A stretch of DNA of 64,000 bases from NCBI RefSeq assembly GCF_033097365.1, contig NZ_AP028461.1, positions 1,984,001-2,048,000 on the forward strand, given 5' to 3'. The position numbers were made by a program, and so were the translations under genes. The notes below the pieces were generated by a model. The model made no database searches. It had not been told where the DNA came from and saw only the letters and a list, made by a program, of their open reading frames with translations. The stretch comes from Actinoplanes sichuanensis (GTDB lineage Bacteria > Actinomycetota > Actinomycetes > Mycobacteriales > Micromonosporaceae). The number at the start of each line of letters is the position of its first letter. The first letter of the stretch is position 1. Below are positions 1 through 64,000 of the stretch, one piece after another.

Positions 1-1272
1 TTCGACGACGGTGAACGCCACCGACTTCTCGGCCGCCGTGTTCCCGGCGTTGTCCGAGGCCCGATAACGCACGGTGTGCGAACCCGAGGTCGAGATCCCG
101 ACCGCCTGGGTGTACGCCGTCCAGGCGCCGTCGTCGAGCCGGTATTCGATCGCCTTCACCCCGGACCCGCCGGTGTCACTGGCGGTGACGGTGACGGTGG
201 CGCTGCCGAGGTAGTCGCCCCCGGTGTCACGTTCCCCGGTCACCGTCGCCGTGACCTGCGGCGGCGTGGTGTCCTCGACCGGCGGCGCCACGACCGTGAA
301 GGCCGCCATCTGTTCGGCCGCGGTGTTACCGGCGTTGTCGGTGGCCCGGTAGTGCAGCATGTGCGCCCCGACCGAGCCGACCACGACCGGCGCGCTGTAG
401 ACGAGCCACGCGCCGCCGTCGAGCTGGTACTCGATCCGGGCCACCCCGGACCCGCCGGTGTCGGTCGCGGTCACCGTGGTGGTGGCCGTCCCCACATAGT
501 TCCCGGCGCTGTCGCGGGTGCCGGTGGTCTGCCCGGTCACCACCGGGGCCGTGGTGTCCTGCGGCTGGCCGGCGACCACCCGGAAGGCCACCGAGCCGGG
601 CTGCGAGGTGTTCCCGGCGTTGTCGGTCGCCCGGAACTGCACGGAGTAGTCGCCGATCGTGGTGATCGGGACCGGTGCGGCGTACGGCTGCCAGCTCGTG
701 TCGTTGATCTGGTATTCGACGCCGCGGACGCCGGAGCCGGCATCGCTCGCGGTGACGGTGACGGTCGCCGACCCGACGTAGGCGCCCTGGCTGTCCCGGT
801 TGCCGGAGACCTGTGCGGTGACCGTCGGCGCGGTGGTGTCGGGGTCGGGGTTTCCGGACGTGACGGTCAGTTCGCCGACCATCGTGCTGTGCCCGGGGAT
901 GGTGCAGAAGTACCGGTACTTCCCGGGTGTCAGGGTCACCGTCGCCGTGTGCCGGCCGTTGTTCGTGTCGAACGGGCTGGCCAGGATGTTGAGGTTGACG
1001 TCGTGGTTGTAGCCGTCGGTGCTGGTGTCGAAGGTCAGCGTGTGCGGCATGCCGGTGGTGTTGCCGGTGGCCGCGCTGTTCTCCCACACGATCGTGGTGG
1101 CTCCGGCGACCGCGGTGGTGGGCGCCGAACGGTAGGCGGTGATGTCGTCGCCCGCGGTCCAGGTGAGGGTCTGCGCCGCGGCCGCCGGTGGGGTGGCGCC
1201 CGCGAGTACCGCCAGCAACAGGGCGACGATCAGCGCCGCTCCCGCTTGCAGGCGTGGGATGGTTCGGTTCAC
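1..1272 (-). CDS. secreted cupredoxin with Ig-like repeats (3' end outside window)
   Basis: Starts at a GTG at 1272 with AGGAAG just upstream and reads to the window edge without a stop (424 codons seen). Residues 1-33 form a signal peptide ending in an Ala-rich cleavage region. Residues about 34-140 look like a plastocyanin/azurin fold with type-1 copper ligands His77, Cys123, His128 and Met131 (motif YFCTIPGHSTM). After this come three repeats of about 93 residues, each opening with DTTAPxVT and closing with RATDNAGNT, the Ig-like/OmpL47-type module of secreted actinobacterial proteins. Only 18 bp separate it from the upstream ThuA/dehydrogenase gene, so it is the third gene of the laccase operon. 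An extracellular electron-carrier or copper-delivery role beside the laccase is inference. Confidence 0.85.
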   Translation of the reverse strand, partial: MNRTIPRLQAGAALIVALLLAVLAGATPPAAAAQTLTWTAGDDITAYRSAPTTAVAGATTIVWENSAATGNTTGMPHTLTFDTSTDGYNHDVNLNILASPFDTNNGRHTATVTLTPGKYRYFCTIPGHSTMVGELTVTSGNPDPDTTAPTVTAQVSGNRDSQGAYVGSATVTVTASDAGSGVRGVEYQINDTSWQPYAAPVPITTIGDYSVQFRATDNAGNTSQPGSVAFRVVAGQPQDTTAPVVTGQTTGTRDSAGNYVGTATTTVTATDTGGSGVARIEYQLDGGAWLVYSAPVVVGSVGAHMLHYRATDNAGNTAAEQMAAFTVVAPPVEDTTPPQVTATVTGERDTGGDYLGSATVTVTASDTGGSGVKAIEYRLDDGAWTAYTQAVGISTSGSHTVRYRASDNAGNTAAEKSVAFTVVE

Positions 1273-1290
1273 GGCAACTTCCTGTCTGTT

Positions 1291-4200
1291 CTAGAGGGCG
1301 CGCACCCGGATGTTGCGGAACTCCATCAGGTCGGCGTCGCCGTGGTTCTGCAGCCCGATGTGCCCGCGCAGGAACTGCCGCAGGTCGGTGGCCGGATCAC
1401 CGGCCCGCGACGACTGCTTGCCGGGCGTGTTGTCGAACTCGTTGATGACCACGCCGTTGCGCAGGATCGTGTAGTGCTGCCCGACGACCCGTACCTCGTA
1501 GTCGTTCCACTGGTTCTTCGGGGTGACGCGGGCGTCGGCCAGGGTCACCGGGTCGAAGTTGTAGATCGATCCGGTCTTCTGCGGCTCACCGGTGTCACCG
1601 TCGTAGAGCTGGATCTCGTGGCCGCAGTAGATGGCCACCCAGGCTTGCGAGGTGCGGGCCGATCCGACCGTGCCGCAGCTGCCGGCCGGGCGGTCGGCGA
1701 GCGGGATCCGCGGATCCGGGAACCTGGTGAACACCCCGCTGTTGGCCCGGGTGGTTCCCGCGGCGACGTCCTTGAACTGCAGTTTCAGGGAGAAGTCGGC
1801 CAGTTCCCGGGTGTGCCAGAGCATGCCCAGCCCACCGGACGGGCGTAGCGATCCGTCGGGCCGGATGGCGAACTGGCCGCTCGGTGCCTGCTGCCAGCCG
1901 GCCAGCGAGGAGGCGGTGCCGTCGAACAGCGGCTCGTATCCGGTGTGACCCGGCCGGCCGATCGAGGTGGCAGCCGCCGCTCGGGTCAGCACACCGGCGT
2001 CCCGGCCGCCGACGTGGTCGCGGGCCACCGCGGTCACGTGCCGGACGAAACCGTCGTGGTCGGGCCAGGTGCTCTCGTCGTCGATCAGGTCGTTGACCGT
2101 GCAGCCGCCGCCGACCTGCTTGCTGGGCACCCCGGTGTCGGTGTCGGCCAGCCACACGTTGGTCCGGGTGTCCGGGACCGCGCAGCCCACGTCGACGGTG
2201 ACCTGGGTGGTGACCGTCTCGCCGTCGGCGTAGGTGACGGTGTGCCGGGCGGTGTAGGCGCCGATCTCGGTGTAGACGTGTCGCGGGTCGGCCAGCGTGG
2301 ACGAGGTTCCGTCGCCGAACTCCCAGCGGTGGCTCACCCCGCCGGACTTCGAGCCGGTGAAGGCGTACGTCAGCGGCTTGTTCTGGACCGCGACCGCGGT
2401 GGCCTGCGGTGCCGGGGTGGCCGCCCCGCCGGTGTAGGTCACCCGCAGCAGTTTCTGCGCCGCGTGCAGGCTGAAGAACCCGCCGCCGTAGTCGAGCAGG
2501 TAGAGCGCCCCGTCCGGGCCGAACTTGGCGTCCATCCAGCTCATCAGCCGGTTGTCGGCGTTGCCGCCGGGCAGGATGGCGCGCAGTGTCTCACCGAACA
2601 GCGGCGGCTTCTGCTGCGGCACCCCGGCCGGGTCGACGGTGATCGCGACCCGGTTGGCGGCGTTCGACTGGTCGCCGATGAACCACTTGTCGTCCCAGTA
2701 GACCGGCCACTTCACCGTGCTGTTCGGGTCGGTCAGGTCGTGGTGGTAGGTCGGGCCGGACATCACGGCCTGGCCGCCGCCGCGCAGGTACGGCTGGGTG
2801 TAGACGGCGTCGGCGTTGACGTAGTTGGGGACGCCGCTGCCGTCGGCGCGGGGCGGGAAGACCGGGCCGCCACCACCGGGCGCGTACCAGATCATGTTGT
2901 CCCGGGCCGGCGGGATGTCGACGAGGCCGGTGTTGCGCGGCGAGTTGTTCTTCAGGTTGTTGCAGTCGTACCAGCCGGTGAGCTGGGTGGCGTCGGTGGT
3001 GCTGCGGTCCCGGTACGGCTGCCGGTTGCCCATGCAGTACGGCCAGCCCTGGTTTCCGGCCGAGGTGATGATGGTGGCCGTCTCGTACTTGGCCGGACCC
3101 AGTTCCGGGTTCGGGTTGGTGGCGTCCGGGCCGACCCAGCCCGCGGTCAGCCAGTCGGTCTCCGGGTCGATCTGCAGGCGGGCGATGTTGCGCACGCCCA
3201 TCACGTAGATCTCCGGCCGGGTCTTGTCGGTGCCCGGCGGGAACAGGTTGCCCGGCGGGATCGTGTAGGTGCCGTCCGCCTCCGGGTGGATGCGGATGAT
3301 CTTCCCGGCCAGGTCGTTGGTGTTGCCCGAGGTGCGCCGGGCGTCCTGGAACGAGATGCCGGCGTACTCCTGGGTCCAGTTGTTGCCGGAGTAGCCCTGT
3401 GAGCCCTCGGACGAGTTGTTGTCGCCCGACCCGATGTAGAGGTTGCCGGCCTTGTCGAAGGCCATGCCACCACCGGCGTGGCAGCAGCTGTGGATCTGCA
3501 CCGGGAACTTGAGCAGGTCCTTGCGGGTGGCCTGGTCGATGGTCTGCGCCGCGTGGTCGTAGGTGAACCGGCTGACCGTCCGCTCGCCGACCCGTTTGGT
3601 GCGGTCGACCGAGTCGTGCGGCATCCAGTAGACGTAGAGCCAGCCGTTCTCGGCGAACTTCGGGTCCGGCACGATGCCGAGCAGGCCCTCCTCGTTCTTG
3701 ACCAGCTCGGTGCCGCTGCCCCGGTTGCCCATCACCGGCAACGTGGTCAGCAGTTTCACCTGCTTGGTACGCGGGTTCCAGGAGTGGATGGTGCCGCAGC
3801 CGAGGCCCACCTTCGGGTCGTCCCAGCTGACGACCGGGCCGGTCGGGCAGGCCGCCTTGCCGACGTAGAAGACGGTGCCGTCGGCGGCGATGGTCAGGCC
3901 GTGCGGCTCGCCGATCTGGTCCAGCTGCCCGGTCTGGTTGGCCGTGGTCAGCCGTTCGACCTTGTAGTTGGCGGCGATGGTGGCCTGGCAGTCGCCGCGC
4001 ACGATGCCGGAGGCCCATTTCAGGGCGCCGGTCAGGTGCTTACGGAAGGCGTCCTCGTCGTAGCTGCCCGCGGTGTGGCCCATGCCGGTGTAGAAGGACC
4101 GGCCGCCGTCGTAGTCACGGCACCAGGAGATCGGGTGGAACGGGCCGTTGGCGCTGGTCCCGGCGTTGTAGTGGCGTTCCTCGACCTGGGCCACGGTGTG

Positions 4201-5211
4201 CACGGTGCCGAGCGGGTTCGGGTCCCAGTTGTACCAGCGGTCGGACCTGGTGATGGTGCGCGGCAGGCCCGCGGTGGACGGGTGCCGGGTGTCCAGCACG
4301 TCGACGACCGCCTGGTTGACCGCCGGCGGTGGCGGGACCACGGCCTCGGCGGTGAACAGCCGCAGGTTCGCCAGCTGGATCAGCGGCTCCCCGCTGTTGG
4401 CGGTGACGTCCAGTTTGAAGAACCGGAAGTTCTGCGGCGCCGACAGGTCGAACCGGCGGGTCTGGAACCGGTCCGGGAAGCTCTGCCCGGTCCGTTTGTC
4501 GACCTCGGTCCAGCTCTGCCCGTCGGCCGAGGCCTGCAGGGTCCAGTCCTTCGGGTCCCGGCCGGGGAAGTCGTTGGCCGAGGTCAGCGCGTACCCGGTG
4601 ATCGCCTTCGCGGCGGCCAGCTCGTAGGTCACCCAGCCGGTCGCGGTGCGGACCAGCCATTTCGTCGCGTTGTCGGCGTCGGTCAGCTTCTCCTTGGTCT
4701 CGTTGGGCGGGTTCTCGCCGCTCGCGGTGACCCTGGTGACCGGTTCGGCGGCCGGGATGGAGCCGGCCGGGCGGGTGCCGATCAGGCCGGTGAACCAGGT
4801 CGAGTCCAGCTGGGCCTTGGCCGCGTCGGCGATGCCGACGAAACCACCACCCCCTCGGATGTACGACTGGAGCGCGCCCTCCTGATCGCGGGTGAGGTCG
4901 GCCCCGGCCGCCGACAGGAAGACCACCGCCCGGTGCGCGGCCAGCCCGGACGTGGTGAACACGGCCGGGTCGGTGGACTCGGTGACGGTCAGCCCGGCCG
5001 AGTCGGCGAGCGCGTCGATGGTGGCGGTGGCCTTGACGACCGGATCGTCCTGGCTGGTGGCCGCGCCGTGGAAGACCAGCACGGACTCCTTCGCGGGTGC
5101 CGCCGCCGGAGCGGGTGCCGCCACTGCTGAAATCGAGCCCGTGACGGCGACCAGGAGAGCGGCGGCAGTGGCCAGCGTCCTCCGTACCGGATGAATGGTT
5201 CTTGATCTCAT
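1291..5211 (-). CDS. secreted ThuA / F5-8C / PQQ-type sugar dehydrogenase / PKD / DUF1080 protein
   Basis: ATG at 5211 overlaps the laccase stop (ATGA), so the two are translationally coupled; length 1306 aa. An N-terminal signal peptide (about 1-38) is followed by a ThuA-like glutamine-amidotransferase-fold domain starting VLVFHGAA. A discoidin (F5/8 type C) domain (about 170-300) interrupts ThuA, whose C-terminal part resumes around VVDVLDTRHP to the GMGHT motif. Next is a six-bladed glucose/sorbosone dehydrogenase propeller (about 430-930; motifs HSCCHAGGG, GVRNIARLQ, LLDYGGG), a PKD domain (WEFGDGTSS), a linker and a C-terminal DUF1080/LamG-like domain typical of 3-keto-glycoside hydrolases. 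It probably acts outside the cell on carbohydrates. Substrate unknown. Confidence 0.88.
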   Translation of the reverse strand: MRSRTIHPVRRTLATAAALLVAVTGSISAVAAPAPAAAPAKESVLVFHGAATSQDDPVVKATATIDALADSAGLTVTESTDPAVFTTSGLAAHRAVVFLSAAGADLTRDQEGALQSYIRGGGGFVGIADAAKAQLDSTWFTGLIGTRPAGSIPAAEPVTRVTASGENPPNETKEKLTDADNATKWLVRTATGWVTYELAAAKAITGYALTSANDFPGRDPKDWTLQASADGQSWTEVDKRTGQSFPDRFQTRRFDLSAPQNFRFFKLDVTANSGEPLIQLANLRLFTAEAVVPPPPAVNQAVVDVLDTRHPSTAGLPRTITRSDRWYNWDPNPLGTVHTVAQVEERHYNAGTSANGPFHPISWCRDYDGGRSFYTGMGHTAGSYDEDAFRKHLTGALKWASGIVRGDCQATIAANYKVERLTTANQTGQLDQIGEPHGLTIAADGTVFYVGKAACPTGPVVSWDDPKVGLGCGTIHSWNPRTKQVKLLTTLPVMGNRGSGTELVKNEEGLLGIVPDPKFAENGWLYVYWMPHDSVDRTKRVGERTVSRFTYDHAAQTIDQATRKDLLKFPVQIHSCCHAGGGMAFDKAGNLYIGSGDNNSSEGSQGYSGNNWTQEYAGISFQDARRTSGNTNDLAGKIIRIHPEADGTYTIPPGNLFPPGTDKTRPEIYVMGVRNIARLQIDPETDWLTAGWVGPDATNPNPELGPAKYETATIITSAGNQGWPYCMGNRQPYRDRSTTDATQLTGWYDCNNLKNNSPRNTGLVDIPPARDNMIWYAPGGGGPVFPPRADGSGVPNYVNADAVYTQPYLRGGGQAVMSGPTYHHDLTDPNSTVKWPVYWDDKWFIGDQSNAANRVAITVDPAGVPQQKPPLFGETLRAILPGGNADNRLMSWMDAKFGPDGALYLLDYGGGFFSLHAAQKLLRVTYTGGAATPAPQATAVAVQNKPLTYAFTGSKSGGVSHRWEFGDGTSSTLADPRHVYTEIGAYTARHTVTYADGETVTTQVTVDVGCAVPDTRTNVWLADTDTGVPSKQVGGGCTVNDLIDDESTWPDHDGFVRHVTAVARDHVGGRDAGVLTRAAAATSIGRPGHTGYEPLFDGTASSLAGWQQAPSGQFAIRPDGSLRPSGGLGMLWHTRELADFSLKLQFKDVAAGTTRANSGVFTRFPDPRIPLADRPAGSCGTVGSARTSQAWVAIYCGHEIQLYDGDTGEPQKTGSIYNFDPVTLADARVTPKNQWNDYEVRVVGQHYTILRNGVVINEFDNTPGKQSSRAGDPATDLRQFLRGHIGLQNHGDADLMEFRNIRVRAL

Positions 5212-6212
5212 GCGCCGTGCCCCCCATGATCGTCGGTGCGTTGCGACGTGGTGGTGTGTGCGTGGCCCTGGAACCGGTGGATCGCCTCCTCGGCGCCGGG
5301 CGGCATGCTGCCGTCGGCGTTGCGGACCAGGAAGATCCCGGACATCCCGCCGTCCGAGTGGTTCTGCACGTGGCAGTGGTACATCCAGGCGCCGGGGCCG
5401 ACGCCCTCGCCGGCGATCACCTGGAAACCGAACGAGCTGCCCGGGTTGAGGTCCTTGTTGTCGATCGTCGGGCTGGGGTCGCCGACGCTCTCCAACATGC
5501 CGGTGCGGTTGTCGACCCAGCGGTGCGCGTGCAGGTGGAAGGTGTGGAACAGGTTGCCGTGGCCGATGGCGACCCACTCGACGCGCTGACCCAGGTTCGC
5601 TTCGAAGATCGGCGTGTTCGGGGCGGCCTTGTTGTTGATCGTCATGTCGTGGAAGACCACGGTGAACTGCTTGTCCGGCAGGATGTCGCCGCGCCGCCGC
5701 ACGATCAGTCCGCCGTAGAGGCCCTTGGCGACACCGCCGGTGCCGTGGTCGGTGCCCATCGCGTGGTCGTGGTAGTGCCAGTAGCCGGCACTGCCCGGCA
5801 TGAACCGCCGGCCGGCCGCCGCGAACATCTCCCGCGACCGCCACACGTAGGTGCGGATCTCACCCGGATCGTTGTACGACTCGTGCAGCGGGCTGCCGTC
5901 CGAGGTGGTGCTGTAGTCGACGCCGTGCGCGTGGATGGACAGCCGCTGGTTGGTGGTGTTGACCAGCGTGATCTCGAGGGTGTCGCCCTCGTACATCTCG
6001 AGCAGCGGGCCGGGCACGGTGGCCTGTCCCGGCGCCAACCCGTATCCGAAGAGCCCGCCCGGTAAGGCCTCGGCCCAGATGGTGATCCGCCTGGTCGCCC
6101 CCGCGTTCGCCGCGCTGCCGGTCAGTGCCACGGCCGCCCCGATGGCGGGCACGGCGAGACCGACGGCGCCGGTGGCGAGCAGGGAACGACGGGAGAGGGC
6201 GGCGTCGTCCAT
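5208..6212 (-). CDS. two-domain (small) laccase, TAT-exported multicopper oxidase
   Basis: ATG at 6212 is preceded by GGAAGGAGA; 334 aa. The N-terminus carries a twin-arginine signal (SRRSLLATG, residues 7-15) and a hydrophobic stretch to about residue 37. All copper motifs are present: HAHG (94-97), HYHDH (146-150), HTFHLH (223-228) and the C-terminal HCH...H....M motif (His279, Cys280, His281, His285, Met290). Length and motif spacing match the Streptomyces SLAC type (about 340 aa), which works as a trimer with trinuclear copper sites between subunits. First gene of an operon with the ThuA/dehydrogenase and the cupredoxin. It should oxidise phenolic or metal substrates outside the cell using O2. 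Confidence 0.92.
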   Translation of the reverse strand: MDDAALSRRSLLATGAVGLAVPAIGAAVALTGSAANAGATRRITIWAEALPGGLFGYGLAPGQATVPGPLLEMYEGDTLEITLVNTTNQRLSIHAHGVDYSTTSDGSPLHESYNDPGEIRTYVWRSREMFAAAGRRFMPGSAGYWHYHDHAMGTDHGTGGVAKGLYGGLIVRRRGDILPDKQFTVVFHDMTINNKAAPNTPIFEANLGQRVEWVAIGHGNLFHTFHLHAHRWVDNRTGMLESVGDPSPTIDNKDLNPGSSFGFQVIAGEGVGPGAWMYHCHVQNHSDGGMSGIFLVRNADGSMPPGAEEAIHRFQGHAHTTTSQRTDDHGGHGA

Positions 6213-6651
6213 GCGTCTCCTTCCACTCGTGAGACGGCAGCGCGACATCACGGAGTGTCGCGGGAGGTCGTCCCACCGGACACGCCGTCGATAGGGAAGG
6301 GTGATGTCGAGGTGTCGCTCAGGAAATCCATAACTTTCGCTGGATGGCATCAAGCTATGCGCCGTATCGACGAAAGTAAAGGTCCCTAAGCGATAAGTGC
6401 ACCGGTTCGTTGCCGGAGTCTTCGCACTTCAGGGGGCATCGACGGGGTCGGCGCGCCGTCGAGCGGTGTTCGATCGGTGAGCGCGATGTTTGTTTCGATG
6501 ACGTTGCGTCAATGCAAGATCAGGCTTTATGTCATCCGCGATGATCGATCGGTCGCGGCCTCGCCTGCGGTTCGTCCTCATGGGAGCGATACCATCGAAT
6601 ATGACCCTGAGTGATCGCCTCGCGTGTGATCGGCGGTCGGCGAACATGAAA

Positions 6652-6689
6652 AGGTCCCGCGGCCGCCCCCCTCGGCTTCCGCGGGACCT
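6652..6689. terminator. hairpin with 11-bp perfect stem
   Basis: The arms aggtcccgcgg (6652-6662) and ccgcgggacct (6679-6689) are perfect reverse complements around a 16-nt loop. There is no U-tract on either side, so it could be a terminator or a regulatory hairpin. It lies in the non-coding region ahead of the XRE gene. Confidence 0.45.
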
Positions 6690-6851
6690 AGTCGGTGTTG
6701 TTGCCGCAACGCCCGACTTCAGGGTTCTTCAATGAAGTTCAGGTTAGGCGCCTGTAGTTGGATGAAGCAAGGTGGCGACCGGGGTTCACTCACGTTCCAC
6801 CACGCTCTTCCGCATTGAGCGCAGAGTTTCCAGTTACCTACTGGTCGTAGA

Positions 6852-6863
6852 GGAAGCGCTTCC
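6852..6863. promoter_or_regulatory. 12-bp perfect palindrome, candidate operator
   Basis: GGAAGCGCTTCC is a perfect palindrome lying 44 bp upstream of the ATG at 6908. The position suits an operator for the regulator encoded directly downstream (autoregulation) or for a LacI-type protein. Which protein binds is unknown. Confidence 0.4.
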
Positions 6864-6907
6864 CCTAGGCTTTGCGGATTGTCTGAAGTTCAGTGAAGGA
6901 TTCACTC

Positions 6908-8020
6908 ATGCAGCCGGGAGTGCCCGAAAGCGCGCGCCTCGCTCGGCGTCTGCGCAGCTTGCGCACCGAGCACTGGCCGGACCTGAAGGTCACCCAGCAT
7001 CAGATCGCCGAGGCGCTCGGCGGGGAGAACGGTCCCCTGAGCCTGTCGCTGATCTCGTCCTGGGAGTCGCTCCGTAATCCCGCCCTGCCACCGGCGAGCC
7101 GGTTGGCCGGATATGCGATGTTCTTCGCCACCCGGCGATCGGTGGAGAGCAGCCCGGCCCGTCTGCTCAGCGAGCACGACCTGAGCGACGACGAACGGCA
7201 GGAGCGCGATCGGCTGCACTCCGAGCTGTTCGGCATGCGATTCGTCGACGGCGAGTCCACCGAGCCGGAGCCGGCCGGATCGACGCTGGCCGGCCTGGAC
7301 CCGGGCGTGGCCGGCAGCGGCACCTGGTTCTTCCCGGATCAACGGCCGATCGTCATCGTCAGCGGGAGCCTGCCGAAGCGGTTCCGGGAGCGGATGCCGT
7401 TCACCGACACCAAGGATCCCGACTACGTCCGGTCCTACAGCCTCGCCGACCTCGACGCGCTTCTCGAGGTGCACGGGCACATCCGGGCGGTGAACCCGGC
7501 TGCCGAGGTCCGCATCTGCCGCTCCGAGGAGATGGAGGAGGACGACTTCACCTCCCACCTCGTACTGATCGGCGGCGTCGACTGGAACGCGGTGAACCGC
7601 GACATCGCCCGGCGCCTCGACCTGCCGGTCCGGCAGCGGGACCGGCCGCACGACGAGGACGCCGGTTGTTTCTCGGCCGGGGCGGGACAGATCTTCGAGC
7701 CGCTGCTCGATCCATCGAACGGGATGCTGCTGGAGGACGTCGCGCACTTCTTCCGTGGGAAAAGCCCGTACAACTCTCGACGAACAGTGACATTGTGTAA
7801 TGGCATGTATGGGCGCGGAACGTACGGTGCGGTCCGCGCGTTGACCGATGCGAAGTTCCGGGATCGAAACGAGAATTTCATCCGGCAACGCTTCCCGGAC
7901 GTCTCCGCGTTCAGCATCCTGATGCGGGTCCGGATCAACCCGAACGGAACCGTGGTGACGCCCGATTGGACTCAGGATGATGAGCGGCTGCACGAGTGGC
8001 CGTCCGTGATCGAGGCATGA
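6908..8020 (+). CDS. XRE-type HTH protein with unknown C-terminal sensor-like domain
   Basis: The ATG at 6908 has GAAGGA 7 bp upstream and is preferred over a GTG at 6893; 370 aa. Residues about 8-75 read as a helix-turn-helix (LARRLRSL...VTQHQIAEAL...SLISSWE). The remaining ~240 residues form a conserved-looking alpha/beta domain (PIVIVSGSLP, HLVLIGGVDWNAVNRDI, TLCNGMYGRGTYGAVRAL) that I cannot assign to a family; Gly-rich turns after beta-strands suggest a nucleotide- or small-ligand-binding fold. Its stop overlaps the start of the glycosyltransferase (ATGA), so the two are translated together. Role in regulation or signalling is inference. Confidence 0.8.
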   Translation: MQPGVPESARLARRLRSLRTEHWPDLKVTQHQIAEALGGENGPLSLSLISSWESLRNPALPPASRLAGYAMFFATRRSVESSPARLLSEHDLSDDERQERDRLHSELFGMRFVDGESTEPEPAGSTLAGLDPGVAGSGTWFFPDQRPIVIVSGSLPKRFRERMPFTDTKDPDYVRSYSLADLDALLEVHGHIRAVNPAAEVRICRSEEMEEDDFTSHLVLIGGVDWNAVNRDIARRLDLPVRQRDRPHDEDAGCFSAGAGQIFEPLLDPSNGMLLEDVAHFFRGKSPYNSRRTVTLCNGMYGRGTYGAVRALTDAKFRDRNENFIRQRFPDVSAFSILMRVRINPNGTVVTPDWTQDDERLHEWPSVIEA

Positions 8021-9216
8021 GCGGGGTCGGTCACCATAATTCCCACCGCGGCCTGATCCAGGAGCCCGGGCCGGTCGACCGCCGGGCACCCGTCGACGCG
8101 ATCATCGTCCCCAGCGGCCGGCCGGAGTTCGCGCTCGTCGAGGCGGGACGCCTGGCCGCGCTGCTGGACGCCACGCTGCTGGTGCTCTCCAGCGGATACT
8201 CCCGGGCCCGTGCGGTACCGGACCGGCTGGCTCGGCTGTCGACCCTTCAGGTGGTCGCGGTCGACTTCCCGGCGGCCGGGGTGCGGGACATGCCGGTGCT
8301 GGAGACGTCGACCGTGCTCGGCCGCTCGCATCTGCAACGCAAGGCCGACACGAGCGCCAAACGCAATCTCGGGCTGGCGCTGGCCCGGATGTCCGGGTGG
8401 CGCAATGTGGTCTTCCTCGACGACGACATCGTCGTGCCGGACGCGGCCGACCTGGAACGTGCGGTCGCGCTGCTCGACGTCCACGACGGGGTCGGCCTGC
8501 GGCTGGGCGGCTTCCCGGACAACTCGGTGGTCTGCCACGCCAACCGGGAGACCGGCGAGCTGCAGGACACCTTCGTCGGCGGGGGCGCGCTGGCGGTGCC
8601 CGCCGACCGGATCGACTCGTTCTTCCCGGAGATCTACAACGAGGACTGGTTCTTCCTGCTCGGTGACACCGCCCTGCGGCCGGTCAGCCAGGTCGGGCAC
8701 GCGTTGCAGCGCTCCTACGATCCGTTCTCCGACCCGGACCGGGCACGGGGTGAGGAGTTCGGTGACGTGCTGGCCGAGGGGATCTTCGCCCGGCTCGACC
8801 AGCACCTGCCGATCGCCGCGGAGACCGGCTACTGGAGTGACTTCCTCAGGGCGCGGCTCGGGCTGATCGAGCGGATCGCGAAGCGGATCGATCCGGCCAC
8901 ACCGAAGGGTGTCGCGATGCTCCGGGCCCTGGACGCGGCGAAGGGCCGGCTGCGGTCGATCCGGCCGGTCGATTGTGTCCGTTACATCGAGGCCTGGCAG
9001 AACGACCGCAAGACCTGGCGCGACTTCATCGGTGACCTCGCCCCGAACGTCGGGCTCGACGCGGCGGTGGGCGCCTTCGACCTGTCGAGCTTCACGTCTG
9101 CTCCTCGGGGTCGGCGCCGGTCAAAGCCGGAGCGAACAGCGCCACGGCCAGCACTAGCGGCAACAGTGCCGTTATCGCCGTCTCCAGTCCGGCGAAGTGT
9201 GCCAGTCGTCCGATGA
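8017..9216 (+). CDS. family-2-like glycosyltransferase
   Basis: The ATG at 8017 overlaps the preceding stop; 399 aa. It has a GT-A-type pattern: KRNLGLALA (about 115-123) followed by the metal/nucleotide-sugar motif FLDDDIVV (Asp135-Asp137), then FVGGGALAVP and YNEDWFFLL, typical of acceptor-side motifs. No transmembrane segment or signal peptide is seen, so it is probably cytoplasmic. The last ~41 codons are Arg/Pro/Ala-rich and overlap the 3' end of the convergent MFS gene by 125 bp, so the true C-terminus may be closer to 9100. Donor and acceptor unknown. The coupling to an XRE-type regulator is noteworthy. Confidence 0.82.
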   Translation: MSGVGHHNSHRGLIQEPGPVDRRAPVDAIIVPSGRPEFALVEAGRLAALLDATLLVLSSGYSRARAVPDRLARLSTLQVVAVDFPAAGVRDMPVLETSTVLGRSHLQRKADTSAKRNLGLALARMSGWRNVVFLDDDIVVPDAADLERAVALLDVHDGVGLRLGGFPDNSVVCHANRETGELQDTFVGGGALAVPADRIDSFFPEIYNEDWFFLLGDTALRPVSQVGHALQRSYDPFSDPDRARGEEFGDVLAEGIFARLDQHLPIAAETGYWSDFLRARLGLIERIAKRIDPATPKGVAMLRALDAAKGRLRSIRPVDCVRYIEAWQNDRKTWRDFIGDLAPNVGLDAAVGAFDLSSFTSAPRGRRRSKPERTAPRPALAATVPLSPSPVRRSVPVVR

Positions 9217-10225
9217 CGAACGGGCCGGCCACGCTGGCGCTGTACCCGACGGCGGTCATCGCCCCCACCGTCGACGGGGCGGCCACGTTGCCGGTCGCGC
9301 TCAGGGCGGCCGGGAACACCCAGCAGATGCCCACACCCCAGCCCAGCGCGGTCAGGTGCAGCCAGGACCCGGTGGGACCGGCGACGACCAGGCCGATGCT
9401 CAGGGCGGTGACCAGCGCGCCGGTACGGACCAGGCCGACCGCGCCGAAGTGCCGGTGCGGTCGGTCCGCGATCAGCCGGCCGGCCGCCATCGCGGACACG
9501 AACAGGGTGTACCAGAGGGCCGCCCCGGCGTGGCTGAGCTGCCGTTCCTGATGCAGGTAGACGGCCAGCCAGTCGCCCGCGGCGCCCTCCACCACGGCGC
9601 CGCAGAACAGCAGCGTGCCGATCGCCGCGAGCCGCCGAACCGGGAAGCGGCGGGTGGTGACCGCGGCGTCCGGCGGGCCGGTCTTGGGTTCGCCGAACGC
9701 GGAGACCCCGACCCCGCAGAGCACCGCGGTGGCCAGCAGGACCACGGTGAGGTGTGGCAGCAGGCCGATCGACAGGGCCGCGGCGGCCGCGCCCACCCCG
9801 GCGGCGGCCATGCTGCCGATGCTCCACCAGCCGTGGCAGCGGCTCATCAGGTGGATCCCGTGGTCCCGTTCCAGGGCGGAGGCCTGCATGTTCATGCCGG
9901 CGTCCCAGATGCCGCCGCCGACGCCGATGCTGAGCATCGCTGCGGCCAGTGTCGGCGGTGAGTGCGCCACCGCGATCGTGACCAGCGAGACCATGGTCAG
10001 CGCGAACCCGGTGACGACGACCGGTCGGTGACCGAGGCGGGTCACGGCGAACCCGGTGAGCGCCATCGCGGCGAGCGTGCCGATGCCCAGCATGGCCAGG
10101 CCGGCGCTCAGCCGTACCACATCGGTGTGGGTTTGCTCGAGAATCGCGGGAAGTCGGGACATCCAGGAGGCCTGCGTCGCACCACTACCGGCGAACACGA
10201 GACTGATGGCCCGAGTCGGCCGCAC
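9092..10225 (-). CDS. MFS transporter (YbjJ/fucose-permease-like)
   Basis: GTG at 10225 with a GGGGGTGA-type ribosome-binding site; 377 aa with about 12 hydrophobic segments. The opening SGATQASWMSRLPAI resembles the YbjJ-type MFS group (G-x-x-x-A-x-W-x-x-R-x-P-x-I), and the motif-A-like loop reads TRLGHRP. The family exports or imports small sugars or drugs; substrate unknown. Its 3' end runs 125 bp into the convergent glycosyltransferase. It is transcribed away from gpsA, with a 170-bp shared intergenic region. Confidence 0.85.
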   Translation of the reverse strand: MRPTRAISLVFAGSGATQASWMSRLPAILEQTHTDVVRLSAGLAMLGIGTLAAMALTGFAVTRLGHRPVVVTGFALTMVSLVTIAVAHSPPTLAAAMLSIGVGGGIWDAGMNMQASALERDHGIHLMSRCHGWWSIGSMAAAGVGAAAAALSIGLLPHLTVVLLATAVLCGVGVSAFGEPKTGPPDAAVTTRRFPVRRLAAIGTLLFCGAVVEGAAGDWLAVYLHQERQLSHAGAALWYTLFVSAMAAGRLIADRPHRHFGAVGLVRTGALVTALSIGLVVAGPTGSWLHLTALGWGVGICWVFPAALSATGNVAAPSTVGAMTAVGYSASVAGPFVIGRLAHFAGLETAITALLPLVLAVALFAPALTGADPEEQT

Positions 10226-10299
10226 AGGTCACCCCCGCCGATGACTGTAACCGCGAGTATCGCTCCACGTCGATCCGTCAGCGTACGGGAAACAGGCTA

Positions 10300-10312
10300 T
10301 CCTCCTAGGATG
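10300..10312. promoter_or_regulatory. inverted repeat between MFS gene and gpsA
   Basis: ATCCT-CCT-AGGAT is a 5-bp perfect inverted repeat with a 3-nt spacer in the divergent region between the MFS gene (start 10225) and gpsA (start 10396). It could be an operator for a GntR-like dimer. Low confidence because the arms are short. Confidence 0.3.
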
Positions 10313-10395
10313 CTGTAGGCGGTGTGAGTGCGGTCGTATTCTCGATTCGCGCCGCGGTCCACCGTCGCCGGCGCCTGCCTACCGAAAGGCGAATC

Positions 10396-11397
10396 ATGCG
10401 GATCACCGTGCTGGGTGCCGGGTCGTGGGGGACCACGGTCGCTTCTGTCCTCACCCGCCGGGATCATGAGTCGCTGATCTGGGCGCGCAATCCGGAGACC
10501 GCCGAGGAGATCAACGCCAAGCACGTCAACGAGCGCTACCTGGCCGGCTTCCCGTTGCCGAACCGGCTGCGCGCCACCTCCGACCTCGCCGAAGCCGCCG
10601 CGCACGCCGAGCTGCTCGTGGTCGGGGTGCCGACCGGCGCATTCCGCGACACCCTGCAACAGGTTCGGCCCGCGCTGCACCCGTGGATTCCGGTGGTCAG
10701 TCTCAGCAAGGGGTTGGAACGCGACTCGCTGCTACGGATGACCGAGGTGATCAAGGAGGTGCTGCCGGGGCATCCGGCGGCCGCGCTCACCGGGCCCAAC
10801 CTGGCCAAGGAGATCATGGCCGGGATGGCGGCGGCCACCGTCATCGCGACCGAGGACCTGACCGTCGCCAGCGAGATCCAGCGAGTCTTCCGGCGCGGGT
10901 TGCTGCGCGTCTACACCAACCACGACGTGATCGGCTGCGAGGTCGGTGGAGCGCTGAAGAACGTCGTCGCCATCGCCACCGGCATCGCGCAGGGGCTGGG
11001 GGTCGGCGACAACACCCGGGCCGGGGTGATCTCCCGCGGGCTCGCCGAGCTGACCACCCTCGCCGTCGCGATGGGCGGGGAGCCGAGCACACTGGCCGGG
11101 CTGGCCGGGATGGGTGACCTGGTGGCGACGTGCATCAGCCCGCACAGCCGGAACCGGCACGTCGGCGAGCAGTTGGGCCGGGGGCGGACCCTGGAGGAGA
11201 TCCTGGCCGAGATGGGCCAGGTCGCCGAGGGTGTCAAGACCGTGCACGCGGCGGTTCAGCTGGCCGATCGGCACGGCTTGGCGATGCCCATCACGCGGAC
11301 GATCCACCGCGTCATCACCGGCGACATCACCGCGGTCCGCGCCTATGACGGGTTGCTGCGCTCGCATCCGGCCGGGCACGAGTCCGAGCCGGGCTGA
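10396..11397 (+). CDS. gpsA: NAD(P)-dependent glycerol-3-phosphate dehydrogenase
   Basis: ATG at 10396 with GAAAGGCG upstream; 333 aa, normal length. It starts with the dinucleotide-binding motif GAGSWGT (7-13), followed by the family motifs SLSKGLE, GPNLAKEI and the catalytic-lysine helix GALKNVVAIATG. It converts dihydroxyacetone phosphate to sn-glycerol-3-phosphate, the backbone precursor of phospholipids. Followed after 35 bp by nadE, so the two are probably co-transcribed. Confidence 0.96.
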   Translation: MRITVLGAGSWGTTVASVLTRRDHESLIWARNPETAEEINAKHVNERYLAGFPLPNRLRATSDLAEAAAHAELLVVGVPTGAFRDTLQQVRPALHPWIPVVSLSKGLERDSLLRMTEVIKEVLPGHPAAALTGPNLAKEIMAGMAAATVIATEDLTVASEIQRVFRRGLLRVYTNHDVIGCEVGGALKNVVAIATGIAQGLGVGDNTRAGVISRGLAELTTLAVAMGGEPSTLAGLAGMGDLVATCISPHSRNRHVGEQLGRGRTLEEILAEMGQVAEGVKTVHAAVQLADRHGLAMPITRTIHRVITGDITAVRAYDGLLRSHPAGHESEPG

Positions 11398-11432
11398 CCT
11401 GCGCTGGTTCGAGCTGGGCATAAAGTACGCGG

Positions 11433-12254
11433 GTGAACCTTCGTGCGCAGATCATCGCCGAGCTCGGCGTCAAATCCTCGATCGACCCCGCTGACGAGAT
11501 CCGGCAGCGGGTCGGATTCCTGAAGGACTATCTCCGGTCGACGCCGGCCACCGGGTACGTGTTGGGGATCAGTGGTGGCCAGGACAGCACGTTGACCGGG
11601 CGGTTGTGTCAGCTGGCGTGCGAGGAGCTGCGGGCGGACGGGGTGGCGGCGACGTTCGTGGCGGTGCGGCTGCCGTACGGGGTGCAGGCGGACGAGGCGG
11701 ATGCGCAGATCGCGCTGGGTTTCATCCGGCCGGACCGGGTGGTCACGGTGGACGTGAAGCCCGGTGCCGACGCGGCGGCGGCGCAGGCGGCGGCCGGTCT
11801 GGGTGAGGCGGGGCTGCGGGACTTCGTCCGGGGCAATGTGAAGGCGCGGGAGCGGATGGTGGCGCAGTACGCCATCGCGGGGCAGCTGAACATGCTGGTC
11901 GCCGGGACTGATCATGCGGCTGAGGCGGTGACCGGGTTCTTCACGAAGTTCGGTGACGGCGGGGTGGATGTGACGCCGTTGACCGGGTTGACGAAGCGGC
12001 AGGGTGCGGCGCTGTTGCGGGAGCTGGGTGCGCCGTCGAGCAGTTGGGAGAAGGTGCCTACGGCTGATCTGGAGGACGATCGGCCGGCTCTGCCGGATGA
12101 GGTGGCGCTGGGTGTGACGTACGCCCAGATCGATGATTTTCTCGAAGGGGCCGAGGTGGCGCCGGAGGTGGCCGCGAAGTTGGAGGCGACGTTCCTGGCG
12201 ACCCGGCACAAGCGGACGGTTCCGGTGACGCCGCTCGACGGGTGGTGGCGGTAG
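11433..12254 (+). CDS. nadE: ammonia-dependent NAD+ synthetase
   Basis: GTG at 11433; 273 aa, the length of the single-domain NH3-dependent form with no glutaminase domain. The PP-loop ATP pyrophosphatase motif ISGGQDSTL is at 46-54, with [21 protein letters not shown] and the C-terminal KRTVP lying in the conserved family positions. It amidates nicotinate adenine dinucleotide to NAD+ with ATP and ammonia. A strong hairpin terminator follows 10 bp after the stop. Confidence 0.96.
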
Positions 12255-12264
12255 GTATGTGCGA

Positions 12265-12291
12265 GCGCGGCCGGACGGTGTCCGGCCGCGC
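12265..12291 (+). terminator. rho-independent terminator after nadE
   Basis: Perfect 11-bp stem gcgcggccgga/tccggccgcgc with a 5-nt loop, followed by the T-rich run ttcgtttcg. It separates nadE from the convergent subtilase gene and may act in both directions. Confidence 0.85.
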
Positions 12292-12314
12292 TTCGTTTCG
12301 GGCTTCGTTTCGGG

Positions 12315-14087
12315 TCAGGCCCGGCCGAAGACCTGGGTCCAGTACGCGGTGCCGTCGGCCTTGGTGACCAGGCCGACGCCGATGGCGATGCTCTGGCAGT
12401 TGAGGATGTTGGCCCGGTGTCCGGGGCTGTTCATCCAGCCGGTGACGACCTCCTGCGGGGTGCGGTAGCCGTAGGCGATGTTCTCGCCGGAGGGCGCGGT
12501 GTAGCCGGCCCGGTTGGCGCGGGTGACGAAGGTGCTGCCGTCCGAGCCGGTGTGGCTGAAGAAGCCGTTGGTGACCATGTCGGTGCTGTGGGCGCGGGCG
12601 GCGGTGGTGAGTCGGTCGTCGGTGCGCGCGGCGGTGCAGCCGTTGGCGGTGCGCTGGGCGTTGGTCAGGGTGATGACCTGTGCCTCGTAGGCGGCGGTGC
12701 CGGTCGGGGCGCTGGTGGTCGGTGCGGTGGTCGGTGCCTTGGTCACCGGTGCCGTGGTGGGCGCCTTGGTGGTCGGTGCCGTGGTCGGCGCCTTGGTGGG
12801 TGCGGTGGTGGGTGCCTTGGTCACCGGGGCGGTGGTCGGGGCCTTGGTGACCGGGGTGGTCGGGGCCTTGGTGACCGGGGTGGTCGGGGCGATCGCGGCG
12901 AGGGCGGCGACCGGGTTGATCAGGCCGTTGCCGAAGTCCTTGTCGAAGCCGGGGGTGCCGAGGTCGGTGGCGGTCTTCTCCAGCGTCGTCTCGATCTGGT
13001 CCGGGGTGAGCGCCGGGTCGACGCTCTTGAGCAGCGCGGCGACGGCCGCGACGTGCGGCGAGGCCATCGAGGTGCCGCTCATGGTCTTGTAGCCGCCGCG
13101 GCTGGTCGGGTAGGTGCTGAGGATGTTGGTGCCCGGGGCGGCGACGTCGGCGTAGGTGCCGGCGGTGGAGTAGGTGGCGATGCGGTCGTTGGCGTCGGTG
13201 GCGGCGACGCCGATGACTCCGGTGTCGGCGGCCGGGTAGGAGGTCGGGCTGCCGGAGGTGCGGGAGTTGCCCATCGCGGCGATGACGGTGACGCCCTTGC
13301 TGCGGGCGTAGTTGATCGCGTTGGTGACCGCGGTGACCTTCTGTGTCGATCCGAGCGACATGTTGAGGATCTGGGCGCCGTGGTCGGTGGCCCAGATGAT
13401 GCCCTCGGCGGCGTCGGACATGTTGCCGCTGCCGTTGGCGCCGAGCACCTTGACCGGGAGGATCTTGACGTTCGGGGCCATGCCGGCGACGCCGACGCCG
13501 TTGCCGGTGACGGCGGCGATGGTGCCGGCGACGTGGGTGCCGTGGCCGTGGGCGTCGGTGGTGGGTCCGGCGGTGTCGGTGGTGGCGTCGTAGCCGCTGA
13601 GGACGTTGGCGGCGAGGTCCGGGTGGCGGGAGTCGACGCCGCTGTCGATGACGGCGACGGTGACGCCGGTGCCTGTCGACTTCTTCCAGGCGTCGTCGGC
13701 CTTGAGCTTGGTGAGGCTCCACTGCTGGGCGCGGTTCGGGTCGGTGCCGGTGGGTGCCTCGTAGGCGTACATCGGCGCGTCGACCTCGACGCTGACGGCG
13801 TCGTCGGTGTGCTGGGCGTCCTGGACGAGGCGGGCGGCGGACGGCTTGTCGGTGGCCTCCTTGACGGTGACGACCGGGCGGCCGTCGCGCCCGACGGTGG
13901 TGGTGACGACGCGGGCCGGTCGGTCGGCCGAGACGGTGGCCGGGAGCAGCTGGTCGGGGGTGGCGGTCAGGCCGTAGGTGACGGGCTCCCAGCCGGCTGA
14001 GCCGGTCGGCAGGGCGACGGCGCCGATGGCGGTGAACGCACCGGCCGCGGCGGCGGCGATGACATACCTACGGATCTGAACCTTCAA
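12315..14087 (-). CDS. secreted subtilase (S8) fused to a C-terminal CAP/SCP domain
   Basis: I choose TTG at 14087, which has GGGGAAGGA 7 bp upstream and is directly followed by a signal peptide (RRYVIAAAAAGAFTAIGAVAL); 590 aa. A short propeptide precedes the S8 protease with catalytic Asp148 (VAVIDSGVD), His182 (HGHGTHVAG) and Ser340 (GTSMASPH). Residues about 410-465 are a Thr/Pro/Ala/Lys linker of TTxPVTKAP-type repeats. The last ~130 residues form a CAP (SCP/PR-1-like) domain (LTNAQRTANGC, FSHTGSDGSTF, GENIAYGYRTP, WMNSPGHRANIL). Another CAP protein with a similar domain lies at 57049-57540. The protease-CAP combination is unusual. Its function is unknown. Confidence 0.9.
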   Translation of the reverse strand: MKVQIRRYVIAAAAAGAFTAIGAVALPTGSAGWEPVTYGLTATPDQLLPATVSADRPARVVTTTVGRDGRPVVTVKEATDKPSAARLVQDAQHTDDAVSVEVDAPMYAYEAPTGTDPNRAQQWSLTKLKADDAWKKSTGTGVTVAVIDSGVDSRHPDLAANVLSGYDATTDTAGPTTDAHGHGTHVAGTIAAVTGNGVGVAGMAPNVKILPVKVLGANGSGNMSDAAEGIIWATDHGAQILNMSLGSTQKVTAVTNAINYARSKGVTVIAAMGNSRTSGSPTSYPAADTGVIGVAATDANDRIATYSTAGTYADVAAPGTNILSTYPTSRGGYKTMSGTSMASPHVAAVAALLKSVDPALTPDQIETTLEKTATDLGTPGFDKDFGNGLINPVAALAAIAPTTPVTKAPTTPVTKAPTTAPVTKAPTTAPTKAPTTAPTTKAPTTAPVTKAPTTAPTTSAPTGTAAYEAQVITLTNAQRTANGCTAARTDDRLTTAARAHSTDMVTNGFFSHTGSDGSTFVTRANRAGYTAPSGENIAYGYRTPQEVVTGWMNSPGHRANILNCQSIAIGVGLVTKADGTAYWTQVFGRA

Positions 14088-14205
14088 GATGACGTCCTTC
14101 CCCCGAATGACTGACAGGAGCCAGATTGCGGGGGAGGGGTTGTGACTTGAGATATCGGCCGGGTGCGCTCCGGTAGCGGTGGTGCGGGGCGTTAGGGTCG
14201 GGGGC

Positions 14206-14616
14206 GTGTCGGCGCCTGGGGACGTGTCACCGGAGATTCTGGAGCGGTTGCGGTCGATCTGTGGCGGGCTGCCGGAGGTGTATGAGGAGCCGGCGTGGAT
14301 CGGTGTGCGGTGGCGGATCCGGGCGCGGACGGTGGCGCATGTGTATACGCCGGAGCCGGGTCGGCATCGGGTGTATGCGCATCTGACGGGTCCGGCGACG
14401 GTGATGACGTTCCGGGTGCCGCTGGAGGATCTGCACGGTTTGACGGCGGCCGGTTTTCCGTTCTTCCGTGCTGACTGGGGTCGTAATGTGGCCGCGGTGG
14501 TGCTGGGGGAACACACCGACTGGACGGAGGTCGCCGAGCTGGTGACCGACTCCTATTGCGAGATGGCTCCGAAGTTCCTGGTCCGGCGGGTGGTGGGGGA
14601 GAGGCATGTTCTTTGA
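14206..14616 (+). CDS. MmcQ/YjbR-like protein
   Basis: GTG at 14206 is chosen for the GGTCGGGGG stretch before it; GTG at 14224 is possible. About 136 aa. The pattern LPEVYEEPAWIGVRWRIR and the C-terminal TDSYCEMAPKFLVRR fit the YjbR/CyaY-like (MmcQ, DUF419) fold, a small cytoplasmic protein of unclear, possibly DNA-binding, function. Its 3' end overlaps the next gene by 11 bp, implying coupled expression. Confidence 0.75.
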   Translation: MSAPGDVSPEILERLRSICGGLPEVYEEPAWIGVRWRIRARTVAHVYTPEPGRHRVYAHLTGPATVMTFRVPLEDLHGLTAAGFPFFRADWGRNVAAVVLGEHTDWTEVAELVTDSYCEMAPKFLVRRVVGERHVL

Positions 14617-15259
14617 GGGTGAGCCGCGGCCGGTGTGGGAGCGGGTGCCGGTCGGGGAGGCGGGTCACGACCTGGGGGAGATCAGCCAGGAGAGTGTGTA
14701 TCTGGAGGATCTGTACGGCGAGGAGCCGGAGTATCTGTTCGTCCATCGTGGTGACGTGACCGTGGCGGGTCCGCTGGTCGCGGAGGACGACTGGGGTGAC
14801 GAGATCAGCACGATGTATGTCATCGAGGGTGATCTGACCGTGCACGGTCCGGCGGTGTTCCGGAACATGGACAGCAACACGGCGCTGTATGTGACCGGGT
14901 CGGTGCGGGTGCGGGATCTGGCGTGTTCCTGGCACGGGCAGTTGTTCGTCGGCGGGGCGCTGGTGGTCGAGGGTGTGTTGTTCACCCGGTTCGATGATGC
15001 GGGGCATCTGGTGGTGCACGGTTCGTTCTCGGCGGGGGTGTGGATCGAGGGCGGTGGGCGTGGCGCGATCTACCTGCCGGAGGTGTCGGGTGCGCGGCTG
15101 ATCGGTGCGGCCGATGGTCCGTATTTCGGTGCGGGTGCGGTGGTGGAGGGGTTCGCGGACGGTGTGGTCGCCGAGTTCCTCGACGAGGACGGCCGTCCGG
15201 TGCGGGATCTGGTGGAGAAGGCGTTGCTGGACGGGCGGTCGCCGGTCCGGGTGGGGTGA
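14606..15259 (+). CDS. predicted beta-helix-like protein of unknown function
   Basis: ATG at 14606 lies inside the end of the preceding gene; 217 aa. There is no signal peptide or membrane segment. The middle (about 45-170) consists of short repeated strands of the type YLFVHRGDVTVAGPL, MYVIEGDLTVHGPA, LYVTGSVRVRDL and LFVGGALVVEG, with a period of roughly 20-25 residues. This looks like a left- or right-handed parallel beta-helix, as in bactofilin/polymer-forming proteins. No family is recognised with confidence. The overlap with the YjbR-like gene suggests a shared role. Confidence 0.72.
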   Translation: MFFEGEPRPVWERVPVGEAGHDLGEISQESVYLEDLYGEEPEYLFVHRGDVTVAGPLVAEDDWGDEISTMYVIEGDLTVHGPAVFRNMDSNTALYVTGSVRVRDLACSWHGQLFVGGALVVEGVLFTRFDDAGHLVVHGSFSAGVWIEGGGRGAIYLPEVSGARLIGAADGPYFGAGAVVEGFADGVVAEFLDEDGRPVRDLVEKALLDGRSPVRVG

Positions 15260-15260
15260 G

Positions 15261-15956
15261 TCAGGCGGATCCGCTGCACAGGGCGGAGGCGTAGCGGCCG
15301 TCGGCGGTGGTGCTGGCGATCAGTTTGCCGTCGACGGTGATGGTGCAGGTCAGGGGGCCGGCGTCGCCGCCGCCTTTGCGTTGGGCGTCGAGGATGAGCG
15401 GCTTGCGGCTGGATCCGACCGGGAAGGTGGTACGCCACGGTAGGGGAATGCCGTGGCGGCGGATGGTCTGGCCGTCCTGGTCGGTGTAGGCGATGCTGCC
15501 GGTGTTCTCGGTGCCGCTGGCGGTGATCTCGTAGACGACCTGCGGGGCCGGGGAGTTGCCGGTGGTGGCTGGTGGGTTGGCCGCCGGGCGTACCGCTGTG
15601 GGGGTGTTCGCGGTGGTTTTCTCGGTGGCCGGGGTGGTGGAGTTCGTCGGGCGGGGGCCGGCCGTGTCGCCGTTGTCGTCGGATCCGAACTGGTCGATGG
15701 CGAGTGGTGCGGCGGCGAGCACCGCGATCACGGCGAGGACGGTGACGAGCCGTCGGCGTCGGCGGCGGTCGGGGTCCGGTGCCTGGTACCAGTCGGGGTA
15801 CGGGGCCGTGGCGGTCGGGTCGGGTGTGTCGTTGGTGGCGGAGGTGGGTGCCTCGGCGTTGATGGCCGTGGTGGGTGCCTCGGTCATCCAGGGGTCGGCG
15901 GGGGCGGTGCGCCGTACCTCGTCTTGGGTGGAACCGTCGTCATCGAGACTGGTCAC
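15261..15956 (-). CDS. MmpS-like membrane-anchored protein
   Basis: GTG at 15956; 231 aa. The N-terminal ~75 residues are Thr/Ala/Pro/Asp-rich and cytoplasmic, followed by RRRRRR and one transmembrane helix (LVTVLAVIAVLAAAPLAI). A Thr/Pro linker then leads to a C-terminal ~85-residue domain (VVYEITASG, SIAYTDQDGQ, LPWRTTF, GPLTCTITVDG) that matches the MmpS/transport-accessory pattern with two conserved cysteines. In mycobacteria such proteins partner MmpL exporters, but no mmpL is present here. Its stop lies 1 bp from the stop of the convergent beta-helix gene. Confidence 0.8.
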   Translation of the reverse strand: MTSLDDDGSTQDEVRRTAPADPWMTEAPTTAINAEAPTSATNDTPDPTATAPYPDWYQAPDPDRRRRRRLVTVLAVIAVLAAAPLAIDQFGSDDNGDTAGPRPTNSTTPATEKTTANTPTAVRPAANPPATTGNSPAPQVVYEITASGTENTGSIAYTDQDGQTIRRHGIPLPWRTTFPVGSSRKPLILDAQRKGGGDAGPLTCTITVDGKLIASTTADGRYASALCSGSA

Positions 15957-15986
15957 GCTGCCGAGGCTAGGTTCCGGGTGCAACGG

Positions 15987-16586
15987 TCAGGGTGCGGGGC
16001 GGGCTTTCTGCGGGTAGATGGTCTCGTGGCGGGCCAGCATGGCGACGAACTCGACGATCTTGCGTTCGCGGGTCTCGGCGCGTTTCACCGAGGTGACCCG
16101 GTGGACCAGGGCGAACAGGTTGGTCTTGGTGAGCACGTCGAACATCGCCTGAGCGGCCGGGACGGCGGCGATCGCGGCGGCCAGATCGTCTGGGACGACG
16201 GTCTGTGACACGGGGGCGTAGGCGGCCGCCCATCGGCCGTCGGCTTTCGCGGCGTCGACTGCGGCGCGGCCCGCCGGGTACATCAGGCCGGCTGCTTCGA
16301 GGCGGGTGACGTGTTCGACGTTGCGTTGGGACCAGGAGCTGCGGGCGCGGCGTGGGGTGTACCGGATCCAGGAGGACTGCTCGTCGCGGCGGCGTGCCTG
16401 GCCGTCGATCCAGCCGAAACAGAGTGCCTCGTCGACGGCCTGCTGCCAGGTGAGGGTGGTGACGGTGCCGCCTTTCTTGGTCAGCGCCAGCCACACCCCG
16501 TCGGAGGTGGTGTGGTTGTCGGTCAGCCAGGCGCGCAGTGCCGCGGCGTCGGTGACGATCAGTTCGTCGAGTTCGGTCTTACCCAT
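15987..16586 (-). CDS. YdeI/OmpD-associated family protein
   Basis: ATG at 16586; 199 aa. It has the family landmarks: an N-terminal WLTDNHTTSDGVWLALTKK, the central EALCFGWIDGQARRRDE motif with FTPRR-like YTPRRARSSWSQRN, and a C-terminal YdeI helical region (SVKRAETRERKIVEFVAML). YdeI-type proteins are cytoplasmic and have been linked to antimicrobial-peptide and stress resistance, but the mechanism is not known. Stands alone between an MmpS-like gene and a small HTH gene on the same strand. Confidence 0.9.
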   Translation of the reverse strand: MGKTELDELIVTDAAALRAWLTDNHTTSDGVWLALTKKGGTVTTLTWQQAVDEALCFGWIDGQARRRDEQSSWIRYTPRRARSSWSQRNVEHVTRLEAAGLMYPAGRAAVDAAKADGRWAAAYAPVSQTVVPDDLAAAIAAVPAAQAMFDVLTKTNLFALVHRVTSVKRAETRERKIVEFVAMLARHETIYPQKARPAP

Positions 16587-16596
16587 AGCGGGCAGG

Positions 16597-16794
16597 TTAG
16601 CGTCGGTGGGCCCGGCGGTGGGTGGCGATCCATTTCTCGACCTCGATGGTCAGCCAGATCTTGCCTTGGCCGAGGTCGGCGACCGGTGGTGGGAAGTCGG
16701 GGCGGGAGGTGAGCTGGTAGGCGCGTTGGCGGGTGACGCCGCCGAGCAGGAGGCGGATCTCGTGGGCGCCCACCAGGAACCGGTTGTCCGTCAT
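16597..16794 (-). CDS. small AlpA/excisionase-like HTH protein, probably leaderless mRNA
   Basis: ATG at 16794; 65 aa. The sequence (GAHEIRLLLGGVTRQRAYQL, DFPPPVADLGQGKIWLTIEVEKWI) is a MerR-like winged helix of the AlpA/helix-turn-helix type-17 kind, which binds DNA in phage and integrative elements or controls small regulons. A TATAGT hexamer ends 7 bp upstream of the ATG with no ribosome-binding site, so translation of a leaderless transcript is likely. No integrase is nearby, so it is not clearly part of a mobile element. Confidence 0.82.
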   Translation of the reverse strand: MTDNRFLVGAHEIRLLLGGVTRQRAYQLTSRPDFPPPVADLGQGKIWLTIEVEKWIATHRRAHRR

Positions 16795-16800
16795 GCAGAC

Positions 16801-16810
16801 GACTATAGTC
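16801..16810. promoter_or_regulatory. palindromic -10 element before the small HTH gene
   Basis: GACTATAGTC is a perfect 10-bp palindrome containing a good -10 hexamer (TATAGT, minus strand) 7 bp before the ATG at 16794. A binding site overlapping the -10 box would allow autorepression by the small HTH protein. This is inference. Confidence 0.5.
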
Positions 16811-16845
16811 TCCCGTCAGGTGTTCGTGCGACTCCCGGAGGGTTG

Positions 16846-17283
16846 CTAGGCCGGGACGCGGGAGGTGTTCACGCATTCGGCGACGTCCAGTACCAGCAGC
16901 AGCCGGCCTTCGACCTTGTACGCGCCGGTGACCAGTGCGCGGGACGGGCCGGTCAGGGTGGCCGGGGGCTCCTCGAACAGTTGGGCGTCCAGGTAGGCGA
17001 CCTGCCCGATGCGGTCCACCAGCAGGCTCACCGGCTCGCCGGCGTAGCGCACGATCACGTTCATCACCAGGCCCGACATGTCCCGGCGGGGCAGGCCGAA
17101 CTGCACGCGCAGGTCGACCGCGGCGATGACCTGGCCGCGCAGGTTGAACAGGCCGCCGACCGCGTTCGGGGCCATCGGTACCGGTGTGTACTCGCTGTAC
17201 GACAGAACCTCCTGCACGGCGTCCACGTCCACGCCGAAGAACTGACCGGCGACCTCGAAGGTGACGAACTGGCGACTCGACAT
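16846..17283 (-). CDS. cheW: chemotaxis coupling protein CheW
   Basis: ATG at 17283; 145 aa, the normal length. It shows the CheW fold signature: FVTFEVAGQFFGVDVDAVQEVL at the start, NLRGQVIAAVDLRVQFGLP in the middle and VSLLVDRIGQV toward the end. It links chemoreceptors to the CheA kinase. It is an orphan here with no cheA or mcp in the window. CheW fits an organism with motile spores, such as Actinoplanes. Confidence 0.92.
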   Translation of the reverse strand: MSSRQFVTFEVAGQFFGVDVDAVQEVLSYSEYTPVPMAPNAVGGLFNLRGQVIAAVDLRVQFGLPRRDMSGLVMNVIVRYAGEPVSLLVDRIGQVAYLDAQLFEEPPATLTGPSRALVTGAYKVEGRLLLVLDVAECVNTSRVPA

Positions 17284-17438
17284 GCGCGACTCCTGAGATG
17301 ATGCCCGTCGAGAGACCGGTGGCGACGGATCACCAGGACTATCGGAAGATCGGGTACCCGAGCCAAGGAATCCGGCGGATCATTTCGCGTTTTCGGCATC
17401 TCGGTGTCAACCGGGCCGGGTCCGGGTCGGCCGGCTGA

Positions 17439-18332
17439 TCAAACCGGGTAGGTGACCCCGGTCAGCTGCTCGGCCACGGCCCACAGTCGGCGCCCGATCG
17501 CGGGGTCGGCGGCGTCGCGGCTGAGCCGGGCGTCGGTGACCGGGCCGCGGGTCTCGCCGAGTCCGGCCGGGCCGAGGAACGTGCCGCCGGTCAGGCCGGG
17601 CCGGGTGGCGGCGCGCAACTGGGGTAGCGCCCCCTGTTCGACGGGCTGGGTGACGAGCAGTCCGAGTCGGGCGATGAGCCTGCCGATCCGGCCGCGGTGC
17701 TGCCAGGCGCGTGGGGTCAGATTGGTGCGGGTCAGGCCGGGATGGGCCAGCACGGAGATGACGGGGGAGCCTGCGGCGCGCAGCCGGCGGTCCAGTTCGA
17801 CGCCGAAGACGGTGGTGGCGAGCTTGGAGCGGCCGTAGGCGGTCGACGCGCGGTACCGGTTCTCGAACATCAGGTCGCCGAAGTCCAGGTGGGCGTTGCG
17901 GTGGGTGATCGAGCTGAGGCTCACCACCCGGGCCGCCGGGGCCTTGGTCAGGTTGTCCAGGAGCAGGCCGGTGAGGGCGAAGTGGCCGAGCATGTTGGTG
18001 GCCAGGTGCAGTTCGTGTCCGTCGGCCGAGGTGTGGCGGGGGCCGAGCAGTACCGTTCCGGCGTTGTTGATCAGCAGGTCGATCGTGGGGTGGTCGGCGG
18101 TCAGGCGGTCGGCGAACGTGCGTACCGAATCGAGGTCGGCGAGATCCAGGGCGCGGACCTCGACCGGCGCGCTGATCCGCCCGGCCGCGTCGCGTCCGGC
18201 GGCCGTGTTGCGGACCGCGAGGATCACGTGGGCGCCGTGGTGGGCCAGTTCGGTGGCGGTGACCAGGCCGAGGCCCGAGTTGGCGCCGGTCACCACGGCG
18301 GTCCGGCCGGTCAGGTCGGGAATGCTGTCCAT
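17439..18332 (-). CDS. short-chain dehydrogenase/reductase
   Basis: ATG at 18332 has GGAG 7 bp upstream and is preferred over the ATG at 18350; 297 aa. Classical SDR motifs are seen: TGANSGLG (15-22) for cofactor binding, NNAGT, and the YGRSK active-site motif with Ser upstream. The family closest in pattern is the retinol-dehydrogenase/WW-oxidoreductase-like SDRs of actinobacteria. The substrate is unknown. It is divergent from an XRE regulator across a 185-bp region with an inverted repeat, a common pair in which the regulator controls the reductase. Confidence 0.9.
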   Translation of the reverse strand: MDSIPDLTGRTAVVTGANSGLGLVTATELAHHGAHVILAVRNTAAGRDAAGRISAPVEVRALDLADLDSVRTFADRLTADHPTIDLLINNAGTVLLGPRHTSADGHELHLATNMLGHFALTGLLLDNLTKAPAARVVSLSSITHRNAHLDFGDLMFENRYRASTAYGRSKLATTVFGVELDRRLRAAGSPVISVLAHPGLTRTNLTPRAWQHRGRIGRLIARLGLLVTQPVEQGALPQLRAATRPGLTGGTFLGPAGLGETRGPVTDARLSRDAADPAIGRRLWAVAEQLTGVTYPV

Positions 18333-18347
18333 GTCTGGCTCCTTCGT

Positions 18348-18375
18348 CATGTCTGCTTCGCCATGTCTGCTTCGC
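18348..18375. repeat. 14-bp tandem repeat, two copies
   Basis: The unit catgtctgcttcgc occurs twice head to tail just upstream of the SDR start. A related copy (catgtctggctcc) overlaps the SDR start codon at 18330. It may be slippage-generated or a double regulator-binding site. Confidence 0.6.
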
Positions 18376-18466
18376 CGGGTGGCGATGTGCCGAGGTCCTG
18401 CTTCTCCCCGTGGCGATGGGACGACGGTAGGAGCGGTGGGCGGCGTCTCGGTCGTACCCGGTTGCC

Positions 18467-18483
18467 TAGGTCCGCGGGACCTA
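18467..18483. promoter_or_regulatory. inverted repeat in the SDR/XRE divergent promoter
   Basis: TAGGTCC-GCG-GGACCTA is a 7-bp perfect inverted repeat with a 3-nt spacer lying 34 bp before the XRE start (18518). It is a good candidate operator for the XRE/MmyB-like regulator acting on both divergent genes. Confidence 0.55.
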
Positions 18484-18517
18484 CCTTCGGTGGCCGCCGG
18501 GGCGGCACACTGGCGAG

Positions 18518-19396
18518 ATGACCCATCCGTACGCCCGTGAGCTGGGTGATTTCCTGCGTGCTCGGCGCAGCCGGCTGCGGCCTGCCGACGTCGGCCTGGA
18601 GCCGGGCGGCCGCCGTAAGGTCACCGGGTTGCGGCGCGAGGAGCTGGCGTTGTTGGCCGGTCTGAGCACCGACTACTACCAGCGGATGGAACAGGGCCGG
18701 GAGGTACGGCCGTCCGACGACGTGCTGGACGCGATAGCCGCCGCGCTCGGACTCGACGACGACGAGCGCCGGCACCTGTTCACCCTGGCCCGGGCCGCCC
18801 GCAGGCCGGTGCCGGTGCGGGTGGACCGTGGTCCGGAGCGGGTGCCGGACGGTACGCGCCGGCTGCTGCGGGTGATGGACACCCCGGCCGTGGTGCTGGG
18901 CCGGCATTTGGATCTGTTGGACTGGAACCCGATGGCCGAGGCGCTGCTCGGTGATCCGGCCGGCCTGCCGGTGGACCGGCTGAACATGTTGCTGCTGATG
19001 TTCGACGACGACCGTACCGGCGGGCGGACCTGCTCGGACTGGGAGCGGCAGGCGTTGGACTACATCGGCATGATGCGGGCCGCCGTGGCCACTGATCCGG
19101 CGCATCCGCGGGCCACCGCGATCGTGGGGGAGTTGAGCATCCGCAGTGCCGAGTTCCGGCGGCTGTGGGCGCGCCATGATGTGCGGGTGCAGGTCAGTGG
19201 GCGTAAGACGTTCCGGGTGCCGGAGGTCGGCGACATCGTCCTGGACTGGGACAGCTATCCGCTGCCCGGCAGTCCCGGCCCGGTGATGCTGGTCTGGACG
19301 GCGCAGCCGGGTAGTTCCGGGGCGGACCGGCTGCGGTTGCTGGCGTCGTTGCACGCGACCCGGGTCGCACCCCCCAACCGGCTGGTTGATGAGTGA
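18518..19396 (+). CDS. XRE-family regulator with MmyB-like ligand-binding domain
   Basis: ATG at 18518; 292 aa. An N-terminal XRE helix-turn-helix (ELGDFLRARRSRL...GLRREELALLAGLSTDYYQRMEQGR) is followed by the MmyB-like PAS-fold domain (NPMAEALLGD, FDD, ATAIVGELSIRSAEFRRLWARHDVR, PLPGSPGPVMLVWTAQPG) that binds small lipids or other ligands in this family. Such regulators usually sit divergent to an SDR that they control, as here. Confidence 0.93.
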   Translation: MTHPYARELGDFLRARRSRLRPADVGLEPGGRRKVTGLRREELALLAGLSTDYYQRMEQGREVRPSDDVLDAIAAALGLDDDERRHLFTLARAARRPVPVRVDRGPERVPDGTRRLLRVMDTPAVVLGRHLDLLDWNPMAEALLGDPAGLPVDRLNMLLLMFDDDRTGGRTCSDWERQALDYIGMMRAAVATDPAHPRATAIVGELSIRSAEFRRLWARHDVRVQVSGRKTFRVPEVGDIVLDWDSYPLPGSPGPVMLVWTAQPGSSGADRLRLLASLHATRVAPPNRLVDE

Positions 19397-19558
19397 CCCG
19401 GGTCACAAATGCGGGGTGGTTTGTCCGGGTTTCCGGGCCGCCGCCCCGGGTGAATGACGATTGTCAATAAAGCCGCTTTCTGTGGGGCGGTGAATACACA
19501 GTGGACGCGCTAGCCTTCGGCGACTCATTCAGTGGAGACGAAAAGTACGGGGGAAAGC

Positions 19559-20302
19559 GTGAAAAGACTGAGGAAGTTGTTAGTCGGAATCGTCGCGTCG
19601 ATGGCGGTCGTGGCATCCGGAGCCCAGCCGGCGAGGGCCGAGTCCGGGCCGTTCATTCCGGCCTGTTTCGAGACCGGCGCGTCGACGTGGGCGCCGTTCC
19701 GTTCGGAGGTCGACCTGGCTCTCGGGCGCGGCGAGATCACCAGGTTCCAGGCCGACCGCTACCGGTGCGACCCGCGGATCGCGCAGGCCGACCTGGTCAA
19801 GAAGATCGAGGCGGAGCTCGCCGCCAACCCGCCCGCGCTGGTCACCCTGCCCGAGTCGGCGAACTGGTACGAGGTCGACGACGACGACCCGGACCCCGCG
19901 GAGGCGAAGGCGGCGTCGGTGTCGGCGGCGGCGAAGCCGAAGAAGCGGTGCGTCTCCGGATATCAGCTGACCCACAAGCTGGGCGGTGGAACGCTGACCG
20001 CCATTCAAACGCTGAACTGGTGCTACAACGGCAAGAAGGTGTCCGACTGGTCGGGCGAGTGCCGGGGAACCGTCAGTAAATGGGGTAAGGCGCTGCTGTG
20101 GTCGTTCGACGGTTGCAGCCAGAACGATTTCATTCCCTACAAGCTCGGTAAATACAACCCCGGCGGTATTCACCACAAGACGAACATCCGTTTCACCAAC
20201 AAGCAGTGGCAGGTTCCGGACGTGTCCACGCTGACCGAGCAGTGGGGCCACTACAACGGCACCATCGACCAGATGGTCGACGGGAAGCTGCTGCACAAGT
20301 GA
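19559..20302 (+). CDS. secreted protein of unknown function
   Basis: GTG at 19559 with GGGGGAAA upstream; 247 aa. The signal peptide is KRLRKLLVGIVASMAVVASGAQPARA. The mature part contains a short Asp/Glu/Ala-rich segment (about 107-130) and a C-terminal domain with four cysteines (CVSGYQL, LNWCYNG, GECRGTV, DGCSQND) and many aromatic residues ending WGHYNGTIDQMVDGKLLHK, as in small extracellular actinobacterial domains. No family recognised. Followed by a strong double hairpin terminator. Confidence 0.78.
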   Translation: MKRLRKLLVGIVASMAVVASGAQPARAESGPFIPACFETGASTWAPFRSEVDLALGRGEITRFQADRYRCDPRIAQADLVKKIEAELAANPPALVTLPESANWYEVDDDDPDPAEAKAASVSAAAKPKKRCVSGYQLTHKLGGGTLTAIQTLNWCYNGKKVSDWSGECRGTVSKWGKALLWSFDGCSQNDFIPYKLGKYNPGGIHHKTNIRFTNKQWQVPDVSTLTEQWGHYNGTIDQMVDGKLLHK

Positions 20303-20314
20303 CCCCCGCCCGCT

Positions 20315-20377
20315 GAACCGTCCTGCCCCGACGGTTCGGCACCAACCCGCGGCCCGCCACTTCGGTGGCGGGCCGCG
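20315..20377 (+). terminator. tandem hairpins, the second with a UUCG tetraloop
   Basis: The first hairpin gaaccgtc/gacggttc (20315-20337) is followed by a perfect 13-bp stem, cgcggcccgccac/gtggcgggccgcg (20348-20377), closed by a TTCG tetraloop, a very stable terminator. It lies 46 bp after the secreted-protein stop and about 130 bp from the 3' end of the convergent pectate lyase. Confidence 0.85.
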
Positions 20378-20507
20378 CGGTCGTTCGCGGCGTGCGGACC
20401 GGCCCGCCCTCGTGGGATCGACGTGGCGGCAGGGGCCTCGGCTCCGCATGGTCCCGCCCGGGTCGGCGGACGGGCCGACCCGGGAGGGGTGGAGAGGTGG
20501 TGCTGGA

Positions 20508-22070
20508 TCAGGAGGCGTAGGTCTCGAACTCGGCGATCTTCGGAGTGCCGGACGAGCTGGTGATCTTGAAGGTGATCTTCGTGGTCGAGGTGGCCGTGAA
20601 GGTCTTCACGCCGCCGCCGGTGCCCGACGCCAGGACCGCGCCGGTGGCGCCGTTGAGGATCTGGAAGTTGCCGATCGACGAGCCGGACGCCTCCCGAATG
20701 TTGATCTTCGAGACGGTGACCGCCGAACCCCACTTGATCGAGATGTCGCCGGTGGCGCCGCTCGGCGACCAGATGGTGGTCAGGCTGCCGTCGCGGACGT
20801 TGCCGTAGCTGGTGCCACTGGCCTTGCTGGAACCGTCCGCACCGGCCCCCGAGGCGAGGCTCAGGTTGGTACCGGTCGGCGTGCTGGGCGACGTCGACGG
20901 CGACACCGAGGTCGACGGGGACGCGCTGGCCGAAGCCGACGGCGACGTGGTCGGGCCGGTGGTGACCGAGCAGCTGCCGGTCGACACGGCCAGGCCCTTG
21001 CCCGCTCCGGCGGTCGCGGCGACCACCGACGGCACGCACGACGCGGCGTCCAGGGTGTACGAGTACGGGATGCTCACCGTCGTGGTCGACGCCATCGCGG
21101 GCCCGGCCGGGTTGTTCTCCGAACCGGCCGCCGACCAGGTCACGTTGTCCAGGATGTTGCCGGAGGTCTGCCAGTAGCCGGCCTCGGAGGTGTAGAAGGT
21201 GCCGAGAACGTCCTTGGAGTTCTGGAAGTAGTTGTTGTCCACCTTGGCCTTGGCGCCGGCCCGCGAGTTGATGCCGGATTCGTTCAGGCTGTAGTAGTGG
21301 TTGTTGTAGATGTGCGCGACCCCGCCCCGCAGCAACGGCGTACGAGAGTCGATGTTCTCGTATTTGTTGTGGTGGAACGTGATGTTGCTGTTGCCGGTGT
21401 CGGTCTCGCTGGAGCCGATCAGGCCACCCCGGCCGGAGTTGCGCAGGATCGCGTAGGACAGCGTCACGTACTCGACGTCGTCCTTCATGTCGAACAGCCC
21501 GTCGAAGCCCTCCGACTCGCCGCCGGACGCCTCGAGGGTGACGTGGTCGACCCAGATGTTGCGGACCGTGCTCTCCATGCCGATCGCGTCACCGCCGTTG
21601 GAGGTCGGCGACCCGGACTTCTTGACGTTCTTCACCGTCACGTTCTGGACGATGATGTTGCTGGAGTCCCGGATGTGGATGCCCAGCTGGTCGAACGTGG
21701 CGCCGGCGCCGACACCGATGATGGTGACGTTGCTGATCTCCTTCAGCTCGATCTTGTCGGCGGCGGTGTTGCAGCTGTCGCCGGACACCTTGGTGGTGTT
21801 GCCGTGGTTGATCGTGCCCTCGACCTGGATGATGATCGGCGTGTTGGCGGCCGCCCGGGTGCACAGCGCGTTGTGGATCTGGGTGCCGGTGGTCGCCTTG
21901 ACGGTGACACCACCCGCGCCGCCGGTGGTCCCACCGTTCTGGGTGGCGAAACCGGTGACACCACCGGTGGCGGCCGAGGCCTCGTGCTGCGGCAGGCCCA
22001 GGGCGATCGCCCCGGCCAGCCCGGCCACACCGGCCACCGCGGAGAGTCGCAGAGCGACTGATCGTCTCAT
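20508..22070 (-). CDS. secreted pectate lyase (PL1-like) with C-terminal discoidin/CBM-like domain
   Basis: ATG at 22070 (AGGTGA upstream) is followed directly by a signal peptide (RRSVALRLSAVAGVAGLAGAIAL); 520 aa. Residues about 35-345 form a parallel beta-helix pectate lyase with the family signatures GIHIRDSSNIIVQNV, DAIGMES, WVDHVTLEA, DGLFDMK, FHHNKYENIDSRTPLLRGG and HIYNNHYY. A Ser/Thr/Pro linker (about 375-400) leads to a ~120-residue jelly-roll domain of discoidin/CBM type. It cleaves polygalacturonan in plant cell walls. A perfect LacI-type palindrome 93 bp upstream predicts sugar-controlled repression. Confidence 0.93.
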   Translation of the reverse strand: MRRSVALRLSAVAGVAGLAGAIALGLPQHEASAATGGVTGFATQNGGTTGGAGGVTVKATTGTQIHNALCTRAAANTPIIIQVEGTINHGNTTKVSGDSCNTAADKIELKEISNVTIIGVGAGATFDQLGIHIRDSSNIIVQNVTVKNVKKSGSPTSNGGDAIGMESTVRNIWVDHVTLEASGGESEGFDGLFDMKDDVEYVTLSYAILRNSGRGGLIGSSETDTGNSNITFHHNKYENIDSRTPLLRGGVAHIYNNHYYSLNESGINSRAGAKAKVDNNYFQNSKDVLGTFYTSEAGYWQTSGNILDNVTWSAAGSENNPAGPAMASTTTVSIPYSYTLDAASCVPSVVAATAGAGKGLAVSTGSCSVTTGPTTSPSASASASPSTSVSPSTSPSTPTGTNLSLASGAGADGSSKASGTSYGNVRDGSLTTIWSPSGATGDISIKWGSAVTVSKINIREASGSSIGNFQILNGATGAVLASGTGGGVKTFTATSTTKITFKITSSSGTPKIAEFETYAS

Positions 22071-22162
22071 CTTCGATTCACCTGTTTTCTCAGCGCGCAG
22101 TCGGGACGCGCGCATGGGGGATGGCGCGGTGGCCGGTAAAGGGGATGACCACCGCTAGGTGC

Positions 22163-22178
22163 AGGAAAGCGCTTTCCT
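22163..22178. promoter_or_regulatory. LacI-family-type operator upstream of pectate lyase
   Basis: AGGAAAGCGCTTTCCT is a 16-bp perfect palindrome with a central CG, the hallmark of LacI/GalR-family operators. It lies 93 bp before the pectate lyase start and 71 bp before the start of the divergent gene at 22249, so it could control either. No lacI-type gene is in the window. Confidence 0.7.
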
Positions 22179-22248
22179 CCTGCCTGATTACGCAGAATAG
22201 AGCGACTGCGGTGAATGAGGCAAGCGCCGGGCGCCTAAGGTGCCGGGC

Positions 22249-23004
22249 ATGCTCCGCAGAATCCTCACCGCGCTCACGGTCGCCGCGCTGGGCGCCGCGA
22301 CCGGCGCCTGGCTCGCCTGGCGCTCGCCGGCCGACCTGCCCACCGACGAGCAGGCCCGGGCACTGGTCACGGCCGCGACGTCCGAGGTGCCGGCGGCGTT
22401 CGTGGAGCGCTTCGACGAGATCTTCGGTCACCCCTACCCCGAAGATCAGCTGCTGGGTGGCGACGAGTATCAGGCCGGGTTCGCGGTGGTCACGATCAAC
22501 ACCCCACCCGAGGGGTACGCCGCACTGGTCACCCGGTCGAGAAGAGGTCTCGAGTCGCTCGGCTGGCGAACGGCGGACGATCCGGCAGGTGACGGTGGTT
22601 TCGTGGCCCGGCGCGACGGTCTGAAGGTGACCACCTACGGCGCCCACGCCTGCACCCCGGACGATGTGGAATCCTGCGGCTCGCCACGGTCGTCCGGCCC
22701 GTACCCCGCGATCGCCTTCGCATTCGAACGCACCCGCCCACCGCTGGCCGTCGCGCTGACGGTGACCGGATGGCTGCTCGGTCTGGGCGCCGGATGGCTG
22801 CTGGCGATGCTCGCCCCGGACCGCCGCCTGTGGTGGCACGGCCTGACCCTGACCGCCCCCGCGACCATGATGGTGACCGCTTTCGCCCTGGTCCCCGGCG
22901 ACGACCCGGTCTGGGAGGGCTACATGTACCTGCTGCTGCGCCCGCTCGCCGCAGCCGGCGCGGTGCTGCTGACGGTGGCCCTGGTGAAGGGCCGCCGCGC
23001 ATGA
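22249..23004 (+). CDS. membrane protein of unknown function (first of a tandem paralog pair)
   Basis: ATG at 22249; 251 aa. An N-terminal membrane anchor (ILTALTVAALGAATGAWLAW) precedes an extracytoplasmic domain (DLPTDEQARALVTAA, VTINTPPEGY, RGLESLGWRT), followed by three or four C-terminal transmembrane helices. It is paralogous to the next gene: both share an L-P-(T/S)-(D/E)-(E/Q)-QAR-A segment, a VTIN strand and a G(F/L)xxxGWxT motif. Its stop overlaps the next start (ATGA). No family recognised. Confidence 0.78.
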   Translation: MLRRILTALTVAALGAATGAWLAWRSPADLPTDEQARALVTAATSEVPAAFVERFDEIFGHPYPEDQLLGGDEYQAGFAVVTINTPPEGYAALVTRSRRGLESLGWRTADDPAGDGGFVARRDGLKVTTYGAHACTPDDVESCGSPRSSGPYPAIAFAFERTRPPLAVALTVTGWLLGLGAGWLLAMLAPDRRLWWHGLTLTAPATMMVTAFALVPGDDPVWEGYMYLLLRPLAAAGAVLLTVALVKGRRA

Positions 23005-23567
23005 TCCGGGCGATCCTCGTCGCGCTGACGGTGGCCGCGCTGACCGTCTCGGCCGCCCGGTCGGGTTGGCTGTGGCTCGTCGACCTGCCCAGCGAGCAAC
23101 AGGCCCGGGCCATCCTCGCCGCGGCCGTTCCTGATCAGCAGGCGCCGATCGTCGACCGGTTCGACCCGACGTTCGGCGCGGGCCACGTGACCGTCACGAT
23201 CAACTATCCGGACGACGCGATGGAGTCCGACCTGGGCGACCGCGCCGAGCAGGGTTTCCGGCGGATGGGCTGGACCACGTCGGACGACGCCGACGGTGAC
23301 CTCGTGGCGGCCGGTGCCGGCTTGTCGGTGCGCGTCTACCGCGCCGCCCTGTGCGGGCCGCGGGACCCGGGCGAGTGCGGAGCCGAGATCGTCAGCAGCA
23401 CTCCGGAAGCGGCGCTGGCCTTCCGTTTCGAGGTGCATGTCCGGTGGGCGCCGCTGACGGTCGCGGGCCTGCTCGCCGGTCTGGCCGCGGGCTGGACGCT
23501 GCGCAAACGCGGCGATGCCCCAGCCGCAGGGGGATCGGCTGGGGCATCGCGGTCCTCGGGCGACTGA
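23001..23567 (+). CDS. membrane protein of unknown function (second paralog)
   Basis: ATG at 23001 overlaps the previous stop; 188 aa. The layout matches the first paralog but is shorter: N-terminal helix, DLPSEQQARAILAAA, VTVTINYPDD, GFRRMGWTTSDD, then a single C-terminal helix (LTVAGLLAGLAAGWTL) followed by a short polar tail. The tail codons coincide with a perfect 15-bp hairpin (23512-23550), so the terminator lies inside the reading frame. Confidence 0.76.
   Translation: MIRAILVALTVAALTVSAARSGWLWLVDLPSEQQARAILAAAVPDQQAPIVDRFDPTFGAGHVTVTINYPDDAMESDLGDRAEQGFRRMGWTTSDDADGDLVAAGAGLSVRVYRAALCGPRDPGECGAEIVSSTPEAALAFRFEVHVRWAPLTVAGLLAGLAAGWTLRKRGDAPAAGGSAGASRSSGD
23512..23550 (+). terminator. 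15-bp perfect hairpin inside the 3' end of the preceding gene
   Basis: gcgatgccccagccg and cggctggggcatcgc pair perfectly around a 9-nt loop. The stop codon is at 23565-23567, downstream of the hairpin, so the last ~18 codons are read through it. It probably ends the transcript of the paralog pair before pntA. Confidence 0.75.
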
Positions 23568-23777
23568 CCGGAAATCGCACGCTCACCATTACCTTCGGCC
23601 CGTTCCCAGGCGGCGCGATCACCGATACGGTGCGCGATGGTGACCGTGCGGTTGCCGTGAGACGGTGGTGAGACGCCCCTGGATATTGGCGTACTGGTGA
23701 GTAACAATCACCCGGCGTATTGAACCGGCGGCCCTGGCTTGCCGTTTCCATGGTCAACATCTACCGAGGAGTCGACG

Positions 23778-25292
23778 GTGATCATCGGTGTACTGAGGGA
23801 CCCGGATCCGGGTGAGCGTCGTGTGGCGGCCACTCCCGCCACCGTGGAGCAGTTGGCCAAACTGGGATATCAGGTAGTGGTGGAGCCCGGCGCCGGCGCC
23901 GAGGCCTCGTTCTCCGACGAGTCTTACGCCGAGGCCGGCGCGGCGATCGGCGACCCGCTGACCGCAGACGTCGTGTTCACCATCAACCCACCACTGCAGC
24001 GGCTCGACAAGCTGGCCGAGGGGACCACCCTGATCGGCATGCTCAACCCGCGCCTCGCACCCGACCTCGTCGAGGACCTCGCGCGGCGGCCGATCACGGC
24101 ACTGTCGATGGACGCGGTGCCGCGCATCTCCCGGGCCCAGTCACTGGACGTGCTGTCCTCGATGGCCAACATCGCCGGCTACCGCGCGGTCGTCGAGGCG
24201 GCCCACGCCTTCGGCCGGTTCTTCACCGGACAGGTCACCGCCGCCGGCAAGGTACCCCCGGCCAAGGTGCTGGTCGCCGGCGCCGGTGTCGCCGGGCTCG
24301 CCGCCATCGGCGCGGCCGGCAGCCTCGGTGCCATCGTCCGGGCCACCGACCCCCGCCCCGAGGTCGCCGACCAGGTCCGCTCGCTGGGCGGCGAATACCT
24401 GTCGATCGAGGCCGCCGACGTCGAGGTCTCCGCCACCGGCTACGCCAAGGAGATGTCCGACGACTACAACGACCGGGCCGCGCGGCTCTACGCCGACCAG
24501 GCCCGCGAGGTCGACATCGTCATCACCACCGCACTGATCCCCGGCCGCCCCGCCCCGACACTGATCACCGCCGACATGGTCGCCACCATGAAGGCCGGCA
24601 GCGTGATCGTCGACATGGCCGCGGCCAACGGCGGCAACGTCGAGGGCACCGTGCCCGGCGAGGTGGTGGTCACCGCCAACGGCGTCACCATCATCGGCTA
24701 CACCGACCTGCCCGGCCGGCTGCCCGCCCAGGCCAGCCAGCTCTACGGCACCAACCTGGTCAACCTGATGAAGCTGCTCACCCCGGGCAAGGACGGGCAG
24801 CTGGTCCTCGACTTCGACGACGTGGTGCAGCGGTCGATGACCGTGGTCCGCGACGGCGAGCTGACCTGGCCGCCGCCCGCGGTGTCGGTCTCGGCCGCAC
24901 CCGCACCGGTGGCCGAGAAGCCGGTGGAGGTCGCCGCGAAGCCCGCCCGGAAGATCAACCCGCTGCTCACCGCCGGTGTCGGCGCGGCCGCGTTGTTCCT
25001 GCTGATCGCCGCCGCCCCGGCCGCGCTGCGCGGGCACCTGACGGTCTTCGCCCTGGCCATCGTGATCGGCTACTACGTGATCGGGCACGTGCACCACGCC
25101 CTGCACACCCCGCTGATGTCGGTCACCAACGCGATCTCCGGGATCATCGTCGTCGGCGCGCTGCTCCAGCTCGGCCACGGCGGACCGGTCGTCACCGGGC
25201 TCAGCTTCGTGGCGATCCTGCTGGCCGGCATCAACGTCTTCGGTGGCTTCGCGGTGACCCGCCGCATGCTCGCCATGTTCTCGAGGAGCTGA
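23778..25292 (+). CDS. pntA: proton-translocating NAD(P) transhydrogenase subunit alpha
   Basis: GTG at 23778 with GAGGAG 7 bp upstream; 504 aa, matching the single-chain E. coli-type PntA (about 510). The N-terminal NAD-binding domain I shows [39 protein letters not shown] and [18 protein letters not shown]. The C-terminal ~110 residues carry the domain-II membrane helices ([17 protein letters not shown]...). With PntB it couples hydride transfer between NADH and NADP+ to proton movement and supplies NADPH. pntB follows 2 bp downstream. Confidence 0.96.
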
Positions 25293-25294
25293 CC

Positions 25295-26728
25295 ATGACC
25301 ATCGCCACCGCGGCGAGCGCCGCGTACATCGTCGCGGCCCTGCTCTTCATCCTGGCCCTGGCCGGGCTGTCCAAGCACGAGACCGCGAAGTCGGGCAACA
25401 CCTTCGGGGTGGCCGGCATGGCGCTGGCCCTGATCGCGACGATCGGGCTGGCCGTCGACGGCGAGATCGGCGCGCTGAATCTCGCCCTGCTCGTGGTCGC
25501 CCTCGTCATCGGCGCCGCGATCGGGCTGCAGCGGGCCGCGAAGGTCGAGATGACCGGCATGCCGGAACTGATCGCCCTGCTGCACAGCTTCGTCGGCCTG
25601 GCCGCGGTGCTGGTCGGCTGGAACGGCTACCTGCACGCCGCGGACCCGGACGGCGCCGCGGCCCGCACCCTGGACGCCGACGGCATGCTGGGCATCCACC
25701 ACGCCGAGGTGTTCATCGGCGTCTTCATCGGAGCGGTCACGTTCACCGGCTCGATCGTGGCGTACCTCAAACTCTCCGCGAAGATCAAGTCGAGCCCGCT
25801 GATGCTGCCCGGCAAGAACCTGCTCAACCTCGGCGCGCTGGCCGTCTTCGCCGTACTCACCACCTGGTTCGTGATCGACCCGCAGCTGTGGCTGCTGATC
25901 GTGGTCACGCTGCTGGCCCTGGCGCTCGGCTGGCACCTGGTCGCCTCGATCGGCGGCGGCGACATGCCGGTCGTGGTGTCGATGCTCAACAGCTACTCCG
26001 GCTGGGCCGCCGCGGCCGCCGGGTTCCTGCTGGAGAACGACCTGCTCATCGTCACCGGGGCACTGGTCGGCTCATCCGGTGCCTACCTGTCGTACATCAT
26101 GTGCAAGGCGATGAACCGGTCGTTCATCTCGGTGATCGCCGGCGGCTTCGGCATCGAGGCCGGCCCCGCCCAGGACAAGGAGTACGGCGAACACCGCGAG
26201 ATCAACGCCGAGGGCGTCGCCGAACTGCTGGCCGGCGCCGACACGGTGATCATCACCCCCGGGTACGGCATGGCCGTGGCCCAGGCGCAGTACGGCGTGG
26301 CCGAACTGACCCGCACCCTGCGCGACCGCGGCGTCGACGTCCGCTTCGGCATCCACCCGGTCGCCGGCCGGCTGCCCGGACACATGAACGTGCTGCTGGC
26401 CGAGGCGCGCGTGCCGTACGACATCGTGCTGGAGATGGACGAGATCAACGACGACTTCACCGGCACCTCGGTGGTCCTGGTGATCGGCGCCAACGACACC
26501 GTCAACCCGGCCGCCACCGAGGACCCGACCAGCCCGATCGCCGGGATGCCGGTGCTCAAGGTCTGGGAGGCCGACCAGGTGATCGTCTTCAAGCGTTCGA
26601 TGGCCTCGGGTTACGCCGGAGTCCAGAACCCGCTGTTCTTCCGCGAGAACAGCGCCATGCTCTTCGGCGACGCCAAGGACCGCGTCGAGGACATCCTCAA
26701 CGCCGTCCGCCATCTGACCACGGTCTGA
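25295..26728 (+). CDS. pntB: proton-translocating NAD(P) transhydrogenase subunit beta
   Basis: ATG at 25295 directly after pntA; 477 aa. Several transmembrane helices (about 1-265) form domain II; the C-terminal NADP-binding domain III has the family motifs [48 protein letters not shown] and [16 protein letters not shown]. It forms the membrane complex with PntA. A hairpin terminator follows 15 bp after the stop. Confidence 0.97.
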
Positions 26729-26742
26729 TCCCGGTGTCCTGT

Positions 26743-26772
26743 GCCGATGGGGGCCGGACGGCCTCCATCGGC
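26743..26772 (+). terminator. terminator hairpin after pntB
   Basis: The arms 26743-26755 and 26760-26772 pair over 13 bp (one G-U in RNA) with a GGAC loop. It lies between the convergent pntB and NACHT-WD40 genes and probably works for both. Confidence 0.75.
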
Positions 26773-26788
26773 ATCGCGGCTGGCCCGG

Positions 26789-29700
26789 TCACGGCAGTCT
26801 CCAGAGCCGGATGGAGGTGTCGTAGCCGCCGGAGGCCAGCACTTCACCGCGAGGGTCCATCGCGATGCATCGCACCCCGCCGAGGTGGCCGACCAGGTCG
26901 GTCAGCAGATGACCGTCCGCGGCATTCCAGGTCTGTAGGCCCTCGCAATGATTCGTGACGATCGTGTGGCCATCGGGCGAGAAGAGAGTGTCGTCGTAGC
27001 TCGTGTTCGAGCACGGGAAAGCCAACCGGGTGAGAGGCCGACCGGTGAGTGCTTCGAAGAGGCGAGCGTCTCCCCCATCGTCGAATGACAGAATGCTACT
27101 TCCGTCCGGGCTGAACATCGGTGGCGGGTAGGCGGCGATGTCATTCAGTTCCTGGATGGGGCTACCTGGTCTGCTGTGGCGCAGCAGCACACGACTGTCG
27201 CCGTCGGTGGTCATGAGGACCTCGCTGGTTTTGTTGAACGTGACCGGGCCGATGCCGTAGGTGTGGATGATCGGCCGGTCCAACCAGCCTCCGCCTTGTC
27301 TCCACAACCTCACCGTCGTGCCGGCGCCGACAGCGAGCACCTCGTCGTCGGGCGAGTAGGTGATGGAGGAGACCTCGTCGGCCAGGATCGGCAGCTCCTC
27401 CACCAGGCTGCCGGACGCGGTCCTGCGAATGGTGACCCGGTTGTCCTCGGTGCCGGCGACCGCAACCTTCGTGTCGTCGCTCGAGAATTCCACCAGGGGA
27501 CTTCCCTCCGGTCGAATCTCGCCGAGTGGAGTAGGCCGGCCGTCGGCGTGCCAGATCCGGAACCTGTCGGAATAATGCGCGACCGCGTAGTCACCTCGTG
27601 GACTGAAGGAGGCGTACCGAATGGATTCGGGATTCGGGAGCGACAGGATCTTTGTGCCGGTCTGCACATCCCAGAGGTAGGCGGCGGTGTCGCTCACGCT
27701 GATCAACGAGTGCCCGCCGTGGGCGAATGTGAGAGAGGTGACCCGGTGTTCGAGAGAAGACCTGTCGGAGTCCGGCGATGGCGCTGCCGGTGACAGCGGA
27801 CGAAGCAGGCGGCCCGGCTCTCTGGTGGTCCACAGCATGATCGCGCCGGTGCTGTCGCCGCTGGCCAGCAGCGAACCGTCCTCGCTGAAGGCCAACACTT
27901 CGATCGGTGAATGATGGCCGGTCAGCACCGCCGTCGCGCCGTCGTGAGGCAGGGTTCTCTGGAGCACGGGTAGGGCGACCAGAACGATGACGACGGCGGC
28001 GAAAGCCGACCGGCGCACCAAGACCGAGCCGGTGGTGGTGGTTCGATGAGCGACCGGGCGCGTTCGATTGGCGAGATGTTCCTGAAGACGGACGTGTCGA
28101 AACTGGAAGCATCCACTCGAATAGCGAACCAGCTGGCGCTGCCGGGCATCGATGAGGAACCTGAACAATCGCCAGGGCAGGCGCCGCTGCATGGCGAGCA
28201 TGAACCGCATCACCAGGAATTTCGTCCATGCTCGCGTGGAGAGCGACCAGGTGGCCACGATCAGCCCCGGGGTGACGATCAGCACGACCGCTTCCTCCGG
28301 CGAATGCCACGGATCCGCCTCACCGACGGTGGAGTGCACCAGGGAGCGCCAGTCGAACGAGGCGGGAACGCCGGGCCAGCCGGTGACGGCCCGCCCGGCC
28401 GCACCGCCGAGCACGAGTGCGCAAACGAGCAGCGGTGCGAACCCCACCGCGGAGATGAGACCGGCCAGGGCGGCGCCGGCCAGCGTCGAGCGCCGGTCCT
28501 GCCGCAGATATTGGGCGGGATCGGCCTGTGCCGCGTGGACGATCGGCGCATGGAGCCACCGCTGCGCGGCAGTCGCCAGGCCGAGTAAGGCCGCGACCGC
28601 CACGGCGACGGCCGCCGATCCGGTGAAGGAGATGACCGTGTCGAGATCCGGTCCGCCGATGACGAAGGGAATGGCGCCGCTGACGGCGAAGAGCGGGACC
28701 GCCGGCACGGCGATCAGTGCGGCACCGTTGACGAATCCGCTTCGCAGCCTGCCGGCGGATCCACGCAGCCGGAACGACAGCATTCCGGGTGTCGCCGTCG
28801 CCGTGGTGTACCAGATCAGCGTGGTGCCGATGGCGAAGATGACCCCGCAGAACGTGCCGTAGGCGACGGCGGCGTCGCTGATCTCCGAGGTGTCCTGCGG
28901 GCCGAGGTGCGCGGCCACGGCGTAGCAGGCGGCGGTGAAGATCATCATGAGCAGGCCGCCGGCCAGGCCGATGAGGGGCCCGGCCCAGGGGGAGAGCAGG
29001 CTTCGGCTCATCTCCCACCAGGCGAGTTCGCGTTTGCCGTGGGTGTGCAGGTACTGGGCGAGTTCGGTCAGGTAGCGGCGTGCCGGTGCGGCGATCCTGG
29101 CCTGATCGCGGTGCTCGAGAGCCGACTCGTCCGGGCCGGGCCGCGGCACGTATGCCGCGTCGACCAGCCGATCGAGCAGGTGGTCCTCGACGGCGTGCCG
29201 GGTCGCCACGGTGAGCAACTCGCACGGACGCCCACCGCCGCGCTCGTACACGGTCCGGGCCACTGAGATCATCAACGGTGTCGACAAAGCGGCGGCGAAC
29301 GGCCCACCCGGATTCTGTGTCCAGGCCGCGAAGGCCGGGGTCCAGTCGGTGCCCCGTGGCCAGGCGACGCGCTGCAGGTAGGTGATCGCCTCCGCGACGG
29401 CGACCGGCTGGACGTTGATGACCGGCGCCTGGACCAGGTTCGCCGAGCCGCCGGCGATGACGTCGAGGTATTCGGCGGTCCGGCAGGTGAGCACGATCGC
29501 CTCGTCGCCGCCGAGGGCCTCGTTGATCGCCGCGACCGCGGATCGTCGGGCCGACTCGGGCATCTCGTCGAGCCCGTCGAGGACCGGGATGACGAGCCGT
29601 TCGTGCCGCAATGCAGCGGGGATCTCTCGCCGTCCGCCGTAGTACACCGTGCCGAGCGTCCGGTCGAGCCAGTCCGTCAGCTTCTCCGACAGCGGATCCC

Positions 29701-30238
29701 ACGACGAGACGGTCAGCAGCACGGGTGTGGCCGCGCCGGGCCGACGGGCTTCGATCAGTCCCAGGACCAGCATGATCGCGAGAACCGTTTTGCCCGCCCC
29801 CGGTTCGCCGAGGATCAGCAGGCGCTGGTTGCCGGTGGCGAACACCGACGCGAGCTGACCGGCGAAGTCGTCGAATCGACCCTCGAACCGGTAGGTCCGT
29901 TCGTCGCCGTCGTAGCTCCAGCGCAGCGGCAGCACGCCGGGGGAGTCGAGCAGCCGGGTGGACGCCTCCGCTCGCCATTCCGCGCTGACGATGTCGGCGA
30001 GATCGTTCACCTGTTGTTCGGTGCTTCGCTCAGGCGCGGGTGTGCGGAAGAAGTGGGACCACACCGAGAGCCCGGCAGCGGTGAGGGAGACGGCTATCCC
30101 GGTCACCGCCAGGAGCGTGTCGCGTTGGGTCTTGTCGGTCATCGCCACGAATAGCGGTAAGGCGATCGCGACGACGCCGAGGACGACGGCCGCCGCGGCT
30201 CGAATCTTCCGCCCGCCGAGTAAGCGCCGAAGTGTCAT
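26789..30238 (-). CDS. membrane-anchored NACHT NTPase with C-terminal WD40 propeller
   Basis: ATG at 30238 with AGGGG upstream; 1149 aa. Two N-terminal transmembrane helices (about 13-60) precede a NACHT-type STAND NTPase with Walker A GEPGAGKT (144-151) and Walker B PVLDGLDEMP (218-227, the DGLDE motif typical of NACHT). Residues about 415-680 contain five to seven further transmembrane helices. After another helix (about 740-760) come roughly seven WD40 repeats ending LASGGYDTSIRLWRLP. STAND-NTPase/WD40 proteins act as sensors and scaffolds, and bacterial NACHT proteins include anti-phage receptors. Here no effector domain is recognisable other than the membrane segments. It is transcribed away from the oxalate island and has no obvious partner gene. 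Confidence 0.9.
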   Translation of the reverse strand: MTLRRLLGGRKIRAAAAVVLGVVAIALPLFVAMTDKTQRDTLLAVTGIAVSLTAAGLSVWSHFFRTPAPERSTEQQVNDLADIVSAEWRAEASTRLLDSPGVLPLRWSYDGDERTYRFEGRFDDFAGQLASVFATGNQRLLILGEPGAGKTVLAIMLVLGLIEARRPGAATPVLLTVSSWDPLSEKLTDWLDRTLGTVYYGGRREIPAALRHERLVIPVLDGLDEMPESARRSAVAAINEALGGDEAIVLTCRTAEYLDVIAGGSANLVQAPVINVQPVAVAEAITYLQRVAWPRGTDWTPAFAAWTQNPGGPFAAALSTPLMISVARTVYERGGGRPCELLTVATRHAVEDHLLDRLVDAAYVPRPGPDESALEHRDQARIAAPARRYLTELAQYLHTHGKRELAWWEMSRSLLSPWAGPLIGLAGGLLMMIFTAACYAVAAHLGPQDTSEISDAAVAYGTFCGVIFAIGTTLIWYTTATATPGMLSFRLRGSAGRLRSGFVNGAALIAVPAVPLFAVSGAIPFVIGGPDLDTVISFTGSAAVAVAVAALLGLATAAQRWLHAPIVHAAQADPAQYLRQDRRSTLAGAALAGLISAVGFAPLLVCALVLGGAAGRAVTGWPGVPASFDWRSLVHSTVGEADPWHSPEEAVVLIVTPGLIVATWSLSTRAWTKFLVMRFMLAMQRRLPWRLFRFLIDARQRQLVRYSSGCFQFRHVRLQEHLANRTRPVAHRTTTTGSVLVRRSAFAAVVIVLVALPVLQRTLPHDGATAVLTGHHSPIEVLAFSEDGSLLASGDSTGAIMLWTTREPGRLLRPLSPAAPSPDSDRSSLEHRVTSLTFAHGGHSLISVSDTAAYLWDVQTGTKILSLPNPESIRYASFSPRGDYAVAHYSDRFRIWHADGRPTPLGEIRPEGSPLVEFSSDDTKVAVAGTEDNRVTIRRTASGSLVEELPILADEVSSITYSPDDEVLAVGAGTTVRLWRQGGGWLDRPIIHTYGIGPVTFNKTSEVLMTTDGDSRVLLRHSRPGSPIQELNDIAAYPPPMFSPDGSSILSFDDGGDARLFEALTGRPLTRLAFPCSNTSYDDTLFSPDGHTIVTNHCEGLQTWNAADGHLLTDLVGHLGGVRCIAMDPRGEVLASGGYDTSIRLWRLP

Positions 30239-30374
30239 AGCTGCCCCTGATGGTCTGGTCTCCTGTCCATTTTCACGGTCTGTGACCGATATTCGACCTA
30301 ACGAGGTGTTCGTAATTCGATGGGGGAGATGTGGGGCCCGGGTCCCGGCATCCCGAGGCTCGCAGTCCCGCGAT

Positions 30375-30393
30375 ATTGCATACGGTATTCACG
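30375..30393. promoter_or_regulatory. GntR-type operator upstream of fdsG (site A)
   Basis: ATTGCATAC-G-GTATTCACG: the left arm matches the island consensus ATTGCATAC perfectly and the right arm keeps GTAT. It lies between the divergent NACHT gene and the formate dehydrogenase operon, 43 bp before the chosen fdsG start. The same palindrome recurs at all other promoters of the oxalate island, which encodes its own GntR/FCD regulator. Confidence 0.75.
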
Positions 30394-30436
30394 CCGCAGT
30401 ATGGTGAATCCGCAGCCGAACGAGAGGCGGATCCTC

Positions 30437-30889
30437 GTGGTCAATTCGATGACGGATCGGGTGCGGGCGCTGGTCGCCGCGCACCGGGGTGATCGCGGCG
30501 CGCTGATGCCGATCCTGCATGCGATTCAGGCCGAGTTCGGCTACGTCGACGCGGGTGTCGTGCCGGTGCTGGCCGCCGAGCTCAACATCTCCCGCGCCGA
30601 CGTGCACGGCGTGATCACCTTCTACACCGACTTCCGGTCCGAGCCGGCCGGCGCCACGGTCGTCAAACTCTGCCGCGCCGAGGCCTGCCAGTCGGTCGGC
30701 GCGGAGAAGCTGATCGCCCACGCCGAGCAGGTCCTCGGGATCAAGGTCGGCCAGACCACCCCGGACGGCGCGGTCACCCTGGAGCAGGTGTTCTGCCTGG
30801 GCAACTGCGCGCTCGGCCCGGCCGGCCAGATCAACGGACAGGTCCGCGGACGGCTCAGCCCGGCCCTTCTGCAGGAGTTGGTGCGCTGA
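30437..30889 (+). CDS. fdsG: formate dehydrogenase gamma subunit (NuoE-like, 2Fe-2S)
   Basis: I choose GTG at 30437 because AGAGG lies upstream; ATG at 30401, 7 bp behind the operator, is possible. About 150 aa. It is a NuoE-type thioredoxin-fold protein: helical N-terminus (RVRALVAAHRGDRGALMPILHAIQAEFGYV), ITFYTDFR, and four cysteines ligating a 2Fe-2S cluster (CRAEACQS and CLGNCALG). Followed by fdsB with TGATG overlap, then fdsA and fdsD. This order identifies the soluble NAD-dependent molybdenum formate dehydrogenase rather than complex I. The complex oxidises formate, the product of oxalyl-CoA decarboxylation, to CO2. Confidence 0.9.
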   Translation: MVNSMTDRVRALVAAHRGDRGALMPILHAIQAEFGYVDAGVVPVLAAELNISRADVHGVITFYTDFRSEPAGATVVKLCRAEACQSVGAEKLIAHAEQVLGIKVGQTTPDGAVTLEQVFCLGNCALGPAGQINGQVRGRLSPALLQELVR

Positions 30890-32438
30890 TGGTGACCACG
30901 ATCTACGTGCCCCGCGACTCGGCCGCGCTGTCGCTCGGCGCCGATCAGGTCGCCGCCGAGCTCGAACTGGCAGCGGCAGCGGAAGGCCGCCCGGTCCGGA
31001 TCGTCCGCAACGGCTCGCACGGCATGCTCTGGCTGGAACCACTGGTCGAGGTGGTCACCGACCGCGGCCGGATCGGGTACGGCCCGGTCGCCCCCGGCGA
31101 CGTCGACGACCTCGTCGCCGCCGGACTACTCGACGGCGCCGACCACGAACTGTGCCAGGGCGTCGTCACCGACCTGCCGTGGATGCGCGACCAGACCCGG
31201 CTCTGTTTCGCCCGCGTCGGCGTCACCGACCCGCTCGCACCCGACGACTACCTCGCCCACGGCGGACTGGCCGGCCTGCGCCGCGCCCTGGAGACACCCC
31301 GGCCGACGTGATCGCCGAGGTCACCGCGTCCGGGCTGCGCGGCCGCGGCGGCGCCGGATTCCCGGCCGGCATCAAATGGCAGACCGTCGCCGACACGGTG
31401 AGCGCCCAGAAGTTCGTCTGCTGCAACGCCGACGAGGGCGACAGCGGCACGTTCGCCGACCGGATGCTGATGGAGGGTGACCCGTTCACCCTGATCGAAG
31501 GCATGACCATCGCCGCCTACGCGGTCGGCGCCACCGAGGGCTACCTCTACATCCGTTCCGAGTATCCCGACGCGATCCGCACCATGCGCGACGCCATCGC
31601 CGTGGCCCGTGAGCAGGGCTGGCTGGGCCACGACATCCTCGGCACCGGGCTGCGGTTCGACCTGTTCGTGCGCGAGGGCGCGGGCGCGTACATCTGCGGT
31701 GAGGAGACCGCGATGCTGGAGAGCCTGGAGGGCAGACGCGGCATGGTCCGCGCCAAACCCCCGATCCCGGCGATCACCGGCCTGTTCGGCATGCCGACCG
31801 TGGTCAACAACGTGCTCACCCTGGCGTCGGTCCCGGCGATCGTCGCCGGCGGCGCCGCCGCCTACCAGGCCCTCGGCGTCGAACGCTCCCGCGGCACCCA
31901 GGTCTTCCAACTGGCCGGCAACATCGCCCGCGGCGGCGTCTTCGAGACCGCCTTCGGCATGACACTGCACAACCTGATCAACGACTACGGCGGCGGTACG
32001 CGCAGCGGCCGCCCGATCCGCGCGGTGCAGGTCGGCGGCCCACTGGGGGCGTATCTGCCGGCCGACGGCCTCGACCTGCCGATGGAGTACGAGGCGTTCG
32101 CCGCCGCCGGTGCGATGCTCGGGCACGGCGGCATCGTGGTCTTCGACGACACCGTGGACATGGCCGCGATGGCCCGCTTCGCCATGGAGTTCTGCGCCGA
32201 GGAGTCCTGCGGCAAATGCACCCCCTGCCGGGTCGGCGCGGTCCGCGGCGTCGAAGTGATCGACAAGATCGTCGCCGGGCAGGACACCGACGACAACCTC
32301 GCCCTGCTCGGCGACCTCTGCGAGTTGATGACCGAAGGGTCGCTGTGCGCGATGGGCGGCCTGACCCCGATGCCGGTACGCAGCGCGCTACTGCACTTCG
32401 CCGACGACTTCGGCCCGAACGGAAGGCGCCCCTCATGA
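30889..32438 (+). CDS. fdsB: formate dehydrogenase beta subunit (NuoF-like), frameshifted
   Basis: One gene split over two frames. The first part starts at ATG 30889 and encodes the N-terminal thioredoxin-like domain (to GLRRALETPRPT, stop near 31311). The second part continues in another frame from about 31298 with TPADVIAEVTASGLRGRGGAGFPAG. A single missing base, or a -1 shift on the CCCC run at 31297-31300, restores one protein of about 516 aa. NADH/FMN motifs (GRGGAGFPAGIKW, CCNADEGDSGTF, YICGEETAMLESLEG) and the 4Fe-4S site (ESCGKCTPCR) are intact. It transfers electrons from the Fe-S chain through FMN to NAD+. The frameshift may be a sequencing error because the rest of the operon is intact. 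Confidence 0.85.
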
Positions 32439-35206
32439 GCCTGCTGAAGGAACCCGACCTCGGCACCCCCGCCCGGCCCGGCCCGGCCACCGTGTCGATC
32501 GAGGTCGACGGGCTGCCGGTGACCGTGCCCGAGGGCACCTCGGTGATGCGGGCCGCCGCCCTCTGCGGCATCGACGTGCCGAAACTGTGCGCCACCGACA
32601 GCCTGGAGGCGTTCGGCTCGTGCCGGCTCTGCCTCGTCGAGATCGACGGCCGGCGCGGCACCCCGGCGTCCTGTACCACCCCGGTCACCGACGGCATGCG
32701 GGTCCGCACCCAGACCCCCAAGCTGGAGAAACTCCGGCAGGGCGTGATGGAGCTGTACATCTCCGACCACCCGCTGGACTGCCTGACCTGCTCGGCCAAC
32801 GGCGACTGCGAGTTGCAGGACATGTCCGGCGCAGTCGGTCTGCGGCAGGTCCGCTACGGCTACGACGGCGCCAACCACCGCGACGAGAAGACCGACACCA
32901 GCAACCCGTACTTCGACTTCGAGGCGTCCAAATGCATCTCCTGCTCCCGCTGCGTCCGGGCCTGCGGTGAGGTGCAGGGCACGTTCGCGCTGACCATCGA
33001 GGGCCGCGGCTTCGAGTCGAAGGTGTCCGCCGGTGGCACCGACTTCATGAGTTCGGAATGCGTGTCGTGCGGCGCGTGTGTGCAGGCCTGCCCGACCGCG
33101 ACGCTGCAGGAGAAGTCGGTGATCCAGCTCGGGATGCCGAGCCGCAGTGTGATCACCACCTGCGCGTACTGCGGGGTCGGCTGCTCGTTCAAGGCCGAAC
33201 TGCGCGGCGCCGAACTGGTCCGGATGGTGCCCTACAAGGACGGCGGCGCCAACGAGGGCCACTCCTGCGTCAAGGGCCGGTTCGCGTTCGGCTACGCCAC
33301 CCACCCGGACCGGGTCCTCACCCCGATGGTCCGTGCGAGGATCACCGACGAGTGGCAGCCGGTCGACTGGGACACCGCGATCGCGTTCACCGCCGCGAAG
33401 CTGCGCGACATCCAGACGCGGCACGGCGTCGCCGCGATCGGTGGGATCACCTCGTCGCGTACCACTAATGAAGAGGTCTATGTCGTTCAGAAGATGATCC
33501 GGGCCGCGTTCGGCAACAACAACGTCGACACCTGTGCCCGGGTCTGCCACTCACCGACCGGGTACGGCCTGAAACAGACCTTCGGCACGTCGGCCGGCAC
33601 GCAGGACTTCCGGTCGGTCGCCGAGTCCGACGTGATCATGGTGATCGGCGCCAACCCGACCGACGGGCACCCGGTCTTCGCGTCCCGGATGAAACGCCGG
33701 CTGCGCGAGGGCGCCCAGCTGATCGTGATCGACCCGCGCCGCATCGACCTGGTCCGGTCGCCGCACATCGAGGCCCGACACCACCTGCAGCTCGCCCCCG
33801 GCACCAACGTGGCGATCGTCAACGCGCTGGCCCACGTGGTGCTGACCGAGGGACTCGTCGACCGGACGTTCGTCGACGAGCGCTGCGAGGACTTCGACGA
33901 CTGGGCCGAGTTCATCGCGTGTGCGGAGAACAGTCCGGAAGCGGTCGAGGAACTCACCGGCGTACCTGCGGAAGAGGTGCGGGCGGCCGCGCGGCTGTTC
34001 GCCACCGGCGGCAACGGCGCGATCTACTACGGGCTCGGCGTCACCGAGCACAGCCAGGGCTCGACCATGGTGATGGGGATGGCCAACCTCGCGATGGCCA
34101 CCGGCAACATCGGCCGTGAAGGCGTCGGCGTGAACCCGCTGCGCGGGCAGAACAACGTGCAGGGCTCCTGCGACATGGGTTCCTTCCCACACGAACTGCC
34201 CGGCTACCGGCACGTCTCCGACGACGTCGTGCGCGGCGTGTTCGAGAACATGTGGGGCAGCACCCTGCAGGCCGAACCCGGCCTGCGCATCCCCAACATG
34301 TTCGACGCCGCCATCGACGGCAGCTTCCGCGCCCTCTACGTGCAGGGCGAGGACATCGCCCAGTCCGACCCGAACATCAAACACGTGCACGCCGCGCTGG
34401 CCGCCCTGGAACTGGTCGTGGTCCAGGATCTGTTCCTCAACGAGACCGCGAAGTTCGCGCACGTGTTCCTGCCCGGCACCTCCTTTCTGGAGAAGGACGG
34501 CACGTTCACCAACGCCGAACGCCGGATCAACCGGGTCCGGCCGGTGATGGCCCCCAAGACCGGCAAACACGAGTGGCAGATCGTCGCCGAGATCGCCCAG
34601 GCCATGGGCTACCCGATGCACTACGACAGCTCCAGCCAGATCATGGACGAGATCGCCGCGCTCACCCCCACGTTCGCCGGGGTGTCCTTCGAGAAACTCG
34701 ACAAGCTGGGCAGCGTGCAGTGGCCCTGCAACGACAACGCCCCCGAGGGCACCCCGATCATGCACAGGGACGGGTTCGTCCGCGGCCGGGGCCGGTTCGT
34801 GCAGACCCCGTTCGTACCGACCCGCGAACGCAGCACCCGCAAATACCCGCTGATCCTGACCACCGGGCGCATCCTCAGTCAGTACAACGTCGGCGCGCAG
34901 ACCCGGCGGACCGCCAACGTGGCCTGGCACCCGGAGGACGTCCTGGAGATCCATCCGCACGACGCCGAGGTGCGCGGCATCCGCGACGGCGACGAGGTCA
35001 TGCTGACCAGCCGGGTCGGCGCCACGTCGCTGCGCGCGGTCCTCGCCGACCGGATGCCGGTCGGTGTCGTCTACACCACCTTCCACCACCCGGTGACCGG
35101 CGCGAACGTCGTGACCACGGAGAACTCCGACTGGGCCACCAACTGCCCGGAGTACAAGGTGACCGCCGTCCAGGTCGGGCTGACGAGCCCGGCGATGGCG
35201 GGCTGA
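32435..35206 (+). CDS. fdsA: NAD-dependent formate dehydrogenase catalytic alpha subunit (Mo-bisMGD)
   Basis: ATG at 32435 overlaps the fdsB stop; 923 aa, typical of FdsA/FdhA. The N-terminus carries a 2Fe-2S ferredoxin domain (Cys52, 63, 66, 80), a NuoG-type His/Cys 4Fe-4S region (HPLDCLTCSANGDC), two 4Fe-4S clusters (CISCSRCVRAC; CVSCGACVQAC) and the 4Fe-4S site of the molybdopterin domain (CAYCGVGC). The catalytic molybdenum ligand is Cys371 (ARVCHSPTGYG), so this is the cysteine and not the selenocysteine form. The C-terminal MGD-binding domain ends ENSDWATNCPEYK. It oxidises formate to CO2. Confidence 0.96.
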   Translation: MSLLKEPDLGTPARPGPATVSIEVDGLPVTVPEGTSVMRAAALCGIDVPKLCATDSLEAFGSCRLCLVEIDGRRGTPASCTTPVTDGMRVRTQTPKLEKLRQGVMELYISDHPLDCLTCSANGDCELQDMSGAVGLRQVRYGYDGANHRDEKTDTSNPYFDFEASKCISCSRCVRACGEVQGTFALTIEGRGFESKVSAGGTDFMSSECVSCGACVQACPTATLQEKSVIQLGMPSRSVITTCAYCGVGCSFKAELRGAELVRMVPYKDGGANEGHSCVKGRFAFGYATHPDRVLTPMVRARITDEWQPVDWDTAIAFTAAKLRDIQTRHGVAAIGGITSSRTTNEEVYVVQKMIRAAFGNNNVDTCARVCHSPTGYGLKQTFGTSAGTQDFRSVAESDVIMVIGANPTDGHPVFASRMKRRLREGAQLIVIDPRRIDLVRSPHIEARHHLQLAPGTNVAIVNALAHVVLTEGLVDRTFVDERCEDFDDWAEFIACAENSPEAVEELTGVPAEEVRAAARLFATGGNGAIYYGLGVTEHSQGSTMVMGMANLAMATGNIGREGVGVNPLRGQNNVQGSCDMGSFPHELPGYRHVSDDVVRGVFENMWGSTLQAEPGLRIPNMFDAAIDGSFRALYVQGEDIAQSDPNIKHVHAALAALELVVVQDLFLNETAKFAHVFLPGTSFLEKDGTFTNAERRINRVRPVMAPKTGKHEWQIVAEIAQAMGYPMHYDSSSQIMDEIAALTPTFAGVSFEKLDKLGSVQWPCNDNAPEGTPIMHRDGFVRGRGRFVQTPFVPTRERSTRKYPLILTTGRILSQYNVGAQTRRTANVAWHPEDVLEIHPHDAEVRGIRDGDEVMLTSRVGATSLRAVLADRMPVGVVYTTFHHPVTGANVVTTENSDWATNCPEYKVTAVQVGLTSPAMAG

Positions 35207-35209
35207 CCG

Positions 35210-35416
35210 ATGTCACCGCAGGTCCGGATGATCAACGACATCGCCGTCCAGTTCCGGCACCAGGGGCTGGACACGGCCGCGGCCGCCATCGCCGAACACG
35301 TCCGGGCGTTCTGGGACCCACGGATGCGCGCCGAACTCCTGCGCCGGGTCGACGCCGAGCCGGAGTCACTGGATCCGCTCGCCCTGGCCGCCGCCCTGCT
35401 GCTCACGTCACCTTAG
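35210..35416 (+). CDS. fdsD: formate dehydrogenase delta subunit
   Basis: ATG at 35210, 3 bp after fdsA; 68 aa. The sequence VRMINDIAVQFRHQ and the helix AIAEHVRAFWDPRMRAELL are typical of FdsD, a small accessory subunit found only with FdsGBA-type enzymes and needed for assembly. Ten bp further on hyi begins, so formate oxidation and glyoxylate assimilation genes share an operon. Confidence 0.92.
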   Translation: MSPQVRMINDIAVQFRHQGLDTAAAAIAEHVRAFWDPRMRAELLRRVDAEPESLDPLALAAALLLTSP

Positions 35417-35425
35417 GGAGACCAC

Positions 35426-36256
35426 GTGCCCGCACATCACCTCCGCTACGCCGTGAACTGCTCGATCCTGTTCACCGACCGGCCCCTGCTGCAGCGGCCG
35501 GCGGCGGCGAAGGCGGCCGGATTCGACGCGGTCGAGTTCTGGTGGCCGTTCACCGCAGCGGTGCCGCCCGACCCGGACGTGCGGGCGTTCGTCGACGCCG
35601 TCAACGACGCCGACGTCCGGCTGATCGGGCTCAACTTCTTCGCCGGTGACATGCCCGGCGGCGACCGGGGCGTGCTGTCCTCACCGGCGCATTCGGCCGA
35701 GTTCCGCGACAACGTCGAACTGGTCGCGATGATCGGTGCCGCCACCGGCTGCCGGTCCTTCAACGCGCTGTACGGCAACCGGATCCCGTTCATCACCCGC
35801 GAACTGCAGGACGACACCGCGGTCGCGAACCTCGCCTTCGCCGCGAACACGGTGGCCCGGATCGGCGGCACGGTGCTGGTCGAACCGGTCAGCGGGCCGT
35901 TCCCCTACCTGCTGCGCACCGCCGCCGACGTCGTCGCGGTGCTGGACCGGGTCCGGACCGAACGCGGGGCACCGAACCTGGCCCTGCTCGCCGACCTCTA
36001 CCACCTGACCGTCAACGGCGACGACCTGTCCAAGGTCCTGGCCGAACACCTCGACCGGATCGGGCACGTGCAGATCGCCGACGCACCCGGCCGACACGAA
36101 CCCGGCACCGGCGACATCGACATCGACGGCCACCTGAGCCGCCTCGAACAGTCCGGCTACCGGGGCTGGGTCAGCCTGGAGTACGTCGCGACCGGGCCGT
36201 GTTTCGACTGGCTGCCCCGGGAACGCCGGGCCGCGACGAAAGGAACTTCGGCATGA
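35426..36256 (+). CDS. hyi: hydroxypyruvate isomerase
   Basis: GTG at 35426 with AGGGAGA upstream; 276 aa. An AP-endonuclease-2/xylose-isomerase TIM barrel with the Hyi pattern: AVNCSILFTDRPLLQRPAAAKAAGFDAVEFWWPF, LNFFAGDMPGGDRG, FNALYGNR, VEPVSG, LADLYHL and HVQIADAPGRHEPGTGDI. It interconverts hydroxypyruvate and tartronate semialdehyde in the glyoxylate/glycerate pathway. It overlaps glxR (ATGA). Confidence 0.93.
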   Translation: MPAHHLRYAVNCSILFTDRPLLQRPAAAKAAGFDAVEFWWPFTAAVPPDPDVRAFVDAVNDADVRLIGLNFFAGDMPGGDRGVLSSPAHSAEFRDNVELVAMIGAATGCRSFNALYGNRIPFITRELQDDTAVANLAFAANTVARIGGTVLVEPVSGPFPYLLRTAADVVAVLDRVRTERGAPNLALLADLYHLTVNGDDLSKVLAEHLDRIGHVQIADAPGRHEPGTGDIDIDGHLSRLEQSGYRGWVSLEYVATGPCFDWLPRERRAATKGTSA

Positions 36257-37149
36257 CGACGGTCGGTTTCATCGGACTCGGGATCATGGGCGGCCCGATG
36301 GCCGTCAACCTGGCCGAAGCCGGCTTCGACGTGGTCGGCTTCGACGTGGTCCCACCCCGCAACGACCTCTTGACCCGGGCCGGCGGCCGGATCGCGGGCA
36401 GCGTGGCCGAGGCGGTGCGGAAAGCCGACGTCGTCGTCACGATGGTCCGCGACTCGGCCGACGTCGAGACGGTCGCCCTCGGCGAGCAGGGCATCCTCGC
36501 CCACGCCCGGCCCGGGCTGCTCTACATCGACATGAGCAGCATCTCGCCCACCACGTCGCGCGACGTCGCCGCGGAGGCGGAACTCCTCGGGGTACGGGCA
36601 CTGGACGCCCCGGTCAGCGGCGGGGAGTCGGGCGCGATCGAGGGCAGTCTGTCGATCATGGTCGGTGGTGACGCCGAGGACTTCCAGGCGGCCCTACCGG
36701 TCCTGGAGGTGGTCGGCGCGACCGTGGTACACGTCGGCCCACACGGTGCCGGCCAGACGGTGAAGGCCGCCAACCAGCTGATCGTGGCCGGCACCATCGA
36801 ACTCGTCGCCGAGGCCATCGTCTTCCTCGAAGCCTACGAAGTGGACACCGACGCCGCGGTCCGGGTGCTGGCCGGTGGCCTGGCCGGCAACCGGATCCTG
36901 GACCGCAAGGCGGCCGGCATGCTGGCCCGTACCTTCGAACCGGGTTTCCGCATCGACCTGCACCACAAGGACATGGGCATCGTCACCACCGCCGCCCGCG
37001 ACGCCGGAGTGGTCATCCCGCTGGGCTCGGCGGTGGCGCAGCTGATCGCCGCGCTGAAGGCACAGGGCGACGGCGGCCTCGACCACAGCGCCCTGTTGAA
37101 ACTGGTCGAACAGCTCTCCGGCCGCTCCACGGTCCGCCCGGGGTCATAG
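36253..37149 (+). CDS. glxR: 2-hydroxy-3-oxopropionate (tartronate semialdehyde) reductase
   Basis: ATG at 36253 overlaps the hyi stop; 298 aa. Beta-hydroxyacid dehydrogenase family: GFIGLGIMGGPMAVNLAEAG at the N-terminus, the substrate motif DAPVSGGESGAIEGSLSIMVGG, catalytic Lys in GAGQTVKAANQ and the C-terminal KDMGIV. It reduces tartronate semialdehyde, formed by Gcl, to D-glycerate. Last gene of the fds-hyi-glxR operon; its 3' end overlaps moeA by 6 bp. Confidence 0.94.
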   Translation: MTTVGFIGLGIMGGPMAVNLAEAGFDVVGFDVVPPRNDLLTRAGGRIAGSVAEAVRKADVVVTMVRDSADVETVALGEQGILAHARPGLLYIDMSSISPTTSRDVAAEAELLGVRALDAPVSGGESGAIEGSLSIMVGGDAEDFQAALPVLEVVGATVVHVGPHGAGQTVKAANQLIVAGTIELVAEAIVFLEAYEVDTDAAVRVLAGGLAGNRILDRKAAGMLARTFEPGFRIDLHHKDMGIVTTAARDAGVVIPLGSAVAQLIAALKAQGDGGLDHSALLKLVEQLSGRSTVRPGS

Positions 37150-38415
37150 CGGCGAACCGAGGACCTGGGCCGGCGGTCGGTCGGTCTCCGGCGCCGTGAC
37201 ACCGATCGGTGACGTGCCGGCGGGCAGCGGGAGCAGCTCGACCTCGCCGCCGGTCCAGCCCGGCGGCACCACCGCGAGCGCGTCCGCCCCGGCCGCGCCC
37301 CACAACGAACCCGGACGGTCGTGCCCGACGGGCCGGGCCGTCGCGCCGACCAGGGTCACCGGCACCAGGCGGGTGTGGTGGTCGTGCGGTGTCACCGGAC
37401 CGGCCGGCACAGCGGTCGGCGACGGCTTCGACGGGCGGCCGGCCAGGCCCTCCAGCAACGGCGTGAGCAGGGTCGACGCGGCGACCAGAGCCGCGAACGG
37501 GTTACCGGGCAACCCGACCACGAAACGCCCGTCCGGCAGCACCGCGAACAACTGCGGATGCCCGGGCCGGCAGGCGACACCGTGAATCGGCACCCGCGCG
37601 GCCAGCCGGTCGAGTGCGCCACGCAGATGATCGGCGGCTCCGGCCGAGGTGGCCCCGCAGACCACCAGCACGTCGGCGTCGCGACGCAGCAGCGCGTCGA
37701 CCATCGCGTCGCGATCGTCGGTCACCCGGGACTCCCACACCGGCTCGGCTCCGGCACCCCGGATCAGGCCGGGCAGCATCGGTCCGATCGCGTCACGCAC
37801 CCGACCGGCCGCCGGGATCCCGCTCCGGCACAGCTCACCCCCGGTGACCACGATCCCGACCCGGGGACGGCGATGCACGGCCAGCGTGTCATGCCCGAGG
37901 CTGGCCGCCAGCCCGAGCACCACCGGACCGACCACCGTGCCGGCCGGGAGCACCTGCCGGCCGGCCGGACAGTCCTCACCCCGGCGGCGGATGTGTCGGC
38001 CCGGGCGGAACTCGCCGGTCAGCGCGACACCCGTCCGGGTGGACCGTTCATAGGGGAGCACGGCGTCGGCACCGGCCGGAACCACCGCACCGGTGCCGAT
38101 CTCCATCGCGCTGCCGGCCGGCAGCGGCGGCGGCACCGGGTCACCGGCCAGCACCCGCCCGACGACCCGCCACGGCCCCGGACCGGCCACGGCATATCCG
38201 TCCATGGCGGCGGCGTCGTGGGCGGGCAGCGGCGAGAGCGCCACCAGCGGCACCGCGAGCGTGGCGCCGGTCGCTCTGTCGAGCGGCATCTCGACCGCCG
38301 GCAGCGGCACACCGGCCTCGCGGGCGAACCGCCGGGCCCGCTGCCAGTCGATGCCGGTCACCGGTCGAGCACCGGGCGGATCGGGTCCTTCGGCACGAAC
38401 ATCCCTGCTCCTCAT
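37144..38415 (-). CDS. moeA: molybdopterin molybdenumtransferase MoeA
   Basis: I choose the ATG at 38415 (MRSRDVRAEG); upstream in-frame codons would run into the operator. About 423 aa. MoeA signatures are clear: AMDGYAV with DAAAMDGYAVAGPG, the TGAVVPAGADAVLPYE region, the GETSxG-like VCGATSAGAADHL and LPGNPFAALVA. It inserts molybdate into molybdopterin. Its place in this island, divergent from the MFS carrier, suggests supply of cofactor for FdsA. Confidence 0.92.
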   Translation of the reverse strand: MRSRDVRAEGPDPPGARPVTGIDWQRARRFAREAGVPLPAVEMPLDRATGATLAVPLVALSPLPAHDAAAMDGYAVAGPGPWRVVGRVLAGDPVPPPLPAGSAMEIGTGAVVPAGADAVLPYERSTRTGVALTGEFRPGRHIRRRGEDCPAGRQVLPAGTVVGPVVLGLAASLGHDTLAVHRRPRVGIVVTGGELCRSGIPAAGRVRDAIGPMLPGLIRGAGAEPVWESRVTDDRDAMVDALLRRDADVLVVCGATSAGAADHLRGALDRLAARVPIHGVACRPGHPQLFAVLPDGRFVVGLPGNPFAALVAASTLLTPLLEGLAGRPSKPSPTAVPAGPVTPHDHHTRLVPVTLVGATARPVGHDRPGSLWGAAGADALAVVPPGWTGGEVELLPLPAGTSPIGVTAPETDRPPAQVLGSPL

Positions 38416-38477
38416 CAGATGGCGAAGCGACGTCTCGAATCTGGACAGTTCCCCGTCCCCGGGTAGACAATGTGCAT

Positions 38478-38496
38478 TCCACATACTGTATACGAT
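38478..38496. promoter_or_regulatory. GntR-type operator between moeA and the MFS carrier (site C)
   Basis: TCCACATAC-T-GTATACGAT: the core ATAC-N-GTAT is symmetric, and the site sits in the 100-bp divergent region between moeA and the oxalate/formate carrier, 20 bp before the carrier start, where a bound repressor would block both. Confidence 0.75.
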
Positions 38497-38515
38497 GATC
38501 GGTCGGAGGTGCCAG

Positions 38516-39868
38516 ATGACGGATCCCCACGACACCGCGGTGCGCGAGGTCAGAGACTTCTACGGCCGTCGCTACCGGATCGGGGAGAGCGACCGACTCC
38601 TGCTGGGACGGTCGCGATCCTGGATGGCCGGCCTGCCCTGGGCCGCGATGCTGGCGATCAGCCTGTTCCAGTACGGCTACGGTGCCGCCCTGCCCACCCT
38701 GGCCGCCGCCGACGGCTGGAGCGTGTGGCAGGCACTCGCCGTGCTCGGGCTGTGGGTGGTCGCGCAGGCGGCCGGTTCCCCGCTCGGCGGCTGGCTGTAT
38801 CAGCGGGTGCGCCCGGCCGTGACGATGCTCGCGGGCGCCGTCTGCTGCCTGATCGCCCTGGCCACCCTGGCCCACAGCGGCGACCCGGCCGTCGTCCTGG
38901 TGGGCTACTCCCTGCTCGGCGGCCTCGGCGCCGGCCTGATCTACATGACCTGCATAGCCACCGTCACCGAGTGGTTCCCGGAGCGGCTGGCGTCGCGGGT
39001 GGCGATGGTCGGCGCCGCGTTCGGCTACGGCGCGATCCCGTTCGTCGTCGTCGCCGGCCTACTCCTGACCCCGGCGAACCGGACGGTCGTGCTCGACGCC
39101 ACCGCGGTGCTCGTCTGCGCCGTGGTGGCGACCTGCGGACTGCTGATGCGCCGGCCGCCGCGCCACTGGTGGCCGCAACAGATCGACCCGCAGCGCTGGG
39201 CCCTCGACCGGCGCCTCAACCGCAGCGTCCCGCACAACCGGCCGGCGTCCCGCCCGTACCCGCCGATGGCCGCGATGCGCAGCGGCATGCTCCCGATGAT
39301 GTTCGTGGTGGTGGTGCTCACCGCCGCGATGGCCCTGTTCGACATCGCCTACCTGGCCGGCACGGCGTACACCCGGGGGCTGCCTGCCGCCACCCTGGTC
39401 GCCGCGATGGCCGCGCTGGCCGCCTCGAACGGTCTCGGCCGTGCGGTGACCAGCTCGCTGGCCGACCGGATCGGCCGCCGTGCCACTCTCGGGCTGTCCC
39501 TGCTGGCCGGCGGGGTGGCCCAGTTCGGGCTGCTCGCGGCCGCACGCAACGACAACCACCCGGCCGCGCTGATCGGTTTCGCCGCGCTGGCCGGCGCCGG
39601 TGCCGGTGCGGGCTACTCGCTGCTGGTCAGCCTGGTCCGCGACTGGTTCGGCGACGACGCGACGGTGCCCAACTACGGCATCGTCTACAGCGGCAAGGCG
39701 ATCGGCGGCCTGGCCGGGACCGTGCTCGCCGGCCTGGTGGTGACCACTCCGGACTCGGTCGTGCCGTTCGTGGTGGCCGGCTGCCTCGGTCTGCTCGGCG
39801 CGGTACTGACCCGCTGGATGCGCCAGCCCGGCCCGGCCCTGGTCCGCCTGCCGTCGGCCGTCCCCTGA
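38516..39868 (+). CDS. MFS transporter, probable oxalate/formate antiporter (OxlT-like)
   Basis: ATG at 38516 with GGAGG upstream; 450 aa, 12 predicted helices. An N-terminal tail (about 1-35) precedes helix 1. FQYGYGAALPTLAAADGW, the loop GGWLYQR, TVTEWFPERLASRVAMVGAAFGYG and YGIVYSGKAIGGLAGTVLAG match the oxalate:formate antiporter (OFA) subfamily of MFS. In Oxalobacter OxlT exchanges oxalate for formate. Island context supports oxalate import. It is followed by fdhD and controlled from site C. Confidence 0.88.
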   Translation: MTDPHDTAVREVRDFYGRRYRIGESDRLLLGRSRSWMAGLPWAAMLAISLFQYGYGAALPTLAAADGWSVWQALAVLGLWVVAQAAGSPLGGWLYQRVRPAVTMLAGAVCCLIALATLAHSGDPAVVLVGYSLLGGLGAGLIYMTCIATVTEWFPERLASRVAMVGAAFGYGAIPFVVVAGLLLTPANRTVVLDATAVLVCAVVATCGLLMRRPPRHWWPQQIDPQRWALDRRLNRSVPHNRPASRPYPPMAAMRSGMLPMMFVVVVLTAAMALFDIAYLAGTAYTRGLPAATLVAAMAALAASNGLGRAVTSSLADRIGRRATLGLSLLAGGVAQFGLLAAARNDNHPAALIGFAALAGAGAGAGYSLLVSLVRDWFGDDATVPNYGIVYSGKAIGGLAGTVLAGLVVTTPDSVVPFVVAGCLGLLGAVLTRWMRQPGPALVRLPSAVP

Positions 39869-39939
39869 AAAGTCGGCCGCTCCCTGGAAAGGTCCGGCCC
39901 TCCCCGGGAAGGGGTCGGCAGTTCCCTGGAAAGAGCTGG
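39861..39939. repeat. imperfect ~20-bp tandem repeat between MFS gene and fdhD
   Basis: Four degenerate units begin at 39861, 39881, 39901 and 39922. The first reads tcccctgaaaagtcggccgc; the second tccctggaaaggtccggccc. It overlaps the MFS stop codon and ends shortly before the fdhD ribosome-binding site. The rest of the 88-bp gap holds no gene. Confidence 0.65.
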
Positions 39940-39956
39940 AAAGAGAAGGTGAGGAG

Positions 39957-40808
39957 ATGGGACGAGTGACGACCCGTCGCCGGGTCACACGGATCGTCGA
40001 CGGGACGGCCGCCGAACCGGTCGACACCCTGGCCGCCGAGGAACCGCTGGAGATCCGGGTCAACGGAAGATCCCTGGTGGTGACCATGCGTACCCCGGGC
40101 GACGACTTCGACCTGGCCGCCGGTTTCCTGGTCAGCGAGGGAGTGATCGACAGGGCCGGTCAGATCGCCGGGATCAGATACTGCCTGGGCGCCACCGCGG
40201 ACGGTGTCAACACGTACAACGTGGTCGACGTGGCCCTCGCCGCCGGGGTGCGACCCCCCGATCCGTCGCTGGAACGCAACTTCTACACCACCTCGTCGTG
40301 CGGGCTCTGCGGCAAGGCCAGCCTGGACGCCGTCCGTACCGTCGCCTCCTGGTCGGTCCACGACGATCCGATCCGTCTCGACCCGGCGGTGATCGCCGCC
40401 CTGCCCGGCACGCTGCGCACCGCGCAGCGGGTCTTCGACCGCACCGGCGGCCTGCACGCCGCCGGTCTGTTCTCCGCCGATGGCCGGCTGCTCTGCCTGC
40501 GGGAGGACGTCGGCCGGCACAACGCCGTCGACAAGGCCGTCGGCTGGGCGCTGCGCGACGGTCGGCTGCCCCTTCGCGACACGATCCTGATGGTCAGCGG
40601 CCGGGCGTCGTTCGAGCTGGTGCAGAAGGCGGTGATGGCCGGGATCCCGGCCCTCGCCGCGGTCTCCGCACCGTCCTCGCTCGCCGCCGACCTGGCCGAC
40701 GACGCCGGGCTCACCCTGATCGGATTCCTCCGCGGCACGTCGATGAACGTGTACACCGGCGCCCACCGCGTCCTGCGACACACCGGCCTGACGGAGACGC
40801 CGGCCTGA
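39957..40808 (+). CDS. fdhD: formate dehydrogenase accessory sulfurtransferase FdhD
   Basis: ATG at 39957; 283 aa. Diagnostic features: EEPLEIRVNGR, MRTPGDDFDLAAGFLVSEG, the catalytic CGLCGK motif (Cys115, Cys118), LREDVGRHNAVDKAVGW, SGRASFELVQKA and LIGFLRGTSMNVY. FdhD passes sulfur from a desulfurase to the Mo-bisMGD cofactor, which formate dehydrogenase needs for activity. It supports the function of FdsA in this island. Confidence 0.96.
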   Translation: MGRVTTRRRVTRIVDGTAAEPVDTLAAEEPLEIRVNGRSLVVTMRTPGDDFDLAAGFLVSEGVIDRAGQIAGIRYCLGATADGVNTYNVVDVALAAGVRPPDPSLERNFYTTSSCGLCGKASLDAVRTVASWSVHDDPIRLDPAVIAALPGTLRTAQRVFDRTGGLHAAGLFSADGRLLCLREDVGRHNAVDKAVGWALRDGRLPLRDTILMVSGRASFELVQKAVMAGIPALAAVSAPSSLAADLADDAGLTLIGFLRGTSMNVYTGAHRVLRHTGLTETPA

Positions 40809-40851
40809 CGGAGACGCCGGCCTGACGGAGACGCCGGCCTGACGGAGACGC
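40784..40851 (+). repeat. 17-bp perfect tandem repeat, four copies, at the fdhD 3' end
   Basis: The unit cggcctgacggagacgc occurs four times head to tail. Copy 1 is coding; copy 2 contains the fdhD TGA stop, and the later copies repeat the same TGA downstream. A gain or loss of copies would leave the protein end unchanged, so it is probably a neutral slippage product. Confidence 0.9.
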
Positions 40852-40864
40852 CGGAGATGCGAGA

Positions 40865-40894
40865 TCCGGGCGGAGGCGGCGGCCTCCGCCCGGA
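40865..40894. terminator. terminator between convergent fdhD and sucD
   Basis: A perfect 13-bp stem, tccgggcggaggc/gcctccgcccgga, with a GGCG loop lies between the two convergent operons. It has no U-tract and probably works bidirectionally. Confidence 0.75.
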
Positions 40895-40976
40895 CCGACG
40901 CTGCCGCCCGCGCGGCGCCCACGGGCCGGCCCGCCGGAGGGGTGGTCCGACCGGCCCGGCGCCGTGCGCGGACCGG

Positions 40977-41849
40977 TCAGCGTGCCGGTAACGTCTCGCG
41001 CATCAGAGCGGCCGCCTCCGACGGTGTCCGGCCGACCTTGACCCCGGCCGCCTCCAGGGCCTTCTGTTTGGCCGCCGCCGTGCCCGACGACCCGGAGACG
41101 ATCGCGCCGGCGTGCCCCATGGTCTTGCCCTCGGGCGCGGTGAACCCGGCGATGTAGCCCACCACGGGTTTGCTGATGTGCTCGCGGATGTAGTCGGCGG
41201 CGCGTTCCTCGGCGTCCCCGCCGATCTCGCCGATCATCACGATCGCGTCGGTCTCCGGGTCGTCCTGGAACGCCTGCAGGCAGTCGATGTGGGTGGTGCC
41301 GACGATCGGGTCACCGCCGATGCCGACGCAGGTGGAGAAGCCGAGATCCCGCAATTCATACATCAGCTGGTACGTCAGCGTGCCGCTCTTGCTGACCAGG
41401 CCGATCCGCCCGCGGGTGGTGATGTCGGCCGGGATGATCCCGGCGTTGGAGAGTCCGGGGCTGATCAGTCCGGGACAGTTCGGCCCGATGATCCGGGTGG
41501 TGCCGGTGTCCCGGGCGTGCGCCCAGAACGCGGCGGTGTCGTGTACCGGGATGCCCTCGGTCAGCACCACGGCCAGGGCCAGCTCGGCGTCGATCGCCTC
41601 GATCACCGCGGCCTTGGCGAACCGCGGGGGCACGAAGACCACCGAGGTGTCGGCCCCGGTCGCGTCGACCGCCTCGGCGACGCTGCCGAAGACCGGGATC
41701 CCGTCGACGTCCTGACCGCCCTTGCCGGGCGTGACCCCGGCGACGACGTTGGTGCCGGCGGCGACCATCCGGCGGGTGTGCCGGGTGCCCTCGGCGCCGG
41801 TGATGCCCTGGACCAGCACCCGGCTCTTGTCGGTGAGAAAGATCGCCAT
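40977..41849 (-). CDS. sucD: succinate-CoA ligase (ADP-forming) alpha subunit
   Basis: ATG at 41849 gives the family start MAIFLT; a GTG at 41858 overlapping the sucC stop is possible. 290 aa. CoA-binding Rossmann domain with [59 protein letters not shown] and the phospho-histidine loop [10 protein letters not shown]. With SucC it makes succinyl-CoA or the reverse. Inside an oxalate regulon it may provide succinyl-CoA to prime the CoA-transferase, or it may be a malate-CoA ligase paralog. It is presumably an extra copy of the TCA enzyme. Confidence 0.93.
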
Positions 41850-41854
41850 GATGG

Positions 41855-43021
41855 TCACGCCCCTCTGCCGGCGAGTTCGGCCGCGAGCCGGGCCGCGCCG
41901 TCCATGGTGTCCGAGCTGATCACGCCGGGGAGTGCCGCCTCGGCGAGGATCCGGCGTCCCCGCGCCGCGTTGTTGCCGTCCAGCCGTACCACCACCGGTT
42001 TGGAGATCGTCCCGAGCAGGCCGATCGCCTGGACGATGCCGTCGGCGACGGCATCGCAGGCGGTGATCCCGCCGAACACGTTGACCAACACGCTGCGGAC
42101 GTCCGGATCGCCCAGGATGATCTCCAGGCCATCCGCCATCACCTGGGCCGAGGCGCCTCCGCCGATGTCGAGGAAGTTCGCCGGCCGCACACCGCCGTAC
42201 CGCTCGCCCGCGTAGGCGACCACGTCCAGAGTGCTCATCACCAGACCGGCGCCGTTGCCGATCACCCCGACCGAGCCGTCGAGCTTGACGTAGTTCAGGT
42301 GCTTCTCGGCGGCCCGGCCCTCCAGCGGATCGGTGGCCGTGACGTCGACGAACTGCGGGTGCCCGGTCCGGCGGAAGCGGGCGTTGTCGTCCAGGGTCAC
42401 CTTGCCGTCCAGCGCGAGCACCGTGCCGTCGGCCAGCTTGGCCAGCGGATTGATCTCGACCAGGGTGGCGTCCTCGGCGCGGAACACGTTCCAGAGCCGG
42501 ACCAGGACGGTGGCGACCAGGTCGCGGACGTCGTCGGGGAGCCCGGCGGCGGCGGCCAGCCGCAGCGCGTCCTCCCAGCCGAGCCCGGCGTCCGGGTTCA
42601 CCTCGAACCGGGCCAGCGCGTCCGGATCCTCGGCCGCCACCTGTTCGATCTCGACGCCGCCCTGTCGTGAGGCGAGCGCCAGGAACGACCGGTGGGACCG
42701 GTCGAGCAGCAACGCCACGTAGTACTCCTCGACGATGTCGCTCGCCTCGGTGATCAGCACCTGGTGGACGGTGTGGCCCTTGATGTCCATGCCCAGGATC
42801 GCGGACGCGACCGTGCGGGCGTCGTCCGGGCCGTCGGCGAGCCGGACGCCGCCGGCCTTACCCCGGCCGCCGGTCTTGACCTGGGCCTTCACCACCACGC
42901 GCCCGCCGATGTCGGCGGCGGCCGCGTAGGCCTCGTCGGGTGTGGCGGCGACCCGGCTGCGGCTGACCGGTACGCCGTGCGTGGCGAAGAGCTCCTGTGC
43001 CTGATGTTCCAACAGATCCAC
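41855..43021 (-). CDS. sucC: succinate-CoA ligase (ADP-forming) beta subunit
   Basis: GTG at 43021 with GGGAGG 4 bp upstream; 388 aa. ATP-grasp fold: [77 protein letters not shown] and [18 protein letters not shown]. It is transcribed divergently from frc with operator site B between them, so it should be induced together with the oxalate enzymes. Confidence 0.94.
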
Positions 43022-43095
43022 CGGGCCTCCCTTCAGGAGGTGATCGGGACCGGATGTGAATGAGGTGCCGAGCGCGGAAAACGTTCCGCGACCCT

Positions 43096-43153
43096 CTAGA
43101 CACCTGGCTGTTACATGCGCCACGATATTGCCTACCCCATACGGTATGCAATC
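43096..43153. promoter_or_regulatory. conserved promoter block with GntR-type operator (site B) between sucC and frc
   Basis: The operator ACCCCATAC-G-GTATGCAAT is at 43134-43152. The whole 58-bp block, from ctagacacc to the operator, is shared with 50055-50113 upstream of oxc, including a 22-bp identical stretch spanning the operator. This is the strongest version of the island motif and serves the divergent sucCD and frc operons. Confidence 0.85.
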
Positions 43154-43213
43154 CCTGAAGCTGGCAGCGGATCAGCACCCCCACCAGCGGTGGCGCACAC
43201 AGGAGGTTCGCTC

Positions 43214-44443
43214 ATGGGCAAGGCACTTGAGGGCGTTCGGGTCCTCGACATGACACATGTGCAGTCCGGTCCCTCGTCCACGCAGCTGCTCGCGTGGCTG
43301 GGCGCCGACGTCATCAAACTGGAGGCCCCGGGGCAGGGCGACATCACCCGCTCCCAGCTGCGGGACATCCCCGGAGTGGACAGCCTCTACTTCACGATGC
43401 TGAACGCCAACAAGCGCAGCATCACCCTCAACATGAAGCACCCGGAGGGCAAGGAGATCTTCACCAAGCTGGTGTCCGGCGTGGACATCCTGGTGGAGAA
43501 TTTCGGGCCGGGCGTCGTCGAACGCTTCGGCTTCCCCTGGGAGCGACTGCAGGAGATCAACCCCGGGCTGGTGTACGCCTCCATCAAGGGCTTCGGACCG
43601 GGTCGATACGCCGACTTCAAGGCGTACGAGGTGATCGCCCAGGCGATGGGCGGGGCGATGAGCACCACCGGATTCGAGGACGGCCCGCCGACCGCGACCG
43701 GCGCCCAGATCGGTGACTCCGGCACCGGCATCCACCTGGTCGCCGGCATCCTGGCCGCGCTCTACCAGCGCACCCGCACCGGCCGCGGCCAGCGCGTCCA
43801 GGTCGCCATGCAGGACGCCGTGCTCAACCTGTGCCGGGTCAAGCTGCGCGACCAGCAGCGGCTCGCGCACGGGCCGCTGGGGGAGTACCCCAACGAGAAC
43901 TTCGGCGACGCGGTGCCCCGCTCCGGTAACGCCTCCGGCGGCGGCCAGCCCGGCTGGGCGGTGCGCTGTGCTCCGGGCGGGCCCAACGACTACATCTACG
44001 TGATCATCCAGCCGGTCGGCTGGAAGCCGATCTGTGACCTGATCGGCCGACCCGAGCTGGCCGAGGACCCGGCCTGGAGCACCCCGCAGGCCCGCCTGCA
44101 CAAACTCGACAAGGCGTTCGCGCTGATCGAGGAGTGGACCGAGCGGCACACCAAGCAGGAGGTCATGGAGCGGCTCAACGCCTGCAACGTCCCGTGTGGG
44201 CCGGTCCTGTCGACGGCCGAGCTGATCGAGGACGAGACCCTGGCCGCGTTGGGCTCGGTGGTCGAGGTCGACCACCCGGAGCGGGGCCCGTTCAAGACCG
44301 TCGGCAACCCGATCAAACTGTCCGATTCGACGGTCGAGATCGAGCGTTCGCCGCTGCTCGGCGAGCACACCGAGCAGGTCCTCGGCGAGCTCGGCTTCAC
44401 CGAGCAGGGGATCGGCGACCTGCGGGCCGCCGGCGTCATCTGA
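43214..44443 (+). CDS. frc: formyl-CoA:oxalate CoA-transferase
   Basis: ATG at 43214 with AGGAGG 7 bp upstream; 409 aa (O. formigenes Frc 428). Family III CoA-transferase with Gln17 (HVQSGP) and catalytic Asp168 (AQIGDSGTG) at the expected positions (Gln17 and Asp169 in Oxalobacter), plus a Gly-rich loop GGGQPG (242-247) that closes over the active site. NPxNEN-like YPNENFGD and [13 protein letters not shown] are also Frc-like. It moves CoA from formyl-CoA to oxalate, giving oxalyl-CoA for Oxc. First gene of a five-gene operon. Confidence 0.94.
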
Positions 44444-44470
44444 CTCACTAGTCACCAGGGAGACGACGAC

Positions 44471-46624
44471 ATGTCGAAATACGACCGTGAAGCCGTACGC
44501 CGGGTGCTCGACCGGGCCGACGCCGAGGGCCGCAACGCGCTGACCGCACCGGAGGGGCGGCTGGTGGTCGAGGCCTACGGGATCGCCACCCCCGGCGAGG
44601 GACTGGCTGGCAGCGCCGACGAGGCGGTGGCCCTGGCCGAGAAGATCGGCCTCCCGGTGGTCCTGAAGATCGTCTCACCGGACATCCTGCACAAGACCGA
44701 AGCCGGCGGAGTCCTGGTCGGGCTCGGCTCGGCGACCGAGGTGGCCGCCGGCTACGACACGATCATCGCCAACGCGCAGGCGTACGACGCCGACGCGAGG
44801 ATCGTCGGGGTGCAGGTGCAGCAACAGCTCAGCACCGGCCACGAGGTGATCGTCGGCACCGTCACCGACCCGACATTCGGCAAGATCGTCGCCTTCGGAC
44901 TCGGCGGCGTCCTGGTCGAGGTGCTCAAGGACGTGACCTTCCGGCTCGCCCCGGCCGACCACGCCACCGCGCTGTCGATGATCGACGGCATCGCCTCGGC
45001 CGAGATCCTGCGCGGGGTCCGGGGTGCCGAACCGGCGAACCGGGAGATCCTGTCCGACCTCATCGTCCGGCTCTCCGACCTGGTCACCGACTTCCCCGAG
45101 CTGGCCGAGGTCGACCTCAACCCGGTGCTGGCCACCGCGGCCGGCGCGACCGCGGTGGACGTCCGGATCCTGGTCGACCCGAAGGCCGCCGAGCGGCCGC
45201 AGCAGTTCACCGACGAGGAGATCCTGGCGAGCATGAACCGGATCATGCGGCCCGCCTCGATCGCCGTGATCGGAGCGTCCGCCGAGGCCGGCAAGATCGG
45301 CAACTCGGTGATGAAGAACCTGGTCAACGGCGGCTACCAGGGCGAGATCTACCCGATCAACCCGAAGGCCGCCGAGATCCTGGACCGCAAGGCGTACCCG
45401 AGCATCTCCGACGTGCCCGGCCCGGTCGACGTCGCGATCTTCGCGATCCCGGCCAGGTTCGTACCGGCCGCGCTGGAGGAGGTCGGTGCCAAGGGCGTGG
45501 CCGGCGCCATCATGATCCCCTCCGGTTTCGGCGAGATCGGCAACCACGAGTTGCAGGCCGAGGTCCTCGGGATCGCCCGCCGGCACGGCGTCCGCATCCT
45601 CGGACCGAACATCTACGGCTACTACTACACCCCGGCGAGCATGTCCGCGACGTTCTGCACCCCGTACGACGTCAAGGGCGGCGTGGCGCTCTCCTCGCAG
45701 AGCGGCGGCATCGGCATGGCCATCCTCGGCTTCAGCCGGTCCGCGCAGATGGGGGTGTCCGCGATCGTCGGCGTCGGCAACAAGGCCGACATCGACGAGG
45801 ACGACCTGCTCACGTTCTTCGAGAGCGACCCCGATACCCGGCTCATCGCCATGCACCTGGAAGACCTCAAGGACGGCCGGTCGTTCGCCCGCGCCGCCAA
45901 ACGGGTCTCGGCCACCAAACCGGTGCTCGTGCTCAAGGCCGGTCGCACCGACCAGGGCGCCAAGGCCGCCAGCTCGCACACCGGCGCGCTGGCCGGCAAC
46001 GACAAGGTCTACGACGACATCCTGCGACAGAGCGGCGTGATCCGCGCGCCCGGTCTCAACGATCTGCTGGAGTACGCCCGCGGCATCCCGCTGCTGCCGA
46101 CCCCGCAGGGCGAGAACGTCGTCATCATCACCGGCGCCGGCGGCTCCGGAGTCCTGCTCTCCGATGCGTGCGTGGACAATCAGCTCACGCTGATGGAGAT
46201 CCCGGCCGACCTCGACGAGGCGTTCCGCAAGTTCATCCCGCCGTTCGGTGCCGCCGGCAACCCGATCGACATCACCGGCGGCGAACCGCCGTCGACCTAC
46301 CGCAACACCATCGCGCTCGGCCTGTCCGACCCGCGCATCCACTCGCTGATCCTCGGCTATTGGCACACCATCGTCACACCGCCGATGGTCTTCGCCGAGC
46401 TGGTCGTCGACGTCGTCGAGGAGTTCCGGGCCAAGGGCATCGACAAACCCGTGGTCGCCTCCCTCGCCGGCGACGTCGAGGTCGAGGCGGCCAGCGAACA
46501 CCTGTACCGGCACGGCATCGTGGCCTATCCGTACACCACGGAGAAGCCCGTCGCCGTGCTCGGCGCGAAATACCGGTGGGCACGCTCCGCCGGCCTGCTC
46601 GGCGGCCGATCGGACGACCGCTGA
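44471..46624 (+). CDS. NDP-forming acyl-CoA synthetase (ATP-grasp domain first)
   Basis: ATG at 44471 with AGGGAGA upstream; 717 aa. Residues about 10-240 are an ATP-grasp_5 domain (GLPVVLKIVSPDILHKTEAGGV, EVIVGTVTDPTFGKIVAFGLGG, EVDLNPVL), and 260-700 contain the CoA-binding and ligase domains (RPASIAVIGASAEAGKIGNSVMKNL, SGGIGMAIL, phospho-His loop ASSHTGALAG). The beta-then-alpha order is the reverse of the common acetate-CoA ligase layout. It may form oxalyl-CoA or formyl-CoA, or conserve formyl-CoA energy as ATP; sequence alone cannot tell. It is co-transcribed with frc. Confidence 0.88.
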   Translation: MSKYDREAVRRVLDRADAEGRNALTAPEGRLVVEAYGIATPGEGLAGSADEAVALAEKIGLPVVLKIVSPDILHKTEAGGVLVGLGSATEVAAGYDTIIANAQAYDADARIVGVQVQQQLSTGHEVIVGTVTDPTFGKIVAFGLGGVLVEVLKDVTFRLAPADHATALSMIDGIASAEILRGVRGAEPANREILSDLIVRLSDLVTDFPELAEVDLNPVLATAAGATAVDVRILVDPKAAERPQQFTDEEILASMNRIMRPASIAVIGASAEAGKIGNSVMKNLVNGGYQGEIYPINPKAAEILDRKAYPSISDVPGPVDVAIFAIPARFVPAALEEVGAKGVAGAIMIPSGFGEIGNHELQAEVLGIARRHGVRILGPNIYGYYYTPASMSATFCTPYDVKGGVALSSQSGGIGMAILGFSRSAQMGVSAIVGVGNKADIDEDDLLTFFESDPDTRLIAMHLEDLKDGRSFARAAKRVSATKPVLVLKAGRTDQGAKAASSHTGALAGNDKVYDDILRQSGVIRAPGLNDLLEYARGIPLLPTPQGENVVIITGAGGSGVLLSDACVDNQLTLMEIPADLDEAFRKFIPPFGAAGNPIDITGGEPPSTYRNTIALGLSDPRIHSLILGYWHTIVTPPMVFAELVVDVVEEFRAKGIDKPVVASLAGDVEVEAASEHLYRHGIVAYPYTTEKPVAVLGAKYRWARSAGLLGGRSDDR

Positions 46625-46712
46625 GCCGTGCACCGTTTCCTCTCACCCGGTAGTTGGAGGGGCCACTAGCGACACAGCGACCGCTCCGCGGCCAATCCCC
46701 AGGAGGTCCAAC

Positions 46713-48236
46713 ATGGAGGCTTCCAGTTCTCCCTCGCCCAACGAACCGACGAGTAGCACGGCACCACCGACCGCCACCGCCACCGCCACCGCACCGGACG
46801 AACGAGTATGGCGGGCGGGTCGGCTCGAACCGATGCCGATTCGGGAACTACCCAAGGCGCCGCCCTCGGTCCACCTGCTCGGCCCGACCGTGTTCCTCGT
46901 CGCGCTCGGCGTGGGCATGGGCGAGTCGTACATGTGGCCCCGCCTGGTCCTGATCTTCGGCCCGGAGATCAGGTGGCTGTTCCTGATCGGCGTCACCCTT
47001 CAGGCCTTCGTCATGCTGGAGATGGCCCGGTACGCGATGGCGACCGGAGAGAGCATCTTCTTCGGCGCCGCGCGGGTCTTCAAACCGCTCATGTGGTTCT
47101 TCTTCGTCACGGCGATCCTGGTCTACATCTGGCCGGGACACCTCTCCACCGGCGCCGCCGCCTTCGAACAGGTGACCGGCATACCATGGACCGTCACCGC
47201 CTGTGTCGGACTGATCCTGGTCGGTGTGCTGTTCAGCCTGGCCAAAGTGATCTACCCGCTGCTGGAGAGCCTGCTCGGTGTGCTGATCGGCCTGCTCGTG
47301 GTCAGCACCTCGATCGTCGCCTCACTGGTCGGCCGGTGGGCCGACGTCACCTCGACCCTCGGCGGCATGTTCCACTTCGGCTACCTGCCGGACGAGGCGA
47401 TGTCGGCGACCTGGTTCCCGGTCATCGTCGGCGCGATCGCCTTCGCCGGACCGTCCGGCATGCAGCAGATGTGGTACACGCTGCATCTGCGTGACTCCGG
47501 CGCGGGCATGGGTTCGCACATCCCGCAGATCCGCGGGTTGCGGCACGCCGACGAGCAGGAGGAGATGCCGTCGCGGGGCTTCATGTTCGACACCGCGAAC
47601 CCGGAGGAGATGAAGAAGTGGAAGGGCTGGCGGCGCTGGGTGACCTTCGACGCCCTCCTGCTCTTCTGGGGTGTCACCATGCTGGTCACGGTCTCCTTCA
47701 CGGTGCTGGCCCAGACCGCCGTACGGGTCAACCCGAACGTCGGTGACCTGATCCGCGACGGCGACCGCGAGGTGGCGCTGACCGCCATGGCCGACGCCTT
47801 CGCCTCGGCGGGCGCGCCGGTACTGCACGGCGTGTTCCTCGGCTTCATCGCACTGATCGGGCTCAACGCCACGCTCGGCCTGTTCGACTCGTTCTCCCGC
47901 GGTCAGGCCGACATGACCTACCACTTCGTCCCCGGCGCCAAGCGGTTCAGCATGTCCAAGCTGTACGCCGGCTTCCTCTGGGGCGTCATCACGTTCGGCA
48001 TCCTGATCCTGAACTTCGGCCCCGCCGACGGTCCGGGCGCCATCCTCGACGTGTTGGCCTTCCTGTCCACCTTCGCGATGGGCGCTTACTGCGTCGTACT
48101 GCTGCTGGTCAACAACCGGATGCTGCCCAAGCCGATCCGTCCCGGCATCGTGCAGAACGTCGTGATCGGGTTCGGTGCGGTGTTCTACCTGGGCATGCTG
48201 ATCTACAGCCTGGTGCGGTTCGGCGTGGTCATCTGA
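46713..48236 (+). CDS. Nramp-like membrane transporter
   Basis: ATG at 46713 with AGGAGG upstream; 507 aa. The N-terminal ~30 residues are Ser/Thr/Ala/Pro-rich; about 11 transmembrane helices follow. GVGMGESYMWPRLVL, the hydrophobic helices and FAGPSGMQQMWYTLHLRD recall the Nramp/divalent-metal-ion family, but the canonical DPGN motif is missing. It lies between the acyl-CoA synthetase and two further membrane genes in the frc operon. Oxalate, formate or metal-oxalate import is possible; the substrate is unproven. Confidence 0.8.
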   Translation: MEASSSPSPNEPTSSTAPPTATATATAPDERVWRAGRLEPMPIRELPKAPPSVHLLGPTVFLVALGVGMGESYMWPRLVLIFGPEIRWLFLIGVTLQAFVMLEMARYAMATGESIFFGAARVFKPLMWFFFVTAILVYIWPGHLSTGAAAFEQVTGIPWTVTACVGLILVGVLFSLAKVIYPLLESLLGVLIGLLVVSTSIVASLVGRWADVTSTLGGMFHFGYLPDEAMSATWFPVIVGAIAFAGPSGMQQMWYTLHLRDSGAGMGSHIPQIRGLRHADEQEEMPSRGFMFDTANPEEMKKWKGWRRWVTFDALLLFWGVTMLVTVSFTVLAQTAVRVNPNVGDLIRDGDREVALTAMADAFASAGAPVLHGVFLGFIALIGLNATLGLFDSFSRGQADMTYHFVPGAKRFSMSKLYAGFLWGVITFGILILNFGPADGPGAILDVLAFLSTFAMGAYCVVLLLVNNRMLPKPIRPGIVQNVVIGFGAVFYLGMLIYSLVRFGVVI

Positions 48237-48787
48237 TGACCGGGGCGAACATGCGTCACCTCGGTCAGCTCGCACTGCCCGGCGCCGGCATCGGCGCGCT
48301 GGCCGGGATCGCCGCCGTCGGACTGGCCCTGATCTCGGGCCAGCCCGTCGGTTGGGCGCTGGCCACCGGTCTGGCGCTCGGACTCCCGCTGGCGCTGCTC
48401 GGCGGCGGCTTCGGGTTGCTGCTGGCGGCCGGGGTCATCGCACCCGGGGTGTTCGCCCCGACCGCGTTGTACTGGCTCCTCGGGTTCCCCGTCGCCCGGC
48501 TCACGCATGAGGTGCTGGTCGGCCTGCTCCTGGTCGGTCGGCCCACCCTGCCGCCGGACATGCTCGGCTTCCTCGCCTACCAGGCGATCGTGAGCCTCGG
48601 CTTCGCGATCGGTTTCAGCTGGCTGCACGAGCGGGTGGCGCCGGGCTGGCTGCGCCGGATCCGGCACGGCAACCCGAAGGCCGAGCGCCTGTACCTGTTC
48701 TACCTGCGGCACGCCGAAGCCCAGTGGAAGGCACGCGAGAGCCGCCGCCGGTCCCGGGCCGCCGCCCGATCCAAGGGAGCCTCATGA
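48236..48787 (+). CDS. membrane protein of unknown function in the frc operon
   Basis: ATG at 48236 overlaps the transporter stop (TGATG); 183 aa. Four hydrophobic helices (about 8-35, 42-75, 80-105, 115-135) are followed by an Arg/Lys-rich cytoplasmic tail (AEAQWKARESRRRSRAAARSK). It overlaps terC by ATGA. No family recognised. The tight coupling on both sides suggests a partner of the Nramp-like protein or TerC. Confidence 0.75.
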   Translation: MTGANMRHLGQLALPGAGIGALAGIAAVGLALISGQPVGWALATGLALGLPLALLGGGFGLLLAAGVIAPGVFAPTALYWLLGFPVARLTHEVLVGLLLVGRPTLPPDMLGFLAYQAIVSLGFAIGFSWLHERVAPGWLRRIRHGNPKAERLYLFYLRHAEAQWKARESRRRSRAAARSKGAS

Positions 48788-49740
48788 ATCTACCGCTCTG
48801 GGTATGGGCCGTGACGATCATCGGGTTCGCCGTCATGATCGCCTTCGACTTCTACCTGGTCGCCCGGAACCCGCGGGAGCCGTCCTTCCGGGAGTGCGTC
48901 GCCTGGGTGAGCTTCTACGTGCTGGCGGCGGTCGCCTTCGGGTTCCTGCTCATCGGGACCTACGGGGCCGGATACGGGGGGCAGTTCTTCGCCGGCTGGC
49001 TCACCGAGTACTCGCTCAGCGTCGACAACCTGTTCGTCTTCATCATCATCATGAGCCGGTTCGCGGTACCGGTGAAGTACCGACAGAAGGTGCTGCTCAT
49101 CGGCATCGTGCTGGCGCTGCTGATGCGCGGGATCTTCATCGCCGCCGGCGCCTCGGCGGTCGCCCGGTTCGACTGGCTGTTCTATCTGTTCGGCGCGTTC
49201 CTGATCTACACCGCGGTGAAACTGGTCGGGCCGCAGCAGGAGGACGAGTTCTCGGAGAACTTCGCCCTCCGTACGGCGAAGCGGATCCTGCCGACCACCG
49301 AGTCCTACCGGGGCGCCTCGATGCTGGTCCGGGTGGACGGCCGGCGGATGGTCACGCCGATGCTGATCGTGATGGTGGCGATCGGCACCACCGACCTGCT
49401 CTTCGCGCTCGACTCGATCCCGGCGATCTTCGGGCTGACCCAGGAGCCGTATCTGGTGTTCACCGCGAACACCTTCGCGCTGATGGGCCTGCGGCAGCTC
49501 TACTTCCTGCTCGGCGGGCTGTTGGATCGGCTGGTCTACCTCAGCAAGGGCCTGGCTTTCATCCTGGCCTTCATCGGCGTGAAGCTGATGCTGGAGGCGG
49601 CGCATCACGACGGGGTGTCGTGGGCGCCGGCGGTGCCGATCACCGTCTCGCTCGGCGTGATCGTCGGCACGCTGATCATCACCACCGTCGCCAGCCTGCT
49701 GAAATCCCGCAGGGTGGAGAAGGAGGAGCAGCCGGCGTGA
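48784..49740 (+). CDS. TerC-family integral membrane protein
   Basis: ATG at 48784, overlapping the previous stop; 318 aa. TerC/Alx signature: EYSLSVDNLFVFIIIMSRFAVP, LLIGIVLALLMRGIFI, a second copy of the acidic motif, TTDLLFALDSIPAIFGLTQEPYLVFTANTFALMGLRQLYFLL. Family members export manganese or calcium, or protect exported metalloenzymes. Here it may remove metal cations that enter with oxalate. Last gene of the frc operon. Confidence 0.92.
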   Translation: MNLPLWVWAVTIIGFAVMIAFDFYLVARNPREPSFRECVAWVSFYVLAAVAFGFLLIGTYGAGYGGQFFAGWLTEYSLSVDNLFVFIIIMSRFAVPVKYRQKVLLIGIVLALLMRGIFIAAGASAVARFDWLFYLFGAFLIYTAVKLVGPQQEDEFSENFALRTAKRILPTTESYRGASMLVRVDGRRMVTPMLIVMVAIGTTDLLFALDSIPAIFGLTQEPYLVFTANTFALMGLRQLYFLLGGLLDRLVYLSKGLAFILAFIGVKLMLEAAHHDGVSWAPAVPITVSLGVIVGTLIITTVASLLKSRRVEKEEQPA

Positions 49741-49743
49741 TCG

Positions 49744-49953
49744 TCAGGCGTTGATCAGACCCTCCTCCGGGGCGGAGCCGCTGAGGAAACGCGCGATCTC
49801 CTCGTCGCTGGGCCGGGCGGCCCGCCGCTGGTTCTCCAGGGCGGCCGCCAGGCCCAGCCCGAGGGTGCGGCCGTCGGCGGGGGAGCCGGACGGCAGCGCC
49901 AGCCGGTCGGTGAGGCGGTTCAGGGTACGTGTGAACTTCCGCCACGTGGTCAT
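49744..49953 (-). CDS. small protein of unknown function
   Basis: ATG at 49953 with AGGAG 11 bp upstream; 69 aa. The start TTWRKFTRTLNRLTDRLALPSG is basic and amphipathic; the C-terminal half ENQRRAARPSDEEIARFLSGSAPEEG is acidic. No signal peptide or membrane helix is seen. It reads toward terC and away from oxc, sharing the oxc promoter region with its GntR-type half-sites. It may be a small regulator or subunit of the oxalate system. Function unknown. Confidence 0.6.
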   Translation of the reverse strand: MTTWRKFTRTLNRLTDRLALPSGSPADGRTLGLGLAAALENQRRAARPSDEEIARFLSGSAPEEGLINA

Positions 49954-49996
49954 GACTACATCACTCCTGCTTGTCGGTCGTGCCTGAGAGGCAACT

Positions 49997-50022
49997 CCAG
50001 CATACAGGCTTCGGTATACAAT
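49997..50022. promoter_or_regulatory. spaced GntR half-sites before the small protein gene (site F)
   Basis: GCATAC (50000-50005) and GTATACAAT (50014-50022) are the two half-sites of the island motif, here 8 bp apart instead of 1 bp. The same 8-bp spacing occurs at the gntR promoter. It is 44 bp or more upstream of the small ORF start (49953). Confidence 0.5.
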
Positions 50023-50054
50023 AAACGATCTAGTGACCAAAGCCACCGCGCCCC

Positions 50055-50113
50055 CTAGACACCCCGCCGTGCCATGGTCCACGATTGGTGTCTACCCCAT
50101 ACGGTATGCAATC
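50055..50113. promoter_or_regulatory. conserved promoter block with GntR-type operator upstream of oxc (site B2)
   Basis: The operator ACCCCATAC-G-GTATGCAAT at 50094-50112 is identical to site B, and the upstream part (ctagacacc...ccacgat) also matches that block. It lies 77 bp before the oxc start. Confidence 0.85.
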
Positions 50114-50189
50114 GCAGGTGTCGAGGAGGGCGCGGTGCGTCGCCACCTGACCGCATGCCGAAGTAGCGCGACCATGGAGGGCTCGGATC

Positions 50190-51926
50190 ATGACCATCGC
50201 ATCACTCCGGGAAACAGAGGCCGGCGACACCGTCGGCGCGCAGAGACTCACCGACGGAATCCATCTGGTCGTCGACGCGCTCAAGCTCAACGAGGTCGAG
50301 GCCGTCTACGGGGTCGTCGGCATCCCGATCACCGACCTGGCCCGCCTGGCACAGGCGTCCGGCATCCGCTACATCGGTTTCCGGCACGAGAGCGCCGCCG
50401 GGCACGCCGCCGCGGCGGCCGGCTTCCTGACCCGCAAACCGGGCATCTGCCTGACCGTGTCCGCGCCGGGCTTCCTCAACGGACTCGTCGCGCTGGCCAA
50501 CGCCACCGTCAACTGCTTCCCGATGGTGCAGATCTCCGGCTCCAGCGAGCGGCACCTGGTCGACCTCCAACGCGGCGACTACGAGGAGATGGACCAGCTG
50601 GCCGCGGCCCGACAGTTCGCCAAGGCCGCGTACCGGGTACATCGGGCCGAGGACATCGGCCGTGGCGTGGCCCGCGCGATCCGGACCGCGGTGTCCGGCC
50701 GACCCGGCGGGGTCTACCTGGACATCCCGGCCGCGGTCCTCGGTGAGGTCATCGACGCCGGCCTGGGCGCGGCGTCACTGTGGCGGGTGGTCGACCCGGC
50801 GCCACGGCAGGTGCCCGAGCCGGCCGCCCTGGACCGGGCGATCGAGCTGCTCGCGAGCGCTCAGCGGCCGCTCGTCGTGCTCGGCAAGGGCGCCGCGTAC
50901 GCCCAGGCCGACGACCAGATCCGCGAGTTCGTCGAGCGCACCGGCATCCCGTACCTGCCGATGTCGATGGCGAAGGGCCTGCTGCCCGACGACCACCCGC
51001 AGTCGGTGGCCAGCACCCGGTCGCTGGCCCTGCGCCGGGCCGACGTGGTGATGCTGGTCGGCGCCCGGCTGAACTGGCTGCTCGGCCACGGCGACGCCCC
51101 GCAGTGGAACCCGGACGTCAAGTTCATCCAGGTCGACATCGCCAGCACCGAGCTGGACAGCAACCAACCCATCGCGGCGCCGCTGGTCGGCGACGTCGGC
51201 TCGGTGCTGGCGGCCCTGAGCGAGCGGACCGGACCGGGCCGGATCACGGTGCCGGCCCCGTGGCGTGACGAACTCGCGGCGCGCTCCGCGGACAACGTCG
51301 CCAAGATGTCCAAGCGCCTGGCCGCCGCCGAGACCGCACACCCGATGAAGTTCCTCGGCGCGCTGCAGGCCATCCGCGACGTCCTGCGCGACAACCCCCG
51401 GGCGTACCTGGTCAACGAGGGTGCGAACGCACTGGACCTGGCCCGCAACACGATCGGGATGCAGGTGCCCCGGCACCGGCTGGACAGCGGCACCTGGGGC
51501 GTGATGGGCATCGGCCTCGGGTTCGCGATCGCCGCCGCGGTGGAGAGCGGCGACCCGGTGGTGGCCATCGAGGGCGACAGCGCGTTCGGGTTCAGCGGCA
51601 TGGAACTGGAGACGATCTGCCGCTACGACCTGCCGATCGTCACCGTCGTGCTGAACAACAGCGGCGTCTACCGCGGCGACGCGGCGGCCTCCGAGTCGGG
51701 CGATCCGGCACCGACCGCCCTGCAGGCCCGGCACGACCTGATGATCGCCGCGTTCGGCGGCCGGGGCTACCGGGCGACCACCCCCGACGAGGTCACCACG
51801 GCCCTCCGGGAGGCGCTGGCGCTCGGTAAGCCCGCGCTCATCGACTGTGTCATCGACCCCGCCGACGGCACCGAGAGCGGCAACATCGCGCACCTCAACC
51901 CGAAGGGGATCACCGTCCAGCGGTGA
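50190..51926 (+). CDS. oxc: oxalyl-CoA decarboxylase
   Basis: ATG at 50190 with GGAGGG upstream; 578 aa, close to O. formigenes Oxc (568). ThDP-dependent enzyme with catalytic Glu67 (RHESAAGHAA), the ThDP-Mg motif GDSAFGFSGMELETICRYDLPI and the Oxc-type active-site loop NNSGVYRGD. The motif GDSAFG rather than GDGxxx is typical of Oxc. It converts oxalyl-CoA to formyl-CoA and CO2. Formyl-CoA is then used by Frc. Flanked by the oxc operator and an insertion element. Confidence 0.96.
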   Translation: MTIASLRETEAGDTVGAQRLTDGIHLVVDALKLNEVEAVYGVVGIPITDLARLAQASGIRYIGFRHESAAGHAAAAAGFLTRKPGICLTVSAPGFLNGLVALANATVNCFPMVQISGSSERHLVDLQRGDYEEMDQLAAARQFAKAAYRVHRAEDIGRGVARAIRTAVSGRPGGVYLDIPAAVLGEVIDAGLGAASLWRVVDPAPRQVPEPAALDRAIELLASAQRPLVVLGKGAAYAQADDQIREFVERTGIPYLPMSMAKGLLPDDHPQSVASTRSLALRRADVVMLVGARLNWLLGHGDAPQWNPDVKFIQVDIASTELDSNQPIAAPLVGDVGSVLAALSERTGPGRITVPAPWRDELAARSADNVAKMSKRLAAAETAHPMKFLGALQAIRDVLRDNPRAYLVNEGANALDLARNTIGMQVPRHRLDSGTWGVMGIGLGFAIAAAVESGDPVVAIEGDSAFGFSGMELETICRYDLPIVTVVLNNSGVYRGDAAASESGDPAPTALQARHDLMIAAFGGRGYRATTPDEVTTALREALALGKPALIDCVIDPADGTESGNIAHLNPKGITVQR

Positions 51927-52013
51927 GATCGACACCAGCCGGGCGGCCCGCCAGCGCGGGCCGCCCGGCTGATCGGCATCGGTGGCTGGCCCGCTACTCG
52001 GGCAATCGTACGG

Positions 52014-53205
52014 ATGTTCTATCCTTTGTGGGTGGCTGAGGGCGCGGATCGCGGGTACAGATACCGCTTCTACCCCACCCTGGCCCAGGCCGAGCTGTTG
52101 ACGAAGACGTTTGGGTGTGTGCGGCTGGTCTACAACTTGGGGTTGCAGGCCCGCCGTGACGCCTGGCAGCAGCGGCAGGAGACATTCAGCTACGCGGTGA
52201 CGTCGGCGCTGCTGACCGCCTGGAAGAAGACCGCCGAGTTTGAGTTCCTGAACGAGGTGTCATCTGTGCCGTTACAGCAGACACTGCGACACCTCGACAG
52301 CGCCTACCAGCAGTTCTTCGCCGGTCAGACGCGGCTTCCACGATTGAAGTCGAAGAAGAAGTCGCGGCGGTCAGCGGAGTTCACCAGCAGTGCCTTCACC
52401 TACCGCGACGGTGAGTTGCGGCTGGCGAAGTTGATGGACACGCCGTTGGCGGTGGTCTGGTCGCGGCCGCTGCCCGACGGCGCGGTGCCGTCGAAAGTGA
52501 CGGTGTCGCAGGACCGGGCGGGCCGCTGGTTCGTGTCTCTGAAGGTTGAGCGGCCCGTTCCGGTCGCTGTGGTCACCAGTCGGATAGTTGGGATCGACGC
52601 CGGGCTGAACCGGCTGCTGACGTTCGCAGACGGCGAGCCGGTGGACAACCCGCGGCACGAACGCCGGGAGCGCGCCGCCCTGGCACGGGCGCAGCGGGAG
52701 TTGGCGCGGAAGGAGCAGGGGTTCCCGGAATCGGGAGAAGGCGCGGATCAAGGTGGCGCGGGTGCATGCCCGGGTCGCTGACCGGCGCCGGGATGTGTGG
52801 CATCAGGTGACGACTCGGCTCGTGCGCGATAATCAAGTGCTCGTGATCGAGGACCTCGCCGTGAACAACATGCTCAAGAATCACAGCTTGGCGCGGGCGA
52901 TCAGTGACGCTTCCTGGCGGATGTTCCGCACCCTGCTCGAATACAAAGCGCGGGAGTATGGGCGGACGCTGGTCGCGGTGCCGCGCTGGTATCCGTCGAC
53001 CCGGTTGTGTTCGGTGTGTGGGGTGCGGGCGGAGAAGATGGATCTGTCGGTGCGGGCGTGGACCTGTGCCGGCTGTGACACGAGGCATGATCGGGACGTG
53101 AATGCGGCCCGGAACATTCTGGCCGCCGGGCTGGCGGTGACGGCCTGTGGAGCTGACAGAGGACCTCAACGGGGAACCACTTCCCGGGCGGGCAGCCGGC
53201 GATGA
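52014..53205 (+). pseudogene. tnpB: TnpB (RuvC-like, RNA-guided nuclease family), frameshifted
   Basis: Two overlapping frames: 52014-52781 and 52753-53205. Part one holds the wedge-like N-terminus (YRYRFYPTLAQAELLTKTFGCVRLVYNLGLQ) and RuvC-I Asp (GIDAGLNRLLTF); part two has RuvC-II Glu (VIEDLAVNNML), the zinc ribbon (CSVCG, CAGC) and RuvC-III Asp (DRDVNAARNIL). An extra T in ggggttccc near 52721-52723 breaks the frame. Without it the junction would read EQGSRNREKARIKVARVHARVADRR, the normal TnpB arrangement. The nuclease is probably inactive unless this is a sequencing error. Start could also be GTG at 52032. Confidence 0.85.
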
Positions 53206-53275
53206 AACAGGAAGCACTCTGGGGTGACCCAGTGGAATCCCCGTCCCTTCAGGGGGGAGAGGCCAAGAACAAGAA
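53150..53275 (+). ncRNA. probable omega (right-end) RNA of the tnpB element
   Basis: The sequence after tnpB, with tggaatccccgtccc, a TTCA loop and a run of G at 53233-53258, is the conserved hairpin at the right end of IS1341-type elements in actinobacteria. In the family, the RNA overlapping the tnpB 3' end and this hairpin is the TnpB guide scaffold. Boundaries are approximate. Confidence 0.55.
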
Positions 53276-53315
53276 GTCGATCTCCGTGTGGGGGCGGTCG
53301 TATCGGCAGCGCCCG

Positions 53316-54056
53316 TCAGGTTAAGGAATTCGGTGAACCGGACTCCTTACGCCTCTGGTGGTACGACTCGCGGGTGCGCTCGGTGTGCTTGCGCATCAGC
53401 TCACCGGCCCGCCGGCTGTTGCCCTCGGCGATCGTCTCGATCAGGGCGGCGTGCTCATCCCACGCCTCGCGGCCCCGGGTCCGGGCGATCGGCGAGTAAT
53501 ACCACCGCGTGCGGCGGTCGACCATCGCGATCAGTTGGGCCAGCACCTTGTTGCCGGACATGTCGACCAGGTGCGCGTGCAACGCCGCATTCGCCTCGAC
53601 CAGCGCCACCTGGCTGTCCTCGCTGAGCGCCTGCTCGCCGGCCCGCTGCAGCTCGCGGAGCCGCTCGACCTGCTCGGGCGTCGCGTTCTTCGCGGCCAGC
53701 CGTGCCGACTCCGCCTCCAGCAGGGTGCGGGTGCTGAGCAGCTGGTCGGCCTCCTCCTCGGTGGGCACGTGGACGAAGGCGCCGAGCGCGGGCCGCAGGT
53801 CGACCCAGCCCTCGTTGTGCAGCCGCTGGAGGGCCTCGCGGACCGGCTGTCGGCTCACCCCGAGGTGGGCGGCCAGCTCGTTCTCGACCAGGTGCTCACC
53901 GGGTTGCAGCTCACGATTGATGATCATCTCGGCCAGGGCGTCGTAGACCGCCTGGCGCAGCGGGGCCGGCCGCTCCAGGGGCTGACGTGCGGCCCGGGCC
54001 CCACCCAGTGAACGTCGCGCGCCGGCTGGCGAGGTCGCGCCTCTCCGATCGGTCAT
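53316..54056 (-). CDS. GntR/FCD-family transcriptional regulator of the oxalate island
   Basis: ATG at 54056 with GGAGG 8 bp upstream; 246 aa. An N-terminal winged helix (about 30-95: LRQAVYDALAEMIINRELQPGEHLVENELAAHLGVSRQPVREALQRL) is followed by an all-helical FCD ligand domain (ARLAAKNATPEQVERLREL, NAALHAHLVDMSGNKVL, DEHAALIETIAEGN), with Asp/His residues that usually bind a metal and an organic acid. FCD regulators typically bind ATAC-N-GTAT-like palindromes, and this motif recurs at island promoters, including its own. An acid such as oxalate or glyoxylate is the likely ligand (inference). Confidence 0.9.
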   Translation of the reverse strand: MTDRRGATSPAGARRSLGGARAARQPLERPAPLRQAVYDALAEMIINRELQPGEHLVENELAAHLGVSRQPVREALQRLHNEGWVDLRPALGAFVHVPTEEEADQLLSTRTLLEAESARLAAKNATPEQVERLRELQRAGEQALSEDSQVALVEANAALHAHLVDMSGNKVLAQLIAMVDRRTRWYYSPIARTRGREAWDEHAALIETIAEGNSRRAGELMRKHTERTRESYHQRRKESGSPNSLT

Positions 54057-54126
54057 GGGAATACCTCCGGCTGCGATAAACGAAAGGCGAGAAACGAAAG
54101 GCGGAAAGAAACGATCGAACTGGGCT

Positions 54127-54152
54127 ATAGCATACAGTCGCCGAGATGCAAT
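54127..54152. promoter_or_regulatory. spaced GntR half-sites upstream of gntR (site D)
   Basis: ATAGCATAC (54127-54135) and AGATGCAAT (54144-54152) resemble the two arms of the island palindrome separated by 8 bp. They lie 71-96 bp upstream of the gntR start (54056) and suggest autoregulation. Confidence 0.55.
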
Positions 54153-54160
54153 GACGGATC

Positions 54161-54202
54161 AGCCGTAGGGGTGGACGGTCTGCACCGCCCACCCCTACGG
54201 CT
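54161..54202 (-). terminator. terminator after gcl
   Basis: The arms agccgtaggggtgg (54161-54174) and ccacccctacggct (54189-54202) pair perfectly over 14 bp, and an inner cggt/accg pair closes a CTGC loop. It lies 11 bp after the gcl stop on the minus strand and insulates gntR from read-through. Confidence 0.85.
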
Positions 54203-54213
54203 GTCGACGCGAT

Positions 54214-55899
54214 CTACTCGAACTCTTTCACCGCGGCTATGGACAGGCCGTGCGCGGTGTTCGCCTCCCGCTCGATCATCACCTCGACCAGCACCGGCCG
54301 GCTGGTCCGACGGGCCTCCTTGGTGGCCCAGGCGAGGGCGTCGGCGATCTCGCCCGGTTCGTGCACCCGGCGGCCGGCACACCCGTACGCCTCCATGATC
54401 TTGACGTTGTCCGTGCCGTATCGGTCGTAGTGGATGTCCACCTCGTAGTTCATGTCGTAGCCGATCTCCGCCTGGCGGATCAGCCCGAGGTACTCGTTGT
54501 TCAACATGATCAGCACGAAGGGGATGTCGTACTGGGCCGCGACGGCCAGCTCCTCGACCAGGAACTGGAACGAATAGTCACCGACCACACCGACCACCTC
54601 GGCGTCCGGCCGCGCCGACTTGACCCCGATCGCGGCCGGGATCTCCCAGCCGAGTGGCCCGGCCTGGCCGCAGACCTGATAGTGCCGGGGCTTGAACACC
54701 CGCTGGAACTGCCCGGACCAGATCTGGTACAGCCCGATCGCGGTGACGAAGTAGGTGTCCGGCCCGAAGAACTCGTTGATCTCCCGGAACACCCGGGGCG
54801 CCTTGATCGGGACCGAGTCGAAGTCGTCCCGGCGGCCCAGCGTCTCGCGCAGCCCGCGGACCGTGCAGACCCAGGCGCCGCGGTCACGAGTGGTGCCACG
54901 CCGCCGGGCCGCGTCGAGCAGCGCCGCCAGGAACGGCCCGGCCGCCGACACGATGCCGAGGTCCGGCCCGAACACCCTACCGAGCTGGGTCGGCTCGATG
55001 TCGACGTGGATGAACCGCCGGTCGCCGCGATAGGTCTCCAGATCGCCGGTGTGCCGGTCCCCGAAGCGGGCGCCCACCGCGAGTACCAGGTCGGACTCCA
55101 GGAAGGAGGCGTTGCCCCACCGCTGGGTGGTCTGGATGCCGGTCATCCCGGCGAACAGATCGTGATCCTCGGGCAGTGCGCCCTTGCCCATCAGGGTCAC
55201 CTGCACCGGGATGTCCAGGGCCTCGGCGACCTCCCGCAACAGCCCGCCGGCCTCGTCGATGATGACCCCGCCGCCGGCCAGGATCAGCGGGCGCTCGGCG
55301 GCCAGCAGCATGTCGAGGGCCCGTTCCACGCGGGGTGGATGCGGCTCGACCACCGGCACCGGCAGCGGCGCGTCGATCGAGGCGTCCCATTCGATCTCCT
55401 GCCGGGCCACGTCGACCGGCAAGTCGATCAGCACCGGCCCGGGTCGTCCGGAGCGGGCGATCCGGAACGCCTCCCGGAAGATCCACGGCGCCTGGGCCGC
55501 CTCCTTGACCTGGACCGCCCACTTGGTGACCGGCTTGGCGATCTCGACGATGTCCACCGCCTGGAACGCCTCCTGGTGCAGCTTGGTGGTGGGCGCCTGA
55601 CCGGTGATGCAGAGCATCGGGATGGAGTCGGCGTGTGCGGTGTACAGGCCGGTGATCATGTTGGTGCCGGCCGGCCCGGAGGTGCCGATGGCCACGCCGA
55701 CCCGGCCGTTGGTACGGGCCCAGCCGTCGGCCATGTGGGTGGCGCCCTCCTCGTGCCGGACGATCAGGTGTTTGATCTGGCTGCGCCGCAGCGCCGCGTA
55801 GAGCGGAAGGATGGCGGCGCCCGGGCAGCCGAACGCGATGTCGACCCCCTCCGAGGCGAGCACCGCGACGACCGCGTCCATACAGGGGATCTTCGGCAT
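54214..55899 (-). CDS. gcl: glyoxylate carboligase
   Basis: ATG at 55899 with GGAGG 9 bp upstream; 561 aa. ThDP enzyme with Gcl hallmarks: GCPGAAILPLYAAL, GTSGPAGTNMITGLYTAHADSIPMLCITGQAP, FQAVDIVEIAKPVTKWAV, QVCGQAGPLGWEIPAAIGV, and the ThDP-Mg motif GDYSFQFLVEELAVAAQYDIPF. It joins two glyoxylates into tartronate semialdehyde and CO2. Residue 50 (RHEEGATH) is Glu where E. coli Gcl has Val51, a notable difference. It forms an operon with panE upstream. Confidence 0.93.
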   Translation of the reverse strand: MPKIPCMDAVVAVLASEGVDIAFGCPGAAILPLYAALRRSQIKHLIVRHEEGATHMADGWARTNGRVGVAIGTSGPAGTNMITGLYTAHADSIPMLCITGQAPTTKLHQEAFQAVDIVEIAKPVTKWAVQVKEAAQAPWIFREAFRIARSGRPGPVLIDLPVDVARQEIEWDASIDAPLPVPVVEPHPPRVERALDMLLAAERPLILAGGGVIIDEAGGLLREVAEALDIPVQVTLMGKGALPEDHDLFAGMTGIQTTQRWGNASFLESDLVLAVGARFGDRHTGDLETYRGDRRFIHVDIEPTQLGRVFGPDLGIVSAAGPFLAALLDAARRRGTTRDRGAWVCTVRGLRETLGRRDDFDSVPIKAPRVFREINEFFGPDTYFVTAIGLYQIWSGQFQRVFKPRHYQVCGQAGPLGWEIPAAIGVKSARPDAEVVGVVGDYSFQFLVEELAVAAQYDIPFVLIMLNNEYLGLIRQAEIGYDMNYEVDIHYDRYGTDNVKIMEAYGCAGRRVHEPGEIADALAWATKEARRTSRPVLVEVMIEREANTAHGLSIAAVKEFE

Positions 55900-55923
55900 G
55901 GATTCAGACCTCCGAGAGACGGG

Positions 55924-56928
55924 TCAGGCCGGAGCCGGCGTGGGGATGATCGGCGCCCGCTTGGCCATGGTCCGGGCCAGCAGGTCGGTCGCGGCGTGCA
56001 CGGTCCGCAGCGTGGGGGCAGGCGCCCCGGTGATGTCGGCCATCTCGACCACCGCGGCGACCACGGCGTCGAGCTCCAACTGTTTGCCGGCTTCCAGGTC
56101 CTGCAGCATCGAGGTCTTGTGATGCCCGACCCGCTGCGCGCCGTCGAGGCGTCGCGCGATGGAGATCTCCGGGGTGCTGCCGACGCGGGCGGCGATGTCG
56201 AGGATCTCCTCCATCATCAGCTCGACGACCCGGCGGGTGCCGGCGCTCTCACAGATCTCGACCATGGTGGCCCGGGTCAGTGCACTGATCGGGTTGAGCG
56301 AGGCGTTGCCCATCAGCTTGATCCAGATGTCGTCGCGCAGTCGGGGTTCGACCGGGCACTTCAGGCCGCCGGCGATCATCGCCTCGCTGAACCACCGGCA
56401 CCGCTGCGACACCGTGCCGTCCGGCTCGCCGATGGAGAACCGGGTGCCCTCCAGGTGCTGGATCACCCCCGGTGACTTGATCACGGTGGCCGGGTAGACC
56501 ACGCAGCCGATCGCGCGCTCCGGTGCCATCACCGCGGAGGTCTCGCCGTCCGGGTCCACCGCCTCGATCCGGTGCCCCTCGTACGGCCCGGGCAGCCGGT
56601 GGAAATACCACCACGGGATGCCGTTCTGCCCGGCGACCAGAGCCGTCTGCGGGCCGAGCAGGGGAGCGAGGAGCGGACCGGCCGAGGCGTACGAGTGGGC
56701 TTTCAGACCGAGGAAGACGTAGTCCACCGGGCCGATCGTCGACGGATCGTCGGTGGCGTGCGGATGTGCGGAGAAGTCTCCGCGCGGGCTGAGCACCCGT
56801 ACCCCGTGGGCCCGCAGCGCGGCCAGGTGCGCCCCGCGGGCGATCAGATGGACGTCTGCTCCGGACCGGCACAGCGCGGCGCCGACATAGGCGCCGATGG
56901 CACCGGCTCCGAGCACTGCAACTCGCAT
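55924..56928 (-). CDS. PanE-family reductase, probable oxalyl-CoA reductase
   Basis: ATG at 56928 with GGGGGTGG upstream; 334 aa. Ketopantoate-reductase fold: GAGAIGAYVGAALCRSGADV (Rossmann), LGLKAHS, VAGQNGIPWWYF and the C-terminal helical domain with KLMGNASLNPISALTRA and SMLQDLEAGKQLELDAVV. In Methylobacterium extorquens a PanE homologue (PanE2) is the oxalyl-CoA reductase that makes glyoxylate. Here the gene is first in the panE-gcl operon under a GntR-type operator, fitting that role. True ketopantoate reduction for pantothenate is the alternative. Confidence 0.87.
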   Translation of the reverse strand: MRVAVLGAGAIGAYVGAALCRSGADVHLIARGAHLAALRAHGVRVLSPRGDFSAHPHATDDPSTIGPVDYVFLGLKAHSYASAGPLLAPLLGPQTALVAGQNGIPWWYFHRLPGPYEGHRIEAVDPDGETSAVMAPERAIGCVVYPATVIKSPGVIQHLEGTRFSIGEPDGTVSQRCRWFSEAMIAGGLKCPVEPRLRDDIWIKLMGNASLNPISALTRATMVEICESAGTRRVVELMMEEILDIAARVGSTPEISIARRLDGAQRVGHHKTSMLQDLEAGKQLELDAVVAAVVEMADITGAPAPTLRTVHAATDLLARTMAKRAPIIPTPAPA

Positions 56929-56967
56929 GGGCCACCCCCTGTTTGCACACGGATGTGTATGCGTTAT

Positions 56968-56986
56968 GGGGAGTACAGTATGCAAT
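56968..56986. promoter_or_regulatory. GntR-type operator upstream of panE-gcl (site E)
   Basis: GGGGAGTAC-A-GTATGCAAT: the right arm is a perfect match to the island consensus and the left keeps GTAC. It lies 40 bp upstream of the panE start (56928). A further GTATGCG half-site is at 56957-56963. Confidence 0.7.
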
Positions 56987-57048
56987 CGGTGGGCGAAGAA
57001 CAAGCGTGCCCCGGCCGATGGTCGGCCGGGGCACGCTCGCTGGCGGAA

Positions 57049-57540
57049 TCAGTAACCGAAGTCCTGGGTGTAGTACGGGGTGCCGCTCGCGGAGTAGACG
57101 ACACCCACGCCGACCGACTTCGACTTGCAGTTGAGGATGTTCGCGCGGTGGCCCGGGCTGTTCATCCAGCCGTCGACCACCGACGCGGCGGTCTGGTACC
57201 CCCACGCGATGTTCTCGGCGGACGGCCGACCGTATCCGGTGGCCTTGGCCCGTGCGACGAACGACGTGCCGGCATCGCCGGTGTGCGAGAACGTGCCGGT
57301 CCGCGCCATCCACCCGCTGTGACCGCGAGCGGCCGTGGTGAGCTGCGCGTTCACCTTGAGGGCGCCACAGCCGCGCTTGGTGCGCTCGACGTTGGTGAGC
57401 CGGTTGACCTCGGTCTGCAGCGCCTGCTCCGAGGCCTTCGCCGGGGCTGCCTCGGCCGGGGTCGCGATCATCGTCAGGGCGCCGGCGACGGCGGGGGCGA
57501 GGAGGGCGGTCACGGCGAGGCTGCGGAGAAGCTGGCGCAA
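57049..57540 (-). CDS. secreted CAP/SCP-domain protein
   Basis: TTG at 57540 (GAAAGGG 7-8 bp upstream) is preferred over TTG at 57546; about 163 aa. A signal peptide (LLRSLAVTALLAPAVAGALTMIATPAEA) is followed by a single CAP domain: LTNVERTKRGCGAL, GHSGWMARTGTFSHTGDAGTSF, SAENIAWGYQTAASVVDGWMNSPGHRANILNCKS, GVGVVYSASGTPYYTQDFGY. It resembles the CAP domain of the subtilase at 12315-14087. Function unknown; CAP proteins bind lipids or act in the cell envelope. Confidence 0.92.
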   Translation of the reverse strand: MRQLLRSLAVTALLAPAVAGALTMIATPAEAAPAKASEQALQTEVNRLTNVERTKRGCGALKVNAQLTTAARGHSGWMARTGTFSHTGDAGTSFVARAKATGYGRPSAENIAWGYQTAASVVDGWMNSPGHRANILNCKSKSVGVGVVYSASGTPYYTQDFGY

Positions 57541-57680
57541 GAGCAAACCCTTTCAGTGGTACGAGGCCCGCGTTTCGGGCTCACCGATGACTTCGGCCCC
57601 GCACCCGCCCCGGTGATCGCGAACACGGTGCGTGATGGTCTCGGTCGGGTTGCGGCGGATCATGGGACCGCATATCGATT

Positions 57681-57692
57681 GGGAACGTTCCC
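57681..57692. promoter_or_regulatory. LacI-type palindromic operator upstream of the 57746 gene
   Basis: GGGAACGTTCCC is a perfect 12-bp palindrome with central CG, the LacI-family pattern, 53 bp before the GTG start. The regulator is not in the window. Confidence 0.6.
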
Positions 57693-57745
57693 GGTGTACC
57701 GTGCCGTCGGACATCGAACATCATTTAAGACAATTTGGAGTTACC

Positions 57746-58405
57746 GTGAGTGCTGACGGTGCGCCCCGTTCGAAGTGGCCGCTCGCCGTGGCCGGGGGAG
57801 TGCTCGCGCTCGTCGTCGCCGTGCTGGCCGTGGTCTACCGAGCCGTGGTCGGCGACACCGGTGCGCCGCAGTTCGCGCCGGTCGAGGTGGCCGAGGGCTT
57901 CCCACCGGTGCTCCCGCCGTCGTTCGACGGACCGTCAGCCGCCGCCACCACCGCCGTCCCACGCCCGGCGAAACTCTCCCCGTCGTCGGTCCGCAAGTCC
58001 GCACCGCCCAGCACCGCGACACCCGGCAAGCCGATCAGCGACTACTCGGCGTGTTCCAACGGCCGGACGGTCGTCTTCACCGCCACCTTCGCCGAGGAGT
58101 TCGGCTACCGGCACGTCTTCATCGACACCGACGGCGACCCCAAGACCGGGTACGCGGTGCTGGAGATCCCGGCCGGATTCGGCGCCGACTACATGATCGA
58201 GAACGACGTGCTCTACCGCTCGACCGGCGCCGACTGGTCGTGGGCCGAGGTCGAGGGGATCAAGCCGCTGGCCGGAGTCACCGGCGGCAGCTACCGCTGG
58301 CAGCTGCAACCGGGCTACGGCGTCGGCGACGTGGTCTTCAACGGCTCCGACGGCGAGACGACCGAGGAGAGGTTCACCCCGGTCGTCCCGGTCCGCGGCT
58401 GCTGA
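57746..58405 (+). CDS. membrane-anchored extracellular protein of unknown function
   Basis: GTG at 57746 with GGAG 5 bp upstream; 219 aa. One N-terminal transmembrane helix (WPLAVAGGVLALVVAVLAVVY) leads to a Ser/Pro/Ala linker (about 70-95) and a C-terminal ~115-residue beta-rich domain (GRTVVFTATFAEEFGYRHVFIDTDGDPKTGY, YMIENDVLYRSTGADWSW, VFNGSDGETTEERFTPVVPV). The DTDGDPKTG turn recalls calcium-binding or carbohydrate-binding folds. A LacI-type operator upstream hints at sugar-related control. Confidence 0.75.
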   Translation: MSADGAPRSKWPLAVAGGVLALVVAVLAVVYRAVVGDTGAPQFAPVEVAEGFPPVLPPSFDGPSAAATTAVPRPAKLSPSSVRKSAPPSTATPGKPISDYSACSNGRTVVFTATFAEEFGYRHVFIDTDGDPKTGYAVLEIPAGFGADYMIENDVLYRSTGADWSWAEVEGIKPLAGVTGGSYRWQLQPGYGVGDVVFNGSDGETTEERFTPVVPVRGC

Positions 58406-58444
58406 GGGTCCCCACCACCCGACCGGCAGTGCTTCGATGAGGGA

Positions 58445-58885
58445 ATGACCATGCGAATCGTCAGCGCCACCCGAGACGTCGACGCCCCGGCCGACCGGAT
58501 CTTCGAACTCATCGCCGACCCCTCACGGCAGCCGAGCTGGGACGGCAACGGCAACCTGACCTCAGCCGAGGTCGGCCAGCGGGTGCGCGCCGTCGGTGAC
58601 GTCTTCATCATGACGATCAGCACCGGCGACCGGCGGGAGAATCACGTCGTCGAGTTCGAGGAGGGCCGGCTGATCGCCTGGAAGCCGTCCGAGGTCGGCC
58701 GGGACACCCCGGGTCACCTGTGGCGGTGGGAGCTCAAACCGATCGGCCCCGCGCTGACCCGGGTCACCCACACCTACGACTGGACCGGCCTGACCGACGA
58801 ACGCCGCATCCCCCGAGCCGAGGCCAACACCGGTGACAGGCTCCTGGCCTCGATCGACCGGCTCGCCGCCCTCGCTCAGACGTAG
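58445..58885 (+). CDS. SRPBCC (polyketide cyclase/START-like) protein
   Basis: ATG at 58445 (ATG at 58451 possible); 146 aa. SRPBCC pattern: VSATRDVDAPADRIFELIADPSRQPSWDGN, GDVFIMTI, GRLIAWKPSE, WRWELKPIGPALTRVTHTYDWTGL and a long C-terminal helix. The fold binds hydrophobic ligands. It converges on the next gene with a 10-bp overlap. Confidence 0.85.
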   Translation: MTMRIVSATRDVDAPADRIFELIADPSRQPSWDGNGNLTSAEVGQRVRAVGDVFIMTISTGDRRENHVVEFEEGRLIAWKPSEVGRDTPGHLWRWELKPIGPALTRVTHTYDWTGLTDERRIPRAEANTGDRLLASIDRLAALAQT

Positions 58886-59352
58886 GTCAGCGGGCAGCCG
58901 TACCGCAGGGAGTGCTCGGCGGCCTGCCGGAACAGCGCCACGTAGAACAGCAGCGGGTCCTCGATCGCGAGGGTCAGCGCCAGCGGGCCGGTCGGCAGGT
59001 CACCGGGCAGGCCGGCCTCGGCGGCGATCGGGGCCATCGCGGCCCGCAACCACTGCGCGCTGACCACGTTGGTGACATCGTCGAACGAGGTCGCGACCGG
59101 CAGTTCGATCAGCCCGGGGAAATCCACCGGCACGAGCAGCGACGCGTTCAGGACGTCACCGACCCCATGCCGCTCGCACACCTCGGCGAACGCGTCCATC
59201 GGTGGGATCAGCTTCTCCTCGAAATCCGCGGCGCCGGCCGGCGGCCCCGGATAGGCGGGCCGGCCGCGGTCGCCGAGCGCCTCGTCGAGCAGCGGCCCGC
59301 ACTCGCCCTCCGCCCAGCCGGCGGCGCTGACGGACACCAGATAGATACCCAC
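58876..59352 (-). CDS. conserved hypothetical cytoplasmic protein
   Basis: GTG at 59352; 158 aa, no signal peptide or membrane segment. It starts MGIYLVSVSAAGWAEGE and has an acidic, aromatic-poor body with DFPGLIELPVATSFDDVTNVVSAQWL and ends EHSLRYGCPLTYV. No family recognised. Overlaps the SRPBCC gene by 10 bp at the 3' end. Confidence 0.65.
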   Translation of the reverse strand: MGIYLVSVSAAGWAEGECGPLLDEALGDRGRPAYPGPPAGAADFEEKLIPPMDAFAEVCERHGVGDVLNASLLVPVDFPGLIELPVATSFDDVTNVVSAQWLRAAMAPIAAEAGLPGDLPTGPLALTLAIEDPLLFYVALFRQAAEHSLRYGCPLTYV

Positions 59353-59480
59353 GCCGCAAACCCTAGAGCCCTCCCCGAGCCAGGGCTCGCCCGGACCGGT
59401 CGCCGCCGCCGACGACGCCGACCCGATCGTCGTCGTCGTCGGCCGCGCGGACCGGCCGGACCCGGAGTTCGGCCGGTCCG

Positions 59481-59999
59481 CTACCGGCCCGCCGCGCGCC
59501 AGCCCTCCTCGAACTCGGCGGCGGTGATCTCCTGTGCGGCCAGGTCCGGGTCGTACAGGTCGGCCGGTGGGTCGAACAGGATGTCCTCCGGCCGGATCCG
59601 GACCGAGGTGCCGTCCCGGAAGATCTCCACCTGGCGACGCCGATGCCCGTCCGGGCCGAGCTCCATCAGATAGATCTCCGGCAGGGTGTCGTCGTCCGAC
59701 TCGTCGTCCCGGGCCCGCAGGTGGATGACGTCCCGATCGAGGAGCGCCCCGAAACCCGGCCGGTCACGCTGCGCGTCGCGGGTCGCGCGCAGCGCGGCCA
59801 GCGCCGAGGGCAGGACCGGTGAGTCGATGTCGACGTCGTCGATCCCCGCAGCCAGATCCGTGGCGCGCTCGGCCGGCCCCGCGACGACCGCGACCTCGGC
59901 GAACGTCTCCCGGATCTGCCGTGCCGAATCGGCGCGGATGCGCCAGGGCATCGAGCTCATCCCGGCGTCGACACTGATCAGAAACCACGTCTCGGACAT
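59481..59999 (-). CDS. conserved hypothetical protein
   Basis: ATG at 59999; 172 aa, acidic, cytoplasmic. The motif VVAGPAERATDLAAGIDDVDID precedes a Asp-rich segment (RARDDESDDDTLPEIYLMELGPDGHRRRQVEIFRDGTSVRI) and ends in ADLYDPDLAAQEITAAEFEEGWRAAGR. It does not resemble a family I know. Separated from the upstream YCII gene by 48 bp on the same strand. Confidence 0.65.
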   Translation of the reverse strand: MSETWFLISVDAGMSSMPWRIRADSARQIRETFAEVAVVAGPAERATDLAAGIDDVDIDSPVLPSALAALRATRDAQRDRPGFGALLDRDVIHLRARDDESDDDTLPEIYLMELGPDGHRRRQVEIFRDGTSVRIRPEDILFDPPADLYDPDLAAQEITAAEFEEGWRAAGR

Positions 60000-60047
60000 C
60001 GCACCATCATGGCCGGACCCGGCCGGACGACTTCGGGCAGGATGCCG

Positions 60048-60428
60048 TCAGCCTTGTCCGGACCCGAGTCGCCGGGCCTCGCCGGGGCCGCCGAAACGGT
60101 GCACCTCCTGCGGCCATTCCAACGCGACCGCGAGTCGCCCGGCCCAGTACCGGGCGGTCTCGTCGTCGGGCACGTCGATCGCGGCGAAGCCGCCGAGGTG
60201 CTCCTTGGTCTCCACGAACGGCCCGTCACTGAAGATCGCCTCCCCGTCGACCGCTTCGACGCTGAACAGCGCGGTGGACCTGTCGAGGCCGCCGTTGGAG
60301 AAGAGCAGCACGTCGGCGGCCTGCATCTCGGCGATCACCGCCCGGCTGGTCACACTCTTGGCCTTGATCTGCTCCTCGGTGTGCGGGGGAACCCATTCGT
60401 CGTTGAAGGTGATCAGGTACTCCGGCAT
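60048..60428 (-). CDS. YCII-related (DGPF-domain) protein
   Basis: ATG at 60428 with AAGGAGA upstream; 126 aa. The DGPF motif is present (EAIFSDGPFVETKEHLGGFAAIDVPDDETARYWAGRLA), preceded by YLITFNDEW and a short helical region. The family often accompanies ECF sigma factors, but none is seen here. Function unknown. Confidence 0.87.
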   Translation of the reverse strand: MPEYLITFNDEWVPPHTEEQIKAKSVTSRAVIAEMQAADVLLFSNGGLDRSTALFSVEAVDGEAIFSDGPFVETKEHLGGFAAIDVPDDETARYWAGRLAVALEWPQEVHRFGGPGEARRLGSGQG

Positions 60429-60608
60429 CGTCGTCTCCTTCTGATCGCCGGCGGCGGCCGACCGGCCGCCGCACACCTGTTCCACGAACGGCCGCGCCTC
60501 GATCCGACATCATCCCGGAACCGATCTGCGGACGCTCACCGATTCCGGCGTACCCGGACATGAAAGCCCTGAAATGGGGTAACCCGTAGGTATAGGGAGG
60601 TGACTGTG
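60429..60608. other. short intergenic region with GGGTAACCC element
   Basis: About 180 bp between the divergent YCII and PRC-barrel genes. GGGTAACCC near 60577-60585, 24 bp before the PRC-barrel start, is a near-perfect palindrome and also resembles a SigB-type -10 box (GGGTA). No gene. Confidence 0.4.
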
Positions 60609-61052
60609 ATGGGAGAACCGGTCGGCACACTGACGCCGCTGAGCGACACCGGTCAGCTGATCGCCGATCCGACCCTGGACGTCCGGGGCCGGTCGGTGAT
60701 CGACAGTGACGGCGAGAAGATCGGTACGGTGGCGGACCTGTTGGTCGACACCCTGACCAATCATGTGCGGTTCCTGCGCGTGGAACACGGCGGCGTTCTC
60801 GGTTTCGGGGCGCAGTCGTCGTTCATTCCGGTCGAGTCGATCGCGCGAGTGACCGAGGACGAGGTGTACGTGACGTCGTCGAAGGATCATGTCGCCGGTG
60901 GGCCGGGCTACGACCCGGATCTCGTCGACCAGCAGGACTACTACGAGAAGATCTACGGCCACTACGGGCACCTGCCGGCGGCTCCGCCCGGGTCGATGTA
61001 TCCGGGCCTGACCGGACTGCCCGGCAGCCCGGGACTACCGCCGGTCCGCTGA
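60609..61052 (+). CDS. PRC-barrel domain protein
   Basis: ATG at 60609 with GGGAGG 8 bp upstream is preferred over GTG at 60600; 147 aa. The PRC-barrel occupies about 20-95 (LDVRGRSVIDSDGEKIGTVADLLVDTLTNHVRFLRVEHGG, GFGAQSSFIPVESI), and the tail is Tyr/Gly/Pro-rich (YYEKIYGHYGHLPAAPPGSMYPGL). Such proteins bind RNA or metal or act in stress; the GGGTA-like promoter supports stress control. Confidence 0.85.
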   Translation: MGEPVGTLTPLSDTGQLIADPTLDVRGRSVIDSDGEKIGTVADLLVDTLTNHVRFLRVEHGGVLGFGAQSSFIPVESIARVTEDEVYVTSSKDHVAGGPGYDPDLVDQQDYYEKIYGHYGHLPAAPPGSMYPGLTGLPGSPGLPPVR

Positions 61053-61105
61053 CCCGACGGGTGACGGGTCCTCGCGAGAGGGCCCGTCGCATTAACGTCG
61101 CAGGC

Positions 61106-61978
61106 ATGCTGACACACATCACTTTCGACGCCGACGGCCTCACGCTCGCCGGTGATCTGCGAGTGGCCGGCGACGGTGCGCCCGCGGTCGTGCTCACCGG
61201 GCCGTTCACCGGGGTGAAAGAGCAGGTCACCGGGCTGTACGCGGCCCGCCTGCACGAGCGTGGCATCACCACTCTGGCGTTCGACCATCGGGGCTTCGGG
61301 CAGAGCGCGGGACGCCGGGCACACGAGGACACCCAGGGCAAGCTCGCCGATCTGCGGGCCGCGGTGACCGTGCTGGCCGAGCATCAGGCGGTCGACCCGA
61401 ACCGGATCGGGGTCGTCGGCATCTGTCTCGGCGGCGGCTACGCGGTCCGGGCCGCGGCCGCCGACCCCCGGCTGCGGGCGGTGGCCGGGATCGCCGGCGC
61501 CTACAACAGCCCGGCGCGGTTCGCGGCCGGCGACCCGGACGGCTACCGGCAGGCGCTCGCCTCGTTCATCGAGCGCTGGGACGAGGAGTTGCCGGCGGTG
61601 GCGTCGGGCGGGGCGCCCGCGGCGATGGGCGGCGACGAGCCGTACGCCTACTACGGCACCGAACGGTCGGCCGCCGAGCACTGGGAGAACCGGGTCACCC
61701 ACGGTTCGCTGCACTCGCTGATGACCTTCGACGCTCTCGGCGCGGCGCCGCTGCTGGCCCGTACGCCGCTGCTCGTGGTGCACGGCCGCAAGGACGACTA
61801 CTGCTCTCCGGAACTGGCCGAGGCGCTGTACGAGCAGGCCACCGGCCCGAAACGGATGCACTGGCTCGACGCCGGCCGGCACATCGACCTGTACGACGTC
61901 GAGCCCTACGTGACGCAGGCCGTCGACGAGACGGCCGAGTTCCTGCGGTCGGCCCTGGAGAAGCCGGTCAGTTCCTGA
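61106..61978 (+). CDS. dienelactone-hydrolase-like alpha/beta hydrolase with Cys nucleophile
   Basis: ATG at 61106; 290 aa. Alpha/beta hydrolase with oxyanion-region TGPFTGVKEQV, LAFDHRGFGQS and a nucleophile elbow GICLGGGYA where Cys107 takes the usual Ser position, as in dienelactone hydrolases. The remaining triad is suggested by Asp in VVHGRKDDYCSP and His in DAGRHIDLYD. Substrate unknown. The 3' end overlaps the convergent secreted-protein gene by 11 bp. Confidence 0.88.
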   Translation: MLTHITFDADGLTLAGDLRVAGDGAPAVVLTGPFTGVKEQVTGLYAARLHERGITTLAFDHRGFGQSAGRRAHEDTQGKLADLRAAVTVLAEHQAVDPNRIGVVGICLGGGYAVRAAAADPRLRAVAGIAGAYNSPARFAAGDPDGYRQALASFIERWDEELPAVASGGAPAAMGGDEPYAYYGTERSAAEHWENRVTHGSLHSLMTFDALGAAPLLARTPLLVVHGRKDDYCSPELAEALYEQATGPKRMHWLDAGRHIDLYDVEPYVTQAVDETAEFLRSALEKPVSS

Positions 61979-62456
61979 CGGTGGGTGAGCCGGGCAGGTC
62001 GACCCGCATGTCGCCGGCCCCGTCCCGGTCCACGTTGTAGAGCAGATACCCGGTGGCGCTCCAGCCGCCCTGGACCGGTGACTCCCGGTACACGGCCTCG
62101 CAGGTGAACAGGGCGCTCTCGTCACTGTTCACCCGCCGGGTCAGGTCACACGACCCGTGTCCCAGCGACTCGGTGCCCTGCCGCAGATCGAAATGGACAT
62201 CCAGCAGGTCGAACTTGCGGCGCCCGTCGGTGGTGTCGTCACCGCCGTTCTGCCACGAGACGCCCGCGTACGCCCCGCGCGTCGACGACCCGTGGTAGAT
62301 GCAGATCCGGACCCGGAAATCGGTGTCGAACCCGGGCGTGTCGAACTCGATCGCGTGCTGCGTGCCGCAGGTGGTCTCGGCCCGCGCCGCTGTCCCGGTC
62401 AGTGCGAGACCGGCCGTGGACAGCGCCGCCACCAGCGCGTATGTCGTGATTTTCAT
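61968..62456 (-). CDS. secreted protein of unknown function
   Basis: ATG at 62456 with GGGGGTGA upstream; 162 aa. The signal peptide (ITTYALVAALSTAGLALTGTAARA) is followed by a ~135-residue domain with cysteines at CGTQHA, RICIYHG, GHGSCDL and FTCEAVY and a beta-rich pattern (RGAYAGVSWQNGG, WSATGYLLYNVDRDGAGDM). It resembles small secreted actinobacterial proteins, with no assigned function. Upstream, 49 bp away, lies the deaminase gene on the same strand. Confidence 0.75.
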   Translation of the reverse strand: MKITTYALVAALSTAGLALTGTAARAETTCGTQHAIEFDTPGFDTDFRVRICIYHGSSTRGAYAGVSWQNGGDDTTDGRRKFDLLDVHFDLRQGTESLGHGSCDLTRRVNSDESALFTCEAVYRESPVQGGWSATGYLLYNVDRDGAGDMRVDLPGSPTVRN

Positions 62457-62505
62457 GATTTCACCCCCAGCCATCATGGCTGGCGGCCGGGTCTCGCGTG
62501 GGCGG

Positions 62506-62982
62506 CTATTGGAAACGGCCTCGATGGAGGTCACGCAGCTCGGCCTCGAAGATCGGCGCCGGCCCGTCGACCCGGGCGCCGGGCACCACCGCGGCGATCG
62601 GCAGCGGCGCCACCGGGCCGGGCGGCACGTCCCACTCGGTGAGCCAGCCGACCAGCTGGCCGCTCGACGCCGCGTAGACGATCCGCCCCAGACCGACCCA
62701 GCCGTGACTTGCCGCACACATCGGGCAGTGCTCACCCGACGTGTAGACGGTCGCCGCGGCCCGCTCCTCGGGAGTCAGGTGGGCCGCCGCCCACCGGGAG
62801 ATCGCAAACTCCGGATGCTGGGTGGCGTCGCCGTTACGGACCCGGTTACGGTCCTCGAAAAGGACCTCGCCGTCGGCCGCGACCAGCACCGATCCGAACG
62901 GCTCGTCACCGTCGGCGACCGCTTCGCGGGCCAGGTCGACGCAGCGGCGGAGGTGAGTCAGATCGTCGTCGGTGATTCCCAT
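62506..62982 (-). CDS. nucleoside/base deaminase (cytidine deaminase-like, CMP/dCMP type)
   Basis: ATG at 62982; 158 aa. The zinc-binding motifs HPEFA (His56, Glu58) and CPMCAA (Cys86, Cys89) identify the tadA/guanine-deaminase-like cytidine deaminase superfamily. GDEPFGSVLVAADGEVLFEDRNRV matches guanine/adenosine deaminase patterns. It is shorter than TadA proteins that modify tRNA, and the C-terminal region ends HRGRFQ. Probably deaminates a free base or nucleoside. Confidence 0.87.
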   Translation of the reverse strand: MGITDDDLTHLRRCVDLAREAVADGDEPFGSVLVAADGEVLFEDRNRVRNGDATQHPEFAISRWAAAHLTPEERAAATVYTSGEHCPMCAASHGWVGLGRIVYAASSGQLVGWLTEWDVPPGPVAPLPIAAVVPGARVDGPAPIFEAELRDLHRGRFQ

Positions 62983-63100
62983 GAGGCTCAACCCTATCGG
63001 TGGTGAACGACCGTCGCTCACGTCACGTACCACTCTGCGTGATGCAACCTTCCGGCGTCCCGGCTCGTCTTGCCGGGCAGACGTTCTAGGAGGTTCATGC

Positions 63101-64000
63101 ATGCGGGGGCTTGCGCGGCTCGTTTACGCTCCACAGCCGTTGAAAACGACAGGGAGATTTCTCGCCGGAGTGGCCGCCGTGATGATCGGAGCGGCCGCTC
63201 TACCGGCGCCCGCCTACGCCATCGCCAACGGTGAGGCGGTGCCCGACGGGCGCTATCCGTTCGCGGTCAAGATCTCCACGATCGGCATCCCCACGGCGGA
63301 CGGCGGCAAGCGTGACAGCTCCTGCTCCGGCGGGCTGATCTCACCCCACTGGGTGATCACCGCGGCGCACTGCTTCCGCGACCTCGACGGCAACCGGGTG
63401 TCGCACACGGTCGCCGAGAAGACCTTCGTCGCCGTCGGCCGGGCCGATCTGACCAGCAAGGACGGGTTCACCGCGGACGTCGTCGAGGTGGTCCAGCACG
63501 GCCAGGCCGACGTCGCCCTGATCCGGATCGACAAGGCGATCACCAAGATCGACCCGCTCACGCTGGGGAGCAGAAAACCGGCCGAAGGGCAGAAGGCCAG
63601 GCTGGTGGGGTACGGCTTCACGAACCCACAGGCCACGCAGACCCCCGACCGGCTGCGCACCGGGCGATTCGAGGTCACGTCGGTGGACGACACCGAGATG
63701 GGCCTGTCCGGGGTCGCGCCCCGAGCCACCACCAGCCCGTGCGAGCGGGACTCCGGTGGGCCGTATTTCACCGAGGGCGATGACGGGGTCGTGCTCATCG
63801 GCGTGGTCAGCCGAGGCCCGGACTGCCCGCACGCCGGGCCGGACATCGCCACCCGGGTGGACGCCATCGCCCCGTGGGTCAAGTCGGTGATCAAGGACGA
63901 TCTGGCGGCCACGACCGCGCCGTCGAAGACCCGCAAGCCGTCCGGCCGTACCGATGGATCGTCGGTCCAGGCTGCACCCCCGACGCCTGCCGCGACCCTC
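63101..64000 (+). CDS. secreted trypsin-like serine protease (truncated by window end)
   Basis: ATG at 63101 with AGGAGG 7 bp upstream; 300 codons are open up to the window edge. The signal peptide is TTGRFLAGVAAVMIGAAALPAPAYA (about 16-40). An S1 domain follows with catalytic His90 (TAAHC), Asp137 (ADVALIRI) and Ser218 (CERDSGGP; the common form is GDSGGP). A Ser/Thr/Pro/Lys-rich linker begins near residue 270 and runs out of the window, so another C-terminal domain is probable. Confidence 0.92.
   Translation, partial: MRGLARLVYAPQPLKTTGRFLAGVAAVMIGAAALPAPAYAIANGEAVPDGRYPFAVKISTIGIPTADGGKRDSSCSGGLISPHWVITAAHCFRDLDGNRVSHTVAEKTFVAVGRADLTSKDGFTADVVEVVQHGQADVALIRIDKAITKIDPLTLGSRKPAEGQKARLVGYGFTNPQATQTPDRLRTGRFEVTSVDDTEMGLSGVAPRATTSPCERDSGGPYFTEGDDGVVLIGVVSRGPDCPHAGPDIATRVDAIAPWVKSVIKDDLAATTAPSKTRKPSGRTDGSSVQAAPPTPAATL

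Follow-up and report, generated by a model that had tools for sequence, protein, structure and literature searches.

The region 30375-56986 of the window (the whole 64,000-nucleotide stretch of Actinoplanes sichuanensis DNA analysed) is a jointly regulated oxalate island. It holds the following features, found by HMM search (bit scores against model cut-offs) or site search:

30380..30388, unstranded, operator ATACGGTAT before fdsG (exact site search; inside the longest ORF)
30449..30889, + strand, fdsG, formate dehydrogenase gamma (NF004638 198.1 bits, cut-off 198; start inferred, longest ORF from 30320)
30889..32438, + strand, fdsB, divided between two frames (30889-31311 and 31152-32438)
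32435..35206, + strand, fdsA, formate dehydrogenase alpha (TIGR01591 913 bits, cut-off 666; start inferred)
35210..35416, + strand, fdsD (PF11390 69 bits, cut-off 27)
35426..36256, + strand, hyi-like, hydroxypyruvate isomerase (TIGR03234 243 bits, below cut-off 353)
36253..37149, + strand, glxR, tartronate semialdehyde reductase (TIGR01505 364 bits, cut-off 341; start inferred)
37144..38415, - strand, moeA, molybdenum cofactor synthesis (PF03453, PF00994, PF03454; start uncertain)
38483..38491, unstranded, operator ATACTGTAT, lying between the moeA and MFS genes (exact site search)
38516..39868, + strand, OFA-like MFS protein, a possible carrier of oxalate (TIGR00890 119 bits against a cut-off of 375)
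39957..40808, + strand, fdhD (NF001943 396 bits, cut-off 269)
40977..41849, - strand, sucD (NF004230 451 bits, cut-off 336)
41855..43021, - strand, sucC (NF001913 489 bits, cut-off 370; start inferred)
43139..43147, unstranded, operator ATACGGTAT between sucC and frc (exact site search)
43214..44443, + strand, frc, formyl-CoA:oxalate CoA-transferase (TIGR03253 656 bits, above cut-off 504; start inferred)
44471..46624, + strand, NDP-forming acyl-CoA synthetase, ACS (HMM)
46713..48236, + strand, Nramp_1-type membrane protein (NF037982 455 bits, cut-off 50; no PF01566 match)
48236..48787, + strand, u183, small protein of membrane type (HMM search gave no family)
48784..49740, + strand, TerC/Alx membrane protein (TIGR03718 368 bits, cut-off 246)
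50099..50107, unstranded, operator ATACGGTAT before oxc (in a promoter block common with TPPx genes of relatives, see below)
50190..51926, + strand, oxc, canonical oxalyl-CoA decarboxylase (TIGR03254 979 bits, cut-off 739; E67, Y131, E132, Y494, S563)
53316..54056, - strand, GntR/FCD regulator, presumed operator binder (PF00392, PF07729)
54214..55899, - strand, gcl, glyoxylate carboligase (NF008431 902 bits, cut-off 791)
55924..56928, - strand, PanE-like reductase, a candidate for oxalyl-CoA reduction (NF005089 subfamily model, 451 bits against a cut-off of 223; start inferred)
56972..56982, unstranded, degenerate operator AGTACAGTATG before panE-gcl (site search)

The HMM search placed frc, oxc, glxR and gcl above curated cut-offs (gcl falls just below that of a second model, TIGR01504, with 699 of 711 bits) and recognised fdsG, fdsA, fdsD, fdhD, moeA, sucCD, hyi, the panE-like gene, ACS and the GntR/FCD regulator at family level, so that, with TerC/Alx, most genes listed by the initial annotation were recovered within the region. 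Its description of the island as near-complete has to be qualified by the frame-split fdsB, and the identity of an OxlT-like carrier is not borne out, the MFS protein being only OFA-like (OxlT model TIGR04259, 91 bits against a cut-off of 335). The two fdsB halves form a single frame in all five relatives compared (L142, L143, L188, L190, L191); of the four subunits, G, B, A and D, that an NAD-dependent FdsGBAD enzyme needs intact, the window offers G, A and D, and the frame-split B is counted against our best explanation. The operator at 30380..30388 lies inside the longest fdsG ORF, so the true fdsG start is probably downstream. Glycerate kinase, said to be missing, was likewise absent from the window proteins scanned with Pfam (part of the ORFs). 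A broken tnpB was detected by HMM between oxc and the regulator gene. Nramp metal-site motifs are DPGN and MPH; in the Nramp-type protein, matching by eye puts GMGES and AGPSG at these positions. The label Nramp-like is upheld by NCBIfam NF037982 and contradicted by these motifs and by Pfam PF01566, which, with E values allowed up to 10, left the window protein without a match; of four relatives, three scored below the cut-off and the fourth had no match. A PDB search with the same protein returned one meaningless match (E 0.53).

The operator ATACNGTAT occurs at 30380, 38483, 43139 and 50099, with the degenerate copy at 56972 before panE. Exact sites number nine in the whole 12.14-Mb genome, and the four at island promoters lie inside 19.7 kb (binomial 9e-10, for a place picked after the fact), which bears out, far beyond chance, the shared palindrome on which co-regulation had been proposed. 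The other five sites were considered as regulon members and taken as chance, their flanks being different and their neighbours, judged by eye, not recognised as oxalate genes. Across 80 named loci fetched with the Nramp-type protein as query, the operator has 240 sites in 1.63 Mb, against the five in the rest of the 12.14-Mb genome, and the GntR/FCD regulator gene, whose product presumably binds ATACNGTAT, is present in 73. The exact operator precedes panE in 63 of 65 named loci and elsewhere in 4/4, 2/8, 0/6 and 0/3, a distribution that we count against our explanation. Frc and ACS are found in 79 of the 80 loci, u183 in 79, and all four, with the Nramp-type protein, together in 78; ACS lies downstream of frc in the same orientation in 79/80 (median gap 22 bp). 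The core genes are linked rather than scattered in relatives, and the co-regulation claim stands on a single rare operator shared by the main promoters, together with the same core and operator in these relatives. OFA-like carriers co-occur with the Nramp-type gene in 51/80 loci, so displacement of OxlT by the Nramp-type protein is not supported.

In the proposed pathway, oxalate would enter the cell through a putative carrier, Frc would hand CoA to it, with ACS and possibly also SucCD as suppliers or primers of acyl-CoA, and Oxc would split oxalyl-CoA into CO2 and formyl-CoA, from which Frc would free formate for oxidation by FdsGBAD. In a second branch, the PanE-like protein, a candidate oxalyl-CoA reductase by its membership of the NF005089 subfamily, would convert oxalyl-CoA to glyoxylate, and Gcl, Hyi and GlxR would lead from glyoxylate to glycerate. 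A co-regulated oxalate island with the oxidative and the glyoxylate branch, as read by the initial annotation, is well supported by the Frc and Oxc curated equivalogs, the rare operator, and the recurrence of core and operator in relatives. SucCD as succinyl-CoA donor was rejected or limited: YfdE and UctC gave no product from succinyl-CoA and oxalate, in a test that, in the part of the source available, did not include Frc itself (PMC3720670). The oxc-frc system with oxlT of type II oxalotrophy (as in Oxalobacter, and as yfdU-yfdW in E. coli) resembles the window in its Frc, canonical Oxc and formate product, whereas the window also has Fds, the glyoxylate branch and ACS, together with u183, TerC, the Nramp-type protein and a single operator, and many of its relatives have a different enzyme in place of Oxc. 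Assimilation through PanE2 in Methylobacterium extorquens also has an oxalyl-CoA to glyoxylate branch with a PanE-type protein (a likeness by type, not by sequence comparison with PanE2), while in A. sichuanensis gcl, hyi and glxR stand in the same island.

This different enzyme, here termed TPPx, is an Oxc-unlike ThDP enzyme encoded beside frc. Among 394 Actinomycetes, 34 frc-bearing genomes were found, 28 with TPPx beside frc and no Oxc found, and 6 with Oxc, making canonical Oxc the rarer partner of frc in the sampled Actinomycetes and the unusual part of the window. The wide genome searches scored 3-6 candidates per genome with one known miss (G141), and the census taxa are related, not independent. 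In this class census TPPx occurs only in frc genomes (28/28), with the TPPx and Frc matches 17-61 bp apart in every case; the putative carriers at the 28 loci are the Nramp type of the window after ACS (14), OFA (9) and another Nramp group that shares 22-24% identity with that type (4), with one locus cut by a contig end. All 15 Nramp-cluster Micromonosporaceae, found among 220, have exactly one enzyme (9 Oxc, 6 TPPx; the TPPx gene of G141 is frame-split), and the two are mutually exclusive in these samples. The window genome has no TPPx, the best match being oxc itself (31%). Kribbella has TPPx in 33/38 genomes and Oxc in 0/38, and Cupriavidus metallidurans CH34 has TPPx, frc, ACS and an OxlT above its cut-off (653 of 335). 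Pseudonocardia eucalypti has a TPPx locus, with that TPPx split over two frames, and Oxc elsewhere, and G406 (genus g70) has a Frc-ACS-OFA cassette without TPPx and Oxc about 20 kb away. Against the picture of one cassette with two enzymes, four of the six Oxc+Frc class-census genomes (G355, G464, G496, G512) have another Frc type beside Oxc (53-54% identical), so that in this census Oxc accompanies this cassette's Frc only in the window genome and G406; also counted against are 8/14 Oxc genomes with no Frc at threshold, and G180 and G074, which have TPPx and most partner genes while the 20 kb fetched shows neither Frc nor ACS nor Nramp.

In Micromonosporaceae, TPPx stands between terC and the regulator gene (L017, L073, L141, L144-L147), the slot of the window oxc, behind a homologous promoter and operator; the common promoter block spans about 60 bp and is weaker in L147. 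Upstream of TPPx, at a distance of no more than 400 bp, the operator is present in 69/75, 10/10, 27/28, 7/7 and 3/5 loci of five slightly overlapping sets. TPPx was also considered as a Gcl replacement; gcl is retained beside TPPx at these loci, so TPPx does not replace it. On a quick-method tree of Frc, ACS and Nramp, the eight Oxc loci fall among TPPx loci, with at least two changes, and at L017 all other cluster genes compared, gcl included, are kept at 71-90% identity. We consider it quite likely that the island is a GntR/FCD-controlled oxalate regulon with an interchangeable decarboxylase slot, holding Oxc here and TPPx in most sampled frc-bearing Actinomycetes and some Proteobacteria, and that canonical Oxc replaced TPPx in the window, presumably in that direction, behind the conserved promoter and operator. 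Lineage sorting of two gene sets, functionally meaningless, within an ordinary known oxalate pathway would agree with the familiarity of all window steps, the relatedness of the census taxa and the other Frc type in four of six Oxc+Frc genomes; we regard it as very unlikely, given both forms within Micromonosporaceae and within genus g70, at least two changes on the core tree and the common promoter block.

The sequence of TPPx itself fits no family model well. It scores 227-246 bits against the Oxc model TIGR03254 (cut-off 739; five of six proteins), 356-377 against NF058623 for 2-hydroxyacyl-CoA lyase (cut-off 600; six proteins) and 489-524 against its best NCBIfam model, NF004516 'acetolactate synthase' (cut-off 587; six proteins). 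The ThDP glutamate is present in 74/74 proteins, and the Oxc residues Y120, E121, Y483 and S553 in 0/74 each; the window Oxc and four relatives have the full E, Y, E, Y, S set. Single Ala changes at the positions of Y120, E121 and Y483 left about 10% activity in one Oxc, according to the part available of PMC7190790, and Methylobacterium Oxc with E135G, Y497F, S568G and A415C shifted towards carboligation (available part of PMC8411744); the absent residues and these mutant data are counted against TPPx as a decarboxylase. So is its best PDB match, a 2-hydroxyacyl-CoA lyase (7pt3_A, 273 bits). The 2-hydroxyacyl-CoA lyase of PDB 7pt1 and its kin comes from Actinomycetospora; TPPx differs from it in scoring below the family cut-off and in being tied to frc.

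We nevertheless think that TPPx is probably a second oxalyl-CoA decarboxylase that evolved independently, is more common than Oxc among frc-bearing Actinomycetes, occurs also in Alpha- and Betaproteobacteria and is misnamed, and that the window Oxc took its slot. That it is instead a formyl-CoA carboligase or lyase of the 2-hydroxyacyl-CoA lyase type, its clusters running another pathway and the swap being a pathway change, would suit the PDB matches, the missing Oxc residues and the carboligation that follows loss of the water network in Methylobacterium Oxc; the lyase does work on formyl-CoA (both from the accessible text of PMC8411744). This seems unlikely to us, because the other L017 genes compared are retained, a Frc belonging to the oxalate equivalog has to get formyl-CoA back, and oxalate use is reported, in the parts of the sources available, for Kribbella (Robertson and Meyers 2022; PMC10192776), in which Oxc was found in none of 38 genomes. 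Acetolactate synthase, the name in databases and of the best NCBIfam model, with an incidental place beside frc, is the least credible reading: the scores lie below the cut-off, TPPx adjoins frc and is confined to frc genomes in the class census, mostly behind the oxalate operator, and the window genome has no copy. In Streptomyces albulus, gene7078-7082, described as MFS, hypothetical, formyl-CoA transferase and 'acetolactate synthase', co-vary in expression; the likeness is by gene description, not sequence, and the word oxalate does not appear in the main text (PMC9617413). The literature searched, in the parts available, contains no account of an actinomycete oxalyl-CoA decarboxylase other than Oxc; the paper of Robertson and Meyers (2022), which could describe one, lies outside that scope.

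The genes used to survey oxalate degraders and soil oxalate turnover (the oxalate-carbonate pathway) include oxc. The comparison with relatives suggests that in many actinomycetes the key splitting step falls to another enzyme, one listed in databases as acetolactate synthase. If TPPx does the job of Oxc, genes labelled acetolactate synthase beside frc would be misnamed, mechanism studies and C1 engineering would gain a ThDP enzyme that makes formyl-CoA and has a different active site, and many, probably most, actinomycete oxalotrophs would be invisible to oxc surveys.

The window spans bases 1984001-2048000 of a 12.14 Mb genome in one contig, and the nearest named relative found was Actinoplanes italicus (Frc, ACS and Nramp-type proteins jointly 95% identical). 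HMM scans bore out the oxalate gene set of the initial annotation, with exceptions for the carrier identity, the Nramp-type protein and fdsB. Frc (656 bits, curated cut-off 504) and Oxc (979 bits, cut-off 739) pass, as do GlxR, Gcl (NF008431), FdsA, FdhD and SucCD; FdsG scores at its cut-off, Hyi and the MFS carrier under theirs. The supposed OxlT-like carrier is an OFA-like MFS carrier, but its 91 bits do not support OxlT identity (cut-off 335), and the Nramp-like protein clears NF037982 yet fails Pfam PF01566. FdsGBAD was found as a set, but with fdsB split across two reading frames. Features with coordinates in the window are:

23739-26728, pntAB transhydrogenase, upstream of the island
26789-30238, large protein beside the island; WD40 beta-propeller at its C-terminus, plus an nSTAND3 match that is weak and below threshold
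30889-32438, fdsB, N-terminal part in frame 30889-31311, remainder in frame 31152-32438
46713-48236, Nramp-type gene
48236-48787, u183, small membrane-type protein that matched no family
52014-53205, tnpB (IS200/IS605 type), between oxc and the GntR gene, split over two frames

Both fdsB parts lie in a single frame in five of five relatives compared; the split may stem from faulty sequencing or be genuine, and a genuine lesion would mean a damaged formate-oxidising branch in the window organism. A search of the 80 named loci of relatives at 40% identity and 40% coverage did not find the first part of tnpB. The pntAB genes could supply NADPH to the reductase branch; the window held no exact operator copies near them.

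Joint regulation, proposed earlier from a shared palindrome, was confirmed: the operator ATACNGTAT stands at four promoters here (before fdsG, in the moeA/carrier and sucC/frc gaps, and before oxc), with 9 copies genome-wide and 2 genome occurrences of the reversed pattern. A degenerate copy precedes panE-gcl, and the frc and oxc promoters have a common block ending in TACCCCATACGGTATGCAAT. The 80 named loci hold 240 sites in 1,634,894 bases, versus 5 outside the island in the window genome. A GntR/FCD gene is present in 73 of these loci, and its product probably binds the operator. Exact copies lie within 400 bp upstream of panE in 63/65 named loci and 4/4 class-census loci with panE, in 2/8 fetched Micromonosporaceae, and in 0/6 Kribbella and 0/3 proteobacterial loci. 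In Cupriavidus metallidurans, ATACNGTAT precedes the TPPx match by about 85 bp (L155, position 9865), hinting at an operator common to different phyla.

The named loci are the best 80 of 220, fetched with the Nramp-type protein. Conservation in relatives held: Frc, ACS (NDP-forming acyl-CoA synthetase) and u183 each occur in 79/80, and all three with Nramp in 78 (L064 is without Frc and ACS, L036 without u183). TerC (69), PanE (68), SucC (57) and the OFA-like carrier (51) are less frequent in counts that include loci ending at contig ends. u183 follows the Nramp-type gene in 79/80 loci (median gap 14 bp) and is possibly its partner subunit. Two Nramp-superfamily groups, mutually 22-24% identical, follow ACS in oxalate cassettes (the window gene; L176, L180, L183 and L184). 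DPGN is an Nramp metal-site motif, and neither group shows it at the aligned place; oxalate or metal-oxalate is a possible substrate.

Only four of the 80 loci contain Oxc, while 75 carry TPPx, a ThDP enzyme lying directly upstream of frc in most; one of the 75 (L060) has it split in two frames. The remaining locus, L064, has neither, and its genome holds TPPx with Frc and ACS at another site. TPPx shares 27-30% identity with Oxc and 29-32% with Gcl; TPPx proteins share 69-99% with one another. None of six TPPx proteins passed an equivalog model among the matches listed: they fell below cut-off for NF004516 (489-524 bits, cut-off 587), 2-hydroxyacyl-CoA lyase (356-377, cut-off 600) and, in five of the six among the matches listed, Oxc (227-246, cut-off 739). 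Databases name TPPx acetolactate synthase or thiamine pyrophosphate-binding protein (best 120 of 7936 matches). The ThDP glutamate is kept in 74/74 TPPx, and the tail NQTMYK is invariant in 28 alignment rows (A2). Oxc residues Y120, E121, Y483 and S553, named as in the relevant passage of PMC10192776, each occur in 0/74.

In the whole-genome samples the two enzymes exclude one another. Among the 50 genomes behind the 80 loci, Oxc exceeds cut-off in five: the four with oxc in the locus, plus Pseudonocardia eucalypti, in which TPPx is split over two frames. Among 220 Micromonosporaceae, 9 have Oxc, 7 TPPx and none both; the Nramp-type gene occurs in 15, 9 with Oxc and 6 with TPPx, including G141 after locus reading (genome 89% complete, TPPx and frc both frame-split). 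Among 394 Actinomycetes, 14 have Oxc, 28 TPPx, none both, and 34 Frc over cut-off: all 28 TPPx genomes (matched stretches 17-61 bp apart) and 6 with Oxc. Disjointness within the 34 has a probability of 7e-7 from set sizes, kinship ignored. Frc at threshold is absent from 8/14 Oxc genomes, and in four of the six with both (G355, G464, G496, G512) Oxc is accompanied by another type of Frc, 53-54% identical to that of the window, so part of the split lies between two different Oxc/Frc arrangements. Census absences are soft, since scoring covered just 3-6 candidates in each genome. Alongside TPPx, L142 and L143 carry panE, fds genes, sucCD, gcl, glxR and hyi; frc, ACS and Nramp were not found in the 20 kb fetched at each.

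In Micromonosporaceae with the Nramp cluster, TPPx lies between terC and the regulator gene, the position of oxc in the window. The block CTAGACAC...TACC(C/A)CATACGGTATGCA precedes both the TPPx genes of L017, L141 and L144 and the oxc genes of the window, L013, L015 and L149; downstream of it the sequences part ways (L147 fits more poorly). In a Frc+ACS+Nramp tree (29 rows, quick method), the 8 Oxc loci fall between TPPx loci, implying two or more changes, which we read as swaps from TPPx to Oxc. Genus g70 (family f21) has 3 Oxc and 9 TPPx genomes; G406, from the Oxc group, combines SucDC, Frc (73%), ACS and OFA without TPPx, and its Oxc lies about 20 kb from the Frc cassette, beside fds (read as two stretches 5 kb apart).

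Beyond these censuses, 33 of 38 Kribbella genomes (the genus of G049) have TPPx and 0/38 Oxc. Robertson and Meyers reportedly found oxalate use widespread in Kribbella in 2022, in strains that may or may not be among the 38; K. albertanoniae is described as a confirmed oxalotroph in part of PMC10192776. Among 72,556 plasmid records, 8 have TPPx and 27 Oxc, and none is listed with both. PanE, SucD, TPPx, Frc, ACS and an OxlT-like gene occur in Cupriavidus metallidurans CH34 and Caballeronia sp. M1242, the Cupriavidus carrier being OxlT by curated cut-off (653 vs 335). Phyllobacterium sp. T1293 is annotated in the order GntR, sucDC, acetate-CoA ligase, oxlT, TPP-binding protein, frc, sucCD and, farther along, 2-dehydropantoate 2-reductase.

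Frc swaps CoA between formyl-CoA and oxalate, and therefore a formyl-CoA-making step is needed to close the cycle. TPPx would be a fitting partner for that step in genomes with Frc where Oxc was not found; HACL/Oxc-type ThDP enzymes work on formyl-CoA, as a passage of PMC8411744 describes. The Oxc water-network residues that TPPx lacks are real evidence against its being a simple equivalent of Oxc; TPPx would need its own solution, perhaps the conserved NNSSMNQIRYGQ stretch and the C-terminal tail. A PanE-like step, modelled on Methylobacterium PanE2, is proposed because of that precedent (passages in PMC8411744 and PMC12686821) and the gene's place in the regulon. From its fixed place after frc, ACS is probably an ATP-dependent primer, and it is uncertain whether SucCD supplies succinyl-CoA (PMC3720670, in part). 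The island is of a known type, confirmed and jointly regulated; its naturally exchanged key enzyme sets it apart and makes an unrecognised candidate decarboxylase family directly testable.
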